Shown piece after piece: positions 1-64,000 of a DNA stretch of 64,000 nucleotides; position 1 is the first letter of the stretch, and each line of letters opens with the position of its first letter. The position numbers and the translations under genes are program-made. Where the stretch lies: positions 248,001 to 312,000 of the forward strand of contig JBBPFI010000007.1 of NCBI GenBank assembly GCA_037974965.1, given 5' to 3'. The notes under the pieces were generated by a model that saw only the letters and a program-made list of their open reading frames with translations, searched no databases and was not told the DNA's origin. This DNA is from Dacryopinax spathularia. Its lineage: Eukaryota; Basidiomycota; Dacrymycetes; Dacrymycetales; Dacrymycetaceae.

Positions 1-363
1 GCGACCGACCAGATGGATATCTGTGTCGTGGTGCTCGCTGTTCTCACCATGCCCCTGCTCGGCAAGATCCGGGACGATAAGTCTCCCTCGCACGATATCG
101 ATCTCGCAGTGTGGGCCGTACGCCGTTCCGTCCACCAGGAAGGGTCTTTGGCTGAGTCGAGGATCGGACCAGGGAAGGATGTTGGTTCGTCCTGTTTCTC
201 TATCTTGCTTGACGACAAACCACTGATCCAGAATGATCAGCGGTACCGTCTGCTGGCGGTCAGTTCCAAGCGGGACGCGTTGGACCGACTCAGAGTACAA
301 GCGACCGCCGGGTTCTGTCCATGCAGGATCGAAGATAGCTGATCCCTCGAACGGAGCTGCCAT
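1..363 (-). CDS. Element-borne hypothetical protein, 5' part only
   Basis: An open frame of 121 codons runs from an ATG at 363 on the minus strand to the window edge with no stop. It begins MAAPFEGSAIFDPAWTEPGG and has a balanced amino-acid composition that reads like real coding sequence. It is divergent from the transposase at 620, with about 250 bp between the two start codons. I do not recognise a domain. Its GATC density matches the rest of the KDZ element, so it is most likely cargo of that element. The product is cut by the window edge. Confidence 0.55.
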   Translation of the reverse strand, partial: MAAPFEGSAIFDPAWTEPGGRLYSESVQRVPLGTDRQQTVPLIILDQWFVVKQDRETGRTNILPWSDPRLSQRPFLVDGTAYGPHCEIDIVRGRLIVPDLAEQGHGENSEHHDTDIHLVGR

Positions 364-619
364 TGGATCAAGAGGAGAGCGGGGGATCTGAGAGTAACTT
401 TGTAGTTGGTGAAGATTTCCCTTGCCCCTTATATCTTGTGTCGATCCCACAATTGAACCCGAGTCCCTTCAGATCCGGTCGACACTGTTTAGGTGTTTCG
501 ACACTGTTTAGACAGTGTTGGCTTTGGATCCCTTCCAGACCCTGCTCAGGACCATGCTCGCACGCGCAGACATCACCCATGGCTCCTCTTCATGTTCCCC
601 CGCTCCCGTCTTGAACAGG
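364..619. promoter_or_regulatory. Divergent promoter of transposase and leftmost cargo gene
   Basis: This spacer separates two divergent start codons. It holds a 14-bp direct repeat, TCGACACTGTTTAG, at 479-492 and 498-511. The second copy runs into GTTTAGAC (506-513), which recurs as GTCTAAAC at 12534-12541 upstream of the rightmost cargo gene and as GTTTAGAC at 12710-12717 near the element end. This looks like a shared regulatory or transposase-binding site. Confidence 0.45.
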
Positions 620-3600
620 ATGGATAGCTCAAGGCCGAGGATCCGATTTGATCCACCAAGGCGCAGGCATATTGGCACACAACAATCGACGGACCGCTGG
701 GAGATCGGAGGAACTGTCAGTACTCCTCGTTCACCTCCGTCTGGTTCGGCCTACAAGCAACCGCAAACCCGAAGGCGCAGAAAGAGAGCGAGCTCGCTTG
801 ATCGGCCCCTTCCCTCTCTTCAAGCTGGTTCCCAATGGAGAGGAGCGTCAGCCCTCGCTCCCACCCCGATCGCCACGCCAGTCGACGTGGGAGAACAGGA
901 GTGGCACGATATATCCGATCCTGCAGGCGCACGGTCCGATCCCCTGTTAAAGAACAGAAACTGCAAGGCGAAAGAACAGACACACGCTCGCTGGACGGAA
1001 TTACTGCCGGTCTTGATCTCTGCTCTCAAGAATTGGTCGGTCTCCGGAAAGCGGCATTCGTCATCAAGGCCGATGTTCCAAGATCCGCCGTGTTCGAGCG
1101 AGTGTCAAGATCATCACATTCATCGAGTGGTCTGTATTGATCTCACAGGTCAGTTCCTCCTTCATATGCCCGTTCCCAGTACTAACGGTCTGACAGGCTA
1201 CGAGCTTCATGCATTCGGAAGCTGTCCCAATCACCCGATCGCCGCCTCGTTGATCCGTAACGGATACTGGCCGAGTGCACCAAAACGACCACCCCGGGCC
1301 TTTTCGATCGATGTTCTCGAACACTATCTCAGCCTCTATGACTCCTGCGCGACCCCGAACGACGCCTTCTGCGAAGCACTGATTCGCTCGCATGCTGGGC
1401 GAGGGTTCTATTATCTCTCGGCGGACAAGGTGAGTTATTGAAAGCGGCAGCTATATGAGCCTGGATCTCATCATCTTTCTAGAACGGAGGTAGTCCCTTC
1501 GAAGATCCATGGAGACGGAGCTTTAGTAGCGCCGCCTTCTGGTACGATATCTGCAGGCAGAACTGGGAATTAGAACTGCGGGCTCTGACAGCGTTCTGTT
1601 CGATCGGAAGAGAACAGCCTAGATCCCAAGGGGACACGACCTCAGCTCAAGACGATCGACGGCCCCTAGAGGTCCGAGCGAGCATGAACCTTCGCGCTCG
1701 ATGCCCGGCGTGCTTTGGACTTGATGAATGGGGCCGACCGGCCGAGTCGTAAGTGACGTCTTGGTAGCTCCTGATCCCTCATTGACCCGGAGCATGTAGA
1801 GGATCTGATGTTCTTGTGGCCCTCGATGGAAATCGTCAGCTCAAACGACTCCGTCGAATGGGATCCACAGCGCCTTCGCACACACCACAGATCTTCCTTT
1901 CTCGATCAAAGATCCATGAAATGCGGGAGAGGATGGACCAGGCGAGGGAAGCGGCTGGAAGGCAACCGTTCCATCGATCGTCTAGGCTCGACTCCGACGT
2001 TGCCGAACGCTGCCGTAGATCCTTCAAGGTGGCGAACGAAGACGCTAACATCGTGTCGGATCAGCTCTTCGACATCACGGGAGTCCTCATCATGGTCTGT
2101 CGTCATGATGTGCCCCTGTTCGCATGCGACATAACAACTCCTGGAGAACGTCAGGAATACGGTCTCTCGCTGATCCGTGCTCTCTTGGAGGAGCTTCCAA
2201 AGAACGCCACAATCAGGGTTCTTTATGATATCGGTTGTCAGGTGGATACGAGCTGTGATACCGTAAGGTCCATGATCTCTTAAACGGGGAGGCAGCTGCT
2301 GATCAGATCTCCTTTTTAGTTTGGATATCTTGGGAATGACAGATCCCGCATGACCTTTGCGTGCAGTGTATTGCACGCATATGGGCACGAATGGGCATGT
2401 CAGGTCCTCTATCATCCACGACGGAGATCGGGGTTCGGGCTCACCGACGGGGAAGGGAGCGAGCGAGTATGGAGCAGGACTCGTCGCCTCATCCCGATCC
2501 TACGAAGAGCAAGTGTGCGTATGGTTCCCGACCTCCGTGATCTTACTAATGGCTCGCAGGTGGAAAGACGATCCTTTGCTCTGGAACGAAAGCTCGAGAA
2601 CTGCGGCAGGACTATGAAGAACTCCCTTGGCAACTGGTTCAAGAAAAAATACCGACTCATTTGCACCCATCGATCGAATGCGCTCGCGGAAATCGAGGCA
2701 TCAGGGATGACACAGCGCGAACTTAGGGAGCAGCTCGAGCTGCAGCGTACCGAGCCCACTCCTCAAAAGCCCGGTCAGTACTGGGCTATTGCGGCAGCGC
2801 CTGATCTCACCAACGTTTGATCCAGATTCTTCCAAAGATCTTCGTCGCAAACTCGAACTGTTCAAACGAATGCAGAGCGAACTGGAGAATGTTGGAGGAG
2901 CGATCAGAGATACTATGCAGGCTATGAGCGAGGAGTTCGGCCTACCGCGATCAGCTGCGATATTCGTGCGCCTGAACAAGCGACAGGAGGAGCTACAACG
3001 ATATGGTCGCTCACTTTTCGCTGACATGAGGCTCGACAGATCGTACTTCCCTCAGTTGAGCGGGGTCTCAGTTCAGTTCATGCATTACCTGCTCCTAGCT
3101 CGCCAGGAGAAGATCAACATCCGTTCTAGGGTAGTGGAGCACCTCTGGGAGCTGTCGCGCCTGCAGCGGGCGAGAGGAGGAGGTCATGATCCCGTCGGTG
3201 CGCCGTTCCATGCCTTGGCGTCTTCCTGTCTGATCTGCCATCTTGCTTAGGAACCAAGGTCCGTGATGCTATCCTCAAAGGGTGGGCTCCACGATGGCGA
3301 TCCACAAAAGCGGCGGTTGAACGCTACAACGGCTATGTCGATCTGTTGGAGCAGACCCCTTGTCCTGGGATCTCCGTGCCTTTACCCCCGAAAATGGAGA
3401 TTGCAGATCTGCAAAATCCCTCCGAGGATCACCCACTATGGCAAGATGTATGGTGGCCAGCAGAGGCCGCTCCACCTCTTTGGGCAACCAGTCAGAAGGT
3501 TAGGCAAGGGATCACGGCTATGTTGCTTCTAGATCGATGTGACGAAGAAGAGAAGCGATTGATCTGGGAGAGCGACAACATGGCTCGATGGTGGACCGAG

Positions 3601-4102
3601 GAGATGATCGCGCTCCTACAAGCACAGGACCGGTTGATCGGTACGCTTTAGTGCACAAGCGCGGATTCTGTCGTCTAATCTGGTTCTAGATCCCTCCAAT
3701 CAACACGAAATTCAGAGACAGATCCGAGAACACGATTGGCTTCAGTATCGCTGGCGTTGTCCCCCTTTGTCTGCTAATCGCTGGAAGACGATCCGAGAAC
3801 GAGTACCGAGCACGAGAGCGGTGCAGGAGCAAGATCTTGGGGCCGCTGACCCAGTAATTATCGAGTGGGACGAACCCATGACCGCGCCTGATTGGGAACA
3901 GGACGAAGACAATGAAAGTTCTTCCAGCTCCCTCAGCGATCCATATGACCGCGCCATGGCAGATCTGGACGCAGTGGTGGAAGAGTTGGGTGCCATTGTC
4001 ATAGATGGTCGGGATTTGGAACATGAGTCAGAGATCGATGACATTGAAGGGATCTCAGATCAAGAGAACAATGAAGGATCGTTGTTGTGTTCCAGGCATT
4101 AG
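620..4102 (+). CDS. KDZ family transposase
   Basis: The protein catalyses cut-and-paste movement of the element through a DDE-type nuclease. KDZ hallmarks appear in order. The N-terminal region leads to a 'NGYWPSAPKRPPRAFS' block (around 1250-1310). A CPACFG cysteine motif follows (about 1702-1720). VALDGN (about 1815-1830) probably carries the first catalytic Asp. ACDITTPGERQEYGL and VLYDIGCQ come next (about 2125-2240), then HAYGHEWACQ and GFGLTDGEGSERVW (about 2375-2480), and a coiled helical C-terminus ending in an acidic tail. Introns inferred: 1149-1196, 1430-1482, 1749-1799, then after 2262, after about 2515, around 2775-2825 and two more; all have GT..AG ends and keep frame. I chose ATG 620; an in-frame ATG-like start further upstream is less likely. 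The frame looks unbroken, so the element may be mobile. Exon ends after 2.3 kb are approximate. Confidence 0.85.
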
Positions 4103-4664
4103 TTAGGGAGCAGATCTGGATCGTATACATTGAGATCAGCGATGTACACCTGTTATCCGTATGCGCTAATACAGGAACGTTAAAGAAAGAAAACGGTTCT
4201 GTATAAATCGCTCTGAGCAGAGCCTTCGAGCAAGTCAGAGCCCATCCTATGGATCGAGATCAAGAACGCAGTAACAGGTGTTCGTTCGGTTTACTCCAAA
4301 GCTCACTAGACTTAGGATGCGAAGGTGCTTCTTCGATCGGTTTGGGCAGGGAGGTTTGGATCGCGCATACAAGGTTCAAGTAGAAAGGTCCGCTTGTTCG
4401 GCTGATATTACTACTTACGAGCATTGTCCAGTGACTATGACGATCCTATGGTCCGAGCAAGAGAAAGAGACCACGAGAAAAGAGAGAGAAAGAGATCGCG
4501 AGAAGAGGGAGAGAAGAGACCGCGAGAAAAAGGAAACGGGATAATGCAGGTCTGAAGTTGGGATCTGTGAATCGCATGCAGAGAACGATCACTCATAAAG
4601 GAGCAAGGGAACGCATGTGCAGCTCTCGTATCTTTCAGTTCGTCCCCGGTAGGTAGCGTTACGC
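4103..4664. other. Spacer between convergent KDZ cargo genes; purine-rich tract
   Basis: No convincing gene. A strongly purine-rich tract of GAGA/GAGAAAGAG units lies at about 4455-4540. The region lies between the transposase stop and the end of a minus-strand cargo gene. Confidence 0.5.
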
Positions 4665-5520
4665 CTAGACACTGGGATCCATTGGCTCGTCCTGAGCACC
4701 AGGATCCCCGTGGGTGCTGGTCTGCTGTGTATGAGTCGCAAGTCCAGCATGAACTGCAGTTCGGATCTGTTCCGACAAGCGGCCGATCAGGCTCTGCAGG
4801 GAACCCAGAGCCTGCGAGAGATCCTCAGCGGCCATAGAGACATCAGCAGGTGGAGCTTGAGATCTTTCCTGAAGCTGTGAAGCTGTGACCCACAGGCTCC
4901 GGGACGGCAGTTGGGATGTCTGCACTCGATCTTGACCAACGGATCCACCTGCCGTAGGAGCTGCATGTACAGGAGCCTGCGTAGTAGTGCTCCGGGAATA
5001 AACCTGAGTTGGTTGAGCATGGAGAGCGGATCCAGCAGGGACAGGAGCCGGGGCAGGATCGGGGTGCGCAGGGGTTGGCGTTGGATCGGGATGAGCGTGA
5101 GCAAGGGCAGGATCTGCATGAGCTTGAGCAGGGGCAGGAACGGGATACGTATGAGCTGGGGAGTTCGGGGGAGCACAAGGGGGAGCACGAGGGGGAGCAC
5201 GAGGGGGAGCACGAGGGAGACCACGAGGGAGAGCACGAGGAGCAGGGCTCGGCGGAGTGAGATCGAAAAGACCTTGACGGATATACTCCGCGAGCTCCTC
5301 CTCTGGGAAGGGAGTCCAATCAACGGGATCCATCTCTTCCTCCCACTGGTTCGGAGACTCAGGTGCTTGAGCTTGCGTAGATACATGAGAGTGGTCAGAC
5401 CGAGGCGACTAAGATCATTTGTCAGCTCTCCGAGAACTTGTTGAATTCCATGCTCTTACCTGCGTAGACTTAGGGCTCTGGTAGGGAGGCGGGTTCGTCT
5501 GCTTTGGAGTTAGCTCGAGA
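4665..5520 (-). CDS. Proline-rich hypothetical protein of the KDZ element, 5' end unresolved
   Basis: The C-terminal exon runs from about 5409 down to the stop at 4665. It encodes an acidic stretch (MDPVDWTPFPEEELAEYIRQ), a long low-complexity Pro/Ala/His segment with PRAPPRAPPRAPP repeats, and a short helical end (DLSQALGSLQSLIGRLSEQI). Upstream, a GT..AG intron at about 5410-5460 joins in frame to an exon reading LTPKQTNPPPYQSPKSTQ. I cannot place the first exon; the minus strand from 5533 to 5937 is also open but of very low complexity. No known domain. The low complexity and the tandem DNA repeat suggest a disordered linker protein. Function unknown. Confidence 0.45.
5161..5245. repeat. 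12-bp tandem repeat in proline-rich gene
   Basis: Units close to GGGGGAGCACGA on the plus strand, four to six copies, encode the Pro-Arg-Ala-Pro repeats of the minus-strand gene. The degenerate end copies suggest expansion by slippage. Confidence 0.7.
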
Positions 5521-5948
5521 TCCCGGATCAGATCAGAAGGGGAATGTATGCATACATAATAGCGTACAGAAGCACTTGGAAAGAAACGCACAGAGGGACG
5601 ATCGTAGGGCTTGGCTCGGGTGGGGATCTATTCGATGTAAGCGCCGATCCAATGAGCAATGCTCCTCCACGGTACTCACGACCTTAACAGGATCAACGGT
5701 CTTTAGGATAGATCGTCGTTCCGCATGGCTTGGTCCGCAATTGACAGTTCGGGACGGACCTGCATGACAATTGGGACCAGCTCGATCATCATAATCAGCA
5801 TAATCAGCACGGGCGGTACGACCAGCACGGCTAGCAGGACAAGCACGGCTAGAAGGACCAGGCCCAGGATCAGGATGCTGATCAGAGAACTCTTTTGATT
5901 CGTTCTTCTTCTTCTGCAACCATGTCTTCTTGTACACTGATCAAGGAA

Positions 5949-6354
5949 TTAGGAGGATCGCCGAGAGTAGAAGGCAAATGCAGACGAACTGAAGAAATCG
6001 CAGCCCGGTGCTTTGTAGAGGGGGTTCCTCGACTTGGTATCTTTATCCAGCGTGCCAACGCCCCAACGGGCATTGGCTCGCGTTGTCCAGGAGTTGATGG
6101 GTCGTTTGTCGATCGGCAGAACTTGGAGCGCCTCCTCAAGGCGTTCCGCCTCATTCCTATGATAGAGCCACTCGTTTCGTTCGTAACAGACTGATCATTT
6201 GATCAGCATATATGCGCCGATCCAAGATTGGAGCCAGGTACTTACCAAAGAACTGTTCACCTTGGTTCGGGCCCGGCTTGCGCTGCATGTACTTCCTGCT
6301 TCGTCTTCCGCACTCGCAGTTAGGGCGATCCTCAATACTGTTGTCGTGATCCAT
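5949..6354 (-). CDS. Small GRF zinc-finger-like protein, KDZ cargo
   Basis: Two exons, 6246-6354 and 5949-6190, joined by a 55-nt intron, give a 116-residue protein. The N-terminus contains CECGRRSRKYMQRKPGPNQG followed by EQFFVCYERNEWLYH. This matches the layout of GRF-type zinc fingers (CxCG, a PGPNxGR-like core, an aromatic pair, then further metal ligands and a W/Y-rich end), though the second half is weak. GRF fingers bind single-stranded DNA in topoisomerase 3, NEIL3 and APE2-type proteins. In a transposon such a finger could contact DNA ends. The second exon is open in two frames; I follow the frame joined by the splice. The zinc-finger call is an inference from one motif. Confidence 0.5.
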
Positions 6355-6998
6355 TGCTGAAGATCAAGAAAAGAGCTGATCGATTAGGCGTAGTTGGAAG
6401 GGTAAGGGAAAGTGAGGAAGGAAGGTCGATGATGGATGGGGGAGTTGCTTGCGGACTTCTTGGTCGAGAGTTCAGGATTAGAGAGGGTTTTTATAAGTCG
6501 AACGGTCTGCTAGGATCGACAGGGGTGAGGCAAGTCATCAACAAGAAGAGCGGACTTGCGGCGAACTGAGTCGTTCTAAAGATTATGACAATGGAGGTTC
6601 AGCAAGTCATCTGCTGATCGGCGGAGGATCGGCGCTCCAGAAAAGGAGCGAATAAGGAGCAATGACTCACGCGGACTTGTTCAAGCAAGACAATCCGTCT
6701 CAAAAGGGAAATAGCACCTTACAGAACAAGCGAGTCACGATCAAAAGAGGAGGAGCATGCGATCAAAGAGGACATCGAAGTCATTGTGAGAAGTCTGTTG
6801 AAGTTCGCTTCCTATTCGGAACTCCGCGACGAACCACTCAGGGGCACTGATCAAGATATCGATCCTGCCCAACAAGATAGCGGAGATAAGGAACCCCTGA
6901 GATCGGACATGCTAGATAGGGAATAGAATGTTTGCACCGCGTGAGATCGAATTCAAACGATCTAGTACTATCTACAAAGTTCATCACTGACTAGAGTC
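6355..6998. other. KDZ spacer without a recognised gene
   Basis: Only short open frames with no recognisable content. It holds the probable promoter of the small GRF-like gene (reading leftward from 6354) and the 3' side of the long minus-strand gene. Confidence 0.4.
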
Positions 6999-7031
6999 CG
7001 GGATTATCCCGAACGGCTGATCAGGCCGTTC
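6999..7031. terminator. Two abutting palindromes at the end of the long minus-strand gene
   Basis: CGGGATTATCCCG (6999-7011) directly abuts a 21-bp near-perfect palindrome (7011-7031) with arms GAACGGC and GCCGTTC around a TGATCAG core. The second palindrome overlaps the stop codon of the 7030-10018 gene. It could be a 3' processing structure or a protein-binding site. Confidence 0.4.
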
Positions 7032-10018
7032 AAGTCGAAAGGAATGGGGAGAAAGAAGAAAGACCATTGGCGGGTCCATTTCCTTGCGGATCTCCTAGAC
7101 CTAGCTCTTCCCAAGATAGAGGAGGAAGTGCGTTAGACATGGGATCACCTGAGAACGTCTGGGTCTGTGCAGAGCACTCATTGAGGTGCACAGGGAGCAC
7201 GTTCCGGATTGGCGGAAGGGGCTCTCCAATGTACATGGCACTAGGGCCTACATTACGATCAGTTGACGACAACTGATCCGACAATGTATGGGCCCCTTCA
7301 GCTCCGCAGAGATCTGAGTCATTGATCATCTCGTTATTCGCTAGTTTCATGGATTGAGTATTGTGGCGACAGCTACTTAGTTCAATGACTCACCCGGTCG
7401 GGATTGTTTGAATCTTTCCTGCCGGTTAACATCTGTGCTATGGGATCGGCGACGCTTGCCGTTCTGCCTCTGATCGGATGGGTCTCCCTCCCGGCAGGAT
7501 TCCATCGAGGAGCTGGAGGACGGAGGCGAGGGATGCTGATCCCGCTGTCGCTGGCGTAGGGATCTCTCTCGGAGCGACACACCTCCGGACGGTCTAGCTG
7601 GGGCAGGCAACGCCTTACGCCGTGCCAGCTCTTCGTTATATGACCATCTGGAGCCGTCGACCCGGATCACGAGCGGCGGGTCTTGCCCAACAGGATCACG
7701 TATCGCCACTATTTCTTCATCTCAGCTTGAGATCCCAGTAGCCAGACCAACACACCTTTCGGCCAGCGACGAACGCCTGCTCGCAGCCTCTTGACCTGGG
7801 TCGTATAGGAGATCCATATGGGGCGTAGATCGTCGGCAGCCGTTCGCTGGAGATCCACTGGCATCGCATGGGGAAAGGGGCTCGTATTCGGCCAGTTCAC
7901 AAGGGTGCACTGATATTGGATCATACTGGCTTCGATATGCGGACCCCAGCGATTGTTTCTCGGTACTCTCGCCTTCGGATCGCACAGGAGCATAGCCTGA
8001 TCTGTGAGCGATCTTTGATCAATACGGAACCAACGAGGAGATGAACGGCTCGTACGGAGCAGTTCTCTTCCAGCTTCCTTGATATTGTCTTTCATGTCGC
8101 GCACGCCAACAATCTTTGTACCTTCATGCATCCGCGGGTCGACATGTTCATCGGGTGGCGGATTTGTAGTGATCGCAGCATATTTATGTCTGAACAGAGT
8201 GAGACCGAGTAGAAAGATCCATGAGACGCTTACGTGGTCCAATCCCGCATTCTAATCCGCTCGCCATCGAGGGTCAGGGAGTAGATCGACTCCCCCATCT
8301 GGACAGAGATCAGATCGGATCGGAAATGAGTCTGCGGAAACCCGTATTGCTCACCCCGCGCAGACTCTCGGATTCCCAGACCAAGACCATCTGTCCCCCG
8401 TCGAGCGGGTTCAAGCCCACGAGCTGGAACCGACCTCCAATCTGCGTCTTGCTCTCCGCGTTCGTGAACTGACCACAGGAACTTAGTAGAGGCCATAGAT
8501 GGGATCAGGAGAGACCTACGAGCCATTTGGCGGACTGCACCATGCGATCAAAAAGAGCCTGCCGCTCTGCCGCCCGCAAATGATCGTCCTGAGGGAGGCT
8601 ATGCTCAATATCCCACCGTTCCAGCTGTTGCTGGAGACCGGGATTGGACCGAGCTTCCTGAACGTACTGCCGGTGGGTGGAATCGGCGTTGTAGCTCTCT
8701 GAAGAGAGGTCAGCATAGATCGGTTTCGCAGATCAAGGACATACCACCGGGCGCAAGCTGTGAACGAGCGCGCTTCTGAAAAAGGTTCCAGGCATTCGTC
8801 GTTCGCGCTAAGGAAGAAAATCCACCGATATCTTTCCACAGGCGATCCGGACCGAGACCGTACTGTTCACAGGTGACATCGACGATCGCCTGCACCAGGG
8901 CCTTTGCAACCCTTCGACCTAGCTTGGAGCTTTCTGGCAGTGATCCCTTCGCCCTGGGCCAGATCCGATGATAGTAGGAGGACATAAGGGCGAAGGCTCG
9001 CTCACGTCGATCCAGAGCATCGGGCTCATTGGAGGATCCAGAAATGCTTGCTCGTAACGCTTCATAGACTTGACGCTCGTCTGCGTCTGCGATCTCTTCT
9101 TCATCCTCCTCCTCAGATCCGTCTGCATCATCTCCATCCATGGCGTCAGGGCGGTCTTCTGAGCGAGGAGTTGACGGATCAGAAGGTCGTTCGGCGGGTG
9201 GATTATTGCCTGGGATATCGGTGAAAGATCCGGATGATCCGTCGTTATCGAGCCCTGTGCTTTCAGATGGTCCGGAGGTGATGCCAGCTGTCAATCGGAA
9301 CGCATAGTCGGCCGATTGCCCAGATCCTGCGGCGGCAAGCGAGGTCTCAGGAAGATCCTTTGGAGCAGCAAAGAATGTGTTGTAGATCTGGGGCTCGCCG
9401 ATTGCCCAAGCCTGAGAGCCAGGATTCTGGGGTAGTGGTGTGAGCGCGAAAGGGATCGAAGGCTGATATACGTACTATCAAGCCGGTCGTACTCATCGGC
9501 AGATGATCGCTGGTATCGGAGGACCAGCTACTGTCTGCGGTTGTAAGCAGGTTGTCGAGGGCACTGATCGGCTCGTGGGGAGCAGGGAAGGTGGACCCGT
9601 CAGCCGCCGTCGAAGTATCTGAGAGAGAAATTAGGACGCTTCACAACTGCACAATCCAGGTTACCGAACAGTTCAGTCCAGGAACGGGATTGCTCAGCAG
9701 TTCCCGTAGAAGATCATTCATCACATGATCCCCTCCAAACAGATCAGCGATGGCTCCTGGGCGGTAGGCGGTGATCTGCTCGGAAGGCGGAGGACGAGGA
9801 ACTGAAAGTGGATCGACGTGGAAGGAGTTAGAGGAGAGGTCGAAGTGGAAGGGGATCTTTGGTTGAGGAGATCCCGTCAAGCCTGTGTCTAATCAGTTCA
9901 CGTCCTGGATCCAGCAAGTGAGATGGGACGGACCGCTGAAGGGTACCACTGCAGTCGGATCAGGAGGGAGGTTCTCTTTCCTGCTCCTCAGGTCGGGGAG
10001 TGAGGTATATTGCGCCAT
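7030..10018 (-). CDS. Long multi-exon hypothetical protein of the KDZ element
   Basis: Eight or more minus-strand exons run from ATG 10018 (MAQYTSLPDLRSRKENLPPD) to a TGA at 7030. Confident joins are exon 9934-10018 to exon 9665-9882, a 47-nt intron near 7710-7760, and a 53-nt intron near 7340-7395. Other boundaries are approximate, and the third exon needs a weak GTTCGG donor. The N-terminal half has acidic, serine-rich linkers (DGDDADGSEEEDEEEIADAD) and a helical block (about 8750-9060). The middle (about 7720-8500) looks globular, with FTNAESKTQIGGRFQLVGLN and a W/Y-rich core. The C-terminal part has a basic, NLS-like stretch (RQNGKRRRSHSTD). I recognise no family. A nuclear DNA- or chromatin-associated role is only a guess from the basic and acidic regions. 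Confidence 0.5.
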
Positions 10019-10318
10019 GGAAGATCGAGCCGTCAGAGAAAAGAGACAGCGATAAGACAGTTCAGGTCGACCAAGAGCAGAAATGGACGAGCTTAAGCAC
10101 TGGTTCGAGGAGCACCGATTATACAGTGCGTCCGCGAGGCAGATCCATGATCGTCAGATCTATCCACAACGCGTCAAGGGGGTCACGTGCAGATCGACAT
10201 CTCTCCAGCAAACGATCTCCTGGACACGGTTTTGGGCTGAGCAGTCCGATCTCTACGCGCCAGTAACATCTAAAGGATCCAAATTTCATTCACCTAGCGA
10301 TGCACAACAAGATCTATA

Positions 10319-11036
10319 ATGGGGAATGGAAGGAAGAAAAGAGCTTCGAGAAAGGTGAAGTCGAGCGTGAGGAGAGTCACCTCGAACGACGCGAACGGGA
10401 GCCAGGATCCAGGTGAGCACATTGGGATATAGCATGATCCTCTACTAACAGACTTCAAGGCGAGGTTCCAGCTCTAACGTCCTCTGATTCCTCTACGGCG
10501 ACAGCAACCGATCAGATGGACTCTGTCCACCCCTCGGCAGGATCACGCGTCGATATCGTCAAAACGGAATCCGAGAGCCCTGTCAGCGATCCTTTGGGCG
10601 GCGGTCAGGATCGAGTTGAAGAGAGAGAGAATCCAGGTACTTCAGTGGTCGAGCTCGCGCTCCCAGGGATCGGGGAGGAGTTCCTTAGAGACGAGCTTGG
10701 TGTGCTGATTGATACGCTCCTAGAACGTGCACAGGTGAGTAGGCTTTGCGATGAAGTTGATCCAGTACTGATCCTTCCCAGACCGCGCTCGAGCGCGATG
10801 CTCAGCAATTTCACGAGTGGCAAAGAGCTCGACTGAATGGGGCGATCGGGCAGGGAAGACCTGTCATGATCCTGGATCGCTTCTGGGCTTATGTAGACGT
10901 ATGTTCTCCATGCGAACTTCGTCCCGTTCAGTGATAGCTTATGCGTCTACAGTCACTGCGATCGGCTGGTCAGAACGAGGGCAGCGGAAATGGAATGCGG
11001 CTCACTGATATCCTGAATGAGGTCTTGGCTATGTAG
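10319..11036 (+). CDS. Small basic N-terminus protein, KDZ cargo
   Basis: Four exons (10319-10412, 10460-10734, 10782-10898, 10953-11036) with consensus GT..AG introns close in frame to a 189-residue protein. It starts MGNGRKKRASRKVKSSVRR, a strongly basic, NLS-like stretch, followed by a Ser/Thr-rich disordered region. The second half forms amphipathic helices (EEFLRDELGVLIDTLLERAQ and TALERDAQQFHEWQRARLNG). It is the only cargo gene seen on the transposase strand. No family recognised. The small size, basic N-terminus and helical C-terminus would suit a DNA-binding accessory factor, but nothing in the sequence proves it. Confidence 0.55.
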
Positions 11037-11649
11037 CTCATGACCGAATTGCAGGATCGCTGTGCAGACGATCCGCCTCCCTTGAGGCCGGATCTGTGTA
11101 TATTCCAGCCCAGTGCTTTCCACGACCCTAGATCCTGCACGTTGATATGATGTAGGTACTGTGTTAGTATGATGAAGAATGGATCTGGAACAAGAAATCA
11201 GAGTGATCCGCACCCAATTCTGGAACGGCATGCTCAACAGAGGCTCGGTTGTGCAGAAGGCCAAAATCCCAGTTCTTCTAGAGCAAGCAGTCCGGATATC
11301 GGTGATCTCTTGCGAGCATTCTCTGCTCGTTCGACCAGCATTGTGAACTGGAGCTGAGTGTGTGGCTGACGAAGAATGACCGGAGAGGGAGGTTCGAGGG
11401 CAGGGGGGAACGGCGAGGATCGCACGCTCGTAAGTGCACCAGCGTGAGTTGCAGGTCCGCGAACACCGATCTTTTTTGAGATAAACATTCGAATGGCACA
11501 TGGGTCTTCCGTGTATCACCGGTACGTTCATAGGTCCTGTGGTGACAGTGTAGAGACAGTGATACGATCCCGATCGGTTGGCTCCGAAGGAAGGGATCCG
11601 ATAAATGGGAGTAATGGGTTCATTAGAAGTGCTACGTGTTCTCACAGGA
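11037..11649. other. KDZ interval with undecided coding content
   Basis: Open frames exist on both strands (for example minus 11234-11488 with a helical LQFTMLVERAENARKRSP block), but I could not join any into a supported gene. GATC is still dense. It may hold a decayed gene or an exon I could not place. Confidence 0.35.
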
Positions 11650-12425
11650 TCATCTAACTGCTCGAGAGGCTACACGGACTATCAATGATTCTTTGGATAG
11701 ATCGAACGGGTGTGTTCGTTGAAATGGCGGCTGCCCCTGGCCGCAAGTGGGGATCTGCCACTTGAGCACGAGCAATGATCAGATGAGCCTGAGCTGCACT
11801 CACTAAGGTCTATGTAGCGGTCCAAAACGGCGGTGAACCAATCCCAGGCTCGAAATCCCCCATCCTCCCCCTGAGCGATCAGTTCCTTTCGAAGGCGTTC
11901 AGGACCGAGAGCGGACAGCTGACGAAGGTAGTCATGGCGGCACTGTCGAGCTCGATATCTTTTCGATCTGACTAGACGAAAGTTCAAGTTCATCTGAATG
12001 ATCCCCGAGCATGAGAACATACCGTCCAGAGCGATCGTCCTCTTGTACCATTGGGACTGAAATAGGTTCCACAACCTGACCGGAGGAGGAGCCGGGTCCA
12101 GCGGTTTGAAGAAATGATCCCAGACCTCCTCCACGTCGACACAGTAATAGAAAGCCAGATAGTCCACGAACGCTTGAGATATGCGATAAACGATTGGGTG
12201 GGTGATCTCTTGCTCGACCGAGGGATAATGCCTGGGGATCCTCCGGATATGGTTCAGCAGTTTTCGTGCGAGTGCCAATCCTTCGCTCGGCTCAGGCGGG
12301 ACGTGATGGTGCTTAGGATCGAGGATGGCGGGAAATTCGCTGAACCAGCGCATTACGAGTGGTCGCCATGGATCGACGGCCTCTCGAGGAGCAAGAGTAT
12401 AGGCATGCCAGCGTGCTTGGTTCAT
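11650..12425 (-). CDS. Rightmost KDZ cargo gene, hypothetical protein
   Basis: Exon 11804-12425 and a short last exon 11650-11678, joined by a GTGAGT..AG intron, close in frame to 216 residues. The start MNQARWHAYTLAPREAVDPW is the first ATG in this frame downstream of a GTCTAAAC box (12534-12541). The protein looks globular, with repeated Trp/Tyr/Phe residues (YLAFYYCVDVEEVWDHFFKP, RLWNLFQSQWYKRTIAL) and a basic helical segment (NFRLVRSKRYRARQCRHDYL). I do not recognise the family. Its position beside the element end and its basic patch make it one candidate for binding the element's own DNA. Confidence 0.5.
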
Positions 12426-12728
12426 GGGGCATCTTAAGCTCTGCGTGGCGTTCAGACGGCGCAAGTTCTTGTAGGGGAGCGATCCATGTACGGAGACTGC
12501 ACAAAGTACGATTCAAGTTGAGCTCGGGTCAATGTCTAAACAGATCTGAAGGTTAGTTTAGATCGTGCTCAGGGTTCGGTACGTAATGATATGCTGGATT
12601 TGCCTTTGCCGATCGAACCGGTCGAGTCGGTGATTAGACGGTGCATAGGAGCCCCGGATCAATGGGGATCCCCAATTTAGACGATCTAAATGGATCGTGT
12701 TGGGGACGTGTTTAGACAACAACGGGGG

Positions 12729-12787
12729 AACCCCCTACTAGGCTATTCGGGACCCTACTGCAGATCCGGCCTGTTCGGTAGGGGGTT
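12729..12787. repeat. Inverted repeat at the right end of the KDZ element
   Basis: AACCCCCTAC (12729-12738) is matched by GTAGGGGGTT (12778-12787). GATC enrichment ends here and a GTTTAGAC box lies just inside at 12710-12717. The left partner is outside the window, so this is a candidate terminus rather than a proven one. Confidence 0.45.
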
Positions 12788-13018
12788 TCGGCTGCCTAGG
12801 GTGGGCTGACGCGCCTCGGCGCGCTCCGCGCTCCGTGCTCAGCCACTTCCAGATTTAGAGGCGTCATATATTGAAAGGAAGGGCAGGGGACAGGCGAGGC
12901 AGGCAGACATCGTGCAGCCTTTTCAACACTCTCCAACACCTAGACAGACAGCATATAGCCTCTTCTCTCCTTCTCTCCCGACCCTTCGTCCAAGTGAACA
13001 AGATATAAGGACGTAATA

Positions 13019-14622
13019 ATGTCCATGTTCAAAGGCATCTTCTCGTACGCCCGCCCCTCCCTCACCTCACCGCACCGGGCGGCCTGCTAACCCGCCCCTC
13101 TGCTAACAGGGCCGACACCAACCAAACGCAGACGTTCCACCCCGTCACCTCTGCCTTCCCTCCGGGAGAGCAGTTCGGCCCTCTCGAGCCTAAGGACACG
13201 GAATGGGCGCAGTTGGGCGGGTTCGCTACTGAGACCCAGGTGTGGTATCATGTGTTCGAGAACGGGGTGTTCCTGTTCTGTCAGGTTATCCATTCCTCCA
13301 TCGGGTACGTCCTGCTCATTTCTACCTTCTTGGCTCCCTGTCTCCTTCTGCTTCTGATTCTGCTCTGGAGGGGGGAAATGCTGATTATGTATACGATGTG
13401 CGCAGGCTGTGGACCCCGCAAGTCCAGTTCACATGCAAGATCTTCGACCCCTCCACGGGCGAACAAACCTGGAAATCCGCAAACGTGTCCAAGTTCACCT
13501 CTCCCCCCGCAGCGTCAAGCTCAAGGGTCTACGACAAACGTTCCTGCTCCTCCGACAAGTTCAAGATCATCCATTCCCCCGCTACGGACACGACACCCGA
13601 GCAGTATCAGATTGACGCTCAGCCCGATACGGGACTGCAGCTGTCGCTGACTATCACGCGGCCGAAGGATATCCCGGGGTTCAAGCTTGGTAAAGGGCCC
13701 AGAGGGGGGTACTCGTATTTCGGGCAGATGGACAACCCGGATGGGTATGTCATCCATCGTTTCTGGCCCCGGACGACAGTGGACGGCATCGTGCTGCATA
13801 ACGGCCAAGCCCTCCCAGCGAAGGGAGTGGGCATGTTCGTCCATGCTATTCAGGGCATGAGGCCGAACCTCGTAGCGCAGAGATGGAACTTTGGCCATTT
13901 TATGGGGGAGAGCGAGGACCCGGATGTGGGGGGCGTGAGCGCTATCATGATGGAGTTCACGACGCTCGACCAGTATGGACGGAGAGCGAAGGACGGGAGT
14001 GGGAGCGGGAGTGAGAAGATTGTTGGAGGGGTGAAGGTTAATGTGGGGTGTGTGGTTGCGGGCGGGAAACTGGTGGGCGTGACGGGCGAGACGCAGTGGG
14101 CGGACGAAGCTGAGGGGGATAAGACGGGCGTTCAGAGCCGGGCGATCCACTTGAGCCCAGCGCTGGACAAACAGACGGGGTATCAAGTCCCGCAGGCGAT
14201 CGACTTTGTCTGGAAGACCAACGCCCTTCCAGGGTCGACGGCACAGGAGGGCCAGGTGGAAGCGAAGCTGAATATCGGCCTGGGTGATCCCGAGAAACCG
14301 AAGGGGTTGCTGGAGAAGGTCGACGTGTTGGCCGAGATTCCGTATATGGTCAGGAAGATGATCAATTATGCGACGGGGACGAAGCCGTATATCTATCAGG
14401 TGCGTCTCATCCCATCTCTCCCTCTCTCCCTCTCCCTCTCTTCCTCTCTCTGCTGTTTTTTGTGCTTTCCGCTCTTTGGACTGACTGGCTTGGGGCGCGG
14501 GTGCTGATGACTGCTTGTAGTACTTCAACCCTGCGAGTATCGAGCTCACCCTCCCGGGGAAGGAGCCGAAGACGGTCAAAGGGACGCTATTCAACGAAGC
14601 CAGCTTTATCTCCAACCCATGA
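13019..14622 (+). CDS. SVF1: SVF1-like survival factor
   Basis: SVF1 proteins are lipocalin-fold factors needed for survival under oxidative and cold stress; in yeast Svf1 moves ceramides between the ER and Golgi. Four exons (13019-13044, 13110-13304, 13406-14399, 14521-14622) close in frame to 438 residues, the usual family size. Family blocks are clear: ETQVWYHVFENGVFLFCQVI, KIFDPSTGEQTWKSANVSKF, GYVIHRFWPRTTVDGIV, GMFVHAIQGMRPNLVAQRWN and GGVSAIMMEFTTLDQYG. The N-terminus MSMFKGIFS is amphipathic, as in yeast, where it helps membrane attachment. The gene starts only about 230 bp from the KDZ element end, so the transposon abuts its promoter. A CT-rich tract with pyrimidine runs lies just upstream of the start. 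Confidence 0.93.
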
Positions 14623-16032
14623 GGTGGCGGCATGGGACGGACATTCCCGGACAACCGAACGACTGGTTTGCGTGGTAGAGCGACACGGAGACGAAGTTTG
14701 TATGATATACACGATGGCATGATCGATGCGATGCCCCCTGCACACTTTTCTCGTTCCTGTCGTCACGCCCGAGCTCGTGCTTCTGTCGACCTCTCCTGGC
14801 TCGCACTTTGCGATCACACGAGCGGGAAGATACCGTGTACAAACGTTTTGGACGAACTCCCTTGCCATTGGAACAGACCGATTGTATGCGAGCGTGTGCT
14901 GAGCAACGAACCCTCGCGTCTCTCTCTTCCCTTTGGACAATAATGTCTCTGCTGGGCTGCCTACAATAGTAGGAAAATGGCGCATTCTGCGCAGCGATAT
15001 CTTCATCCTGCAGTGCCCAAACCTTCACATTCCGATCCTGACTGCGAAACCCAAGTCACTGCGGCCCATAACGCTTTTGCGCTGACGTGCGCAGCATGAT
15101 TGTCTTCTCGCGCAAAGCAGTGCCGTACCCCTGCGCGGTCCCACTCCTAGTAGGACAATCAGACAGTATGATTATCACAAACTACGCAAACCGGTGCACC
15201 GACAGTACATGGAAAATGACTCACCTTTTCCACTTACCTGCTTAGGTCATGCAGTGCTCGGTGCTTACGTTATGAGGTCACAGCCACCCGCACTCCCTTC
15301 CCCGCCGGCAGAGGGAGTGCGCGTCGGCTCGGCGCGGGCGCTTCTTTTCCCCCTCATCGTCACCCACAGGACTAGGACTGGACTCAGGGTTCCGGACCTC
15401 GACGGGGCACGGATGGTTCACTCTCCCTCAGTCTGGCACATCTGAGGAAGGGAAGTGGGACACTATTGATCCATATCGCACGAGACCCACCCAGCCCATC
15501 TGCCATCTCTGATCCTGGGTCTCACACCTTCTCCTTCGAGAAACTGTGCACGCGCTGCACTCGGACCCATCCAGCCAACCCACCGTCAACTCCGGGAGAG
15601 GTGGGGAAGACAGCGGCGCAGCGCCTTGCCTGCTGCCCTTCCTGCTCGGGCCCGACAAGCAAGAGGAGGGGGTTAATATACCCCGACAGACCGGACAACC
15701 GAAAGAGCTTACGACGACTGCTGACTCCTCCTTCCGTCTCTCTCTCTCTCTTCCACCGGCGAGAAAGGGCACACGACAACTCTCTGCTGACTCCTCCCCC
15801 CGTCCTTCTCTCTTTTCTATTGCTGCTATTTTCTTGATTCGCCTCTCCGTTCGTTGGATGTCGGACAGGGGCAGAGGTCGATCCGATCTGGAACAAAGAC
15901 GATTCAATCACTACGTTATCTGATACGGCACACCCTCACCACCCTCCTTCTCCCTCCCATCACCCTCACCCTCACCATCCACCTCCCCACCATCCACTCC
16001 CGCACAGCGCCTAACCCCCCCAATCCCGCACA
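14623..16032. other. Long spacer with pyrimidine-rich promoter tract of OMA1
   Basis: No supported gene. The part from about 15740 to 16100 is very rich in CT and CCT runs, typical of fungal promoters and 5' leaders. Short open frames inside have low-complexity translations on both strands. Confidence 0.45.
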
Positions 16033-18573
16033 ATGCCACCCTTCTTCTTCTTCTTCCCCCGCCACCGAACAGCCCACCCCTCCCTCCTCGGTCAATACTA
16101 CTCCTTCTCCCGCACACACTCCCACTCCCCCAGGTGTGCGCACCATGTCCGCCCCACACTCTCCTCACGGCCAGGAGGGGGGAGCGCAAGCCCCTCCAAA
16201 CTGTTCGTCTCCCTCTCCCAGCCTCTCTCTGCCCAACAGGGCCAGGGCCAGGGCTCGGGGCAGTGGCCGTTCTGCCCCCCAAGGCCCGCCGTACCCGCTC
16301 GTCGATTGAGCACAACTCCTCGTTCGGCCTTGCCGCAGAGGGTGAAACTCCACCCGACGACGAAAGATCTTTTGGGAAAGGGAGGGCTGCAGTTAGCGGG
16401 GAGAGGAGCGGGGTGGGCGTTGAGTGGTGGGAGGGCGTACGCCTCCGCGACTATTGGGGGTATTGGGGGTGTTGGGGGTGGAGTGGGGGAGGGGAGGATG
16501 TTTCATGCGAGTCGGCCGCAGAGGGCGCCGCCGTTGTTGTTGTGGTTGGCTGCTTTGCTCAAGGTGTGTTCCCTTCCTATCCCCTTTCCTCTCTCGTTCC
16601 CCGTCGTTCTCTCTTCCGCAAGCACCTCGTCTCCGAACGGGGTGCTGAGACGAGGCAAGGAGGAGCGCATACATGCAACACAAACCATAACTGACCCCTC
16701 CTCCCCCCTTCCCCCGCACAGTCCTCCGCAACCCTCAACGCCGTCTCGACCGTCGGCCGCCTAACGCTCTCCCTCCTCCCCTGGGCCTGGTTCCGCGAAC
16801 GCATCGCCACCCGCGCGGTCGCGCTCGCACAAGAACACCCCGATTTCCTCGCTCATCCGCGCTGGGCTGGGATCGTGGACCAGAATGCGCGCTGGTTGGG
16901 GTTCTTGAGGTGGAGCGTGGGGCTGCTGGCTGTTACCCCGGTCGTGTTGATTGTTGTTACTATTGTGGCTAGTACGGAGAGGACGCCGATTAGTGGTCGG
17001 TGAGTGCTTCGTTCTGTTCCTCTTTTATTCTCGTTCGTTCCTTGTACTCCTCCACTCCATCTCTGGCTTCTCTCTCTGTGTGTCCTTCTTCTCCCTTCTG
17101 AGAGCTCGCGAGAAGTTGTTCGGCAGAATCAGCCCGCTGACGCACCCCCGCAGCTGGCGCGTAATAATGCTCTCCCCCGAAGAAGAAGAAAAGATCCACT
17201 CGGACCTACGGGGCTACGGGTGGTACACCTCCGTCCTAAAACAAATGACCGAGTCCTCACCCACGCAGTCCATGCCCAAGATCCTCAACCCGACCGACTG
17301 GCGCTGGCGCTGGGTAGAGGACACGCTCCGCAAGCTCGAGGCGGGGATCGCCGTTATTCCTGCTTCTTCTAGCGCACCCCCCTCGCCGGCGGCAGAGAGG
17401 TTCTATTCGAGCGAAGCGGCACATGAGGGCCCCGTACCCCCTCCGGCGGCGTACCCTCTCCTACCGAGACCCAGGCTCTCGCAGCTCGTCCATTCCCTCC
17501 CCCCTTCGGTCGAAGCGGACCCCTCGGCCGAGTCCCACACTGCTAAAGACCCACAAGGGCACGCACACCATCTTGCGCCACATGCCCAGCTCGGACCGCC
17601 ATACAATATCCTCATCGTCGAGAAACCGGAATGTAATGCCTTTTCGCACGGGTACGGACCTGCCGGCGCGGGCGGGATCGTAGTCTACACTGGGTTTTTG
17701 GACGATATCCTCTCGCACCAGCACACTCCCTCGCCCGAACCGCAAGAGTCTCCAAAATCAGAAGGCGGCCTCTTCTCCTCCATCTGGAGCGCCCTCATCC
17801 CCCCTCCCTCCACTCCCCCCTCGCACGCCCACTCCCGCTCCGGCCGCCAGCTACCACCCTCGGCACCCACCCCCGCCCAAACAGAAGAACTCGCCGTCGT
17901 CCTCGCACACGAACTGGCCCACCTCATCCTCTGCCATCACCTCGAGTCCCTCTCTTCGTCACTTATCGTCACCCCTACTCTCTTGTCCATGCTCGGAGAC
18001 GTTGGACGCACGATTTTGTTCCCGATAACGATGTTCTTTGGTCCGTTCTTGAATGACGCGATTGCGAATGTGTTCAGGGTGGGGAGGGAGGGGGTTATGA
18101 AGACTCAGCTCGAGTGCTCGACTAAGGTGCTCGAGGTGGAGGCGGATGCCGTTTCAGCCAGGTGCGTATTGTGCCTCCTCATTGCTCCTAGCCTCTTCCA
18201 TCCAGTATTCTTTCTCTTCAGATTTCATTCCTTTGTTGGCACTGATTCTTGTCCCTTCGAATCTCGGATCCGGATCTCTGTGGAGAAAACACGAAGCTTA
18301 CAATCATGCAGGTTACTCGCTTATGCAGGGTATGATCCGCGCTCCGCCGTCCGATTCTGGGAATCCCGTCTGGGGTCGGACGACCTGAGCTGCAGCGGCA
18401 GCGGCAGCGGCAATGTCAAAGGCGCAAACAGCGCAAATCAGTCCTCGAGAGAGAACGGGTTTGAGGGGAAGGACCATCCGCTTTCGGAGGAGAGGCTTGT
18501 GGAGCTTAAGGCGGAGCTGGCGAGGTGGGAGAGGTGGAGTAAGGCTGCTGCTGTTGCGCGGGCGACGCCGTGA
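16033..18573 (+). CDS. OMA1: OMA1-like mitochondrial zinc metalloprotease (M48)
   Basis: OMA1 is an inner-membrane M48 peptidase that cuts OPA1/Mgm1-type dynamins and other proteins when mitochondria are stressed. Four exons (16033-16563, 16722-16999, 17154-18161, 18312-18573) close in frame to 692 residues. The zinc site HELAH is at about residues 522-526, and EVEADAVSAR downstream supplies the third ligand. A membrane segment (LLAVTPVVLIVVTIV) precedes the family block MLSPEEEEKIHSDLRGY. The N-terminus is long, Arg/Ser/Ala-rich and targeting-like. The protein is much longer than typical fungal OMA1, owing to the N-terminus and to Pro/Ser insertions before the active site. The last intron (150 nt) is open in frame, so its removal is inferred from good splice signals. 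The true start could lie further downstream. Confidence 0.85.
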
Positions 18574-19134
18574 GCTTCCTGCTGCCTGGGGGCTCATGAT
18601 GGCTACGGCATCAGCATGCAAAATAAGACGGAAGAACGACGAGAAGAGTGGAGAACGGCTGTGAATCGGCGAGTGTCCTCCTCAACAGGATCGAGGAGCA
18701 CTTCTCACGGCTGAAAAGTGGAGGTAGCGCAAGAAGCGGAACGGCGCACCGCAAAAGCAGGAAGGCACGAGGGGACAAATATGGGATACCCAGCGCGGTT
18801 TCGGTCGATCGCTTTTCTTCCAGATTTATACGGTGTAAGACTATGTCTTTCGTTCATCTTCTCTCGCGCTCTACACTGTATAATCAACATGCGCCTGGCT
18901 ATTATCTAGAGGCTTTTTGAGGGCCGATGCGGCCGCGGAAGGCCGGAGTGGGGAGGGAGTGGAGCGATGATAGTACACAGAAGGAGATATCAGCAGATAT
19001 ACATACGTGAGTAGCTTACATGACCGCGGTTCGGTCGTTCGTTCGTTGGTCGTTCTACACCTCTCTCCTGTACCTATAGTCGCCGCAGCTGCGCTCCACC
19101 CCTGATCCTGATGAATATGAATCATCCGTAGAAA
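18574..19134. other. Convergent 3' spacer between OMA1 and the RMD1-like gene
   Basis: Tail-to-tail intergenic region. No gene or repeat recognised. Confidence 0.5.
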
Positions 19135-20633
19135 TCATTCTGCTCGAGCCTGTGGTTCTGGCTCGTCTGGCCCACCAAAGAAGCTCATGGTCTTGTGCAC
19201 CAGCTCAGGACCTTCGCGGATGAATGCCTGAGGACATCATTAGCGTTTACCTGGCAGAAGAGGTCGGAAGACGTACGAGGACGACCTCAACCGCGATGAG
19301 GGCGATGATGACCAGCTCCATCGAGTGCGCCGACGCGTCTGTCAGGAGCTGGCGGAGCGTTTCTTGTGTCTGTAGGTGGCGTTGTCAGCGCCTCACCAGA
19401 CAGTATCAAGGAGGAAGCACGGACCTCGGCAGCGTAGGTGATCTTCTCGTTGATCACTCGCATACGGGGCTTGATCTCTAGCGCTCTGCTCACAGAGTCG
19501 AAGTACGCTGTCGTCACTCCATCAGCATGCCGCCACCAAGAAAATCCAAAAGACAGTATGAAGGTACAGGGAAAAGGGGGGACAACCACGCACCCTCCAA
19601 CTCCGGCTCAGCCCAATAAAAATCCGGCGTCTCGCCAAAATTCTCCCTGTTCAAGTTCAACCCCTGCCGAAACTTAAGCAGTTCTCCCATTTTCCGTATC
19701 AGGTCCTTTCGCTTCATATTCGGGTGACCGTGTTCCGCGAGCGTGTCGGCTAGTCCGGAGGTGGAGAGTAGGTAGTGGTCCAGCGAGGATTCTAGTGCTG
19801 AGAGAGCGCTCGAACGGGCGAGGGCTTGCGAGAAGCTGTATCGCGCGAGGAGGGAGTCGGATTGCGAGGTCTCGCCGAGGATGATAAGGTCTCCTTGGAG
19901 GCGGGTTTGTCTGTTCTCCAGTCAGCTCCGTGCCCTTGGAGAGACAGAGGAAGAGGAGTATGTAGGGAGAAAAGACGCACTCGGTAGGGTCAGCCACAAA
20001 GTCCAACTCTTCCGTCTCCATCTTCCTGAGCGGGTTAACCTCCATGCCCTTCACGGGCCCAATCACCTCCTTCCCGAACCTCATCGCCTCGTCCTCGTCC
20101 AAGCCCCAGCAGACATAGCTCCCATTCTTAAATACGAACACTTCCGCCCCGCCCCAGCCGGGGATCCAGACCGCTTCCTCATAGCCTTCTTCAGGGAGAG
20201 GGAGCATCTTCCACCCCGGTTGGAGCGACCGTATAAGCAGAGAAAGGTCGTACCGCTCCGCAGTGGAGACAGTAAAGACCGTCTTGATCTCCCTGGCCGC
20301 CTTTGTCCGGATAGGAGCAGAGTCCTTCGCTCCTCGACGCAGGGAGGCAGTAGGCTTGGCTTTTGATTTGGGCTTGTCGGAAGCGGCCTTGTCTCGCTCG
20401 TTTGGGGGAGGGATGACATCGGCTTTTGGCTGGATGATCCCGATGGGCGGCTCAATAGAGGCGGGTTTTGATGGTGGGTGATGTTTTTCTGCGGCGAGTG
20501 AACGGGGGTGGGAGGAGATGTATCGCGCACATCTGCCGAATCCGGATGCGGGCAGAAGGGATTGTCTGCTACTCGCCATTGGGGTAGCTGCCCGTAGGAT
20601 GCCTGACCATTGTCGGAATAGTATCCTTTGCAT
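19135..20633 (-). CDS. RMD1/DUF155-family mitochondrial protein
   Basis: DUF155 proteins (yeast RMD1, RMD8; human RMND1) are membrane-anchored; RMND1 supports mitochondrial translation. Five exons (19981-20633, 19594-19910, 19425-19507, 19277-19369, 19135-19227) close in frame to 412 residues. I chose ATG 20633 because it begins a good mitochondrial presequence (MQRILFRQWSGILRAATPMA). Family features are KNGSYVCWGLDEDEAMRF, a WAEPELE-type block (FYWAEPELEGAYFDSVSRAL), and a single C-terminal membrane helix (MELVIIALIAVEVVLAFI) followed by a short tail. Which DUF155 paralogue it is cannot be told from the sequence alone. The presequence favours the mitochondrial RMND1-like branch. Confidence 0.87.
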
Positions 20634-21119
20634 ACTATAAGATGCCCCGGACAGAGAAGAGAAGGTAAGAGGCAAAAGAGGGTAACGAGGAGAATGTAAG
20701 TAAGACTGTGCAAGGGTTGAGAGGGAAGGTGTTCCGAAAGTGACGCAGCCCTAATCCGCCGTCGGCAACTCGCTCGGAATAGCCGACTTCTCCGGGCTTC
20801 GCCGACTCTGACAACTCTACAAACAAGCTAATACGAATAATAACAATCATAGCAGGTCATCAATGACGCTCTCTACAGCGACAGCCTCGCATACATGGCA
20901 AAGTGCTGTTCGCTATAGGGACATTTGACCAATGCGCAAGTATTCCTGCATTAGACAGGTCCATTGAGACATCATCACCCAACCAGACCATCAACATGAG
21001 AATCTATGCATTCCCAGGATTATGTACAGTTTCGAAGCATTTTCGCTGGCATTCCCCCCAATCGGTCCAGCCAATTTTCCGCTCCGTCAACGCCTTCCAC
21101 GCCCTCCGCTGTTCAGACT
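20634..21119. other. Spacer between RMD1-like start and COX4 stop
   Basis: Holds the promoter of the RMD1-like gene (reading left) and the 3' region of COX4. No gene recognised. Confidence 0.5.
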
Positions 21120-21818
21120 TCAGTGCGCCTTCGCAGCCCCCTTAGTACCAGCAAGCTCTTCAAGCTCGACACGGAGGTCGCGGAGCGAGTAGACTACGCG
21201 AGTGACGTGAGTTAAGGATGTGAGAGAGGGGAGGGGGCAGGAGGGAGGAGGGGAGACGTACCGCAGCCGCATTCGGGGCAGCGGTGCCTGTTCTCCCCGT
21301 GGACGGTCGCTGCGAGCCAGATAGTATCGTGCGAGTCGGCCGGGAAGCCCGTGCAGCCGATGATACGCTCGTCGGTCTGCATTCACCGCATTAGCATACA
21401 TCCTCCTATCGACATAGAAGGCACAAAGAGAGAGAGCAGAGGAGGAGAGGAAGAGAGAGAGCAAGACACATACAAGCGTCTGAACCATAATAGGATCATC
21501 CATCGTCCCCAGCCTCGTCACTCCCAAAGGCTTCATATCAAACACGTCAACCCCCTCAATCTGGCCCAACAACTGCAGACGCTCCAGCCCAGTAGCCTGA
21601 TCAAGATCCGTCGGGACCTGGCCAGGAGGGGCCCCCTCGCCGTAGAGAGGCGTGGGGGGCGTCGCATCATGGTGCTCGTGGTCGGACGCTTTGCGCACCG
21701 CTGAGCTGGAGAGATTCCGGAATGCGGTGAGCGCCGGAGAGCGGGGGAGGACGACGCGCGGGGCTAGAGCAGCCCGGGGGGCGAGGACGGCGCTACGTGT
21801 GCGGAGGAGGGAGAACAT
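21120..21818 (-). CDS. COX4: Cytochrome c oxidase subunit 4 (mammalian Vb type)
   Basis: A nuclear-encoded structural subunit of respiratory complex IV on the matrix side, with a bound zinc. Three exons (21474-21818, 21262-21376, 21120-21193) close in frame to 177 residues. The start MFSLLRTRSAVLAPRAALAP is a clear mitochondrial presequence. The mature region has GLERLQLLGQIEGVDVFDM, then IIGCTGFPADSHDTIW and NRHRCPECGC. The Cys of GCTG and the CPEC pair are zinc ligands of the family. The final exon (VYSLRDLRVELEEL) replaces the usual short tail. It lies beside two other mitochondrial genes, OMA1 and the RMD1-like gene. Confidence 0.94.
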   Translation of the reverse strand: MFSLLRTRSAVLAPRAALAPRVVLPRSPALTAFRNLSSSAVRKASDHEHHDATPPTPLYGEGAPPGQVPTDLDQATGLERLQLLGQIEGVDVFDMKPLGVTRLGTMDDPIMVQTLVCVLLSLFLSSSALSLCAFYVDRRMYANAVNADRRAYHRLHGLPGRLARYYLARSDRPRGEQAPLPRMRLRYVSPPPSCPLPSLTSLTHVTRVVYSLRDLRVELEELAGTKGAAKAH

Positions 21819-22116
21819 GGTTGTTGACGTTGTGGACGACGGCGGCGACGAGCAGCAGGATGAGGAGGGGGGGATGAGGACGACGACGACGGCGTTGAGC
21901 GAATGCGGCGGACGCGGGTGCAATTCCCGTCACATCACTCGTCGGTGGGTGGTGGGTGGCTTTCCGTTCTCGGCCGACTATCGGCTCCTTTTAGCATAGG
22001 TAAAACGCTCCGCGCATGTCCTGGGCCCTTGGGACTGGACATTAGCCCTGCTCAATTCTGGGTTCCTGTTGCGCGAGAGGGTGAGCGAGCCTCAGGAACA
22101 CGTCATGCCGCTCCAC

Positions 22117-23615
22117 GCCGAAGTATGGAAGCCTTCCGCGGACAGCTCCCTCAGCTGTCCGCAGAGGGCTACCGAGCTCGGTCCAAGCTGGACTTGACCG
22201 GGCTCGACCCCCAATATTAGGGTCTAAGCCCCCATGTACTGCTAAAGTTGGCTTAGGACCCTTGTTTTTGCGAAAAGGAAACCAAATTTTATATACAGCC
22301 ACTTAACATCAGGAGAACAAATTAAACTTTTTTTACTTATGTTTTGCTTTCATATAAATTACCTTTAGTGCCTTTTTTCTTACACTATACTTCAAGCTTA
22401 TGATTGGAACAAAAAGGATTTTGGCTAAAGTTGTCTTTATAGAACAGTGGTATAACCCTATATACATATATGGGACTTTAAGTAAAGAACATAAGTGCTC
22501 ATATCTGATCTGATAGGCTCTATATCCATATTTATTTCAAGGGTATCTGACACAACTTTGGCAGAAAGTCAAACCATATAGGATCTGTGTATCCAAACTA
22601 GCATCATTGTATACTGTTATCAATGATAATAGTAAAATCAGAGCAAAATACCCAAAATCTCAGCTTAATAAGAGTAGTTGCAAAGAAGAGTAGTTGCATT
22701 TATAAGAACAACTAAAGTTATATACCACTCTATTATCTGTTGTTAGGGTTCATCCAATTCAAGCCCTTGCGATATTATGATATAGGCAAGACACTGGATT
22801 TCACTATTTTAAGGGTATCGATATTATCATGGATAGGCAGAGCACCTTGCCTATGGTAAACAGAGCCTACCCTAAGCCAACTGTACAGCCCGCATCTAGA
22901 ATTGCTTCCGATTATAGATAATCATGCCCCCTATCATAGTGTTGTCCTTAGATCTGATCACTTAGGATCTTCCACAATACTTGTAGAGTTGAACTACGCA
23001 TTGAGATTCAAAATACCTATGAACGTCTTCAAACCTCTTGTTACTTTTGATATTGACAGCTTTGACTTGCGATACTCTCTGTGCTTGACTTCCGTGATTT
23101 TTGCGCTCCTTGAACTCATCCCAAATGTTTTGTCACTCTCTTCGGCCCAATTCACAGGTAGCCTTTGTGTCTAGTATTGTGTGTCCTGACATCAGTAATC
23201 CACTTTAGTAATATAAACATCCTTTTCCCAATTCCAGAGTTCTCTGGTCATAAGTACTGCTTTTTTCAGCAGACCTTTTTTAATACGGTAATGAATAATG
23301 CAACTCTACAAAGCAGCTAGATACTTATTCAGGTTTAACTCACTTCTGCATTATATTTAGCAAATTTAGGACACATTGAATTATGTAATGAGGCCAGAAA
23401 CTACTTATACAACAGATAACTTAAACAAATATTACTATTTCCCAATTTGTTCTTTCTAATAAGCGGCCGCACCAGGTCTTTAAGTTATCCATAAAATATT
23501 CGTTATGCACTGGGGCTTTGGCCTTTTTGCCCGGTCGCTCGCCGGGTCCTAGGGTTCTTGGACCCTAGATGGACCCCGGAGTCGAGCTGTCCGCGGGAGG
23601 CTTCCATACCGAAGC
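22117..23615. repeat. Inverted repeat pair flanking an AT-rich island
   Basis: The segment 22117-22147 and the reverse complement of 23585-23615 agree over about 25 of 26 bases at their inner side (core GTATGGAAGCC, then CCGCGGACAGCT). The left arm itself forms a hairpin with a 10-bp stem (GCGGACAGCT and AGCTGTCCGC, 22137-22161). The arms are GC-rich while the interior is AT-rich, so this looks like a short transposon or a footprint of one. Confidence 0.55.
22230..23460. other. AT-rich non-coding island
   Basis: About 1.2 kb of strongly AT-rich sequence sits inside an otherwise GC-rich region, with no long open frame. Within it, CTTAGG/CCTAAG ends (TTGGCTTAGG at about 22248 and CCTAAGCCAA at about 22870) form a second inverted pair about 630 bp apart. 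It could be a decayed non-autonomous element of foreign base composition, possibly nested. Confidence 0.5.
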
Positions 23616-23779
23616 CACATTTGCCTCCGATGTTGTTGTGCTCAGCTGCGCAGCTCGCTCAGCCCAGGAGGTGAGCGACGGACATGAGCACAGAGCTTGA
23701 CAGGATGCCGAACCGGCTTGACCAGCGCCTTCCCTAACTGCTCCTGGTACATCAACACCTTGACTGCATTGTATTCCTT

Positions 23780-25203
23780 ATGGCAAAACTACCGTCTAGT
23801 TGGCAACTTCCGATCTCTTTGCTTGGTATCCAGTATTCGCTGCTGGAAGAGGAGAACAATGCAGAGCTTGCGGAGGATATGGACCAGTATTTGGTTGAGG
23901 TGGAGAGCGTCAGTGGGTTGTGTCAACTTGGTCAAACGCTGGTCTCTTTGGGGCTGGAATCTCGGCTCTTCTCCCAGCAGTTTGGGCGCCGAGGACCGTA
24001 CAACCAGTTTCAAAAGTCAAGAGACTGGTTTACGACATCCCTGCAATGGCCAGATCGCTGGTTCAGATCCACATACCGGTGTGCCCTGTTTGTGTTTGCG
24101 CTTATTGACCAGTGTTGACCACACATCTGCAGGCTTAGTCGGACCACTTTCGATCATGTTGTTGCATTACTAGAGGAGAATCCCATCTTTATCTCAACTG
24201 GCCGAAAGCCTCAGCGACCAGTACGCTATCAGCTGGCTTGCTTTCTATATCGGTTTGGTGCTCGTGGATCCGACACACTGGCAGTGGCCCAGCGGCTCAG
24301 TATTGGACATGGCACAGTATTCCTATATTGCCGACGGATTTCACGGGCTTTGAGGGAGCTGAAGCACCGATTTATAAGATGGCCTATGCCTGGGTCAGAG
24401 CGACAGGAGGTGTCCGACCAGTTTTCGGAGGGACTGGGGCTCAAGCATTGTCTGGGAGCAGTGGATGGAACGCAGATCCGACTGGTCAGCTGTCCAGTTG
24501 TGGATGGGACTGTCTTTTATAACCGCAAGAAGTATTTTTCGGTATGTCTACTGGTCGTTAAGCCTTCTTGCCAGCTGAACCAGTGTAGATCAATGTACAA
24601 GCAGTGTGCGATGCACAAAAGCGGTTTATATCCTATGAAACTGGTTGGCCGGGCTCAGTAACCGATGTGACAATATTCAAGAAATCGCAACTTTGGCTTC
24701 ATCGGCCCTCTCATTTTGAACCTCGCGAGTTTATACTGGCAGATATGGGTTATCCCACAACACCATACACCTTACGTCCCTTTGCCGATACGAATCTTGG
24801 ACCAGTGGGTTCTGCTGAAGAATCACGGCGAAAGTTGTTCAACCGTCATTTAGCAAGTCAGCGGATTGTGATAGAGCATGCGTTCGGCGATCTCAAGGGC
24901 CGCTTTCGCTCTCTTTGCGACTTGGGCACGATGGATAACATGGAGGAGGCTTACAAGGCAGTCGAAGCAATGCTGGTCTTGCATAACATATGTATCATTC
25001 TTCAGGACCGGCCAGAACATATTGAAGATTTTGAGCAGATACTGGAAGAAGACCAGGATTTGGAGAGCATGCTGCAGAGCGCACGGTGGGAAGCGGGACT
25101 TGGAGGTGAAAGTCTGGTTGGAAATGACCAGCAGGAGACAGATGCACAGTTGCGCAGTGCAGGTCAACGGTTTCAACTGAAGGTACTAAACAAACTGTTC
25201 TAG
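23780..25203 (+). CDS. PIF/Harbinger DDE transposase (HARBI1-like)
   Basis: The nuclease of the element. Three exons (23780-24078, 24133-24541, 24589-25203) close in frame to 440 residues, a normal length. The region DHVVALLEENPIFISTGRK leads into a helix-turn-helix-like part (LAVAQRLSIGHGTVFLYCRR). The DDE_Tnp_4 core follows: GAVDGTQIRL (first Asp), WPGSVTDVTIF, ILADMGYP (second Asp), and RIVIEHAFGDLKGRFR (Glu). All three catalytic residues are present and the frame is unbroken, so the gene may be functional. Both introns contain the ACTGGT/ACCAGT motif; in the second, a copy lies directly before the 3' splice site. Confidence 0.9.
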
Positions 25204-25206
25204 CAA

Positions 25207-26544
25207 CTACATCTGTAACTTCTTCAGAATCAAAGCTTTTGCTTGTTCACGGAGATCCGGATCTAGTGACTGGTCTCTGAGAAGATCTCGAGCCAGCATT
25301 ACTTTCTCCCGCTCCGCTTCTGTATGTGCCCGTGCTCTGGCTTCATCTTCCAAGCGCTGCTCACGTCGCTCCAGAAGTTCCAGGCGGGCACGATCATCAC
25401 TGGTCTTCTTCTCTAAGAAAGCGGTGTTTGCGGACAGGAAGTCTCCAAGATGAGCTGATCCAGCCATTCCACCTCAACCTCGCTGGACTCGTTTGTTCTT
25501 GAATTTGGGTTCTGGGACCCCTTTGATCATTGACGGTTTGGTTGATACCCGTTTCTTCTTCCCCATGGCTTCCGCTTCTGGTTCAGTCCGCTCAGAGCTA
25601 TCACTGAGACTCTGCACTTCCGGAGAATCACTGAGGTCGGAGAGTGGGGCATTGGATGCCACTGGTTTATCGCGATGGTAGTTCTGCTTGATCCCCAAAC
25701 TGGTCCGTACATGAGCAGCCTGACCAGTAAGAGATGCTGGTTGACTTATGTCTGCAGGAGCATATCATACCAGCCTAGCTGATACCACTGATGTGCAACC
25801 GCTGGTGTTAGATCACCCATAGCTCGACCCTGCTGTTTTGCCTCCAGTATTCGCTCCTCATACTTCTGAAGGGACCGCTTGTGCTTCACTGCCTCACGAT
25901 CTGCTTCATCGATGTCCGAATCTAGCTCTGATCCACCATCTGACACTGGTCCGACATCACCATCTCCTCCACCAGTATGCTTCTCGAGTGCAATGATCTC
26001 TCGGTATATTGTAAGCAGCCGACGGAATTTGGACTTGAGGGAGATGTGATCTCGCTGGTTCTGAAAGACATCTCACGACATCTGCAGTTCACCCATAAGT
26101 TACTGGTATTGTTTTTTTACTGAAGCGTACCCGTTTGAAGAATGCTGTCTGATTGACCAGATACTGCTCATGTCGCTCCGGATGGTCTGTATCACACATC
26201 CACGTGAGCATCTGCGTGATTTGCTCATCGGTATATGGTGATGCTGCTTGTGTGCTACCCTCTTTCTTCACCCGCTTTGCCTGTTTCCCCTTCTTCACCT
26301 CCAACTGGCGCTTTACTCCGGCATGCTCCCTCTTATCAGCCAGACCAGTGTAGTTTCCTGGGTCAAACGGCACTGGTGCAGTTCCAGCATTCTTCCGTGG
26401 TGAAGTACGAGTTCCTGGTGGCTTTGTGATAGGTGCAGGGGTGTCTTGTGTTGACGATACAGCATATGGGCCAGGGGATGATGAGGCAAAGTGGGTGGTA
26501 GGCACATGAGATGGTGTCATCATTCCGGGACTCATATAGACCAT
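25207..26544 (-). CDS. Harbinger ORF1-like accessory protein
   Basis: Minus-strand coding pieces run from 26544 to the stop at 25207, convergent with the transposase and only 3 bp from its stop codon. In order: a Pro/Ser/Thr-rich N-terminus; a basic stretch (KGKQAKRVKKEG) and a helical block (SPYTDEQITQMLTWMCDTDH) in 26089-26544; a second helical block (KSKFRRLLTIYREIIALEKH, then QKYEERILEAKQQGRAMGDL) in 25746-26050; a Ser/Glu-rich linker with basic patches (25490-25690); and a C-terminal coiled coil (RLELLERREQRLEDEARARA). PIF/Harbinger ORF1 proteins are Myb/SANT-like DNA-binding partners of the transposase. The first helical block could be such a domain. The splice joins do not all close cleanly, so the model is approximate and may be damaged. 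Confidence 0.6.
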
Positions 26545-27082
26545 CTATGTACTGATCAGGTTACGTTCCCACTGAGTAGACTGTTCTACATACTGGTGGC
26601 GCATTTGTACTTGTATACCAACCAGTATATGGCTGTCTTTCACCCGCGTACTGTTCCATGCGAGCATCAGATACTGGTCAAGATACTGGGACAACAGGAT
26701 TTTGATTGCCATGAGAGCTTTACCTCCGCAAGGCTTGGCAATCTCGCGCAGTTGCTGACACTCTGCTCTGTTCATTTCTTAAGGTGTGCGAGGCATCAGA
26801 TCTGTCATGGAAGAAAATTTGCTCCGAAGTCGCAATCTGAGCACCCTCTTAGAATTGAGCAGGGCTATTAAGTTCACCGTCTGTGGAGGGAAATTTCTGT
26901 GGCTGTTCGCTGAGCTTCTTGTGGCTGTACCCTCAAACGGAGGTAAATCACGTCGATTTTTACCCGTCAGACCTGGTCCCAAGGTCCCAGGAATTGACCG
27001 CTCATGCTCTTATGTGCTGTAGCTTCAACGATCCGGATGAGTTTTTGCCATGAAGTGGAATTTGCTGCCTGAATGGGCTGAT

Positions 27083-27316
27083 TTATTGGCCTTCTTCTAG
27101 CGTGTTGGGCAGACTGTACATGTAGTCTGTCGCTTGGGCGACATGAAGGGAACGGGCAGCACGTGACTTCGCCCAGAGCGCAATCTCCCTGCTTTCACGC
27201 CTCCCACATATACTTACCTGCCTTTCAGCACCCACAGCGAGGTAATTACCGTCCATACTTACGGCATGGAGGGTTGCTCTACCCTGGTTGACATCGAAAG
27301 GGAAAAGTCCGAACAA
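27083..27316 (-). pseudogene. Possible WD40-repeat gene remnant
   Basis: A minus-strand stretch reads ATLHAVSMDGNYLAVGAERQ and ends at a good GTAAGTAT donor. The pattern (His, Ser, Gly-Asn-Tyr-Leu-Ala-Val-Gly) resembles a WD40 or related beta-propeller blade. I could not extend it into a full gene on either side, so it may be a fragment left by transposon insertion. It may also be chance. Confidence 0.25.
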
Positions 27317-28014
27317 AGGGGCCGCTAACCAGTACCCAGTAGTGCAGGGCTGTCAAGATCAAATGAAATCATTAGGCCAGGCGGGAAGGCATGATGACAC
27401 GGGCAACAACGCGAAGCGCAGAAGGTAGCCATAAGCTCCCTAAAAGTCAGGTTCACGGTACCTTGATAGGTTGTCGGAGCCAAAGACATCGGAGCAAAAG
27501 GAATTTTAGTTGTGCAGAGATTTGAAAATGTTAATCAGGCAGGCTTCATCCCCCGACTCGGAGACTGTTCCTTTCCTTTCCCGTAGCCTCTGACGTGATA
27601 AGCTAGAAAAGAAACAGAGCTCCGAAAAACGTCCACCCGCAGGAGAGGGGTGGACGTTTCCCAGCTCTGTGACTGGCAGAAAGGGTCAGCGAATAGCAGG
27701 TCGATGGCAGCAGGTCAATCATTAACGACCACAATCTTGCTCGCACGTGAACAGCCAGAGTGGCCTCCAGCATCGAGACCTGTGAGGATGTCTGAGGTTG
27801 GAACATCGGTCACAAGATGCGACGTAATCTTCAGGTCGCATTCGAGGTATTCGCCGTCCGACATTCTATGAGATCCTCGCCAAATCGCCGTGAGAACCGT
27901 ACAAGCGGGAGGATTTGCACACCCCGGCAGAACTGAGAAGTGAACGTCCTTTATTGCGTATGTAGTTGGGTATATGCTTCATCGTAGGGGGTATATGCTC
28001 CACAAGTCGATGAA
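27317..28014. other. Spacer between Harbinger element and GUP1
   Basis: No supported gene. It contains an imperfect hairpin (listed separately) and the 3' flank of GUP1. Confidence 0.4.
27615..27669. repeat. Imperfect 55-bp hairpin
   Basis: The inner arms AAACGTCCACC (27627-27637) and GGTGGACGTTT (27649-27659) pair perfectly over 11 bp around an 11-nt loop. Outer arms CAGAGCT (27615-27621) and AGCTCTG (27663-27669) extend the stem. Confidence 0.6.
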
Positions 28015-30487
28015 CTAGCATCGACGGTATATGCCCTGCCGCATCTCTTCTTCCCTGTACCAGCGAAAGCAGGTCAGCATCCGAAGCTCGTTGTGTTGCA
28101 CAAGAAGTGGAGCGGCGTAGTAACAGCCAAAGAGGGAAAGAGAGCTCCAGATCAGGCCTGGTTGGGGGAAAAGGATGTTCCGGTTTGGAAGTTGGCAAGG
28201 TGGCCTGGGCCAGTCGCGCGGGAACATGAATATCCGGGGGATGCCAAATAGAGACATTATGTGGCCGATGACAACATCCAGCTTGGAGAGAAAAGGAGAA
28301 AAAGAACGGGAATCAAAGCGGCCACACACCTATACTCAAACATAACCTGCGTAGCGATGAACAAGCACCCCACCGCGAACAGCATGAATCCCAGCCCGTC
28401 CCACGACCCCACCAGCTGGGACCAGAGGTACTTCGTCCCGTCCGTGCCGAGGACAAAACCGACCAGGTTGGCAGACATCATCATGAGTATGTTGAATGCT
28501 CCGCCGAGGGCGGCGACGTGTCTGTACCAAGGGGTGTGGCCGTACTGCGTGTGTCGTCAGTCTCGAGAAGTCCAGGAGGGTGGGTGGGGAGGGGCCGAAG
28601 GGGGAAGAGGACGTACTTTGTTGTACGGCAAGAGCCGCCGAGCTGTCAGCTCGGGAATGAGGAAGATCACGACCAACCAGCCCCATGCGAGCAGCTTGAA
28701 AGAGAGATCATGCCACAGCGCCACGAACGTGAACACGAGAAAAGCGGCCAGGAGCGCCCGGTCCGAGCCTCCCACGGGTATGTAGATGTATCTGATGAAA
28801 CAAGCGACGTAAGCGATCATTCTCACTCATCGATCAATTGATCAGGTTATCCGAACAAACAGAGGCAGAAGGGCAGGGGAGGAGAGGGTGAGAAGAGGGA
28901 AGAAGAAGGGAAGGGCAGAGCGTACCGCACGATCCATAGATTGTAGCTCCTATGCCACGACCTCCAAAACCCCAGTGCAGAATAGTTGTTCGCCATGCAT
29001 CGGATCATATTCTCCGGCGGGTCTACGCCATCCGCTAGCGCCCAGAGACGGAAGAAGCGCCATGGGATCAATAGCTAGGCGCCGGATCAGCCCATCAATC
29101 ATTTCTCGCTTGCGATTTCGGATAGAAGACGTGGAAGGAGGGTGGGATGGAAGTGCGGGTGGAAGGTAGAAGAGGGATGAAGGGTGAGGAGAGGGGGCGT
29201 ACCTTGAGCCAGACGATCATGAGGTTCCAGAAGCCTATCAAGGCTAGCTCGACGGGAGTGTTGCCCTTCCAAGCGTGCGTGTCTTTGATCGCCACGACAG
29301 GCATCGTATGCAGGATGAACTCCATCGTCCCGAGGCAGAATACGAATCGGAGGAGGTACTTGCGCACGTAGTCGGGAGCCGTATCGGGCGTTGGGGCGCT
29401 CCTCATCTGCTCGTCGCCGGCGTTAGGCTATGACTCCGCCAGCAGGGGGAAGGTGTGGAGTGGAGGAACGCACCTGATGCAAGTAGTCGTTGAATGTGAT
29501 TATCGGGCCTGCGATGTACAGCGGCGGATATAGGATGTAGGCGAGGTAGTTGCCCAGGGTATAGGATGCGAGGGTATGCGGTGTCGTGACCCTTGCCTTT
29601 GGGTCCAGGAGGGTCGAGGAGGTCTCAGCGGCCTGGGAGAAATTGGCCCATCGCCAGTCGAGGTTGAAGGAGATGATCCGGAGCATGGTTATGTTGAAGG
29701 AGACGTGCCATCGCGGGTAAAACCCTCTCCAACCGTCTAGCGGAGCGAGTGAGGTGTGCAGCGCAGCGAATGAATAGCCTTCGTTTATCTCGTTGGCGAA
29801 TAAGACCACTGCGCAGAACGCCCAAGTGTATACGGCGAGCACCGGGCCCCGCGGGGGCAGAGCTTTTACGATCCAATAATTCGCGAGCAGAAGTGCATAT
29901 ATTTTGATGATGGACGTTCCATGTAACGCCGACAGGAGGAGGAAGGAGGAGATCAGGTGGAAGGGGAGGAAGTGAGATCGACCCTGAGGTTGAGGTTCGG
30001 ATTGAGGAGGCTGAGGCTGACTAGGAACCAGGTACCGCGCATAGATTCCGCGTAAGAAGAAGTACGCCCCCACCAGCCCCAGAAGCGCGGGGATATTTGA
30101 CCGAAACGACCGGTATTGGCCATCAGAGTCGTCCTGCGTCAAAAACAAAAGCGAATATAAATGAGCGTGCGGTCTCGGCCAGGCACGATAGAGAAAAAAG
30201 GTACCGACAACGAGTAAACCGGGGATGTAGGAATCGGACAGGCGCGGGCGGAAGAGCGGATAGTTTGGGTTCCTGGCTGCGTAAGAGATAAATAAATCTT
30301 AAGATAAACAGGCTCGGGAATGGGCAAAGAGGGTTATTTTGTCCTTACGTGTGTTAAGGTGTGCCCAGGGGATATAGAGCATCCAAGGGACGACGAGGAG
30401 GAAGGCGATTGCGTAGAAGATGAACTCTGGTGTGCGCCACCTTGGTGGACCGAGCGTCATCGGCTCCCGTCCCACCATCATCGTCAT
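28015..30487 (-). CDS. GUP1: GUP1-like membrane-bound O-acyltransferase
   Basis: GUP1 is an ER MBOAT enzyme that remodels GPI-anchor lipids by adding a long-chain fatty acid. Seven exons (30349-30487, 29474-30276, 29203-29406, 28926-29074, 28617-28791, 28330-28544, 28015-28054) close in frame to 574 residues, a normal length. Many membrane segments are visible. Family blocks include [35 protein letters not shown], the MBOAT signature [20 protein letters not shown] with YIYIPVGG, and VALWHDL, which carries the conserved active-site His. An in-frame ATG at 30460 is an alternative start. It is divergent from the Zn2Cys6 gene with about 290 bp between start codons. Confidence 0.92.
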
Positions 30488-30779
30488 CGATCAGCAGTGA
30501 ACGGGGCAAGTAGTAAAGGACTGTCACAACAACTTGAACTCGACCCACCACTGCCAACTCCTCCCCCTCTCGCGCATATAATCTCCGACAGCTCCCTCAC
30601 CGCTCCCGCGACTGCTCCCGCCTTCATCGGTCCAATCCCAGGGCAGGGCAGGCACCCGCGACTTCCTCCAACGCGTACGCTCGACTTTAATCATCTGCTA
30701 AGCGAGGGTGCGTTGCCTCCGCCTGATTTATCCACCTCGCTTCCCCTTACTACTCCTCACCCCCCCATTGAATATTATT

Positions 30780-32679
30780 ATGATATATTCTAGCATTCCC
30801 AACGCCCATTCCTATCCCTCCATTCCCGCTAACCCCGTTCCTTATATTCACATCTCCTCCCCAGGATTAACAGGCTTCCACCCGGGCTCATTCAACCTCG
30901 ACGCGTTGTCCCCCACCGGCTCCACCGGCGGCTCCTGTTACCCTGCATATCATCTGTCTGGCAATCAATCCGCTCCAATCATCGTCCCGCCAAACCCCTA
31001 TTCGCTCCCCAGCATCGCAGTCTCAGTCCCTGCGCTCTCGGAACCGACTGATCAGCCAGGCAATACTACAATGAGCGAACCGCCGCCGAACGACTCGGAA
31101 GAGCAGCGGCGTGCTGAGGATCGACAACAGCTACAACGGCAGCAGCAACAACAGCAGCAGCAGCAGCAACAACAACAACCGCCGCAGCCACCGACCTTGC
31201 ACTTCCCGCTAACGTTGTCGCACGCGACGTCTTCCTCGAACTCGCCTCAAAGCGTGTCGGGTCCGCTCCCACCTCAACCACCACCATCCCTCACCCATCC
31301 ACAAGGGTTCACCCTCCCACCCCTCCCGCCACACGTCATCGGCCCCACCGACGCCCAATCCCAATCGCATCCCTACCCTCTCCTTCCCCCATCAGCTTAC
31401 GGCCCCATCCCGCCCTCCCGCAAACGTACCCGTTCGCCCTCCGAAGCCTCTGCCTCGGAACAACAACAACGCACCTACGCCGACCTTCCCTTTCCGGACG
31501 CGTCCCCCTCTCAACTCGTAGCCGAGAGCAGCACCCGTCCACGCCGAGCGTCCCTCCCAACCGGCCGCTCAGGAACACGAGTATCGCTCGCATGTGTAGC
31601 CTGGTACGTAGCACGGTCCCTTAGTTTGCCCCCCGAGTACCTACTCACGCCTTGTCTCGTGCAGCCGAAACAGGAAAATAAAGTGCAACGGGGAGAAACC
31701 GATATGCGAGAACTGCGTGCGCAGGGGGACGATATGCGAATACGACGCCCAACCTCGCCGCCGAGGGCCAGATAAGAACCCCGGAGGCCGGGTGCGCAAA
31801 AAGGAGCTCGCGGCAGCGCAAGCTCTCGCCATTGCCGAGGGTCGTCCTCCGCCCGTCGGATCACCAGAGGATGAGCCTGAGAGCCCCAAGCGCCGGAGGA
31901 GAGCAGATACAGGTCCGAGAGAGGGAATGGTGCCTGGCTTACCGCCAATGCCTCCATACCCGTACGCCCCGGCCGGACACCCGGCATACGCAGACCCGAG
32001 GTTTGGGCTGTATGGCGCCGCCCACCCGCCGCCACCTCTGCCGCCGCATATGGAATATGGGTACGGACCCCCGCCGGGGTATCTGTATCATCCTCCGCCC
32101 CCGCTTCCGCCTGTTGCGCAGACGAGTGGGAGGGAGACGATCAGCTGGCTGCCGCCGCCGTTTGAGGGGGAGATGCAGAGGCAGGATCCGAGGCGGAAAG
32201 GTGGGGTGGAGATGGAGGTGGGGATGGGGATTGAGCGGGGTCCTGAGCCTGCACCGGAGCAGGGGCAGGGGATAGAGCTGCATTCGGAGAGTGTGAGGCA
32301 GCCGCAAGAGCCGGAGCTGTCCGCTCCACTGGAGCAGGAACGGCAGGTGGGGAGGGAGATGGAAGAGCAGAGACAGGAGACGCTGGCCAACAGCGCGCAG
32401 GACGACCCAGCTCAATCCGCTTCTGCGTCGGCTCCGCCCGAAGAACGGCCTGAAGGGGCCCCGGAAGGACAGGGACAGGGTGAGGGACAGGGTGCAGACC
32501 CTACCACTTCTACGGCCCCGACAGGGACAGCTCCAGCCTCGGCAGAAGAGAACGACCGTGAGCCGGCGGCAGCCAGCAACACTGGCCCTAAAACCCAGGC
32601 AGGGGAAGGGCAGGGGATGGAAATGGAGATGGGGTTGCAGGCTGATCCGGGGGCTGATGCTGATGCTGGGACGATATAG
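30780..32679 (+). CDS. Zn2Cys6 fungal transcription factor
   Basis: A probable nuclear DNA-binding regulator. Two exons (30780-31603, 31665-32679) close in frame to 612 residues. The binuclear zinc cluster spans the intron: CVAC, then RNRKIKCNGEKPICENC, then RRGTICEYD, giving the six Cys in C6 spacing at about residues 272-300. A basic linker follows (RRRGPDKNPGGRVRKK). The N-terminal half is Pro/Ser-rich with a pure Gln tract (about 31137-31190), and the C-terminal half is Gly/Glu/Gln low complexity; no fungal-specific TF domain is seen. The start is uncertain. The sequence upstream (30488-30790) is open in another frame, so an additional first exon is possible. The target is unknown. Confidence 0.8.
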
Positions 32680-33185
32680 CCCGATCCGTCTCTGTCTTCA
32701 GCTTCTGCACCTGTCAACCAAACCGCTCTTGCCGGACCCCCTCTCTGCTCACCCGTTACTGCGCGGGAAAACGGACTGTGATCACGACCGCGACGGTGAT
32801 AATTATGCATGCCATCCCTTATAGAAGGCAAAAAAGTAGATTACACACTGAGATGTTGTACAACTGTAGCATCCTGCATCGCATATACTGTAGAAGAGGA
32901 GAAGACAGAATATATATGCTGCAGCCTTTTGCCCCGCATATGTGCGTACCGGTTGGATCGGCCGGCATTCTCCGGATGTCAGGGTCAGGGATCGAGCATC
33001 AGGCTGGCGCGCGAAATAGGAAGGAGGTCGCGTGAGCGCACGTTCGCGCCGTTCCGTATCCTCTGCAGCAAACAAGTCCAGCATATGGCTGTCTATCGCT
33101 CATAGCCTCATAGCCTCGTCTACAACTCCTTTCCTACTAGATAACATCTTGCAAGGCGACAGGAAGGTAGTGAGGGGACGAGAAG
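32680..33185. other. Spacer between the Zn2Cys6 gene and the Maf gene
   Basis: Tandem-gene spacer with the Maf-family promoter. Nothing else recognised. Confidence 0.5.
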
Positions 33186-34344
33186 ATGCCGCACCATAAC
33201 CCCGTCCTCGACCATGCTCTCCGTACGCCAGCATTCCGCAAACTCGCTAACAAGCGGGTCGTACTGGCATCAAACAGCCCAAGGCGGCGAGAACTCTTAC
33301 GGGTCGTCGTACGCCTCCTTCTACCCTCCCCTTCCGGGCTGTAGCTGATGGTTCGCTCTTGTTGGGGTGTTTGGCGCGGTAGGGACTGGAACCGGAGGTA
33401 GTGCCCTCGACGTTTGCGGAGGATTTACCGCATGGCGGGTTCGAGAACCCGTACGAGTATCCGGTGGCTACTGCTACTCATAAGGTGCGCTCCTTCTTCC
33501 TCTCTGACATCCTACCGCTCGTGGGCTGATGGGAGGACAGGCAGTGGAGGTGTATGAGAGGCTTGTGGTCTGTCTTCTCTTTCCTGTGACAAGTAGGGAA
33601 GGGAGAGCTGAGCAGGTGGTGTAGAAAGAAGACCCCGAAGATCCGCCAGACCTAGTGATCGCCGGTCCGTCCCCCATCCCACACTTCCTGCATGCGTTTT
33701 TCTCGTGCACTGATAGGGCTTGTGCATAGCGGACACAGTAGTCCTCTCCTCCATCACGATGCCCGTACCGGGCACGTCCTCCTCCCTCGTTCCTAACCAC
33801 CCGTTACCCGAGATCCTCGAGAAGCCTACGTCGCAGGAAGACAACCTACGTATGCTGCTCGACTTGAACGGGCAGAAATGTGAGGTCGTCACGGGTGTTA
33901 CGATCGGTGCGCTCTTCGCCCAGCTGGCTTTACACGGTGCGTTTGCTGATAGGGGGAGGCAGTATACCCTATTCTTACCGCCCCGGGTTATGCCATCAAG
34001 TACGTGGCGCATGCATGAGGTTGAGGGATGATGTTGACAGGGGTTTGTAGGTCGATCGATGAACGTTCATATGTCCATTTTGCGGATAGCCCTATCCACC
34101 TCCTGGAAGCGTATGCGGACAGTAAGGAGGGGATCGATCGAGCGGGCGGGTTCGCTGTCCAGGTGCGCTTGCTCCCCTCTCTAGGTTGATGTGGGATCTG
34201 AAGGGAGTCATCGTGTAGGGCCGAGGTGGTCTGCTGATCGCGAGGGTCGAGGGGGACTATAATAATGTGGTCGGCTTTCCCGTGACGAGCTTCTTTAGGT
34301 GGTTGGAGGACCTTATTGAGGAGGAGGAGGATTTTCTGGAGTGA
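33186..34344 (+). CDS. Maf/HAM1-like nucleotide pyrophosphatase (ASMTL N-domain type)
   Basis: Maf proteins hydrolyse non-canonical nucleoside triphosphates such as dTTP, UTP and modified pyrimidines to the monophosphate. Eight short exons (33186-33308, 33383-33484, 33541-33567, 33625-33664, 33730-33906, 33963-33999, 34051-34162, 34219-34344) close in frame to 247 residues, a typical length. The hallmark ASNSPRRRELL is near residue 28, the catalytic block is VIAADTVV, and the family end is YNNVVGFPVTSFFRWLEDL. The acidic C-terminal tail EEEEDFLE is a local addition. Exons of only 27, 37 and 40 nt make this one of the most fragmented genes in the window. Cytosolic location is expected. Confidence 0.9.
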
Positions 34345-34643
34345 CACGTCTTCTTGTGGACTATCAGTGCGGATGGGCTTCAACTGCGTGTAGAACTTTT
34401 CATATAGACGGCAGCGGGGAATAGAAGGGCATATAATGATGTTTGCATGATGTTAATTAAGGTGGTTTCTGTCATGAATAATTCCTGAGGTGACGCGTCG
34501 ATGTTCCGCGTCATGATTGTTCCGCGCTCGCGCTGGACCCGCGTTCATTTCTTGCTTCCTCCCACCACCACCTGGTCATAAGTTTGGCTCTCCCAGCAGC
34601 AACTAATCAGGAACATGCGTAACCCGGCATCACCAGTACTCTG

Positions 34644-35930
34644 ATGGCTACCCGCAAGCTTCCCTCACCCAAACTGACGCCTAATGGAGACGATGCAATT
34701 GACGAAGCGGCTTACTCAGCCAACTCGCCAGCCTCAGCAAGCGCTTCCCTAGCTTCAGCCGAGCTCGAAGAAGAACGCGAGTCTGGCGAGATCTCGGACG
34801 ACGACGAAGGGGAAGCAAGCGAACAGAGCTTCAAAGGCTACAGACCGGAATACGAGTGGCCTGGCTCTTCCTCCGACTTCTCTACTGCTGGGCCTAGCAA
34901 CTCTGCTCCCCCTCCCGCTCAGGCCGCATACTACCAATCGGCTTCTGCTGCGGCGGCGCCCGATCTGAGGCTGGTGGTACTGTCCACCTCGGGGCATTCA
35001 TTCCTCAAAGGAAAACGAGTCGCCATCATCCATCCCACCGAAGGATGTTCCATCGGCCGTGATTCCGCCCCAGGCCCTAGGCTGAGGCTGAGGGAAATGC
35101 CAGTCTCGAAATTTCACGCGCATATCTTCTTCGACCCTACCCTCCTCTCCTGGGCGGTGGTGGACATGGGCTCGATGCACGGGACCTTTATCCTTTCCCC
35201 TGGCGCTGCTGAGCCCGTGCGCTTGTCCCCGGCTAGGACGGCTAGCCAGCCTAGAGCTGTGAGGCATGGGGATCGGTTGATTCTGGGGAGTACTACGTTT
35301 GGGGTACATGTGCATCAAGATAACCTTCCTTGCGAAGAATGCTTTTGCACTGAGGAGGAAGAGATCCCCCTCGCCGAACGGCCGAAGAAGTCCAAGACCG
35401 GCTCGGCGGCGGCGGGCGGGACGCATGGATCGGCGATGTCGGCGATCGAGAAGCGCTTAGCGCATAGACAGAAGATGTCGATGTTGAAGAGCTCGCTGCT
35501 TACTTCCCTTCCCGGGCCTGTTCCATCCGGCTCTACATCCAAAGCGGAGAAGACGGAATACATAGACCGGTCAGCGAAACGCAGGCGATTATACCCCGAA
35601 CCGCAACCCCGTGCCTCCACTAGCGGGACATCATCACCCTCCGCCTTCCCGCCCACCCCTCCAGAACCCATCTCAGCCCCCTCTCTCCCGCTCGAAAGCA
35701 CCAACTTAGGGCACGCGATGCTCCAGAAACAAGGATGGACACCCGGGATGACGCTCGGTACTGCCGGGTCGAATGCGCTCAGCGAGCCGATTGTGGCTGT
35801 TGGGACTAGTGGGAGGGCGGGGTTGGGCGCTCAGAGGGTGAGGGTTGGCGATGCGATGCGGAAAGAGGAGTGGGATTGGAGGGAAGAGGGAAGACAGAGG
35901 AGGTTTCGGACGTTCAATTCTCAGAGCTAG
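34644..35930 (+). CDS. FHA and G-patch domain protein (AGGF1-like)
   Basis: A single-exon gene of 428 residues. The N-terminus is acidic and Ser-rich. The FHA domain follows at about residues 110-230, with GCSIGRD (the GR contact), SKFHAHIFF (the S..H phosphopeptide contact) and MGSMHGTFI (the N/S-G region). A Cys-bearing CEECFCTEEEE segment comes next, then a basic linker, and a C-terminal G-patch at about residues 350-400 (LGHAMLQKQGWTPGMTLG and GRAGLGAQ). FHA domains bind phosphothreonine and G-patches activate DEAH helicases. The combination is known in human AGGF1 and in splicing-related proteins, so a nuclear RNA-processing role is likely but not shown. Confidence 0.87.
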   Translation: MATRKLPSPKLTPNGDDAIDEAAYSANSPASASASLASAELEEERESGEISDDDEGEASEQSFKGYRPEYEWPGSSSDFSTAGPSNSAPPPAQAAYYQSASAAAAPDLRLVVLSTSGHSFLKGKRVAIIHPTEGCSIGRDSAPGPRLRLREMPVSKFHAHIFFDPTLLSWAVVDMGSMHGTFILSPGAAEPVRLSPARTASQPRAVRHGDRLILGSTTFGVHVHQDNLPCEECFCTEEEEIPLAERPKKSKTGSAAAGGTHGSAMSAIEKRLAHRQKMSMLKSSLLTSLPGPVPSGSTSKAEKTEYIDRSAKRRRLYPEPQPRASTSGTSSPSAFPPTPPEPISAPSLPLESTNLGHAMLQKQGWTPGMTLGTAGSNALSEPIVAVGTSGRAGLGAQRVRVGDAMRKEEWDWREEGRQRRFRTFNSQS

Positions 35931-36713
35931 CACGGTTTTTACGCGATTCCTGGTTGTGGGTTCCTGCTTATGGATGTTTGTACATGTATCGTTTACTGTA
36001 GAGATAGAAAACCTCGCGAGAACCTTGAATTTACCCCGGATTTTGGTGATTTGGGCCGAGGATAGCCGATCGGCTAAAGTGACGTAGCCAAACGCGCGAC
36101 CCCAACACCGCGGCAGGGGTTCAGCAACTCACAAAAGAGGATGGTTATAAACCAGTCAGGAATCTCCGATAGGGTCCTAGGGTGGGGTTTTCATCGCGAG
36201 AATCATCCGCCCAGGGTAGCGAAATGGGCGCCGGAGTGGATGATTCCACTCCGAGGGTATGATATTTCATCCTCTCCGGGAGGATGAAATCGAGCAGATT
36301 ATGAATCAATTCATACCCTGGATTCCCCCCGTGAGCGAAATGGGATCCATCTGCTCAGGGTGGGGATTACCCTGTCTCTCGCCGCCGCCAAACCCGCTCT
36401 AGAGTTAGGGGTTATTCCTGGAGTTTGGCTAGGGTTGCTCATGCTCTTAAAGCGGCAAAATAACATCGCTTTCAGTCGAATATCTAGCCCGCTTGGCTTA
36501 GTATTTTAGCATACCTTAATTAAGAGATTTGTCTTGTTTTCAGAACCGGAAAAGCCTATGTTTTAAGCCTCTTTTTGGCTATGTGCGGGAGTGGTGTCTA
36601 TCATATTGTTAGAGGAGGAAGGGAAGCCCGCTCAGTGGATAATTTTTGGGTAAACAAGATAATTGATTTGGACGATTCTAGAGCTGCGCAAGACTGCGCT
36701 TTACAAAGCAATA
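35931..36713. other. Left end region of the EnSpm-type element
   Basis: Non-coding. From about 36.1 kb it holds GCGAAATGGG-type boxes at 36218-36232 and 36334-36348, GGGATT/GGGTAT runs and short inverted repeats (GGATGAAAT/ATTTCATCC around 36265-36290). No CACTA terminus was found, so the left boundary is approximate. Confidence 0.5.
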
Positions 36714-37617
36714 TCAGTACTCGCACATCGCATGATCCCCCTGTTCATCGCTCTCATCCCAGCCCGATCCGGAGCCACTCCCCCACCCATCTCCATTCTG
36801 ACCGTCCGATGCTCCATCACCAATCAGCGAAATGGGATCCACGCCTCCGGCAGCTGCAAGCTGCGCCGCACGCTTCCTCTGATGGGCACGATAATTCTTC
36901 ATGTACATCTTGATGAAGTCGAGTGTCGCCCAATCATCCTTGTAGATAGAAAAGACCCCGCATTTCTCTCGAGCCTGACCAGGGTGTGAGCGAGCGATGG
37001 ACAAGCAAACAGGGACTCACCAAATCGCAGATCTTGCCGAGCTTGCTCGCAGGTTGCAGACGAAATTCGACATTCGGGTCCAGCTTTGCCTGACGACACA
37101 AGTCTCTAACAATCCCCTAACGTCCGGTCAGCGAAACAGGTCCCACTCGTTCATACACGCTTACCTGTAACCGTGTATACTCTTCTTTATGTTCAGTCAT
37201 CTTCATCGCTTCCCTCAGACTGTAGCCCCCCACTTTCTTGCCCACACTTCCAGGTGGCCTCGGAATCGCACCAGTCGCAAGGCGGGCACGCTCGCGCGCG
37301 ATCTGTTCCTTCCTCATGGCCTCAAGCAGACCTAAGTAGAATGTGAGACCCGGGGTGAGCGACAAGCCAACGTCACAGAGCGCACCTTTGTACTTCTCAA
37401 TCTCTTTCTCAGCAGCGGCCCTTCTCCCGTTGAGCTCCGCAATCTCCTTCTTCAGAGCTTCGAGTTGCTCGCGTGTGGAAGGTCCCTTCTTGGTGAGACG
37501 CTCGACGTCTTCAGCATTATTCTCCTTGTTGGCCGCAGGAGGACGCCTTTCGCGACGGTTAGTTTGACGTTCGGCGAGTTCAGGAGTGCGACGTCGGCTT
37601 TGGCGGTCAGCAGGCAT
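36714..37617 (-). CDS. Coiled-coil accessory protein of the EnSpm element
   Basis: Four exons (37386-37617, 37165-37331, 37021-37116, 36714-36974) close in frame to 251 residues. The N-terminus is basic (MPADRQSRRRTPELAERQTN). A coiled coil follows (REQLEALKKEIAELNGRRAA), then a second helical region (EAMRKEQIARERARLATGAI), a compact block (RDLCRQAKLDPNVEFRLQPA) and a Gly/Ser/Asp-rich acidic tail. The third intron (37117-37164) carries a variant motif copy, and the exon encoding DPISL in the tail contains an exact one. No known family. Its place beside the transposase, its coiled coil and basic start recall TnpA-type partners of plant EnSpm elements, which bind the subterminal repeats. That parallel is an inference. 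Confidence 0.6.
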
Positions 37618-38044
37618 AGTGAAAGCGCCGAGATGAGCAGGAGTCGTTCGAGTTGAGGTTGGTGTTTGAGAGAGAAAGAGGGGGAAAGCCGTCCACCCAC
37701 CGCCAGCTAAATGGCAAATCGCCCACTCCATGTTGATTGCGGATTGATGGCCGTTTTTTTCGTTTGGGGTTGCGGTACTTGCTAGTAGGTCGTGGTCGTA
37801 CGGGTTGGGGAGCGGCTCCACTAGCTATGCGGTCATCCTGGCCTATGCCTTGTTTGAGGTCCTGATCCGTGCCAAAACGCGTGGTGACCATCATCACGTG
37901 CCTCCGCCTGCGGGAGCACATGACCTAAGGACCTGATTAGCACGTGATCTCGTAACTTACGCGTTTGGCTCCCATTTGGGACCGGTACTTCTCACTAAGC
38001 CTTGTGTCATCTCTATCTGCCAGCTCACACCACCTGTTACGACC
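37618..38044. promoter_or_regulatory. Divergent promoter of two EnSpm genes
   Basis: Spacer between the coiled-coil gene (minus) and the transposase (plus). It contains CACGTG-like CACGTGA/CACGTGC elements (about 37886-37950) and a CCCATTTGGG palindrome (37972), a variant of the element's own motif. Confidence 0.45.
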
Positions 38045-41038
38045 ATGCCTCCAAACCCCAAAAAGAGCCTCTGCACCTGTGGGTGCGAAAAATTGCTCAG
38101 TCGACCTTCCATCTTCCGACATCGCCAACGAGCACTACGATCTTCTCTCTATGATCCGCAGGATGCTCAAAACCAAGGCCGAACTTCCCCTCACCATGAG
38201 CCAGGCAACACACAGCCGTACGAATTGGGCGCCCCTTCTCCAAGTCCCCCTCCAGAGTACGAGGATGGCCGTAGCGAAGACCTCACTCGACCGCAAGATA
38301 ATATGGATCCCATTTCGCTCGACCCGGCTGAGGGTCTCATTCTACGAACACTATCACAGCAGGCGCCCGATTCAGATGCATCCTCCGTTAGCAGCGAAGA
38401 GGATGAGGATATGGATGGGGATTCGGATGAGGAATGGTTTAGAGAGATGATGCGGGGTGTGAGTCGAGACGATGCTGTCGAAGATGGTGAATGCACTGCG
38501 GACAGCTTGCTGGAAGGCTTTGAGAGGGATGCAGAAGAGGCATCAGATGCGAGTGCGTCCTACGATATTATCCAGCTGTAGCTCACACTGATGCTCTGCA
38601 GAAAACATATCTCAGTTTGACAAGCTACGCCTCCACGCTTTCCGTTTCAAGGTGCATGCCAACCTGTCCGTCGCCCAGTTCAGCCTCTTGCGCGAGTGCT
38701 TCCCGGATCTCCAGCTTCCTGAATGGCACGAACTGGCAAAGCGCATTGCGTTTCTCTCAGGCATTCGACCCATCATCTACGACTGCTGTCCGAATTCGTG
38801 TATCAGCTACACTGGTGACTTGCGGGACCAACAACAATGCCCCTACTGTCAGGAACCTCGACTGAAATCCAACGGCAAACCACGACGACAATGGGCATAT
38901 GTGCCCCTGATACCTCGGCTTTTGGCCCAGTATGCCAACGAAGATCGCGCAAAGCTGCTCTCCACCTATCGAGCGAAACGGGTGCCAGGCAACTTGATTC
39001 AAGATATCTTTGATGGTCAGATCTACAAGGACCTCAAGAATCGGCATGTATGCATCAATGGCAAGCAGCTCTCACACCGCTACTTCGATGATCCTCGTGA
39101 CCTTGCACTTGGCCTCTCATTTGATGGGTTTGCGCCTTTCAAGCGTCGTCGTCATACAACCTGGCCAACCGTCTTATTCAACCTCAGCCTTCCCCCCGAA
39201 ATCCGAAATCGTAAGGAGAATCTTCTCTGCATCGGGACTATTCCAGGTCCCAAGCAGATGAAGGACTCTGACAGCTTCCATTTCCCCTTGGTTCAAGAAC
39301 TGGTGCAGCTGGCAAAAGGAGTTCGAGCGTACGATTCGGGAACCAAGCAAATGTTTACCCTCCGCGCCTACCTTCTCGTTCTGTTTGGGGACATGCCTGC
39401 CGTTGCCAAGCTTATGAATCTCAAAGGGCATAACGCTCTGAAGCCGTGCCGGATCTGCGAAATCACCGGAGTACGCGGGACCGACAATCACATACTCTAT
39501 GTCCCACTCAATTGAAGCCGTATCCCGTCTCAAGCCAGCACTCCCGAAGCTCCAGCCATCTATGATCCTCTCCGGCTCCCAATTCGTACACACCAATCTA
39601 TGCTGGATGCGGCCCAAGCGATTGGTCGAGCCAAGAGCGATGCAGATGCAGAACGACTAGCAAGAACCACCGGCATCAAGGGCACGAGTATCTGGCATCA
39701 GCTCGACAGTGTGCAATGGCCTTGGGCCTTTCCTCTCGATTTCATGCACCTCGTGTTTGAAAACGTCGTGCCTCACCTGCTCGACTTATGGACTGGCGCA
39801 AATCGGCATGATGAAGAAGACGGGGAGCCCTACCACTTATCGAAGACGGTACTGTCCGCTATAGCGAATAGCGTTGCTGCCAGCGGCAGTACGATTCCTT
39901 CTGTCTTTGGCCGGCGCGTCCCCCATCTCTTCGACAAACGACATGAATTCACAGCAGAGGCTTGGATGATATGGATCCAATACCTTGGGCCAACCATCTT
40001 GCAAAACCGCTTCGAGAACATCGAGTTCTACAAGCACTTCGTTCGCTTTGTGGTCATGGTCAATGGCTGCCTCGCCTACCAGTATGGGCGAGAACTCCCT
40101 CAACAGCTTCGGAATGATATGGCGAAATGGGTGGTCGACTATGAGCGCTTGTATTACCGAGGCCAACCAGATCGCATTGGTCTCTGTCCATCGACCATTC
40201 ACAGCCTGCTTCACATCGCCGACTGTATCGAGAAGCATGGTCCTGTGTGGGTCTACTGGACGTTCCCTATGGAGCGGTACTGTGGTCTTCTCCAGAGAGC
40301 AGCCACAGGACATAACAACCCTCATCCATCGATGGAGCGCCGTATTCTTGAGCTTGCCCAAATTGAGCAACTCGGTCTTCTTCTCAACTGGGAACGAATT
40401 GGGTTCCCGATTCGTTCTCCTTCCAGAACGATCCCCCAATATCCGAGCTACCCAGAGCACAAGCTTCTCCCCCCTCATACCCTGATCACCTTGAGTGGAC
40501 CGCTCCGAAATCGGATTGTCCAGCTTGTGGCTCGCCAAAGCTTCCTCCCTGAGGTGCCGGGCCCACGCGCACTGCCTGCTCAACTACAGCAATGGGGCAG
40601 AGTGCAGCTACCACGGGGTGGAGGATCGGTTCATGCTGTTGGGGCAATGAAGACGGCCGATATTCGTGATATGAGCTTTGTGAAGGTTAGTCTGCCTCAA
40701 CGAATTGGGAGCCACTCGATTAATCTCTTGTCTAGTATATGCGGCCAAACGGCGGTAATGCTACTGATACTGTGGAGTACGGTCAGCTCCAGCATGTCCT
40801 TGTCGTCCCTCTGCCGACTTCCAACAATGAAGAAGTCATGCTCGTTGCGATAATCCAGCGCTGCATACGATTGCCCTGTCACCCTCTTGCTCAAATCGCC
40901 TACCAGCAGCTTGGTCAGAAGGATATCGTAGATCTCTGCAAGGTGCAGTGCGTCGTGGGTCGATTGCAGGACAGCAGGGGTAGATGGGTGGTCATAGAGA
41001 GGAGCGAGGGAATGTACGAGTACGATCCCGAAGAATGA
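38045..41038 (+). CDS. TNP2-like (EnSpm) transposase with one in-frame stop
   Basis: Exons 38045-38552, 38602-40685 and 40736-41038 total 965 codons. The start MPPNPKKSLCTCGCEKLLSR has the CxC..RH head typical of basidiomycete TNP2 transposases. Family blocks follow: YDCCPNSCISYTGDLRDQQQ, CPYCQEPR, KPRRQWAYVPLIPRL, LGLSFDGFAPFKRRRHTTWP, LFGDMPAVAKLMNLKGHNAL, KPCRICEI and later PLDFMHLVFENVVPHLLDLW. A TGA at 39513-39515, right after the conserved YVPL, interrupts the long exon; the same frame continues past it to YDPLRLPIRTH, as expected of the family. Either this copy has one nonsense change, or a small unrecognised intron or readthrough removes it. The second intron carries a motif copy. If the stop is real, this gene is inactive as it stands. 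Confidence 0.8.
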
Positions 41039-41312
41039 AACGGGCGTCAAGCTGAGGCTTTCCTTCCCAAGTCTAGTACGCATTGATGTAGTGATATAGG
41101 GATTAGTGAATGAAATAATCAACAATTCATCAGCTTTGTATGCACAACGAATCAGGCGCCTGCTCTCTCTCAACCCGGCCATTTGCACTCTGCTTTACGC
41201 GGACGAACATTCATTACGGAGTACTACAACAGGGAAAACTATGGAAGAACCCCGCACATAAAAACCCTGCCATGGCACCCGTTTCGCCCGCCTGAACTAT
41301 GCATACCGATAC

Positions 41313-44300
41313 TCAGTCCATCACCGTGTCCCCATCACGATCCACTCGACGAAGGGGAGGGAGCTTACGAGGTCGTCGAGTGGAGGTTGAAGCCTGAGGT
41401 GGTGGCGAAACGGGTGCCGCTTGCTGTCTGGACTGGGAGCGAGTAAGACGCCGGGTGGGTTCTCCTTCCTCCTGAACGGACAGAGCAACTGCCTGCCTTC
41501 CCCTCGACGTGCTGCTCGAACCTCGAGGTGGGCGGTACTCTGCAGAAGGCTCTTCGGGGCCCGATTCGCTAGCAGGGCTTCCCTGTTTGCTCTCGACTGG
41601 CTCGGCAGGCGCCTTACCTTTCCCCTTGGCCCTGCTCCGAGCACGAGCAGCCTTCGCCTCCTTCTTCAGCTGAAGGTAGTCGCGCTTCCCTGGCCCGCCA
41701 AGATTCAGCTCCACTGCCCAGCGAGGAATGGTGTCCTCGTCGATCTCCGGGAATCGCCAGTCCTCGTCTTCTCCGGTACCCGTATAGAAAAGCAGCTCAG
41801 TCATCGAGGCGAGCTTGTTCTGGTCGGCAGTGAGGAGAGTCGTAGTGCCGTCGAACTCAGCAACAGGAACTGGGAGCAGGGTAAGTAATCGGATGCCTGC
41901 GACGAAATGGGACTCACTGTTCTTCCAGAGCCGATTCTCCCAGAGGCAGGCGCCGTTGACTTTGGGATCTGCGCAGTTCATACAGCGCACCCCAATGTAA
42001 CGGGCGCACAGAACCACACCCTTCTCCTTACAGGTACTGCAACGGCAATCGAGGACGCAGAACTAGAACCTCTGGTCAGTATGGTGCACCTGATTCGTAG
42101 CACGTTTGGCTTACCATGGCACCAGTACCCACCTCCTTGTCGGTATTCTTGTTGCGCACTGCTGCCCTCGCCGAATCGGAAACGACGAAGAGCATGCCTT
42201 CTTTCACAAGGTCGTTGAGCCTGGGCCAGCCCGGAGGCCCAAGATCGTCGACATTCTCCTCGTTGCCTGGGCTTCGCCTGCGAGAAGGCGGCTCGTCCGA
42301 GTCCATGTCGAAGCGCAGCACACCATTGGCAGGAGTAGGGCAGCGTAACTCTTCCAGATCGACGCCAGGCACAAGCAAGCGCTTACTCTTCCGCACACGC
42401 CGGGCTTTGGGAGGACGGGCCTTGACGGTGTACGTTTCCGTGCCCTTTCGAGACGCCGTATGCTTGAGGAAGCGATCCTCAATCTCTTCCACACTCGCGA
42501 ATCGGGTGCCGGCGTTCACAAGATCACCACGAGTTCGAGGGAGAGGCAGGGGACGTTGTTGAAGCTTGTCATCGACCTGCACCGACAAGCGCTCGAGCAC
42601 AGGAAGAGGGATGAGTCGAAGGGGAAAGGGCCAATCGCGCAGGCTCGCTTTGAGGTGCCAGTTGAGGGCGTGCTGAGCGACTGGCACAAAACGCTTGACG
42701 AACTCAACAGTCGGCTTCGATTTCGCCCAGTATCGGTGCACCAGGCAGTCAGACTACAAGCGAATCAGCGCCTATACTCACATGACGACTTATGGACGTA
42801 CCAAGACATCGTCAACCGTTTCGAACCAGGACAAGATCCGCGCGATGTTGGAAGACCGAATGGCCGGCTTCTTCAACTCAATACCGGGGAATACATTGTG
42901 GATCCACCTGGAACTGTAGAAGTCGAGGTTCTCGCAGTCGACCTGGAGCCTGTGATCTTGGTCCTCAGGTACGAGGTCGGGTTCAGCGGGAATCTCGAGG
43001 TCAGGAGGTGTCGGCGAGGGCTCTCGATCGGGATCTTCTTCACCAGGCATGGGCACAAGTCTTGCCATTGCACGGAGAGGCGCGGTATCAGCACGCAACT
43101 TCTCTCGAACTGCATGCCAGTCCACCTTGCCCTCCTCATTTGCCAGCTCGAGCTTCTTCTTGTGCAGCTCCACACGCTGTGCTCGCCAACGTCGGTGCCG
43201 CAGGACAAATGGATTCTTCTCCGGGATCATCCAATCGAGGAAATCTTGCTTGACCAAGCCACCGAAATGGGAGCCATCAAGGTCATTGAGGAAGGGCAAG
43301 ATGTACTCGTCCGTTTCCTGCTCCCGTTGAACCGCCGCTTTGTGCCAGAGAAGAAGACATCCTTCTGCAAGAAGCGGTCCGCGGAGCTCATCCCACTCTT
43401 TGGCCGGCAGGTTCTTGCGGATGATGTAGTCGACGAAAGAATCCTGCTCGGAGGTCAGCAAACGAAATCGGCGCCCAATTCGTTGGACGGACCAGCCACA
43501 TAGCCCGATGTTGGAAATTCTCCTTGATGACCTCGAACGGCGCATCCGTTAGTGGCCAAACTCGATTGCGCATGATCTCGTCGATGAACTGTTGCGGCTC
43601 GGTATATGCGTCGGGATCGTCTTCAAAGAGCTCGAAAACTTGCTTGACAGCATGACGACCTTCAGCAACCTGCTCAAGCACGTCGAATTCGTCCACCACT
43701 TCCTCCTGGAGCTGACGAGGACCTCGAGGCTTGTACTCCCGTGTCGATTTCCGGTTCCACATGCCGGCAATCTTATGTACGGCAATGAGGAGAAGGTCGA
43801 ACGAATTGCGATGTATGCGGAGCTCCTCGTCCGAAAAGCTTAGAAGCTCGCCCTGGTAAGAGTCAGAACAAACGAACGAGCAGCCTGCGAATTGGGCGCA
43901 CCGTAATGTCATCTGCCGTCGCCATCCACTCCTCAATCCGCTTCGCCTCGAGCTTCTTCACATTCCTCGGGAGCTGCCCCAGATGGTGAACCAGCTTCTC
44001 GAGATTACGGTGCACCACTGGCTTGTATGAGCCCTCGGGCGCCAGTCTTGTCGGGCTGACCAATCGGCTCGGTGGCGTCTCAGAGATGTGCGAGACCGAT
44101 AAGGACGAGTTGTCGTTGCAAGAGGGAGTGCTGGGGAGGTTGGCCGAGTACTGGTCCCACGCCCTTGACAACATTGCCGGCCACTCTGGAGCAGTCTCGG
44201 GCGGCTGGTTGCGAAGAACATCCAGGAGGCGCTGAGGACGAGGGGGCGACGGAGCACTGACATTGGAGATGGGCCGGGAGGAGGGGATGACGATACCGTT

Positions 44301-44801
44301 GCCAGTCTGGGGAAGATAGCCCAAGTCGGCGGCTGGGTCATTGCGTGGCGATCGGCTGAGCTCGTCCCACTGCTGCAGGAAGGTGGGGTTCTTGAGCAGT
44401 TCGTCATAGAAGTCGTCGTTATCGTCGGGCAGCTGATCCACCTCATCGGCCTCCTCGCTATGCCCCACCTCTTCGCCCCCCTCCCTGTTCTCCCCGGCAC
44501 TCTCATTCTCGTCGATGTCTTCACCTTGCTGCGAAGTTGAGATGGCGGCAATGGGAGGTCGTACGGACGAGCGAGTTCGATAGGCAGGGGCTTGGGGAGA
44601 TGGATTGGGAGGTGAGGGCGGAGTACTAGGCGGGGTGGGCATTAGAGGACGAGGAGAAGGCAGAGGCGTTGGGACTCGAGTCGAAGTCCTCCTGTATGCG
44701 CGAGGGTTATCGGGGGTAGAAGGGGCGGGCTTGTCTGGCGGTTTGGGCGCCCGTTTCGGCGCGGGATCCTTCTTGGCAGACGAGCGAGTCGTTGGAGGCA
44801 T
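41313..44801 (-). CDS. Large second protein of the EnSpm element, cysteine cluster at C-terminal third
   Basis: Six exons (43902-44801, 43493-43852, 42802-43443, 42115-42753, 41918-42062, 41313-41869) close in frame to 1080 residues with introns of 48-52 nt. The N-terminus is Pro/Thr-rich with an acidic patch. The middle is globular and helical (LAKEWDELRG-type blocks, WHKAAVQREQETDEYILPFL). At about residues 850-890 there is a Cys-rich cluster: FCVLDCRCSTCKEKG, then VLCARYIGVRCMNC, suggesting a zinc-binding module. A charged, low-complexity tail ends DGDTVMD. Introns 1, 2 and 5 carry motif copies. No family recognised. As the largest non-transposase product of the element with a likely zinc module, it is the best candidate to read the dispersed motif. 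Confidence 0.65.
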
Positions 44802-45497
44802 GGTAAGTCGAGTTGTTTGGCGAGAAAGAAAGGTTGCTGATGGGGTTTAAGTAGAGAAAAGAGCTGGTGGCGAGAGGTGGAGTGGTGGTAGGAGACAAAG
44901 GACGAGGTCGATGGCGACTGGCCTCGCGCATGGTCTACACGAGGCTATGGCACGTTGGCCTCGCCACAAAGGCCACAAACCACTGTACAACGCCAACATC
45001 GCTCGGTAAGCAAATATATTCTCTTTACTTTCTATTAAAATCGCACTAAAGTGTGGACTTGCAGTGGCACCCATTTCGCTGAAGCCAAATTTTTCGGAAA
45101 ATCTCGCCGAAGTACATTATATGCGCGCTCAGGCTCAATTAATACTTCAAATTTGGCGCCCATTTCGTTTCAAGATGTTTTCAAAGCATTGTATTACTAC
45201 CTAGAGTAATAATCTACCAGTTTGTTTTGCTAGAACCGACCTAGAGGTAAGACAGAGCTTCGCGGAGAAAATCTGAGGAATGGTTCCCATTTCGCTGGGA
45301 GACTTACCTATCGGCCGGGGTTTGGGCCCTCCGCTCCGAGGCGGATCCTGGAGGGGGGCGGATCCATATCTCGTCAGCGCCCTGACCTTATCAGCTGAAA
45401 GTTGAAAAGCATCCGCAGCCCGGATGACTTTCGGACCCTGATTCGCTGTCAGAGAATGGCCAGCTAACACCTCCCTCTCTCTTCCTCTGTACGCTGT
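44802..45497. other. Right end of EnSpm element and SELO upstream region
   Basis: AT-rich, non-coding. Reversed motif copies sit at 45067, 45155 and 45285, the last about 210 bp before the SELO start. CACTAAAGTG at about 45045 is the only CACTA-like string, but it does not fit a terminus. The border with the SELO promoter cannot be set. Confidence 0.5.
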
Positions 45498-47692
<2,195 letters not shown>

Positions 47693-48199
47693 ATTGAATG
47701 TGGGGGAGGAGCGGGGTGTACGATGTGGGCATGTAGAGTGTAATTATGCGATTATTCGGCTCGGTCCTGTCTACGGTGCTCCGCCTCGAACAGCCAGGGG
47801 TGATGGAAGCGGCATGCCGGATACCGAAGGGTTAGCCGCACTTGCTGTGAACGGAGCAACGGGGCCGTCGTCACGAGGTGATGGAGAATGGGGTAGCCGA
47901 CAAAAGTCATATGAAGGATTACATTGGTCATCTGAGAGGGAGTTGAGTACGTGAGGGGACAACGTTGCAGTACACTCACACAGAATGCTTGCAAGTCCAA
48001 AGGCGGAATTCAAGAGAAGTGCCAAAAGGATATCAACCAGGTCTTTGAGGATGGGAGTGTCATCTACTGAACGAGGACGATAGAAGAGAGGGGCCAGAGC
48101 CTGTAAGTGCCCCAGGAAGGTATTCATATCGCAATCGAAATTGACAGGAAGTAGGAGGTGTGTGCGGTTGTCATGCTGGCGGATCCACAAGTTACAGAT
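47693..48199. other. Spacer, possibly with a decayed exon
   Basis: The minus strand is open over 47771-48190 and reads a hydrophobic stretch (LVDILLALLLNSAFGLASIL). It could not be joined in frame to the gene upstream. It may be an extra exon or a separate small gene. Confidence 0.3.
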
Positions 48200-49415
48200 T
48201 CAAATTTGGCCGAGCAATCGAGCAAGAAGTGCGGCCCAGATGCCAACCTTACAGCAATTGAGAACAACGTGATTCCACATCAGCTTCGACCATATTGCTA
48301 CCCAAGAAACGAATTGACCCCTGACACAAGGGCCTTGACCAATAAGTTGGCAAAGGTATTGGGCAAACGGCAACAAGGGATTGACTGCAGCAACAATGCT
48401 TTCATCAAAGGTGGTGGTTGCAGAAGTTGCGTGTTCGCTGTGGGCAAAGGTTTCCAGCACATCCCCCAGACAAGACTGAGGAAGCAGAACTCTGTCAAGG
48501 GAGGTGAGGCGGTCATTGACCTTTTGGCTGCTATGGCGGAGGACATAATGCAGGACAGAGCTAGATGGAAATGAGATAAGACTGTCACACAAGTGTCCTA
48601 TCAATGAAATGGTACAACAGCCAGGTGGCAGGATATTGGGTAGGGAGAGAAGGTGTTCCGTATACTGGAGCGCAGAGGGCTTGTGCATGGTGACGATACC
48701 GCTGAAAAAGGTCAGAGTGCTGACTTTGAATTTGTGAGAGGACTAACATTCCATCAATCTGGCAAAGGTGCGCGTTAATCATCCGCAGTTGCAACATGTC
48801 GATCTTATCAAACAACCATCTTTTGAGTTGTTTGCTGTCTATGACGACACACATGGTATTGCAGGCAATCAACAAATGGGTCGTCCTGCATCTGCTGTTG
48901 ACTGCAGGAATGTCAGGCTGATTGTTGAACATGCTATGAAGGGTGTCAGACGCCGAAAAGGGTGGGCTGGATGGTTTGTGGATGTGGTTGACATCCTCCC
49001 CAGATGGCAAGCCGATAAGGGCCACAGCAGGTATGCCGCTTCTCTCCTGAACGTTTGAGCCCCAGGACAAGCAGAGTCCGAGCGCTTTCGAAAAGACAAT
49101 GTCGTGGTTATCAGGGCCGCAGCTGGCCGGTACTTGAATGCCGACTGTCCTGTTGTATCCCTGAACAATGGGCTGCACAACACTCAATATGACGGCAAGT
49201 TGGTTGCCTGTCCATCCAGAGAAGTCGCCATGGAAAGTGTCAACAGCAGCCATGGACGCATGCCTGAGTAAACGGGGAGAGTTGTAGACGATGGGGAGAG
49301 AGAGGGCAGCAGAGCAGCCTGTGATGGTAGCTGCTCTTGATGAGCGAAAAATGTGCTTCTGCACAGCATTGAGCGGATGAGTGGTAATGAATCGGTGCGT
49401 ATGTTGGGAGGTCAA
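48200..49415 (-). CDS. Unrecognised protein, lower-GC region
   Basis: Two exons (48748-49415 and 48200-48701) with a 46-nt GTTAGT..CAG intron close in frame to 389 residues from MTSQHTHRFITTHPLNAVQK. Features: a middle block (GNQLAVILSVVQPIVQGYNR, then LLIACNTMCVVIDSKQLKRW) and a C-terminal part rich in Leu/Cys/Trp (FVSWVAIWSKLMWNHVVLNC) that could be membrane-associated. I know no matching family. The base composition (near 50% GC) and codon use differ from the neighbouring SELO and NUP84 genes, which hints at a lineage-specific or acquired gene. Its exact start is uncertain. Confidence 0.45.
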
Positions 49416-49659
49416 AGGATTGTGGAGAGATCAAACCAAGGGTCTCAACAATGGCTTACTAGTAAATTACTGTATTCAGAAGCCCGGTTATCCTTGTCTT
49501 GATTATGTAACTGGCCAGAGGAAGTTTTGACTCTGAGCGGAGGGAAGAGAACCGTTTAAAATAAGGAGGGTAGAGGGGATCACACTCAACGGGGTCCTGG
49601 ACAGTAGCTGCTGAGTCTGGGGACCTGTTCTCAGTAAATCACGTGACGTACAGAAGTTC

Positions 49660-52626
49660 ATGGCGAAAGAGACCCTCATAGCGCGGTCGCCACTCGCGTT
49701 CACCACCAAAAATACCAGCGTCTCTCTTCCAACAATGGGTAAGAAACACCATCTTATTATTGAAACGCACTGAACAGTAGCCTACAGACATCGACGCCGG
49801 CCCTTCACAGCCGACATACTTCGAAAACTTCGCCGAGATCGTCCGTTCCTTCCGACCCGACGGCACCTCACAAAGTCCGGACAAAGACGCGCTCTTGGCG
49901 CCGGGGGACGGGTATGCAGCGCGGTTCGAGGAGATATGCGGCTTGTTTTCGTGCGTATTTCTCATCCTTTTTGTCCGTGGGGAGGTACTAAAGCGGGGTT
50001 GGTAGGAGGGAGGAGAGCGCTGATATGACGGAGGAGGAAAGGCAGGCGTGGATGTTGGAGTCGTGGACTTGGTTGCTCGTGGACGCACTATACCGGTCCG
50101 CTTCGCCCTCGTTCTCACCTCACATGCTCTGAGCTGAGAATTGCGAGCAGATACCGACTCCTAGACAGCCAAGAAGAGCGCGACACAGTCGAAGGCCTGC
50201 TCCAAGTCAACCCGTACACCCCACCCGCCGAGCTATCCGGCGCGATCCTAAACGACCCCCGTCTGTCCGAGCTCAAGCTCGTAAGGGACTGGCTGGGTGC
50301 AACGGCGAAGGATCCTGAGGAACTGCCCTACCGGAAAGGGTATTGGCCCAATACGACGGCGAGGGAGAATCAGAGGAAGAGGGTGGAGGCTGCGAAGGGT
50401 GCGGGGCTGGATCCGGATGCGCCGTTTAGGGGACTTGTTATGGAGGGCGATGATGGCGTACGTCGTGCCTGCTCATCTATACCTGCGACGCTTAACCGTG
50501 AGAATAGGCCTTCGACAAAAATCTGATGCGACATGTCTTTCAATGCATTCGCGCCAACTACCTTGAGGGAGGATTGGAGACATGCCGACAAGCAGCTCAG
50601 CCATGGCGCGCTGCCTCCCTCATGGGTGGTGCCGCATACTCCAGCCTCTCGCTCTCGAACTACAAGCACGTCCGCGACATGCCCACAGGCGGCAACCGAC
50701 ACCGGATGCTATGGAAGAAGACGTGTCTCAAGCTTGCCCGTTCTCCTTTGGCGGACCCATACGAGCGAGCGGTCTACGGAGCCATGGTGGGCGACGTGAA
50801 GAGTATCCGGGGAGTGTGCCAGACGTGGGGGGACCATCTTTGGGCGAGGGTGCATAGCCGGCTTGAGCAGGCTGTGGATGCGGGGTTGTTGGAGAGCGAT
50901 AGTTGGTGGATCAAGAAGGGGTCTATTGCGGGTGATATGCCTTTGGAAGGGCTGGAGCGGGTGACGGACAACCTTGATGCGCTGTTCGAGGAGGTAGAGC
51001 AGGAGGAGACAGTCGGGTGCGTCCCTCATCATCCTCCCTGCGGCTCTCTGGGACTGACCGCCTTCAAGGGACGAATCACTCCACCCCTTCCGCATAACCC
51101 AAAAACACATGATCCTGAACACAGTCGAGAACCTCCTGCGCGACTTCGACGAACAACTCGCCCTCAACTCCCTTCCCGAATCCGAATCCCTCCGCAATCG
51201 GCTCGTCTGCTTTTTTGCCCATCTCGTCCTCTTCCTGCGCTGGTCGGACGCTGTGGGACCGGATATGAGGCCGACGGAGGCGAATATCTTGCAGGAGTAT
51301 TGTAATACGCTGGAGAGGATGAATCAGCCTGATCTTGTGGCGCTGTATGCGGGCGTTATTGGGGAGGTTAATGATCCGAATGTGACGGATGGGGAGACGA
51401 GTTATGCACAGTTCTTGAAGCGTAGGCTGATCTCCCCTCGCTCCTGGAGCTCTTACTGACGCACACATCTGAAGGGATGAACAACGCACCAACAGAGCGT
51501 CGTGCCGAGGCTCTGCGTCGAACAACGCAGAACGGGCTCTCGTACAGCGTGGTCGCTGTTCGCACCGTAGATTCCATCTTCGGGGAGCTGATCCACTCTG
51601 TTAGTACAATTCTCCTTCCTGAAGTTTGGTTGGCTGATGTGGGTATAGTCCCCGACGAGCTTCGATGACCCAGAACCCGTGTTTACCGCTCTGGATACGC
51701 CCTTATCACAAGCAGAAGGTTCGCTGATCAATGCGATGGACTGGTTGCTCTTCGACAAGTCGACTTACGGCCCCGCACTAACACATGCAAATGCACTGCT
51801 TCGCTGGTTTCTACGTAAGCTCCTTTCTCTCTTGTCGTGATTCACTAGCTCAGCATTGTATGCAGTAAACGGACGATTGCATGCGGCCCGGCAGCTCGCT
51901 AAGCGCGTGCCAGTTGAGATTCAACGAGCACAACGAGCAGGAGCCCCGATAGACTACGAAACGGCTGAGCAGTACCAGCTACGGAACTTTGTTGGCTGTC
52001 TGGAGGCTCTTGAGCAGTGTAAGCAGTATGAGGATAAGACCCATCAGGCCAAGTTCGTCCCATCTCCGACGCTCTATACGTCTTGCTGACATCTTTGGTA
52101 TACCAGGAGCCGCCTGGCAAAAGCGGACTGGCAGCGGCTATACGCAGTAAGTTTCACGACTGTTCCAAGCGATTCCTACAGCTGATGCGCCTATTCAGAA
52201 CGCTGTATCCAACGCAAGAGAACTGACCCTCGCAATTCTGACCATGCGATGGCTTGAGGTTCTCCGAGAAGATCCCGCCCTCCCCGAACGACCCCGCCAA
52301 GTCAAACGACTCCGGCAGCTCTATATCCCCGAGCTGGTCATGCGTCTCCACCGAGTATTATACGCCGCTCGAGACGATGTCCCAGAGTACGTCTCTTCCC
52401 ATCCTTCCCCGAATAAAAAAGGACTTACATATTGGATAGGGCACTCCAATGGACGTTCGACCTCGCCAACACGGTCGCTGATGGCCGATACGACCTAGCA
52501 GAGACGTTCCTGACCGACAACCACGAGAGCAACAAGCTCATCGACTACCTCGCCGGGATGCGCGATGTGGGCATGACGGTCCTCCAACGTGGAGCGACCG
52601 ATCCGTTCTCGGTCATGCGCCGCTAG
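49660..52626 (+). CDS. NUP84: Nucleoporin NUP84/NUP107
   Basis: A scaffold subunit of the Y-shaped (Nup84/Nup107-160) nuclear pore complex. Twelve exons (49660-49738, 49788-49950, 50006-50095, 50151-50457, 50508-51016, 51069-51421, 51475-51599, 51649-51814, 51866-52025, 52107-52146, 52199-52386, 52440-52626) close in frame to 788 residues, the usual size for the family. The protein is all-helical. Recognisable stretches include HVFQCIRANYLEGGLETCRQ, AAQPWRAASLMGG, DPYERAVYGAMVGDVKSIRG and CQTWGDHLWARVHSRLEQAV, which form the Nup84/Nup107 core. The exon 9 donor GTATGA was chosen over a stronger GTAAGC 7 nt upstream because only the former keeps the frame. Confidence 0.92.
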
Positions 52627-53194
52627 TCCTCACCTCAAAATATTACCAGAAGGGCCGTGTGCTCGTCTGTTTTTGCTGCACGATATACCACCCCAGCATG
52701 CCCCGTCGTACCATCGATCCGGTATGTTCATGTACTGTAGCTAGCTAGTATTACATAACGTGTCGGTGTGTCCAGATGCTAAATTCGTATCGAAGGCGTC
52801 GCTGCGCATAATCTGAAAAGAAAAATCAAACTCAGACAGAAGGAGAATGTGGAACATCGTTGCCAAAAGAAAAGCGAAATCAGAAAACCGGCGAAGGAGA
52901 TGTTGGAAGTGGGAAGGAAGGCAGATAGGAAAATAGATAAGTGCTTGGGAGTGGTGGTCATACAGCGTGGTTGGAATGGAAGATGGTGAAGACCTGGTGG
53001 TGGAATAATAAATGGGGGAAGGGTGATCTTGTGTGAGATCGAATATCGACAGTGAAAGCATATTTGAAAGGCAGAAGGTATCGTAGCGGCTGGCAACTTC
53101 AACCTGCTCCTTCCAGTCCGGCCAGGTCGTCCAGATTTTCTATAGTTTTGCGTTTGTTTGTTCGTGCGGGGGCGTGCGGGCGTGCGGGCGTGTT
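52627..53194. other. Convergent 3' spacer between NUP84 and the MARVEL gene
   Basis: No gene recognised. The part from 52780 to 53050 is A/G-rich on the plus strand. Confidence 0.5.
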
Positions 53195-54347
53195 CTACCG
53201 CCTCGTCGACTCCGAATGTCTCCTACTCCTCGTAGTCCTCGCCACCCCCCCACTAGCAGGCAACTCCTGCACCTGCGGCCCATTCGGTCCTTGCTGGACC
53301 AAGATATTCCTCCCAGGCTGCTGGACGACCACAGGCTGCCCGTAATACTGGCCCTGGGCGATCGTACCGCCCGTACCGTTTGTGGAGCCGTTGGCGTAGT
53401 ATTGCGGGTAGTTGCCGTAGGAGCCGTATTGGTATGGTTGGCCCGCGCTGTATCCTCCTGCTCCGCTGCCGTAGGCTCCGCCGGCGCCGAACCATTCGAG
53501 GTCGTCGATGCTGTTCGCTCTGTTAGTGTTGCTCTAGTTCCTGGGAGAGTAGGGACGTACTCCATGGCCATGGCGTTCTGCCCCCTCGCAGCGGCAGTGA
53601 GCGTAATAGCGAGCACAGTGAAGAAGCAGATTATCCCTATTCCCCTGTCAGCATTTGCCCCGTCTTGGTCCATAAGGTAGAATAGCGGGGACGTACACAT
53701 CCCAAACTGCACCCACGCAATAGCCTCAATAGCCTTCATCTGGTAGCAGTAGCTCTGCGCCGAATCTATCACCCAAACAAACTTAAGATCAGCATTTCTG
53801 GTCACATGGGGCGCAGGAGGAGTGGGGGGGACGTACATGAACCCCCAATTGATGTCTGCACGTTCTGCCCACCGAGTGAATCGCATTGTACGAACCCGAG
53901 GACATCGTCGCTATACGCTCCAAGCGCCAGCCAGAGGACGGCGGCTATGAAGATCAGAGCCAGGTCTATCGGCGGTTTGGATTTTGCCAGCCTATTGCAA
54001 GCGTCAGCGTGAGCTCGTCATGAGCGTGCATGAGAGGAGGACGAACAGAGCGAGGATCATAAGTATCGTAAAACTCGGAGGAACGAGGGAATATATGAGG
54101 AAGTCATCTGTCCCCATCAAACTGCATTAGCGCTCCTGCAATCTGTCAGCAGGAAGAGGAAGGGGACGCACGATGCGTATTTAGAAACAGATTCGTGAGG
54201 TTCGCTGCTAGCCCTAGACCGGCAGCAGCAAGGCAGAACATCAACACTACCCCCAGCGGATATCAGTAAAAGATTTGAGTGCATTGGAGTGAGGTAGGAC
54301 GGACCATAGACCACTCTCCGAGTCGTTGCGAATACGCTTAGTGCCAT
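53195..54347 (-). CDS. MARVEL-like four-helix membrane protein
   Basis: Seven exons (54305-54347, 54172-54246, 54047-54107, 53837-53991, 53697-53765, 53561-53636, 53195-53519) close in frame to 267 residues. Four membrane helices are visible: VLMFCLAAAGLGLAANLTN, the segment around VPPSFTILMILALL, DLALIFIAAVLWLALGAY, and WIICFFTVLAITLTAAAR. A Cys-containing loop lies between helices 3 and 4 (QCDSLGG and AQSYCYQMKAIEAIAW). The C-terminal cytosolic tail is Gly/Tyr/Gln-rich (YGSYGNYPQYYANGSTNGTG). This matches fungal MARVEL-domain proteins, which sit in the plasma membrane or vesicles. The donor of exon 3 (GTTCGT) is weak. A specific role is unknown. Confidence 0.8.
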
Positions 54348-54960
54348 CTCGTTCACTCAAGCCTGCCCGTCGCCTCTGAGAGAATAGTACGGTGAGAGAT
54401 AGAGGGGGAGAGAGAGAGAGAAGGATGAGGTGGGGAGGTCAGTTAGTTTTCCGACTGCGCCTGTGCCACCGTCGTCTACACCGCCTAAATAGGGCGTGTG
54501 ATGATGACCGACCGCGGGAGCTGCCCCGACGTTTGGGAAGGAGGGGGAGAACACGAGGCAGCGGCGTCGTTCAACATGTCCCCAGCATGAACGGAGGCAT
54601 TCAGGGATCGCGTGGAATGCGGTCATTGACAATGAGAGCTCAGCCACTAATAACGCGTCATCAACGGAGCTGGGAGGGGTCTCATTAGGGACAGAGCCCT
54701 GCAATTGAGGGTTCTTCGGTCGCTTGGGAGCGTCCTTCAGTTGTTGAACGTCTGGGCAAGGGCTTCTTCTGGAGAGAAGGGCTTCGGACACCCCAAGGAC
54801 GTGGATGTCAGCATGATGGATCTCGTCGTTATGCGTGGGTATAGAAACACGTGGTCTGTATGCTACACTAGCCGCGTCTACCGTGAAGCCCACAGCAGAC
54901 CGCGACAGCCCAGGAAGTAAAAAGTCATGATCAGTATCAGCCTCTCTCAGAGTCTAGATC
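54348..54960. other. Spacer between MARVEL start and HUS1 stop
   Basis: Holds the MARVEL promoter (reading left), with a GAGA-rich tract at about 54385-54425. No gene recognised. Confidence 0.45.
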
Positions 54961-56267
54961 CTACTCCTCATCCTCGTCCAGCCGGGCAGGCAAGTAGAAC
55001 GTGAGGATTCCGTGCGAGTCCGACACCTGCCCAATGTAGACATACATGATCAGACAGTGGTTCTCGCATATACCTGGCTTTGTGTCAGCTCATACTCGGG
55101 TAGATCAGCTGGAGAAGGCCTCACAGGCTATACACGTGGTCGGCGAGATTACGGCTGTGCTTGTGAACTTTAGCAGGCTGGAGGCGCTCATGATCGCCGA
55201 GAAATGCTGCTGAGGATCTGGCGGTTCCCGGGGAGGTGCGTCTTCTCCCGCCTCTGCCACATGCCACAATTAACCTAGTCCGACTGAAGATAAGGAAGGG
55301 ACGAACCAATAGTAGGATGTATCAAGTTCTGCCATGTCGTCCTCAGTGCATCGTTGTCGTCCGTTACGGCCGCGAGGGTGAGCTCGCCACTGCTATTGGC
55401 GGAGAAACGGATCTTGGACGAGTAGTGCCGTAGCCGGTCAACCACGCTCCGCACGTCCTTCATCGGTGGTGTGACTATATGTACCTGCAGGCCTGTCAAC
55501 CATGAGTCCAAGGGGGTGGGATGTATGCGCACATCAGGATCAGGACATAACGGCTCCTTGATCTTCTCCATCTCCGTCGGCCTAATAATAGTCACCTTGA
55601 CCGAATGGGAGATCGTAAGTCCCCTCCCCCAATCATTGTTCTGCCACACCGTCACTCAGCCACATTTCCCAGATATTAGAGCAGGAGGGAAAAGGAAGGA
55701 GACGCACATTGACCCTCGTCTCGAACGTGAACACTGCATCGTTGTTCTTCTTTGCGAGCTTCATGATTGTTTCCCGGTTGCCGGTGCCGTCTTTCCCGCT
55801 GCTAGCGACATCCCGGAGGACTTGGACAAGCGAGTCGGTGGCGATATCGGCACATATCGTATTCTCCGCATTCGACTGCACGCGATAGTTGTCGAACAGG
55901 CTCTCCTGTGCTCTCGTCAGTCCCTGTGCCTACAGCCAATGCCAGCAGCAGCGAGGGAGCGAACCTGCTCTATCTTCCTACCCGCTCATCAGTTTCTTTA
56001 CCACGAAGGAGGACAAAACGGGACGCACGACCAAACCTGGATCCCATCCTCGCTCCCACCCCCAGCACAGATAATCTCAAAATGCTCAGGCGTCAAGCGG
56101 ATAATACACTTCTTCGTGACTTGCGCTACGGTCTGTGCAACTTCTGTATGGCGTGTCAGCTTGCTGGCATGTGTGCGTGTGGCTGGCTGTTTAGCGCCCG
56201 GGGAAGGGGAGAGGGGGGACGTACGGTACAGATGCTTGACATTCGTGACCGCTGCGCGGAACTTCAT
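54961..56267 (-). CDS. HUS1: HUS1 checkpoint clamp subunit
   Basis: HUS1 forms the 9-1-1 ring with RAD9 and RAD1, which is loaded at damaged DNA to activate the checkpoint. Eight exons (56225-56267, 56029-56143, 55965-55977, 55708-55905, 55533-55640, 55307-55484, 55125-55253, 54961-55073) close in frame to 298 residues, the normal length. It begins MKFRAAVTNVKHLY, then KKCIIRLTPEHFEIICAG, KIEQ-ESLFDNYRVQSNAEN, PDVHIVTPPMKDVRSVVDRL, LLKFTSTAVISPTTCIACIC and GILTFYLPARLDEDEE, all matching the HUS1 fold. Exon 3 is a 13-nt micro-exon, needed to keep the frame and supplying residues found in relatives. A 48-nt intron at 55485-55532 is open in frame and could be retained. Confidence 0.92.
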
Positions 56268-56545
56268 CCCTATGTGGGAGATAGTACACTGCTAGTGGAG
56301 GATCGTGAGCACCTGGTAGAGAGTCGACAATGGGCTGGTATGTTGGGATGCTATGGTGATGGGAATGTGGTGAGTCGGGCAGCAGCAGCAGGAGAGTCCC
56401 TGAGACAGAAAGAAAGACGCGTCGGACGCGTCTGGGGAGGAGGATCACATTCCAGTCACCCCAGCACGTCAACGTTCCCCGCACTTTCGTTGACCTCTCC
56501 TGCGTCCCTATCGTTGACGACGACAGCGACAGCCAACGAGCAAAT
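56268..56545. promoter_or_regulatory. Divergent HUS1/DUF1917 promoter with twin MCB boxes
   Basis: Two ACGCGT boxes lie in GACGCGTCG and GACGCGTC at 56416-56432, as an 8-9 bp direct repeat. ACGCGT is the MluI cell-cycle box bound by MBF in fungi, which drives G1/S genes. HUS1 being a DNA-damage gene fits; the control itself is inferred. Confidence 0.6.
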
Positions 56546-58051
56546 ATGGATAGCGAAACTGAAATTCCCGAGAGATACGTCTATGCATGGTCCAAAAGCC
56601 ATGAGTTGTCCCTGGACCAGTTTCTCGCTAGGGTGCGTTCGCCCCTCGCCAAATTGGGTAAGAGGTCGATGGCTGACTGGGAGGGGTAGTATAAGCCCAG
56701 TATGGTCCAGGATGACGGGACGAAGCCCTGGATCTGGGTGAGGAAAGAGGGGGATGCGCCGGGGATGGGGGATGTAGAGGAGGCTTTGCAGGCTGGGGCT
56801 TCTATTTGTGCGTTGCTCTCCTAAACCTCGGGTTATCCTCTGATAATGAGAGTTAGTGAAGGAAGCGACGGAGAGAGTCGAGGGTATCAACGTACGCCGA
56901 TCTCACTCTATGCACCAGTATACGTGCTAATGCGGGGCTGGGCAGAAAGACGACAAGATCCCCACTCGATCGAATAAGAAGACCGGCGCTAGGAGCAAAA
57001 AGGAGCTGAGGGAGGAAGTGCAGGCGAAAGCTGCTGAAGAGCTGAAGAAGCTGTCGCAGGAGAAGAAGTTTACCGTGGGGAAATGGCTGTTCTTCGCTCA
57101 GCCAGACTCTGTCGATGGGTATGAAGTCCCCGCTCTTCGTCCCCGCTCTTCCATCTTGAGGTGGATTCTGACGGCTGTGCAGGATGTGGAGCAGGATCGC
57201 TAGATCTCTAGTGGAAGGCGATCTGTCGAAAACCCCAGCGTGGATAGCGAAGGTCTCTACGTCCAAATCGGGGGAAGAACGACCTCAGCACCTCATATGC
57301 TTGTATCTTCCGGATTTGTATGACAAGCAAGCCGTTACTGAGGTGCCCATGTCTTGACTTGTTCATTGAGAGAAGCTGACGCGGTTATAGGTCCTGAAAG
57401 TACTGGTGTCGAAAGTGGGGTTAACGCCGAGTAGCGCGAAGACGGATTTGTATACGCATCTCGGGCTGGATAGCAAGCATCCGAGCGGCCTTCGGTCGAC
57501 AGTACGCTCTCTTCCTTCAGCCATCAATTACATGCTGATATTGGGCACAGATTTGGCAGGTGAAGGAACTGCTTTCGGAGGATGAGCTGAAGGCGAGTCC
57601 TTGTAGCTCACGTCCTGTGACACAGCTGACGCACCTCCAGGCGCTACGAGACGAGTATACCGCCAACCAAGCTTCCTCGAGAACCGTCAAACCCAAACCT
57701 GCTGCGAGAAAAGATGACCCATTCGGCGATGATGAAGAAGCCGAACTCAAACGGGCGCCTGCAGCAACAAAAGCGCCAAGCAAGCGCAAAGACGAGTTCG
57801 ACGACGACGACGAAGCAGAGGAGAAGCCAGCAAAGAAGGCCAAGACGGCCTCAGCACCCTCTTCTAAGCCGGCGGCGAAGAAGAAAGAAGAGTCTGAGAC
57901 GGAGTACGAGGATGACGATGCTGGCGATGATCTAGTCAAGAACCCAACTAAAAAGCCAGCTGTGCCGACTACCACCTCCACCGCTGCCCAGAAACCGGGT
58001 GCGAGCCGGCTTGCGAAGGCGAAAGTTGGGAGGTCGAAGGATGATGATTGA
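56546..58051 (+). CDS. DUF1917/UPF0696 (BLES03-like) protein
   Basis: Eight exons (56546-56632, 56690-56807, 56857-56891, 56946-57118, 57183-57342, 57391-57501, 57551-57592, 57641-58051) close in frame to 378 residues. The start MDSETEIPERYVYAWSKSHE, the Trp pair KPWIWVR, the block TVGKWLFFAQPDSVDGMWSR and HLICLYLPDLYDKQAV fit the DUF1917 family, whose fold resembles eIF4E. The C-terminal 110 residues are a charged, Lys/Glu/Asp-rich tail that is not part of the domain. The seventh intron (57593-57640) begins GC, not GT. It is open in frame, so retention would add 16 residues. Molecular function is unknown in fungi. It shares its promoter with HUS1. Confidence 0.78.
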
Positions 58052-58142
58052 TCGTCGTTTGTATTATTTGTATATTATAATGTGTACTGATGCGATATTG
58101 GCCCCCTGTAGATATCGAAAGACCCAATTATGATTGGTTCGT

Positions 58143-58932
58143 CTAGTCCTCCAGCTCCGAATCTACTGCTGCCAAGAAATCCAACATCTGCGGGCCCATC
58201 AGAACTATAATCCTATTCTGGAGACAATATGCCACGTACGGTCTGATGTCGTTTTACGCCCATCTGTTTCCCCAACTCGGTCTGCAGAGAATGAGCCAGG
58301 AATACGCTGCCTTGTGTGAAACCCTACCTTAAGACTCCCAGCAATCTTCAGCAACTTATCATGAAAGTGCGCGATGGCCGTATCTTCTCGCCCTTGGACA
58401 TACAGCGGTCGGTTTGTAACAGCAGAGAATGCAGCACAACGCATGATACCTGGTCACCTATCAGCAAGGCCCGAATTCCGGACCAGACAGACTTACCAAA
58501 TGCGCCAATCGCATCCAGCCTATCTGCATCCTGTACACAATGCAGCTCCACACAACCATCCTCCCATTCGCCCCATTCCCCTTGCGCCCGTTTTCGCTTC
58601 TCCTTACTCCAACTAACATTCTCGATCACCCTCTTCAAAAAAGCAGCTTGCTCCTCCTCCATCTTGCCGTAGATCTCGGCTAACCCTGCAGTTCCAGATT
58701 CTGACGTAGCGTACTTGTGGTCGTTGATATCGTGCAATAGTGATGCCATCTCTACCAGCCAGATATTTATGGGGGTAGAGGGTGGTATTGACCGAGCTAG
58801 TCGGAGAGCGGTTTTGCGGACTCGCTGGACGTGGTGTACGTCGTGTGATGGGTCGTTGTTCGCCATCTCGGTCCGCATCAGCTGCTCGGCCGAGCGCAGG
58901 AGCTCCTGTTGGATCGGGGTATATGCGGACAT
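58143..58932 (-). CDS. HD-domain phosphohydrolase (YedJ-like)
   Basis: Three exons (58497-58932, 58328-58449, 58143-58187) close in frame to 200 residues, the family's usual length. The metal-binding H..HD..D pattern is complete: SHDVHHVQRV near residue 30, SLLHDINDHKY near residue 65, and DADRLDAIGAFG near residue 140. FHDKLLKIAG and MLDFLAAVDSELED form the family's C-terminal helices. Such enzymes remove phosphate from nucleotides or similar small molecules; the substrate is not known. It is tail-to-tail with the DUF1917 gene (91 bp apart) and divergent from RFC5. Confidence 0.87.
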
Positions 58933-59121
58933 GCTCTAGCCAGACGTTAATGAGAAGGAATCCTCAACAGGGTAGGGGAGGTAACATTATGAAATTCTTG
59001 CTGGTGGCCGCACGGACGACCAGTCACCGCATGACGCGCACGACGCGTCCCTCTTCCCTGAAAGCGCGTCGAGCACCTTTTCGGACATTACGTCCTCCTC
59101 CTCATCCCTTCAACGTTCATC
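58933..59121. promoter_or_regulatory. Divergent HD-hydrolase/RFC5 promoter with MCB box
   Basis: GACGCGTC at 59042-59049 contains ACGCGT, with a nearby ACGCGC, about 75 bp before the RFC5 start. It matches the MCB boxes upstream of HUS1. Confidence 0.55.
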
Positions 59122-60704
59122 ATGTCTCTCTGGGTCGATAAGGTACCTATACCTTTCACTGATTTACGTGGCTCTGACGCTTGTGTCTGTAGTACCGTCC
59201 GCGAACACTCGATGACCTGCACTACCATCCGGAGCTCTCAGCGCGGTTACGCTCTCTGGTGCGTCCCACTGACCCTGCTCGCGGAAGTCTCGCTGACTCT
59301 TCACCAGGCTGGGTCGGGCGACTTTCCTCATATGCTATTCTATGGACCATCCGGAGCAGGAAAGAAGACACGAGTAGCATGTGTGTTGCGAGAGCTGTAT
59401 GGGCCTGGTGCGGAGAAGGTGTGTCTCCAGAACGTTACCTGGCTGGGTATATGCTCATGTCTTCATAGCTCAAGATAGAACAACGCGTCTTCTTAACACC
59501 CTCGAAGCGGAAGTTGGATGTGAATGTCGTGATGAGCAACTTCCACCTCGAGCTAACACCAAGGTATGATGACGTTGAGCTGCGCTGGTACTGCGGCTGA
59601 CCGTTACGGACAGTGATGTCGGTATATACGATCGACAGGTCATACAAGAGATCCTGAAGGAGATCGCTCAAACCCAGCAAGTGGATCTGAATGCCAAGCA
59701 AAGGTTCAAAGGTGCGGTCGTCTAGGCTCATCCGCCATGCTCGTACTTATTCGTCTTCCTAGTGGTGGTTATCAACGAGGCGGACCAGCTATCACGTGAC
59801 GCCCAAGCTGCCCTGCGTCGGACGATGGAGAAGTACATGACCAATCTGCGGATAATATTGGTCGCAAATAGCACAAGCAAGCTTATTGCGCCGATTAAGA
59901 GCCGTTGTCTGCTTGTTCGAGTTGCTGCACCTACACCAGAAGAGGTGCGTTATTTTACCTCGCTAGACTTACCCGAAGTCTGACGAATATTACGATCAGA
60001 TGCAAACGGTCTTGGCGTATGTTGCAAAAAAGGAACGCTTCGATCTGCCACCAGATGTTTCGTCAAGAATAGTGGAGGAAGCCGTAGGAAACTTGCGACG
60101 AGCGCTACTCGTGCTCGAGGCATTAAAAATGCAATAGTACGTAATCCTTATCGCGTAATCAATTGTGCCAAGACTTATTCTCTTGGCAGTCCAGATCTGA
60201 ATGCGGAGAAGCTGGAGATTGCCAAGCCAGACTGGGAAACATATTGTATGAAAGTGGCCGACCTCATCGTCACCGAGCAGAGCGCGCAAAGGATTCTGGA
60301 CGTACGGACGAAGCTCTATGAACTGATCTCCCACTGTATCCCCCCAACGCTCATAATCAAGGTGCGTCACGCGGCTGCGATTGGAAAATAGACTATTCAT
60401 CCGCCATCAGACATTGGCAGACCGCGTAGTGGAGCAAGTAGATGAGGCGCTAAAGGCCGATATAATGCACTGGGCCGCATTCTACGTACGCTTCCTTAAC
60501 GTTCAGCCTTTACGAGTCCCGCTGATCCGAGGATTAGGAACATCGTATGAGACAGGGCAGCAAAAAGATATACCACCTCGAAGCATGGGTCGTTAAAGTC
60601 ATGAGCTTGTACAAGGTGAGCACCTAGACCGGATGTGCATTCGCACGCTGATAGGGTGCTAGCATTTTATGTTCGATATCGACCTTACCGGATTTGAGGA
60701 TTAG
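59122..60704 (+). CDS. RFC5: Replication factor C subunit 5 (human RFC3 type)
   Basis: A clamp-loader subunit common to RFC and its checkpoint and cohesion variants; it loads PCNA and, with RAD17/Rad24, the 9-1-1 clamp. Eleven exons (59122-59142, 59193-59258, 59308-59418, 59469-59563, 59614-59711, 59763-59944, 60000-60136, 60190-60361, 60411-60485, 60538-60615, 60663-60704) close in frame to 358 residues. It begins MSLWVDKYRPRTLDDLHYH. The P-loop FYGPSGAGKKTR has the GKKT variant typical of this subunit. VVVINEADQLSRDAQAALRR is the Walker B region with the Asn-Glu variant of this subunit, and IAPIKSRCLL contains the SRC arginine-finger motif. The end MFDIDLTGFED is conserved. The first coding exon is only 21 nt. 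Confidence 0.95.
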
Positions 60705-61643
60705 TGGGTTGCGGTGGTGGAGTAAATTCGACGGCTGCATTCTTCTTCGGCAGTCTTTCTCTGGCTTGATCGGTACAGATGCCGAATGAACATGTTCATG
60801 ACTCGGAATGTTCCCTGACCGTTTCCAGTCGAATACTGGAAGATCTGCAAAGAAAGTCGGCGGGATCCCGCCGCAGCGGGTATCGATCCCATGCCTGAGG
60901 ATCCGGTTGCATATCCGAAGATGGAAGAATGGCCTGTTTGAGCAGCGGGAGCACGAGTCCGCGATCAGACGGAGAACGCCAAGCCCGAGAAGACGACAGC
61001 GGCACTTCTTATGGTTGAGACTGCGATGAAATGACTGTCCATTGTGGACGTCACGCTGCCAGGCACCGCGAACTCCGCCGGTCTGGAGGATGCGGGGGCA
61101 CGTCAATGGGCTGTCTTTGCCTGACGAATCAGCACGGCGCATGGGGGATGGGACGAGGGACTGAGACTGCGGGCCAACCCGACTCTTATCTCTCGAACAC
61201 ACACGAGACCCTGATTCTATTTTTGGGAGTCTTCTCCTTATCGGCCACCTCGCATTCGCGCATTGTTTGCTGAACAGCATTTGCCCGTCATTCCAGAACT
61301 GAACATGGATTCTGACAGCACGAATATCATCGGACGTCGTCTCGTATATATACCAGAATGACCCCATCACCGCGGTTGTCTTCCGCCGACCGCGAGGAAC
61401 CACCCTTCTGGCTTTCAGGTACGCACTGCTTGGCAGCACACGCTGGACGCGAACATCTTTTTGCTCACCCTCTCTCTTCTCTGCTCTCTTCTTTACCAGC
61501 AACGGTCGAGTCTGGCTAGTACGCCATTCTAGTATTGGGAGTCGTGCAACCTGAAGCGGAGCCTTGTTCCCGACGGTCGACACTTCACTACCGGCACCTC
61601 AACTTGTCTCGGAACACACTACTTCCCACCGAGTTCTTGAGCC
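60705..61643. other. Long upstream region of the ammonium transporter
   Basis: About 940 bp with no supported gene; open frames on the minus strand have no recognisable content. GATA-type cores (GATAAG/CTTATC) occur, for example CTTATC at about 61181, which may matter for nitrogen control, but such short sites are common. Confidence 0.4.
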
Positions 61644-63226
61644 ATGGCATCCGGCTATAATAGCACTGGCTACTTCACGCCGGGTGAGTCCCATAGCAAT
61701 GCTATAATTCTAGTGACTGACACACTGCGCAGATTGGCTGGACACGGGCGACAATGCCTGGCAGATGACGGCTGCCACGCTGGTCGGCCTCCAGTCGTAA
61801 GTACGCAATATTGATGAATACGGATGACCGCTAACGCGGGGTCCAGAATTCCTGGGCTGGCCATCATGTATGCGGGTATCGTGAAGGCAAGCCACTTTAC
61901 GCATCCAAGAATCATATAGTGACCGTCATACAGCGTAAATGGGCCGTAAACTCCTCGTTTATGGTCTTCTACGCTTTCGCCAGCGTACTCATTTGTTGGG
62001 TAATCTGGGCGTACAAGATGGGATTCGGTGAACAATGGGGCGCAGCACCATTCGTCGGCACACCAGGGCCGGTCCTGACGATGGATCAGGAACTTGTTCA
62101 AGCCCTCCTCCCAACTTCCGGCATCACAGCGAATTATCCGATGTCGACCATGATTTACTTCCAGTTCGTCTTCGCCGCGATCACCCTCGTCATCTTGGCC
62201 GGTGCCCTGCTGGGCCGCATGAACTTCCTCGCCTGGATGCTTTTCGTCCCGCTCTGGCTCACTTTCTCCTACGTCGTTGGCGCCTTCTCCCTTTGGGGTG
62301 GTGGGTTCCTTGCAAGCCGAGGCGTCATCGATTATTCCGGTGGATATGTCATCCATGTTTCCTCCGGTACAGCAGGGTTCGTCGCGGCGTACTGGGTCGG
62401 CCCGCGCCTTCCTCAAGACCGCGAAGATTTCCGGCCGAATAACGTGCTCCTCGCCCTTGTGGGTGCTGGTATCCTCTGGACAGGCTGGAACGGCTTCAAT
62501 GGTGGTGACCCGTACGCAGCCAGCGCCGATGCAGGCGCAGCCGTTCTCAACACGAACATCGCGACCGCCATGAGTCTGCTGGTATGGACGATCCTCGACC
62601 TCATCTTCTTCAAGAAGCCGGCGGTTATTGGCGCGGTGCAAGGCATGATTACCGGTTTGGTAGCCATCACGCCCGCGGCTGGTGTCGTGGCCGGTTGGGG
62701 TGCGGTCATCATCGGTGCTCTGTCCGGTTCGATCCCTTGGGTATCGATGAACTACTTCGGCAAGAAGTATCCTCCTTGGACCTGGGTTGATGACACGCTC
62801 GGCGTCTACCACACTCACTTGGCTGCCGGCGTAGTAGGCGGTATGGCCACCGGACTCTTCGCAACCGCCGAAGGCTGCGCCGCCTTCGCGCTCACCAATC
62901 CGGGCGGCGCGATCGAAGGCAACTGGAAACAAGTCTGGCTGCAGCTCGTCGGCGCATTGTTCATTATCGGCCTCAACCTGGTCATGACCTCCATCATCTG
63001 CTGCTTCATTAAGTACGTATGCCGGATCCCGCTGCGTATGTCCGACGAGGCGCTCTTGATCGGTGATGATGCTGCGCATGGAGAGGATGCGTACGCGTTC
63101 GGCGATGCGGTCCAGCCCAGCTTGCGCGGAAGCCCAAGGCGCGAAATGATGGCTCTGCACGAGCTGGAGGAGGGTAACGGAAAGGGCCATGCAGGTGCTG
63201 CTGCCACGTCCCGTACCGAGCCGTGA
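61644..63226 (+). CDS. Ammonium transporter (AMT/MEP family)
   Basis: A plasma-membrane ammonium permease. Four exons (61644-61683, 61733-61796, 61847-61886, 61934-63226) close in frame to 478 residues with about eleven membrane helices, typical of Mep/Amt. Hallmarks: [20 protein letters not shown] near the N-terminus, [20 protein letters not shown] (first conserved pore His), [20 protein letters not shown], and [20 protein letters not shown] (second pore His region). The third intron starts GC (GCAAGC..CAG). The TGA used here lies inside CCGTGAGTCC, a strong GT donor. Splicing of a 49-nt intron (63224-63272) would instead end the protein about six residues later at about 63288, so the C-terminus is open. 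Confidence 0.93.
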
Positions 63227-64000
63227 GTCCCTATTTGGCATGTCCGCTGGCAGTCGTTGACCTTCAAACAGAGTCCAGGCAGGATATTGAGCTGCCCAAT
63301 CGACCTTAGCTGGAGGGGATAAAGGAGTCCCCTTGGCAAATCAAGCATTTGTTTCGCCCCTTACTCAATTCGAGGTTTCTAATGTTCTATGCGGTTGGTT
63401 CAAGGGCGTATTTGCTGGTAGCGCTTTACGCCTACGTGTTCTTACGATAATTTGGCTCAGAAGTAATAGAATGCTGATCTGGCCTGCGAAGTGCGCAACT
63501 AACCGAGCTTTCCGGTCTGTCGAAAGCGAGGTTATGAGAGGCCGGATACCGCCGGCTCGTTTGGTACAAACGGGTCGTACGACAGGGGTAGAATAAGGGT
63601 TATCAGGGGACCGCATGGTCAGGGGTAGCTGTCTGTCGATGACAGGGCATCCTCAGTTGTCATTGGCCGATCAAAGATATGCTCTCTCTGGAACACACCG
63701 AGACATCCGAGATAGGCGGCCGCTGATGATCACTGATCCGGCTCCTTTTTGGGTGTTGCTCTATGGCCGTGAACAACCGTTTCTGCTTTGAGCGGGCCGA
63801 CATGCCTGGCCTTGCGGCTTTTTCGGAGCTATGACATCAATTGAATTCTTCAGTTTCGCTACATTGGATACTGCTCATAGCGTGACGCTCGCTGTCCCGA
63901 TGCAGTGATGCGTCCTATGCGGCTATCGCTCTTGCAATCCAGGACCTCAAGAGGTGGTATGCTACAGATCGCGGAACTTGTTGGTAGCCTACATGACAGT
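63227..64000. other. 3' flank of the ammonium transporter, no gene seen
   Basis: No supported gene, RNA or repeat. It may include the last few codons of the transporter if the alternative splice at 63224 is used. Confidence 0.45.

Follow-up and report, generated by a model that had tools for sequence, protein, structure and literature searches.

DNA transposons of several families in the genome of the jelly fungus Dacryopinax spathularia carry arrays of short words, different ones in different families, that exceed what codon use produces, that in a KDZ element are limited by the element's ends, that keep their density while individual sites turn over, and that, for the word GATC, are evenly spaced. 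On the evidence of sequence, we tentatively propose, as a serious possibility, that these motifs are dispersed binding-site arrays for an element-specific protein that distinguishes element from host DNA, probably encoded by the element itself and possibly serving anti-silencing. The elements described here lie in a stretch of 64,000 nucleotides (the window). The original prediction, that three unrelated transposons in this window each contain their own motif far above chance, was borne out by the counts, with 296 GATC (70.8 expected), 25 ACCAGT (0.9 expected), and seven GCGAAATGGG (0.2 expected); expected counts were derived from 45,371 bp of host sequence, and motifs were counted over the window and its left flank.

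GATC Sites Cover a KDZ Transposon from End to End

The window contains the right 12.8 kb (1–12803) of a GATC-saturated KDZ element that spans G000:C7:245367-260803 (15,437 bp) as a whole; its left start is 2,633 bp outside the window on the left and its right end is at 12803, which corrects an earlier note. The right TIR (12616–12803; 188 bp) is 98.4% identical to the left TIR, located outside the window, and is followed by an 8-bp target-site duplication, GGCTGACG (12804–12811), with the identical eight bases found beside the left TIR. A frame with a CxC1 cysteine cluster (512–1441, + strand; Pfam PF18802, E = 2.8e-07) and two frames representing the transposase core (1786–2820, + strand; Pfam PF18758, E = 1.7e-26 and 4.6e-17) were identified; the KDZ transposase domain, the CxC cluster, the TIRs, and the target-site duplication are thus all present, as in KDZ DNA transposons, which have a target-site duplication length of 8 bp and with which a divergent HMG protein is associated.

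GATC is present at 19.2 sites per kb in this element, and the excess starts and stops at its TIRs; elsewhere, GATC was found 24 times in the Harbinger region (17.9 expected) and 44 times in the EnSpm element (42.6 expected). A diverged KDZ copy (C18) presented a GATC excess from its left TIR to near 289.9k, where a right TIR was not found. The open frames of the C7 element contain 109 GATC sites, compared to 64.5 ± 4.9 (maximum 78) in 300 codon-preserving shuffles; these sites are spread over each of the three phases of the codon (37, 26, and 46), and their density (109 in 5,931 bp) is similar to that of the whole element (296 in 15,437 bp). When the C7 and C18 copies were compared, GATC topped 136 4-mers in conservation (50% vs. 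31.9%), with 93 sites in common, out of 208 and 187. Among words with at least 100 sites, GATC presented the smallest relative gap variation in both copies (74 words in C7 and 40 in C18). Gaps of >192 bp were observed zero times in C7 (6.1 expected) and once in C18 (6.0 expected), and gaps of <12 bp 25 times (44.8 expected) and 12 times (25.3 expected), respectively; these gap limits leave hardly any nucleosome-sized stretch without a site. Host GATC sites are not evenly spaced. The 10 bases on each side of the sites hold no information indicative of a longer motif. An excess in the KDZ element is likewise seen for the related words GAAC, ATCG, and ATCC.

Motifs of the Harbinger-Type and EnSpm Elements

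The Harbinger-type element region (23601–27500), for which the exact ends were not found, contains 25 ACCAGT/ACTGGT sites between 23883 and 27333, with 12 on one strand and 13 on the other; over the window and left flank, the same word was found seven times in the KDZ element (3.7 expected) and seven times in the EnSpm element (2.3 expected), where it is mildly raised. Assignment of the transposase frames (24119–25203, + strand) is supported by a match to Pfam DDE_Tnp_4 (E = 1.2e-25, frame 24589–25203) and by relatives. PIF/Harbinger elements have short TIRs and a 3-bp duplication; a TIR scan of the window copy gave no convincing pair, and a TIR of 106 bp was found in HarbB at C1:2.69M. A second gene region (25210–26544, − strand; frames 26092–26544, 25749–26072, and 25210–25473), a candidate ACCAGT reader, appears Myb/SANT-like by inspection only, and its spliced peptides gave no Pfam match, Myb included. 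ACCAGT was found 13 times in open frames, compared to 3.1 ± 1.5 (maximum 8) in 300 codon-preserving shuffles; evenness of spacing was not significant for these sites. The C7 and C10 copies contain 25 and 19 sites, of which three are in common, and ACCAG is kept in a relative at 29% protein identity.

The EnSpm/CACTA element (36163–45454; 9,292 bp) is 97.3% identical over its full length to G000:C5:2031258-2040549, with 2-bp duplications of AA at C7 and TT at C5. Its membership in this superfamily is supported by tnp2 transposase frames (37937–40853, + strand; Pfam Transposase_21, E = 5.7e-22, frame 38592–39515) and by words repeated in inverted orientation close to either end. On the other strand (41313–44846, − strand), the frames of a second gene region, with no known domain, represent a candidate TnpA-like reader. 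The seven GCGAAATGGG boxes (0.03 expected by the genome-wide rate) compare with none in the KDZ and Harbinger elements and one in host sequence, while GAAATGGG was found 10 times in the EnSpm element and once in host sequence. The left subterminal GCGAAATGGG boxes (36219–36836, + strand) start at 36219, 36335, and 36827, and the right subterminal boxes (45070–45295, − strand) at 45070, 45159 (variant ACGAAATGGG), and 45286; four internal boxes (38309–43271) include GCGAAATGGG at 38309 (−) and 40122 (+) and GAAATGGG variants at 41904 (+) and 43264 (+). As the element spans 36163–45454, the single GCGAAATGGG at 45691–45700 (− strand) falls in a host SelO frame. CGAAATGG occurs four times in open frames, compared to 0.8 ± 0.7 (maximum 2) in 300 codon-preserving shuffles; codon-preserving shuffles thus failed to give the counts of all three motifs. 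Among the places listed, clusters of the EnSpm motif were confined to two copies of a single family.

The EnSpm boxes mostly look like classical subterminal sites of the TnpA type, plus a few internal ones. For this element alone, we consider it probable that the boxes are CACTA subterminal repeats for a TnpA-like protein and nothing more, as of the 10 GAAATGGG boxes inside it three are on the + strand near the left end and three on the − strand near the right end, in an element with tnp2, a second gene region, and a 2-bp duplication; however, four boxes are internal, and long words extend over about 8 kb at two other EnSpm-type loci. The description of the elements as saturated does not suit the EnSpm boxes, because these are sparse, with six of 10 near the ends. 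Of the 11 GAAATGGG boxes, one falls outside the element, within the host SelO frame.

Other Loci and Other Words

Of 29 transposase loci, 13 outscored all 26 host windows and 16 did not. A GATC excess was found at five of the 10 KDZ loci scored, with no clear motif at four others and a different word at the remaining one; distant KDZ relatives are without GATC excess. ACCAG was enriched at four of seven Harbinger loci, and the remaining Harbinger loci carry another word. The enrichment is therefore present in some relatives and absent from others, and the pattern, seen again both in relatives and in additional families, is wider than first noted. Close relatives hold motif density while site positions turn over.

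CAGCACAACTACATC, a 15-mer, presented 36 matches in the genome (29.2 Mb), all within three 10-kb stretches (reversed control, 0), and GTCCGGYANNNTCACATCAC presented six, all inside one 9.2-kb stretch (control, 0); two further EnSpm-type loci contain words of about 20 bases across about 8 kb. Clusters of CATGATCATG were identified in a KDZ element (C5) and in Harbinger elements C1 and C8, and the same word is enriched in Harbinger C10. At least six different words were found in this genome. Long words are thus confined, as expected if the motifs were private to their elements, but privacy is not absolute, because CATGATCATG clusters occur in both a KDZ and Harbinger elements. CATGAT clusters form short tandem arrays, and evenness was not significant for the KDZ C5 clusters overall. 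An accessory protein common to the CATGAT-bearing elements was looked for and not found in BLASTP of open frames of KDZ C5 (left part, up to C5:2019000) against those of Harbinger C1, which gave no match at E 1e-3. As originally predicted, selection appears to act on DNA, since sites occupy all codon phases and both strands, density is kept while positions turn over, and GATC spacing is the evenest of the 4-mers counted.

CpG Mutation and Candidate Readers

The genome contains DNA methylase frames above the family cut-off, and element copies carry a CpG-mutation signature, with 15 of 16 transitions at CpG in the young KDZ pair C7/C6 and 25 of 26 in the young HarbB pair C10/C1. The excess of CpG over other C/G transitions was about 40-, 10-, 85-, 4.6-, and 2.1-fold in motif-positive pairs and about 3- to 6-fold in five motif-negative pairs, a comparison that shows no consistent sparing. 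CpG transitions were not significantly rarer near motifs (four pairs, 13 comparisons), and the EnSpm boxes presented no sparing (18 of 58 transitions within 200 bp vs. 188 of 645 CpGs). The mutation record is thus without sign of protection around motifs and lends no support to the predicted anti-silencing role. No TET/JBP gene was found within the studied elements; the genome has four weak matches elsewhere, all below cut-off.

Candidate readers in the KDZ element include accessory frames at 7709–8251 (− strand; no known domain, conserved counterparts in the C18 copy), 8710–9474 (− strand; a WNLFQ stretch, no Pfam match, and no relative found), and 10953–12512 (− strand; two frames, 10953–11669 and 11682–12512, the latter with a WNLFQ stretch). 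With regard to the HMG protein associated with KDZ elements, WNLFQ/WNIWQ stretches align, and there is no Pfam match. Across the elements, accessory frames gave no convincing Pfam match; two protein searches found no relatives, and the one accessory fold predicted was of low confidence (mean pLDDT 42). Pfam, protein searches, and fold prediction thus identified no motif reader of the kind that the elements had been predicted to encode.

Interpretation of the Arrays

We infer a protein that reads the sites, its encoding by the element, and its anti-silencing effect. Each array would provide sites for a sequence-specific DNA-binding protein acting along its own element, most likely the product of the opposite-strand accessory gene. 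Selection would maintain site density and, for GATC, would disfavour gaps shorter than about 12 bp or longer than about 190 bp. The most likely use may be to tag the chromatin of the element itself so that the element stays expressible in the face of DNA-methylation silencing, which is the VANC principle. A broader and more doubtful proposal is that fungal cut-and-paste transposons in general mark their own DNA with private element-wide arrays, a strategy that may on several occasions have arisen or changed words among KDZ, Harbinger, and EnSpm elements, with different accessory readers for different words and the densest spacing leaving hardly any nucleosome-sized stretch siteless.

It seems unlikely that the arrays act on the side of transposition, binding an element-encoded protein for compaction, end pairing, or a block to self-insertion and leaving silencing unaffected. 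The even GATC cover without long gaps on both strands and the inverted EnSpm subterminal boxes are consistent with such a role, as is the binding of subterminal repeats by TnpA, required for transposition according to excerpted text of PMC2613891; yet little compaction is called for in a Harbinger element of 4 kb, which nevertheless has a dense array, and GATC and ACCAGT occur throughout the element body, unlike the end-clustered sites known for TnpA. We regard as somewhat less likely again that the words are bound by a transcription or chromatin protein of the host, which the elements exploit, for example through many weak enhancers. The sharing of CATGATCATG by KDZ (C5) and Harbinger (C1 and C8, with enrichment in C10) elements whose frames gave no BLASTP match (C5 vs. 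C1, as above) fits a host reader equally well, but at least six different words occur in one genome, and two long words are without exact match beyond the element stretches, so that no other host site uses those exact words. That the motifs are an artefact, produced by base composition, codon usage, simple repeats, or biased mutation, is very improbable, even though GAAC, ATCG, and ATCC are raised too, an own-composition score left GATC elements unflagged, and, as a reservation, a second-order Markov model built on the triplets of the element itself takes up much of the GATC excess (296 vs. 217), since codon shuffles, codon phases, site conservation, turnover, even spacing, and counts speak against it and CpG deamination would not be expected to make GATC.

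If the proposed element-encoded proteins do read the arrays, fungal transposons would carry a private code as a self-label, as is known of one plant family, and this labelling would span superfamilies and run through coding sequence. The elements would then allow predictions of how proteins and words pair and of the copies expected to be hypomethylated, making the contest between fungal DNA transposons and methylation a question testable in an edible, sequenced fungus. Long words without exact match elsewhere in the genome are potential addressable DNA labels.

Comparison with Known Systems

Among the titles and abstract beginnings of the works considered, there was no report of such motifs in fungal elements, and a plasmid collection gave no match. 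Like the PIF/Harbinger two-gene system, the Harbinger-type element combines a DDE_Tnp_4 transposase with an oppositely oriented second gene region; Myb-like sites of PIF/Harbinger elements are few and near the ends, whereas here 25 sites extend across 3.5 kb. The EnSpm element shares tnp2, inverted end repeats, family-specific words, and a putative second protein with the CACTA/EnSpm TnpA systems (Tam1 TNP1), as these are described in excerpts of PMC2613891, but its boxes are also found inside the element, and at two further EnSpm-type loci here, words about 20 bases long are spread across about 8 kb.

KDZ, Harbinger, and EnSpm elements of Basidiomycota are also among the TET/JBP-bearing fungal DNA transposons described by Kojima (2025), in which TET genes are proposed, in the parts of that work consulted (PMC12730594), to aid in escaping methylation; unlike those, the elements studied here contain none of the genome's four weak TET/JBP matches. 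A precedent for the proposed explanation is the Arabidopsis VANDAL/VANC system, for which excerpts of Hosaka et al. 2017 (PMC5735166) report that VANC21 binds YAGTATTAY and reduces methylation in its own family and that motif density matters. As here, a short word is highly enriched in one transposon family and rare in other elements, and related families have different words (PMC5735166, same excerpts). VANDAL elements are MULEs, whereas the transposases here are of the KDZ, Harbinger (DDE_Tnp_4), and EnSpm (Transposase_21) types, and nothing VANC-like was identified among the accessory frames, which are without convincing Pfam match. VANDAL motifs, in the same excerpts (PMC5735166), are mainly non-coding, densely packed in a single orientation, and often tandemly repeated; GATC and ACCAGT, in contrast, are also found in open frames, occur on both strands, and are evenly spaced (GATC) or scattered.

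The Three Elements and Their Motifs

The Dacryopinax spathularia genome (G000; 29,246,034 bp in 24 contigs, C numbers denoting contigs; window at C7:248001–312000) corresponds to a published assembly of 29.2 Mb in 24 scaffolds, in which DNA transposons are reported as 0.12% of the genome (PMC11066560). The host Svf1 protein has its nearest relatives in Dacrymycetes (63–64% to Calocera cornea and Dacryopinax primogenitus). The KDZ element (C7:245367–260803; window −2633 to 12803) has 188-bp TIRs (98.4%), an 8-bp duplication, GGCTGACG, and KDZ and CxC1 domains. A DDE_Tnp_4 frame (24589–25203) marks the Harbinger-type element; a search for the ends of this copy found none. The EnSpm element (36163–45454; Transposase_21) matches a C5 copy at 97.3% identity from end to end, and the target duplications at the two copies (C7 and C5) are 2 bp, AA and TT.

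The original prediction that each element is enriched in its own word was upheld when counts were compared with 45,371 bp of host DNA: 296 GATC in the KDZ element (70.8 expected), 25 ACCAGT in the Harbinger region (0.9 expected), and seven GCGAAATGGG in the EnSpm element (0.2 expected from host sequence, or 0.03 at the genome rate, with 119 genome-wide). Synonymous-codon shuffles of stop-to-stop open frames, rather than curated genes, contained fewer sites than the real sequence in 300 of 300 cases for every motif set. Against the triplet background of the KDZ element itself, GATC numbered 296 versus 217; much of its excess is thus common to overlapping words. Confinement of the words held in part. 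The GATC profile (per 500 bp) climbs at the left TIR of the C7 KDZ element and drops at the right, and GATC was near expectation in the Harbinger region (24; 17.9 expected) and EnSpm element (44; 42.6 expected), although ACCAGT was slightly raised in EnSpm (7; 2.3 expected) and, 237 bp beyond the EnSpm element, one perfect GCGAAATGGG (window 45691–45700) falls in the SelO frame of the host. In the diverged C18 KDZ copy, GATC climbs at the left TIR and drops near 289.9k, where a right TIR was looked for and none was found.

Conservation, Turnover, and Spacing of the Motifs

Selection on the DNA word itself, as predicted, is supported by site conservation, even gaps, and density kept despite turnover. 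The C7 and C18 KDZ copies (71% in alignment) share 93 GATC sites, out of 208 and 187; in conservation GATC ranked first among 136 words, at 50% versus a mean of 31.9%. Identity between these copies is 86.5% in the left 1.8 kb (L047:7367–9148 versus L048:3736–5535, the fetched C7 and C18 stretches) and only 71.6% in the following 4.6 kb, which hints at exchange or at stronger constraint on the left gene. Against the KDZ copies on C4, C17, and C3:1.2M (56–57% identity), GATC conservation ranked 19/133, 43/132, and 27/130, only somewhat above the mean, and these copies still carry 45, 49, and 52 sites in ~3.4 kb. The Harbinger copies on C7 and C10 (25 and 19 ACCAGT sites) have three in common, at 61% identity with uncertain alignment, and ACCAGT conservation was unremarkable (rank 10/15); what is kept is thus density, not position.

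Gap variation for GATC was 0.71 in C7 (0.92 by chance) and 0.69 in C18, each under all 5000 simulations, and GATC was the most even word in both copies (among 74 and 40 words, respectively, with ≥100 sites); host GATC and ACCAGT were not evenly spaced. Gaps <12 bp and >192 bp were both scarce in the two copies; the lower limit would be set by a protein's footprint, and the upper would lie near one nucleosome.

Relatives and Further Motif Families

We scored 29 transposase and two TET-like loci, drawn from 46 after omission of overlapping or near-identical ones, against 26 host windows (3.4 kb; 67-kb host pool). Enrichment was carried by some relatives and not by others: 13 of the 29 transposase loci scored above every host window (five KDZ, all with GATC; six Harbinger, four with ACCAG and two with GATCA; and two EnSpm, with CACATCAC and AACTACAT), while 10 were exceeded by at least three host windows. 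The latter comprise four KDZ loci (C1:2.2M, C1:708k, C15, and C3:909k), four EnSpm relatives (52–55%), and the EnSpm C7 and C5 copies, scored on 3.4-kb cores that contain few boxes; most other low-scoring EnSpm loci were scored without their ends. Exactly one host window exceeded the remaining six (Harbinger C8, KDZ C5, and four EnSpm loci of 54–55% identity: C7:1.27M, C14 and C8 with CAAG, and C2:1.24M with GCTGA) and the TET-like C13 locus; on its own-composition score, KDZ C5 was above all host windows.

Two further EnSpm-type families, represented by the Transposase_21 loci L056 (C10:929001–939000) and L057 (C2:739001–749000), have ~20-base words repeated across ~8 kb. The 36 genome matches to CAGCACAACTACATC fall at C2:740–750k (13), C3:378–388k (11), and C12:885–894k (12), the match spacing on C3 and C12 fitting the C2 element, and all six matches to GTCCGGYANNNTCACATCAC fall at C10:932–941k; controls gave 0 for both. 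These patterns were derived from the same elements, and the informative part is therefore their absence elsewhere in the genome. CATGATCATG matched 110 places versus 30 for its control, with many single places outside clusters among the matches listed. We consider most surprising that GATC is coextensive with the KDZ element, its evenness, and site turnover at kept density, together with long words whose exact matches are confined to single element families genome-wide.

The same CATGAT hexamer clusters are present in one KDZ element, KDZ C5 (C5:2011842–2023712; L051/L055), and in Harbinger elements, Harbinger C8 and Harbinger C1 (C1:2692001–2700000; L052). KDZ C5 has 20 clusters across 12 kb, the first 13 intervals being 424–671 bp and later ones 281–2393 bp; in Harbinger C1, intervals are 291–648 bp. 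Within the cluster-bearing region of KDZ C5, a 2.4-kb stretch (joined coordinates 10910–13260) lacks larger clusters, which may reflect an insertion or the loss of an array. By eye, the Harbinger C1 clusters at L052:3215–3240, 4134–4155, and 4555–4570 lie in GT...AG introns of the Harbinger genes. Among the cluster arrays, spacing was more even than random at P 0.004 in Harbinger C1 and at P 0.02 in L057, and not so in KDZ C5 as a whole (P 0.11–0.25) or L056. Locus L053 (~C1:1702840–1703385) has two cluster groups within a short stretch; two to three short frames nearby weakly match left-side KDZ C5 frames (BLASTP E ~2e-4 to 6e-4), and the locus is perhaps a remnant or a non-autonomous relative.

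Candidate Readers and Silencing Context

In all three elements the opposite strand carries a second gene region, in which no convincing known Pfam domain was found. Two protein searches with KDZ accessory frames found no relatives, and a three-sequence fold prediction was too weak for use. By eye, the second Harbinger protein resembles a Myb/SANT protein, and we take a WNLFQ stretch in KDZ to be reminiscent of divergent HMG proteins reported with KDZ.

Between close copies, CpG sites accounted for 15/16 (C7/C6) and 19/24 (C18/C3) transitions in motif-positive KDZ pairs, 25/26 (HarbB C10/C1) and 37/71 (HarbA C10/C3) in Harbinger families, and 58/134 in EnSpm C7/C5. Motif-negative pairs gave 11/15 (KDZ C1/C13) and, for EnSpm, 32/52 (C7/C14), 29/57 (C7/C8), 34/56 (C14/C8), and 15/25 (C10/C9); a more distant EnSpm pair (C10:714k/C2) gave 46/125, and KDZ C4/C17 (16% diverged) had no CpG excess over 849 columns. 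For the five motif-positive pairs, the per-site excess of CpG over other C/G transitions was ~40-, 10-, 85-, 4.6-, and 2.1-fold; for the five motif-negative pairs it was ~3- to 6-fold. A CpG-directed process therefore acts on these elements, with no consistent sparing by the motif. CpG loss near motifs was not significantly lower than elsewhere in four copy pairs, and no significant lowering was found within 200 bp of EnSpm boxes (18/58 CpG transitions versus 188/645 CpGs). This sequence record is evidence against constant local protection by the motifs; it says little about a protein active only during element activity. Five DNA methylase (PF00145) matches above the cut-off lie at C7:158032–163878, ~85–90 kb left of the window. 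None of the genome's four weak Tet_JBP matches, all under the family cut-off (C8:998044, C13:1016521, C8:499943, and C8:761543), falls in the studied elements.

Comparison with Known Systems

The observation of private motifs is thus borne out and extends to further KDZ, Harbinger, and EnSpm loci and other words; their interpretation as arrays read by an element protein with an anti-silencing role is a plausible hypothesis as regards both the reader and the function. Fungal DNA transposons of these superfamilies are described as carrying TET/JBP genes that likely aid methylation escape (PMC12730594). TnpA-type subterminal repeats, as outlined in PMC2613891, account for most EnSpm boxes. Arabidopsis VANC21 binds YAGTATTAY, a word enriched in its own family and mostly non-coding (PMC5735166), whereas the fungal words belong to other superfamilies, lie on both strands, and extend into open frames; as that source describes the system, the fungal elements differ from the VANC type in transposase type and motif layout. 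By analogy, a VANC-like mode of working is possible for the fungal arrays.
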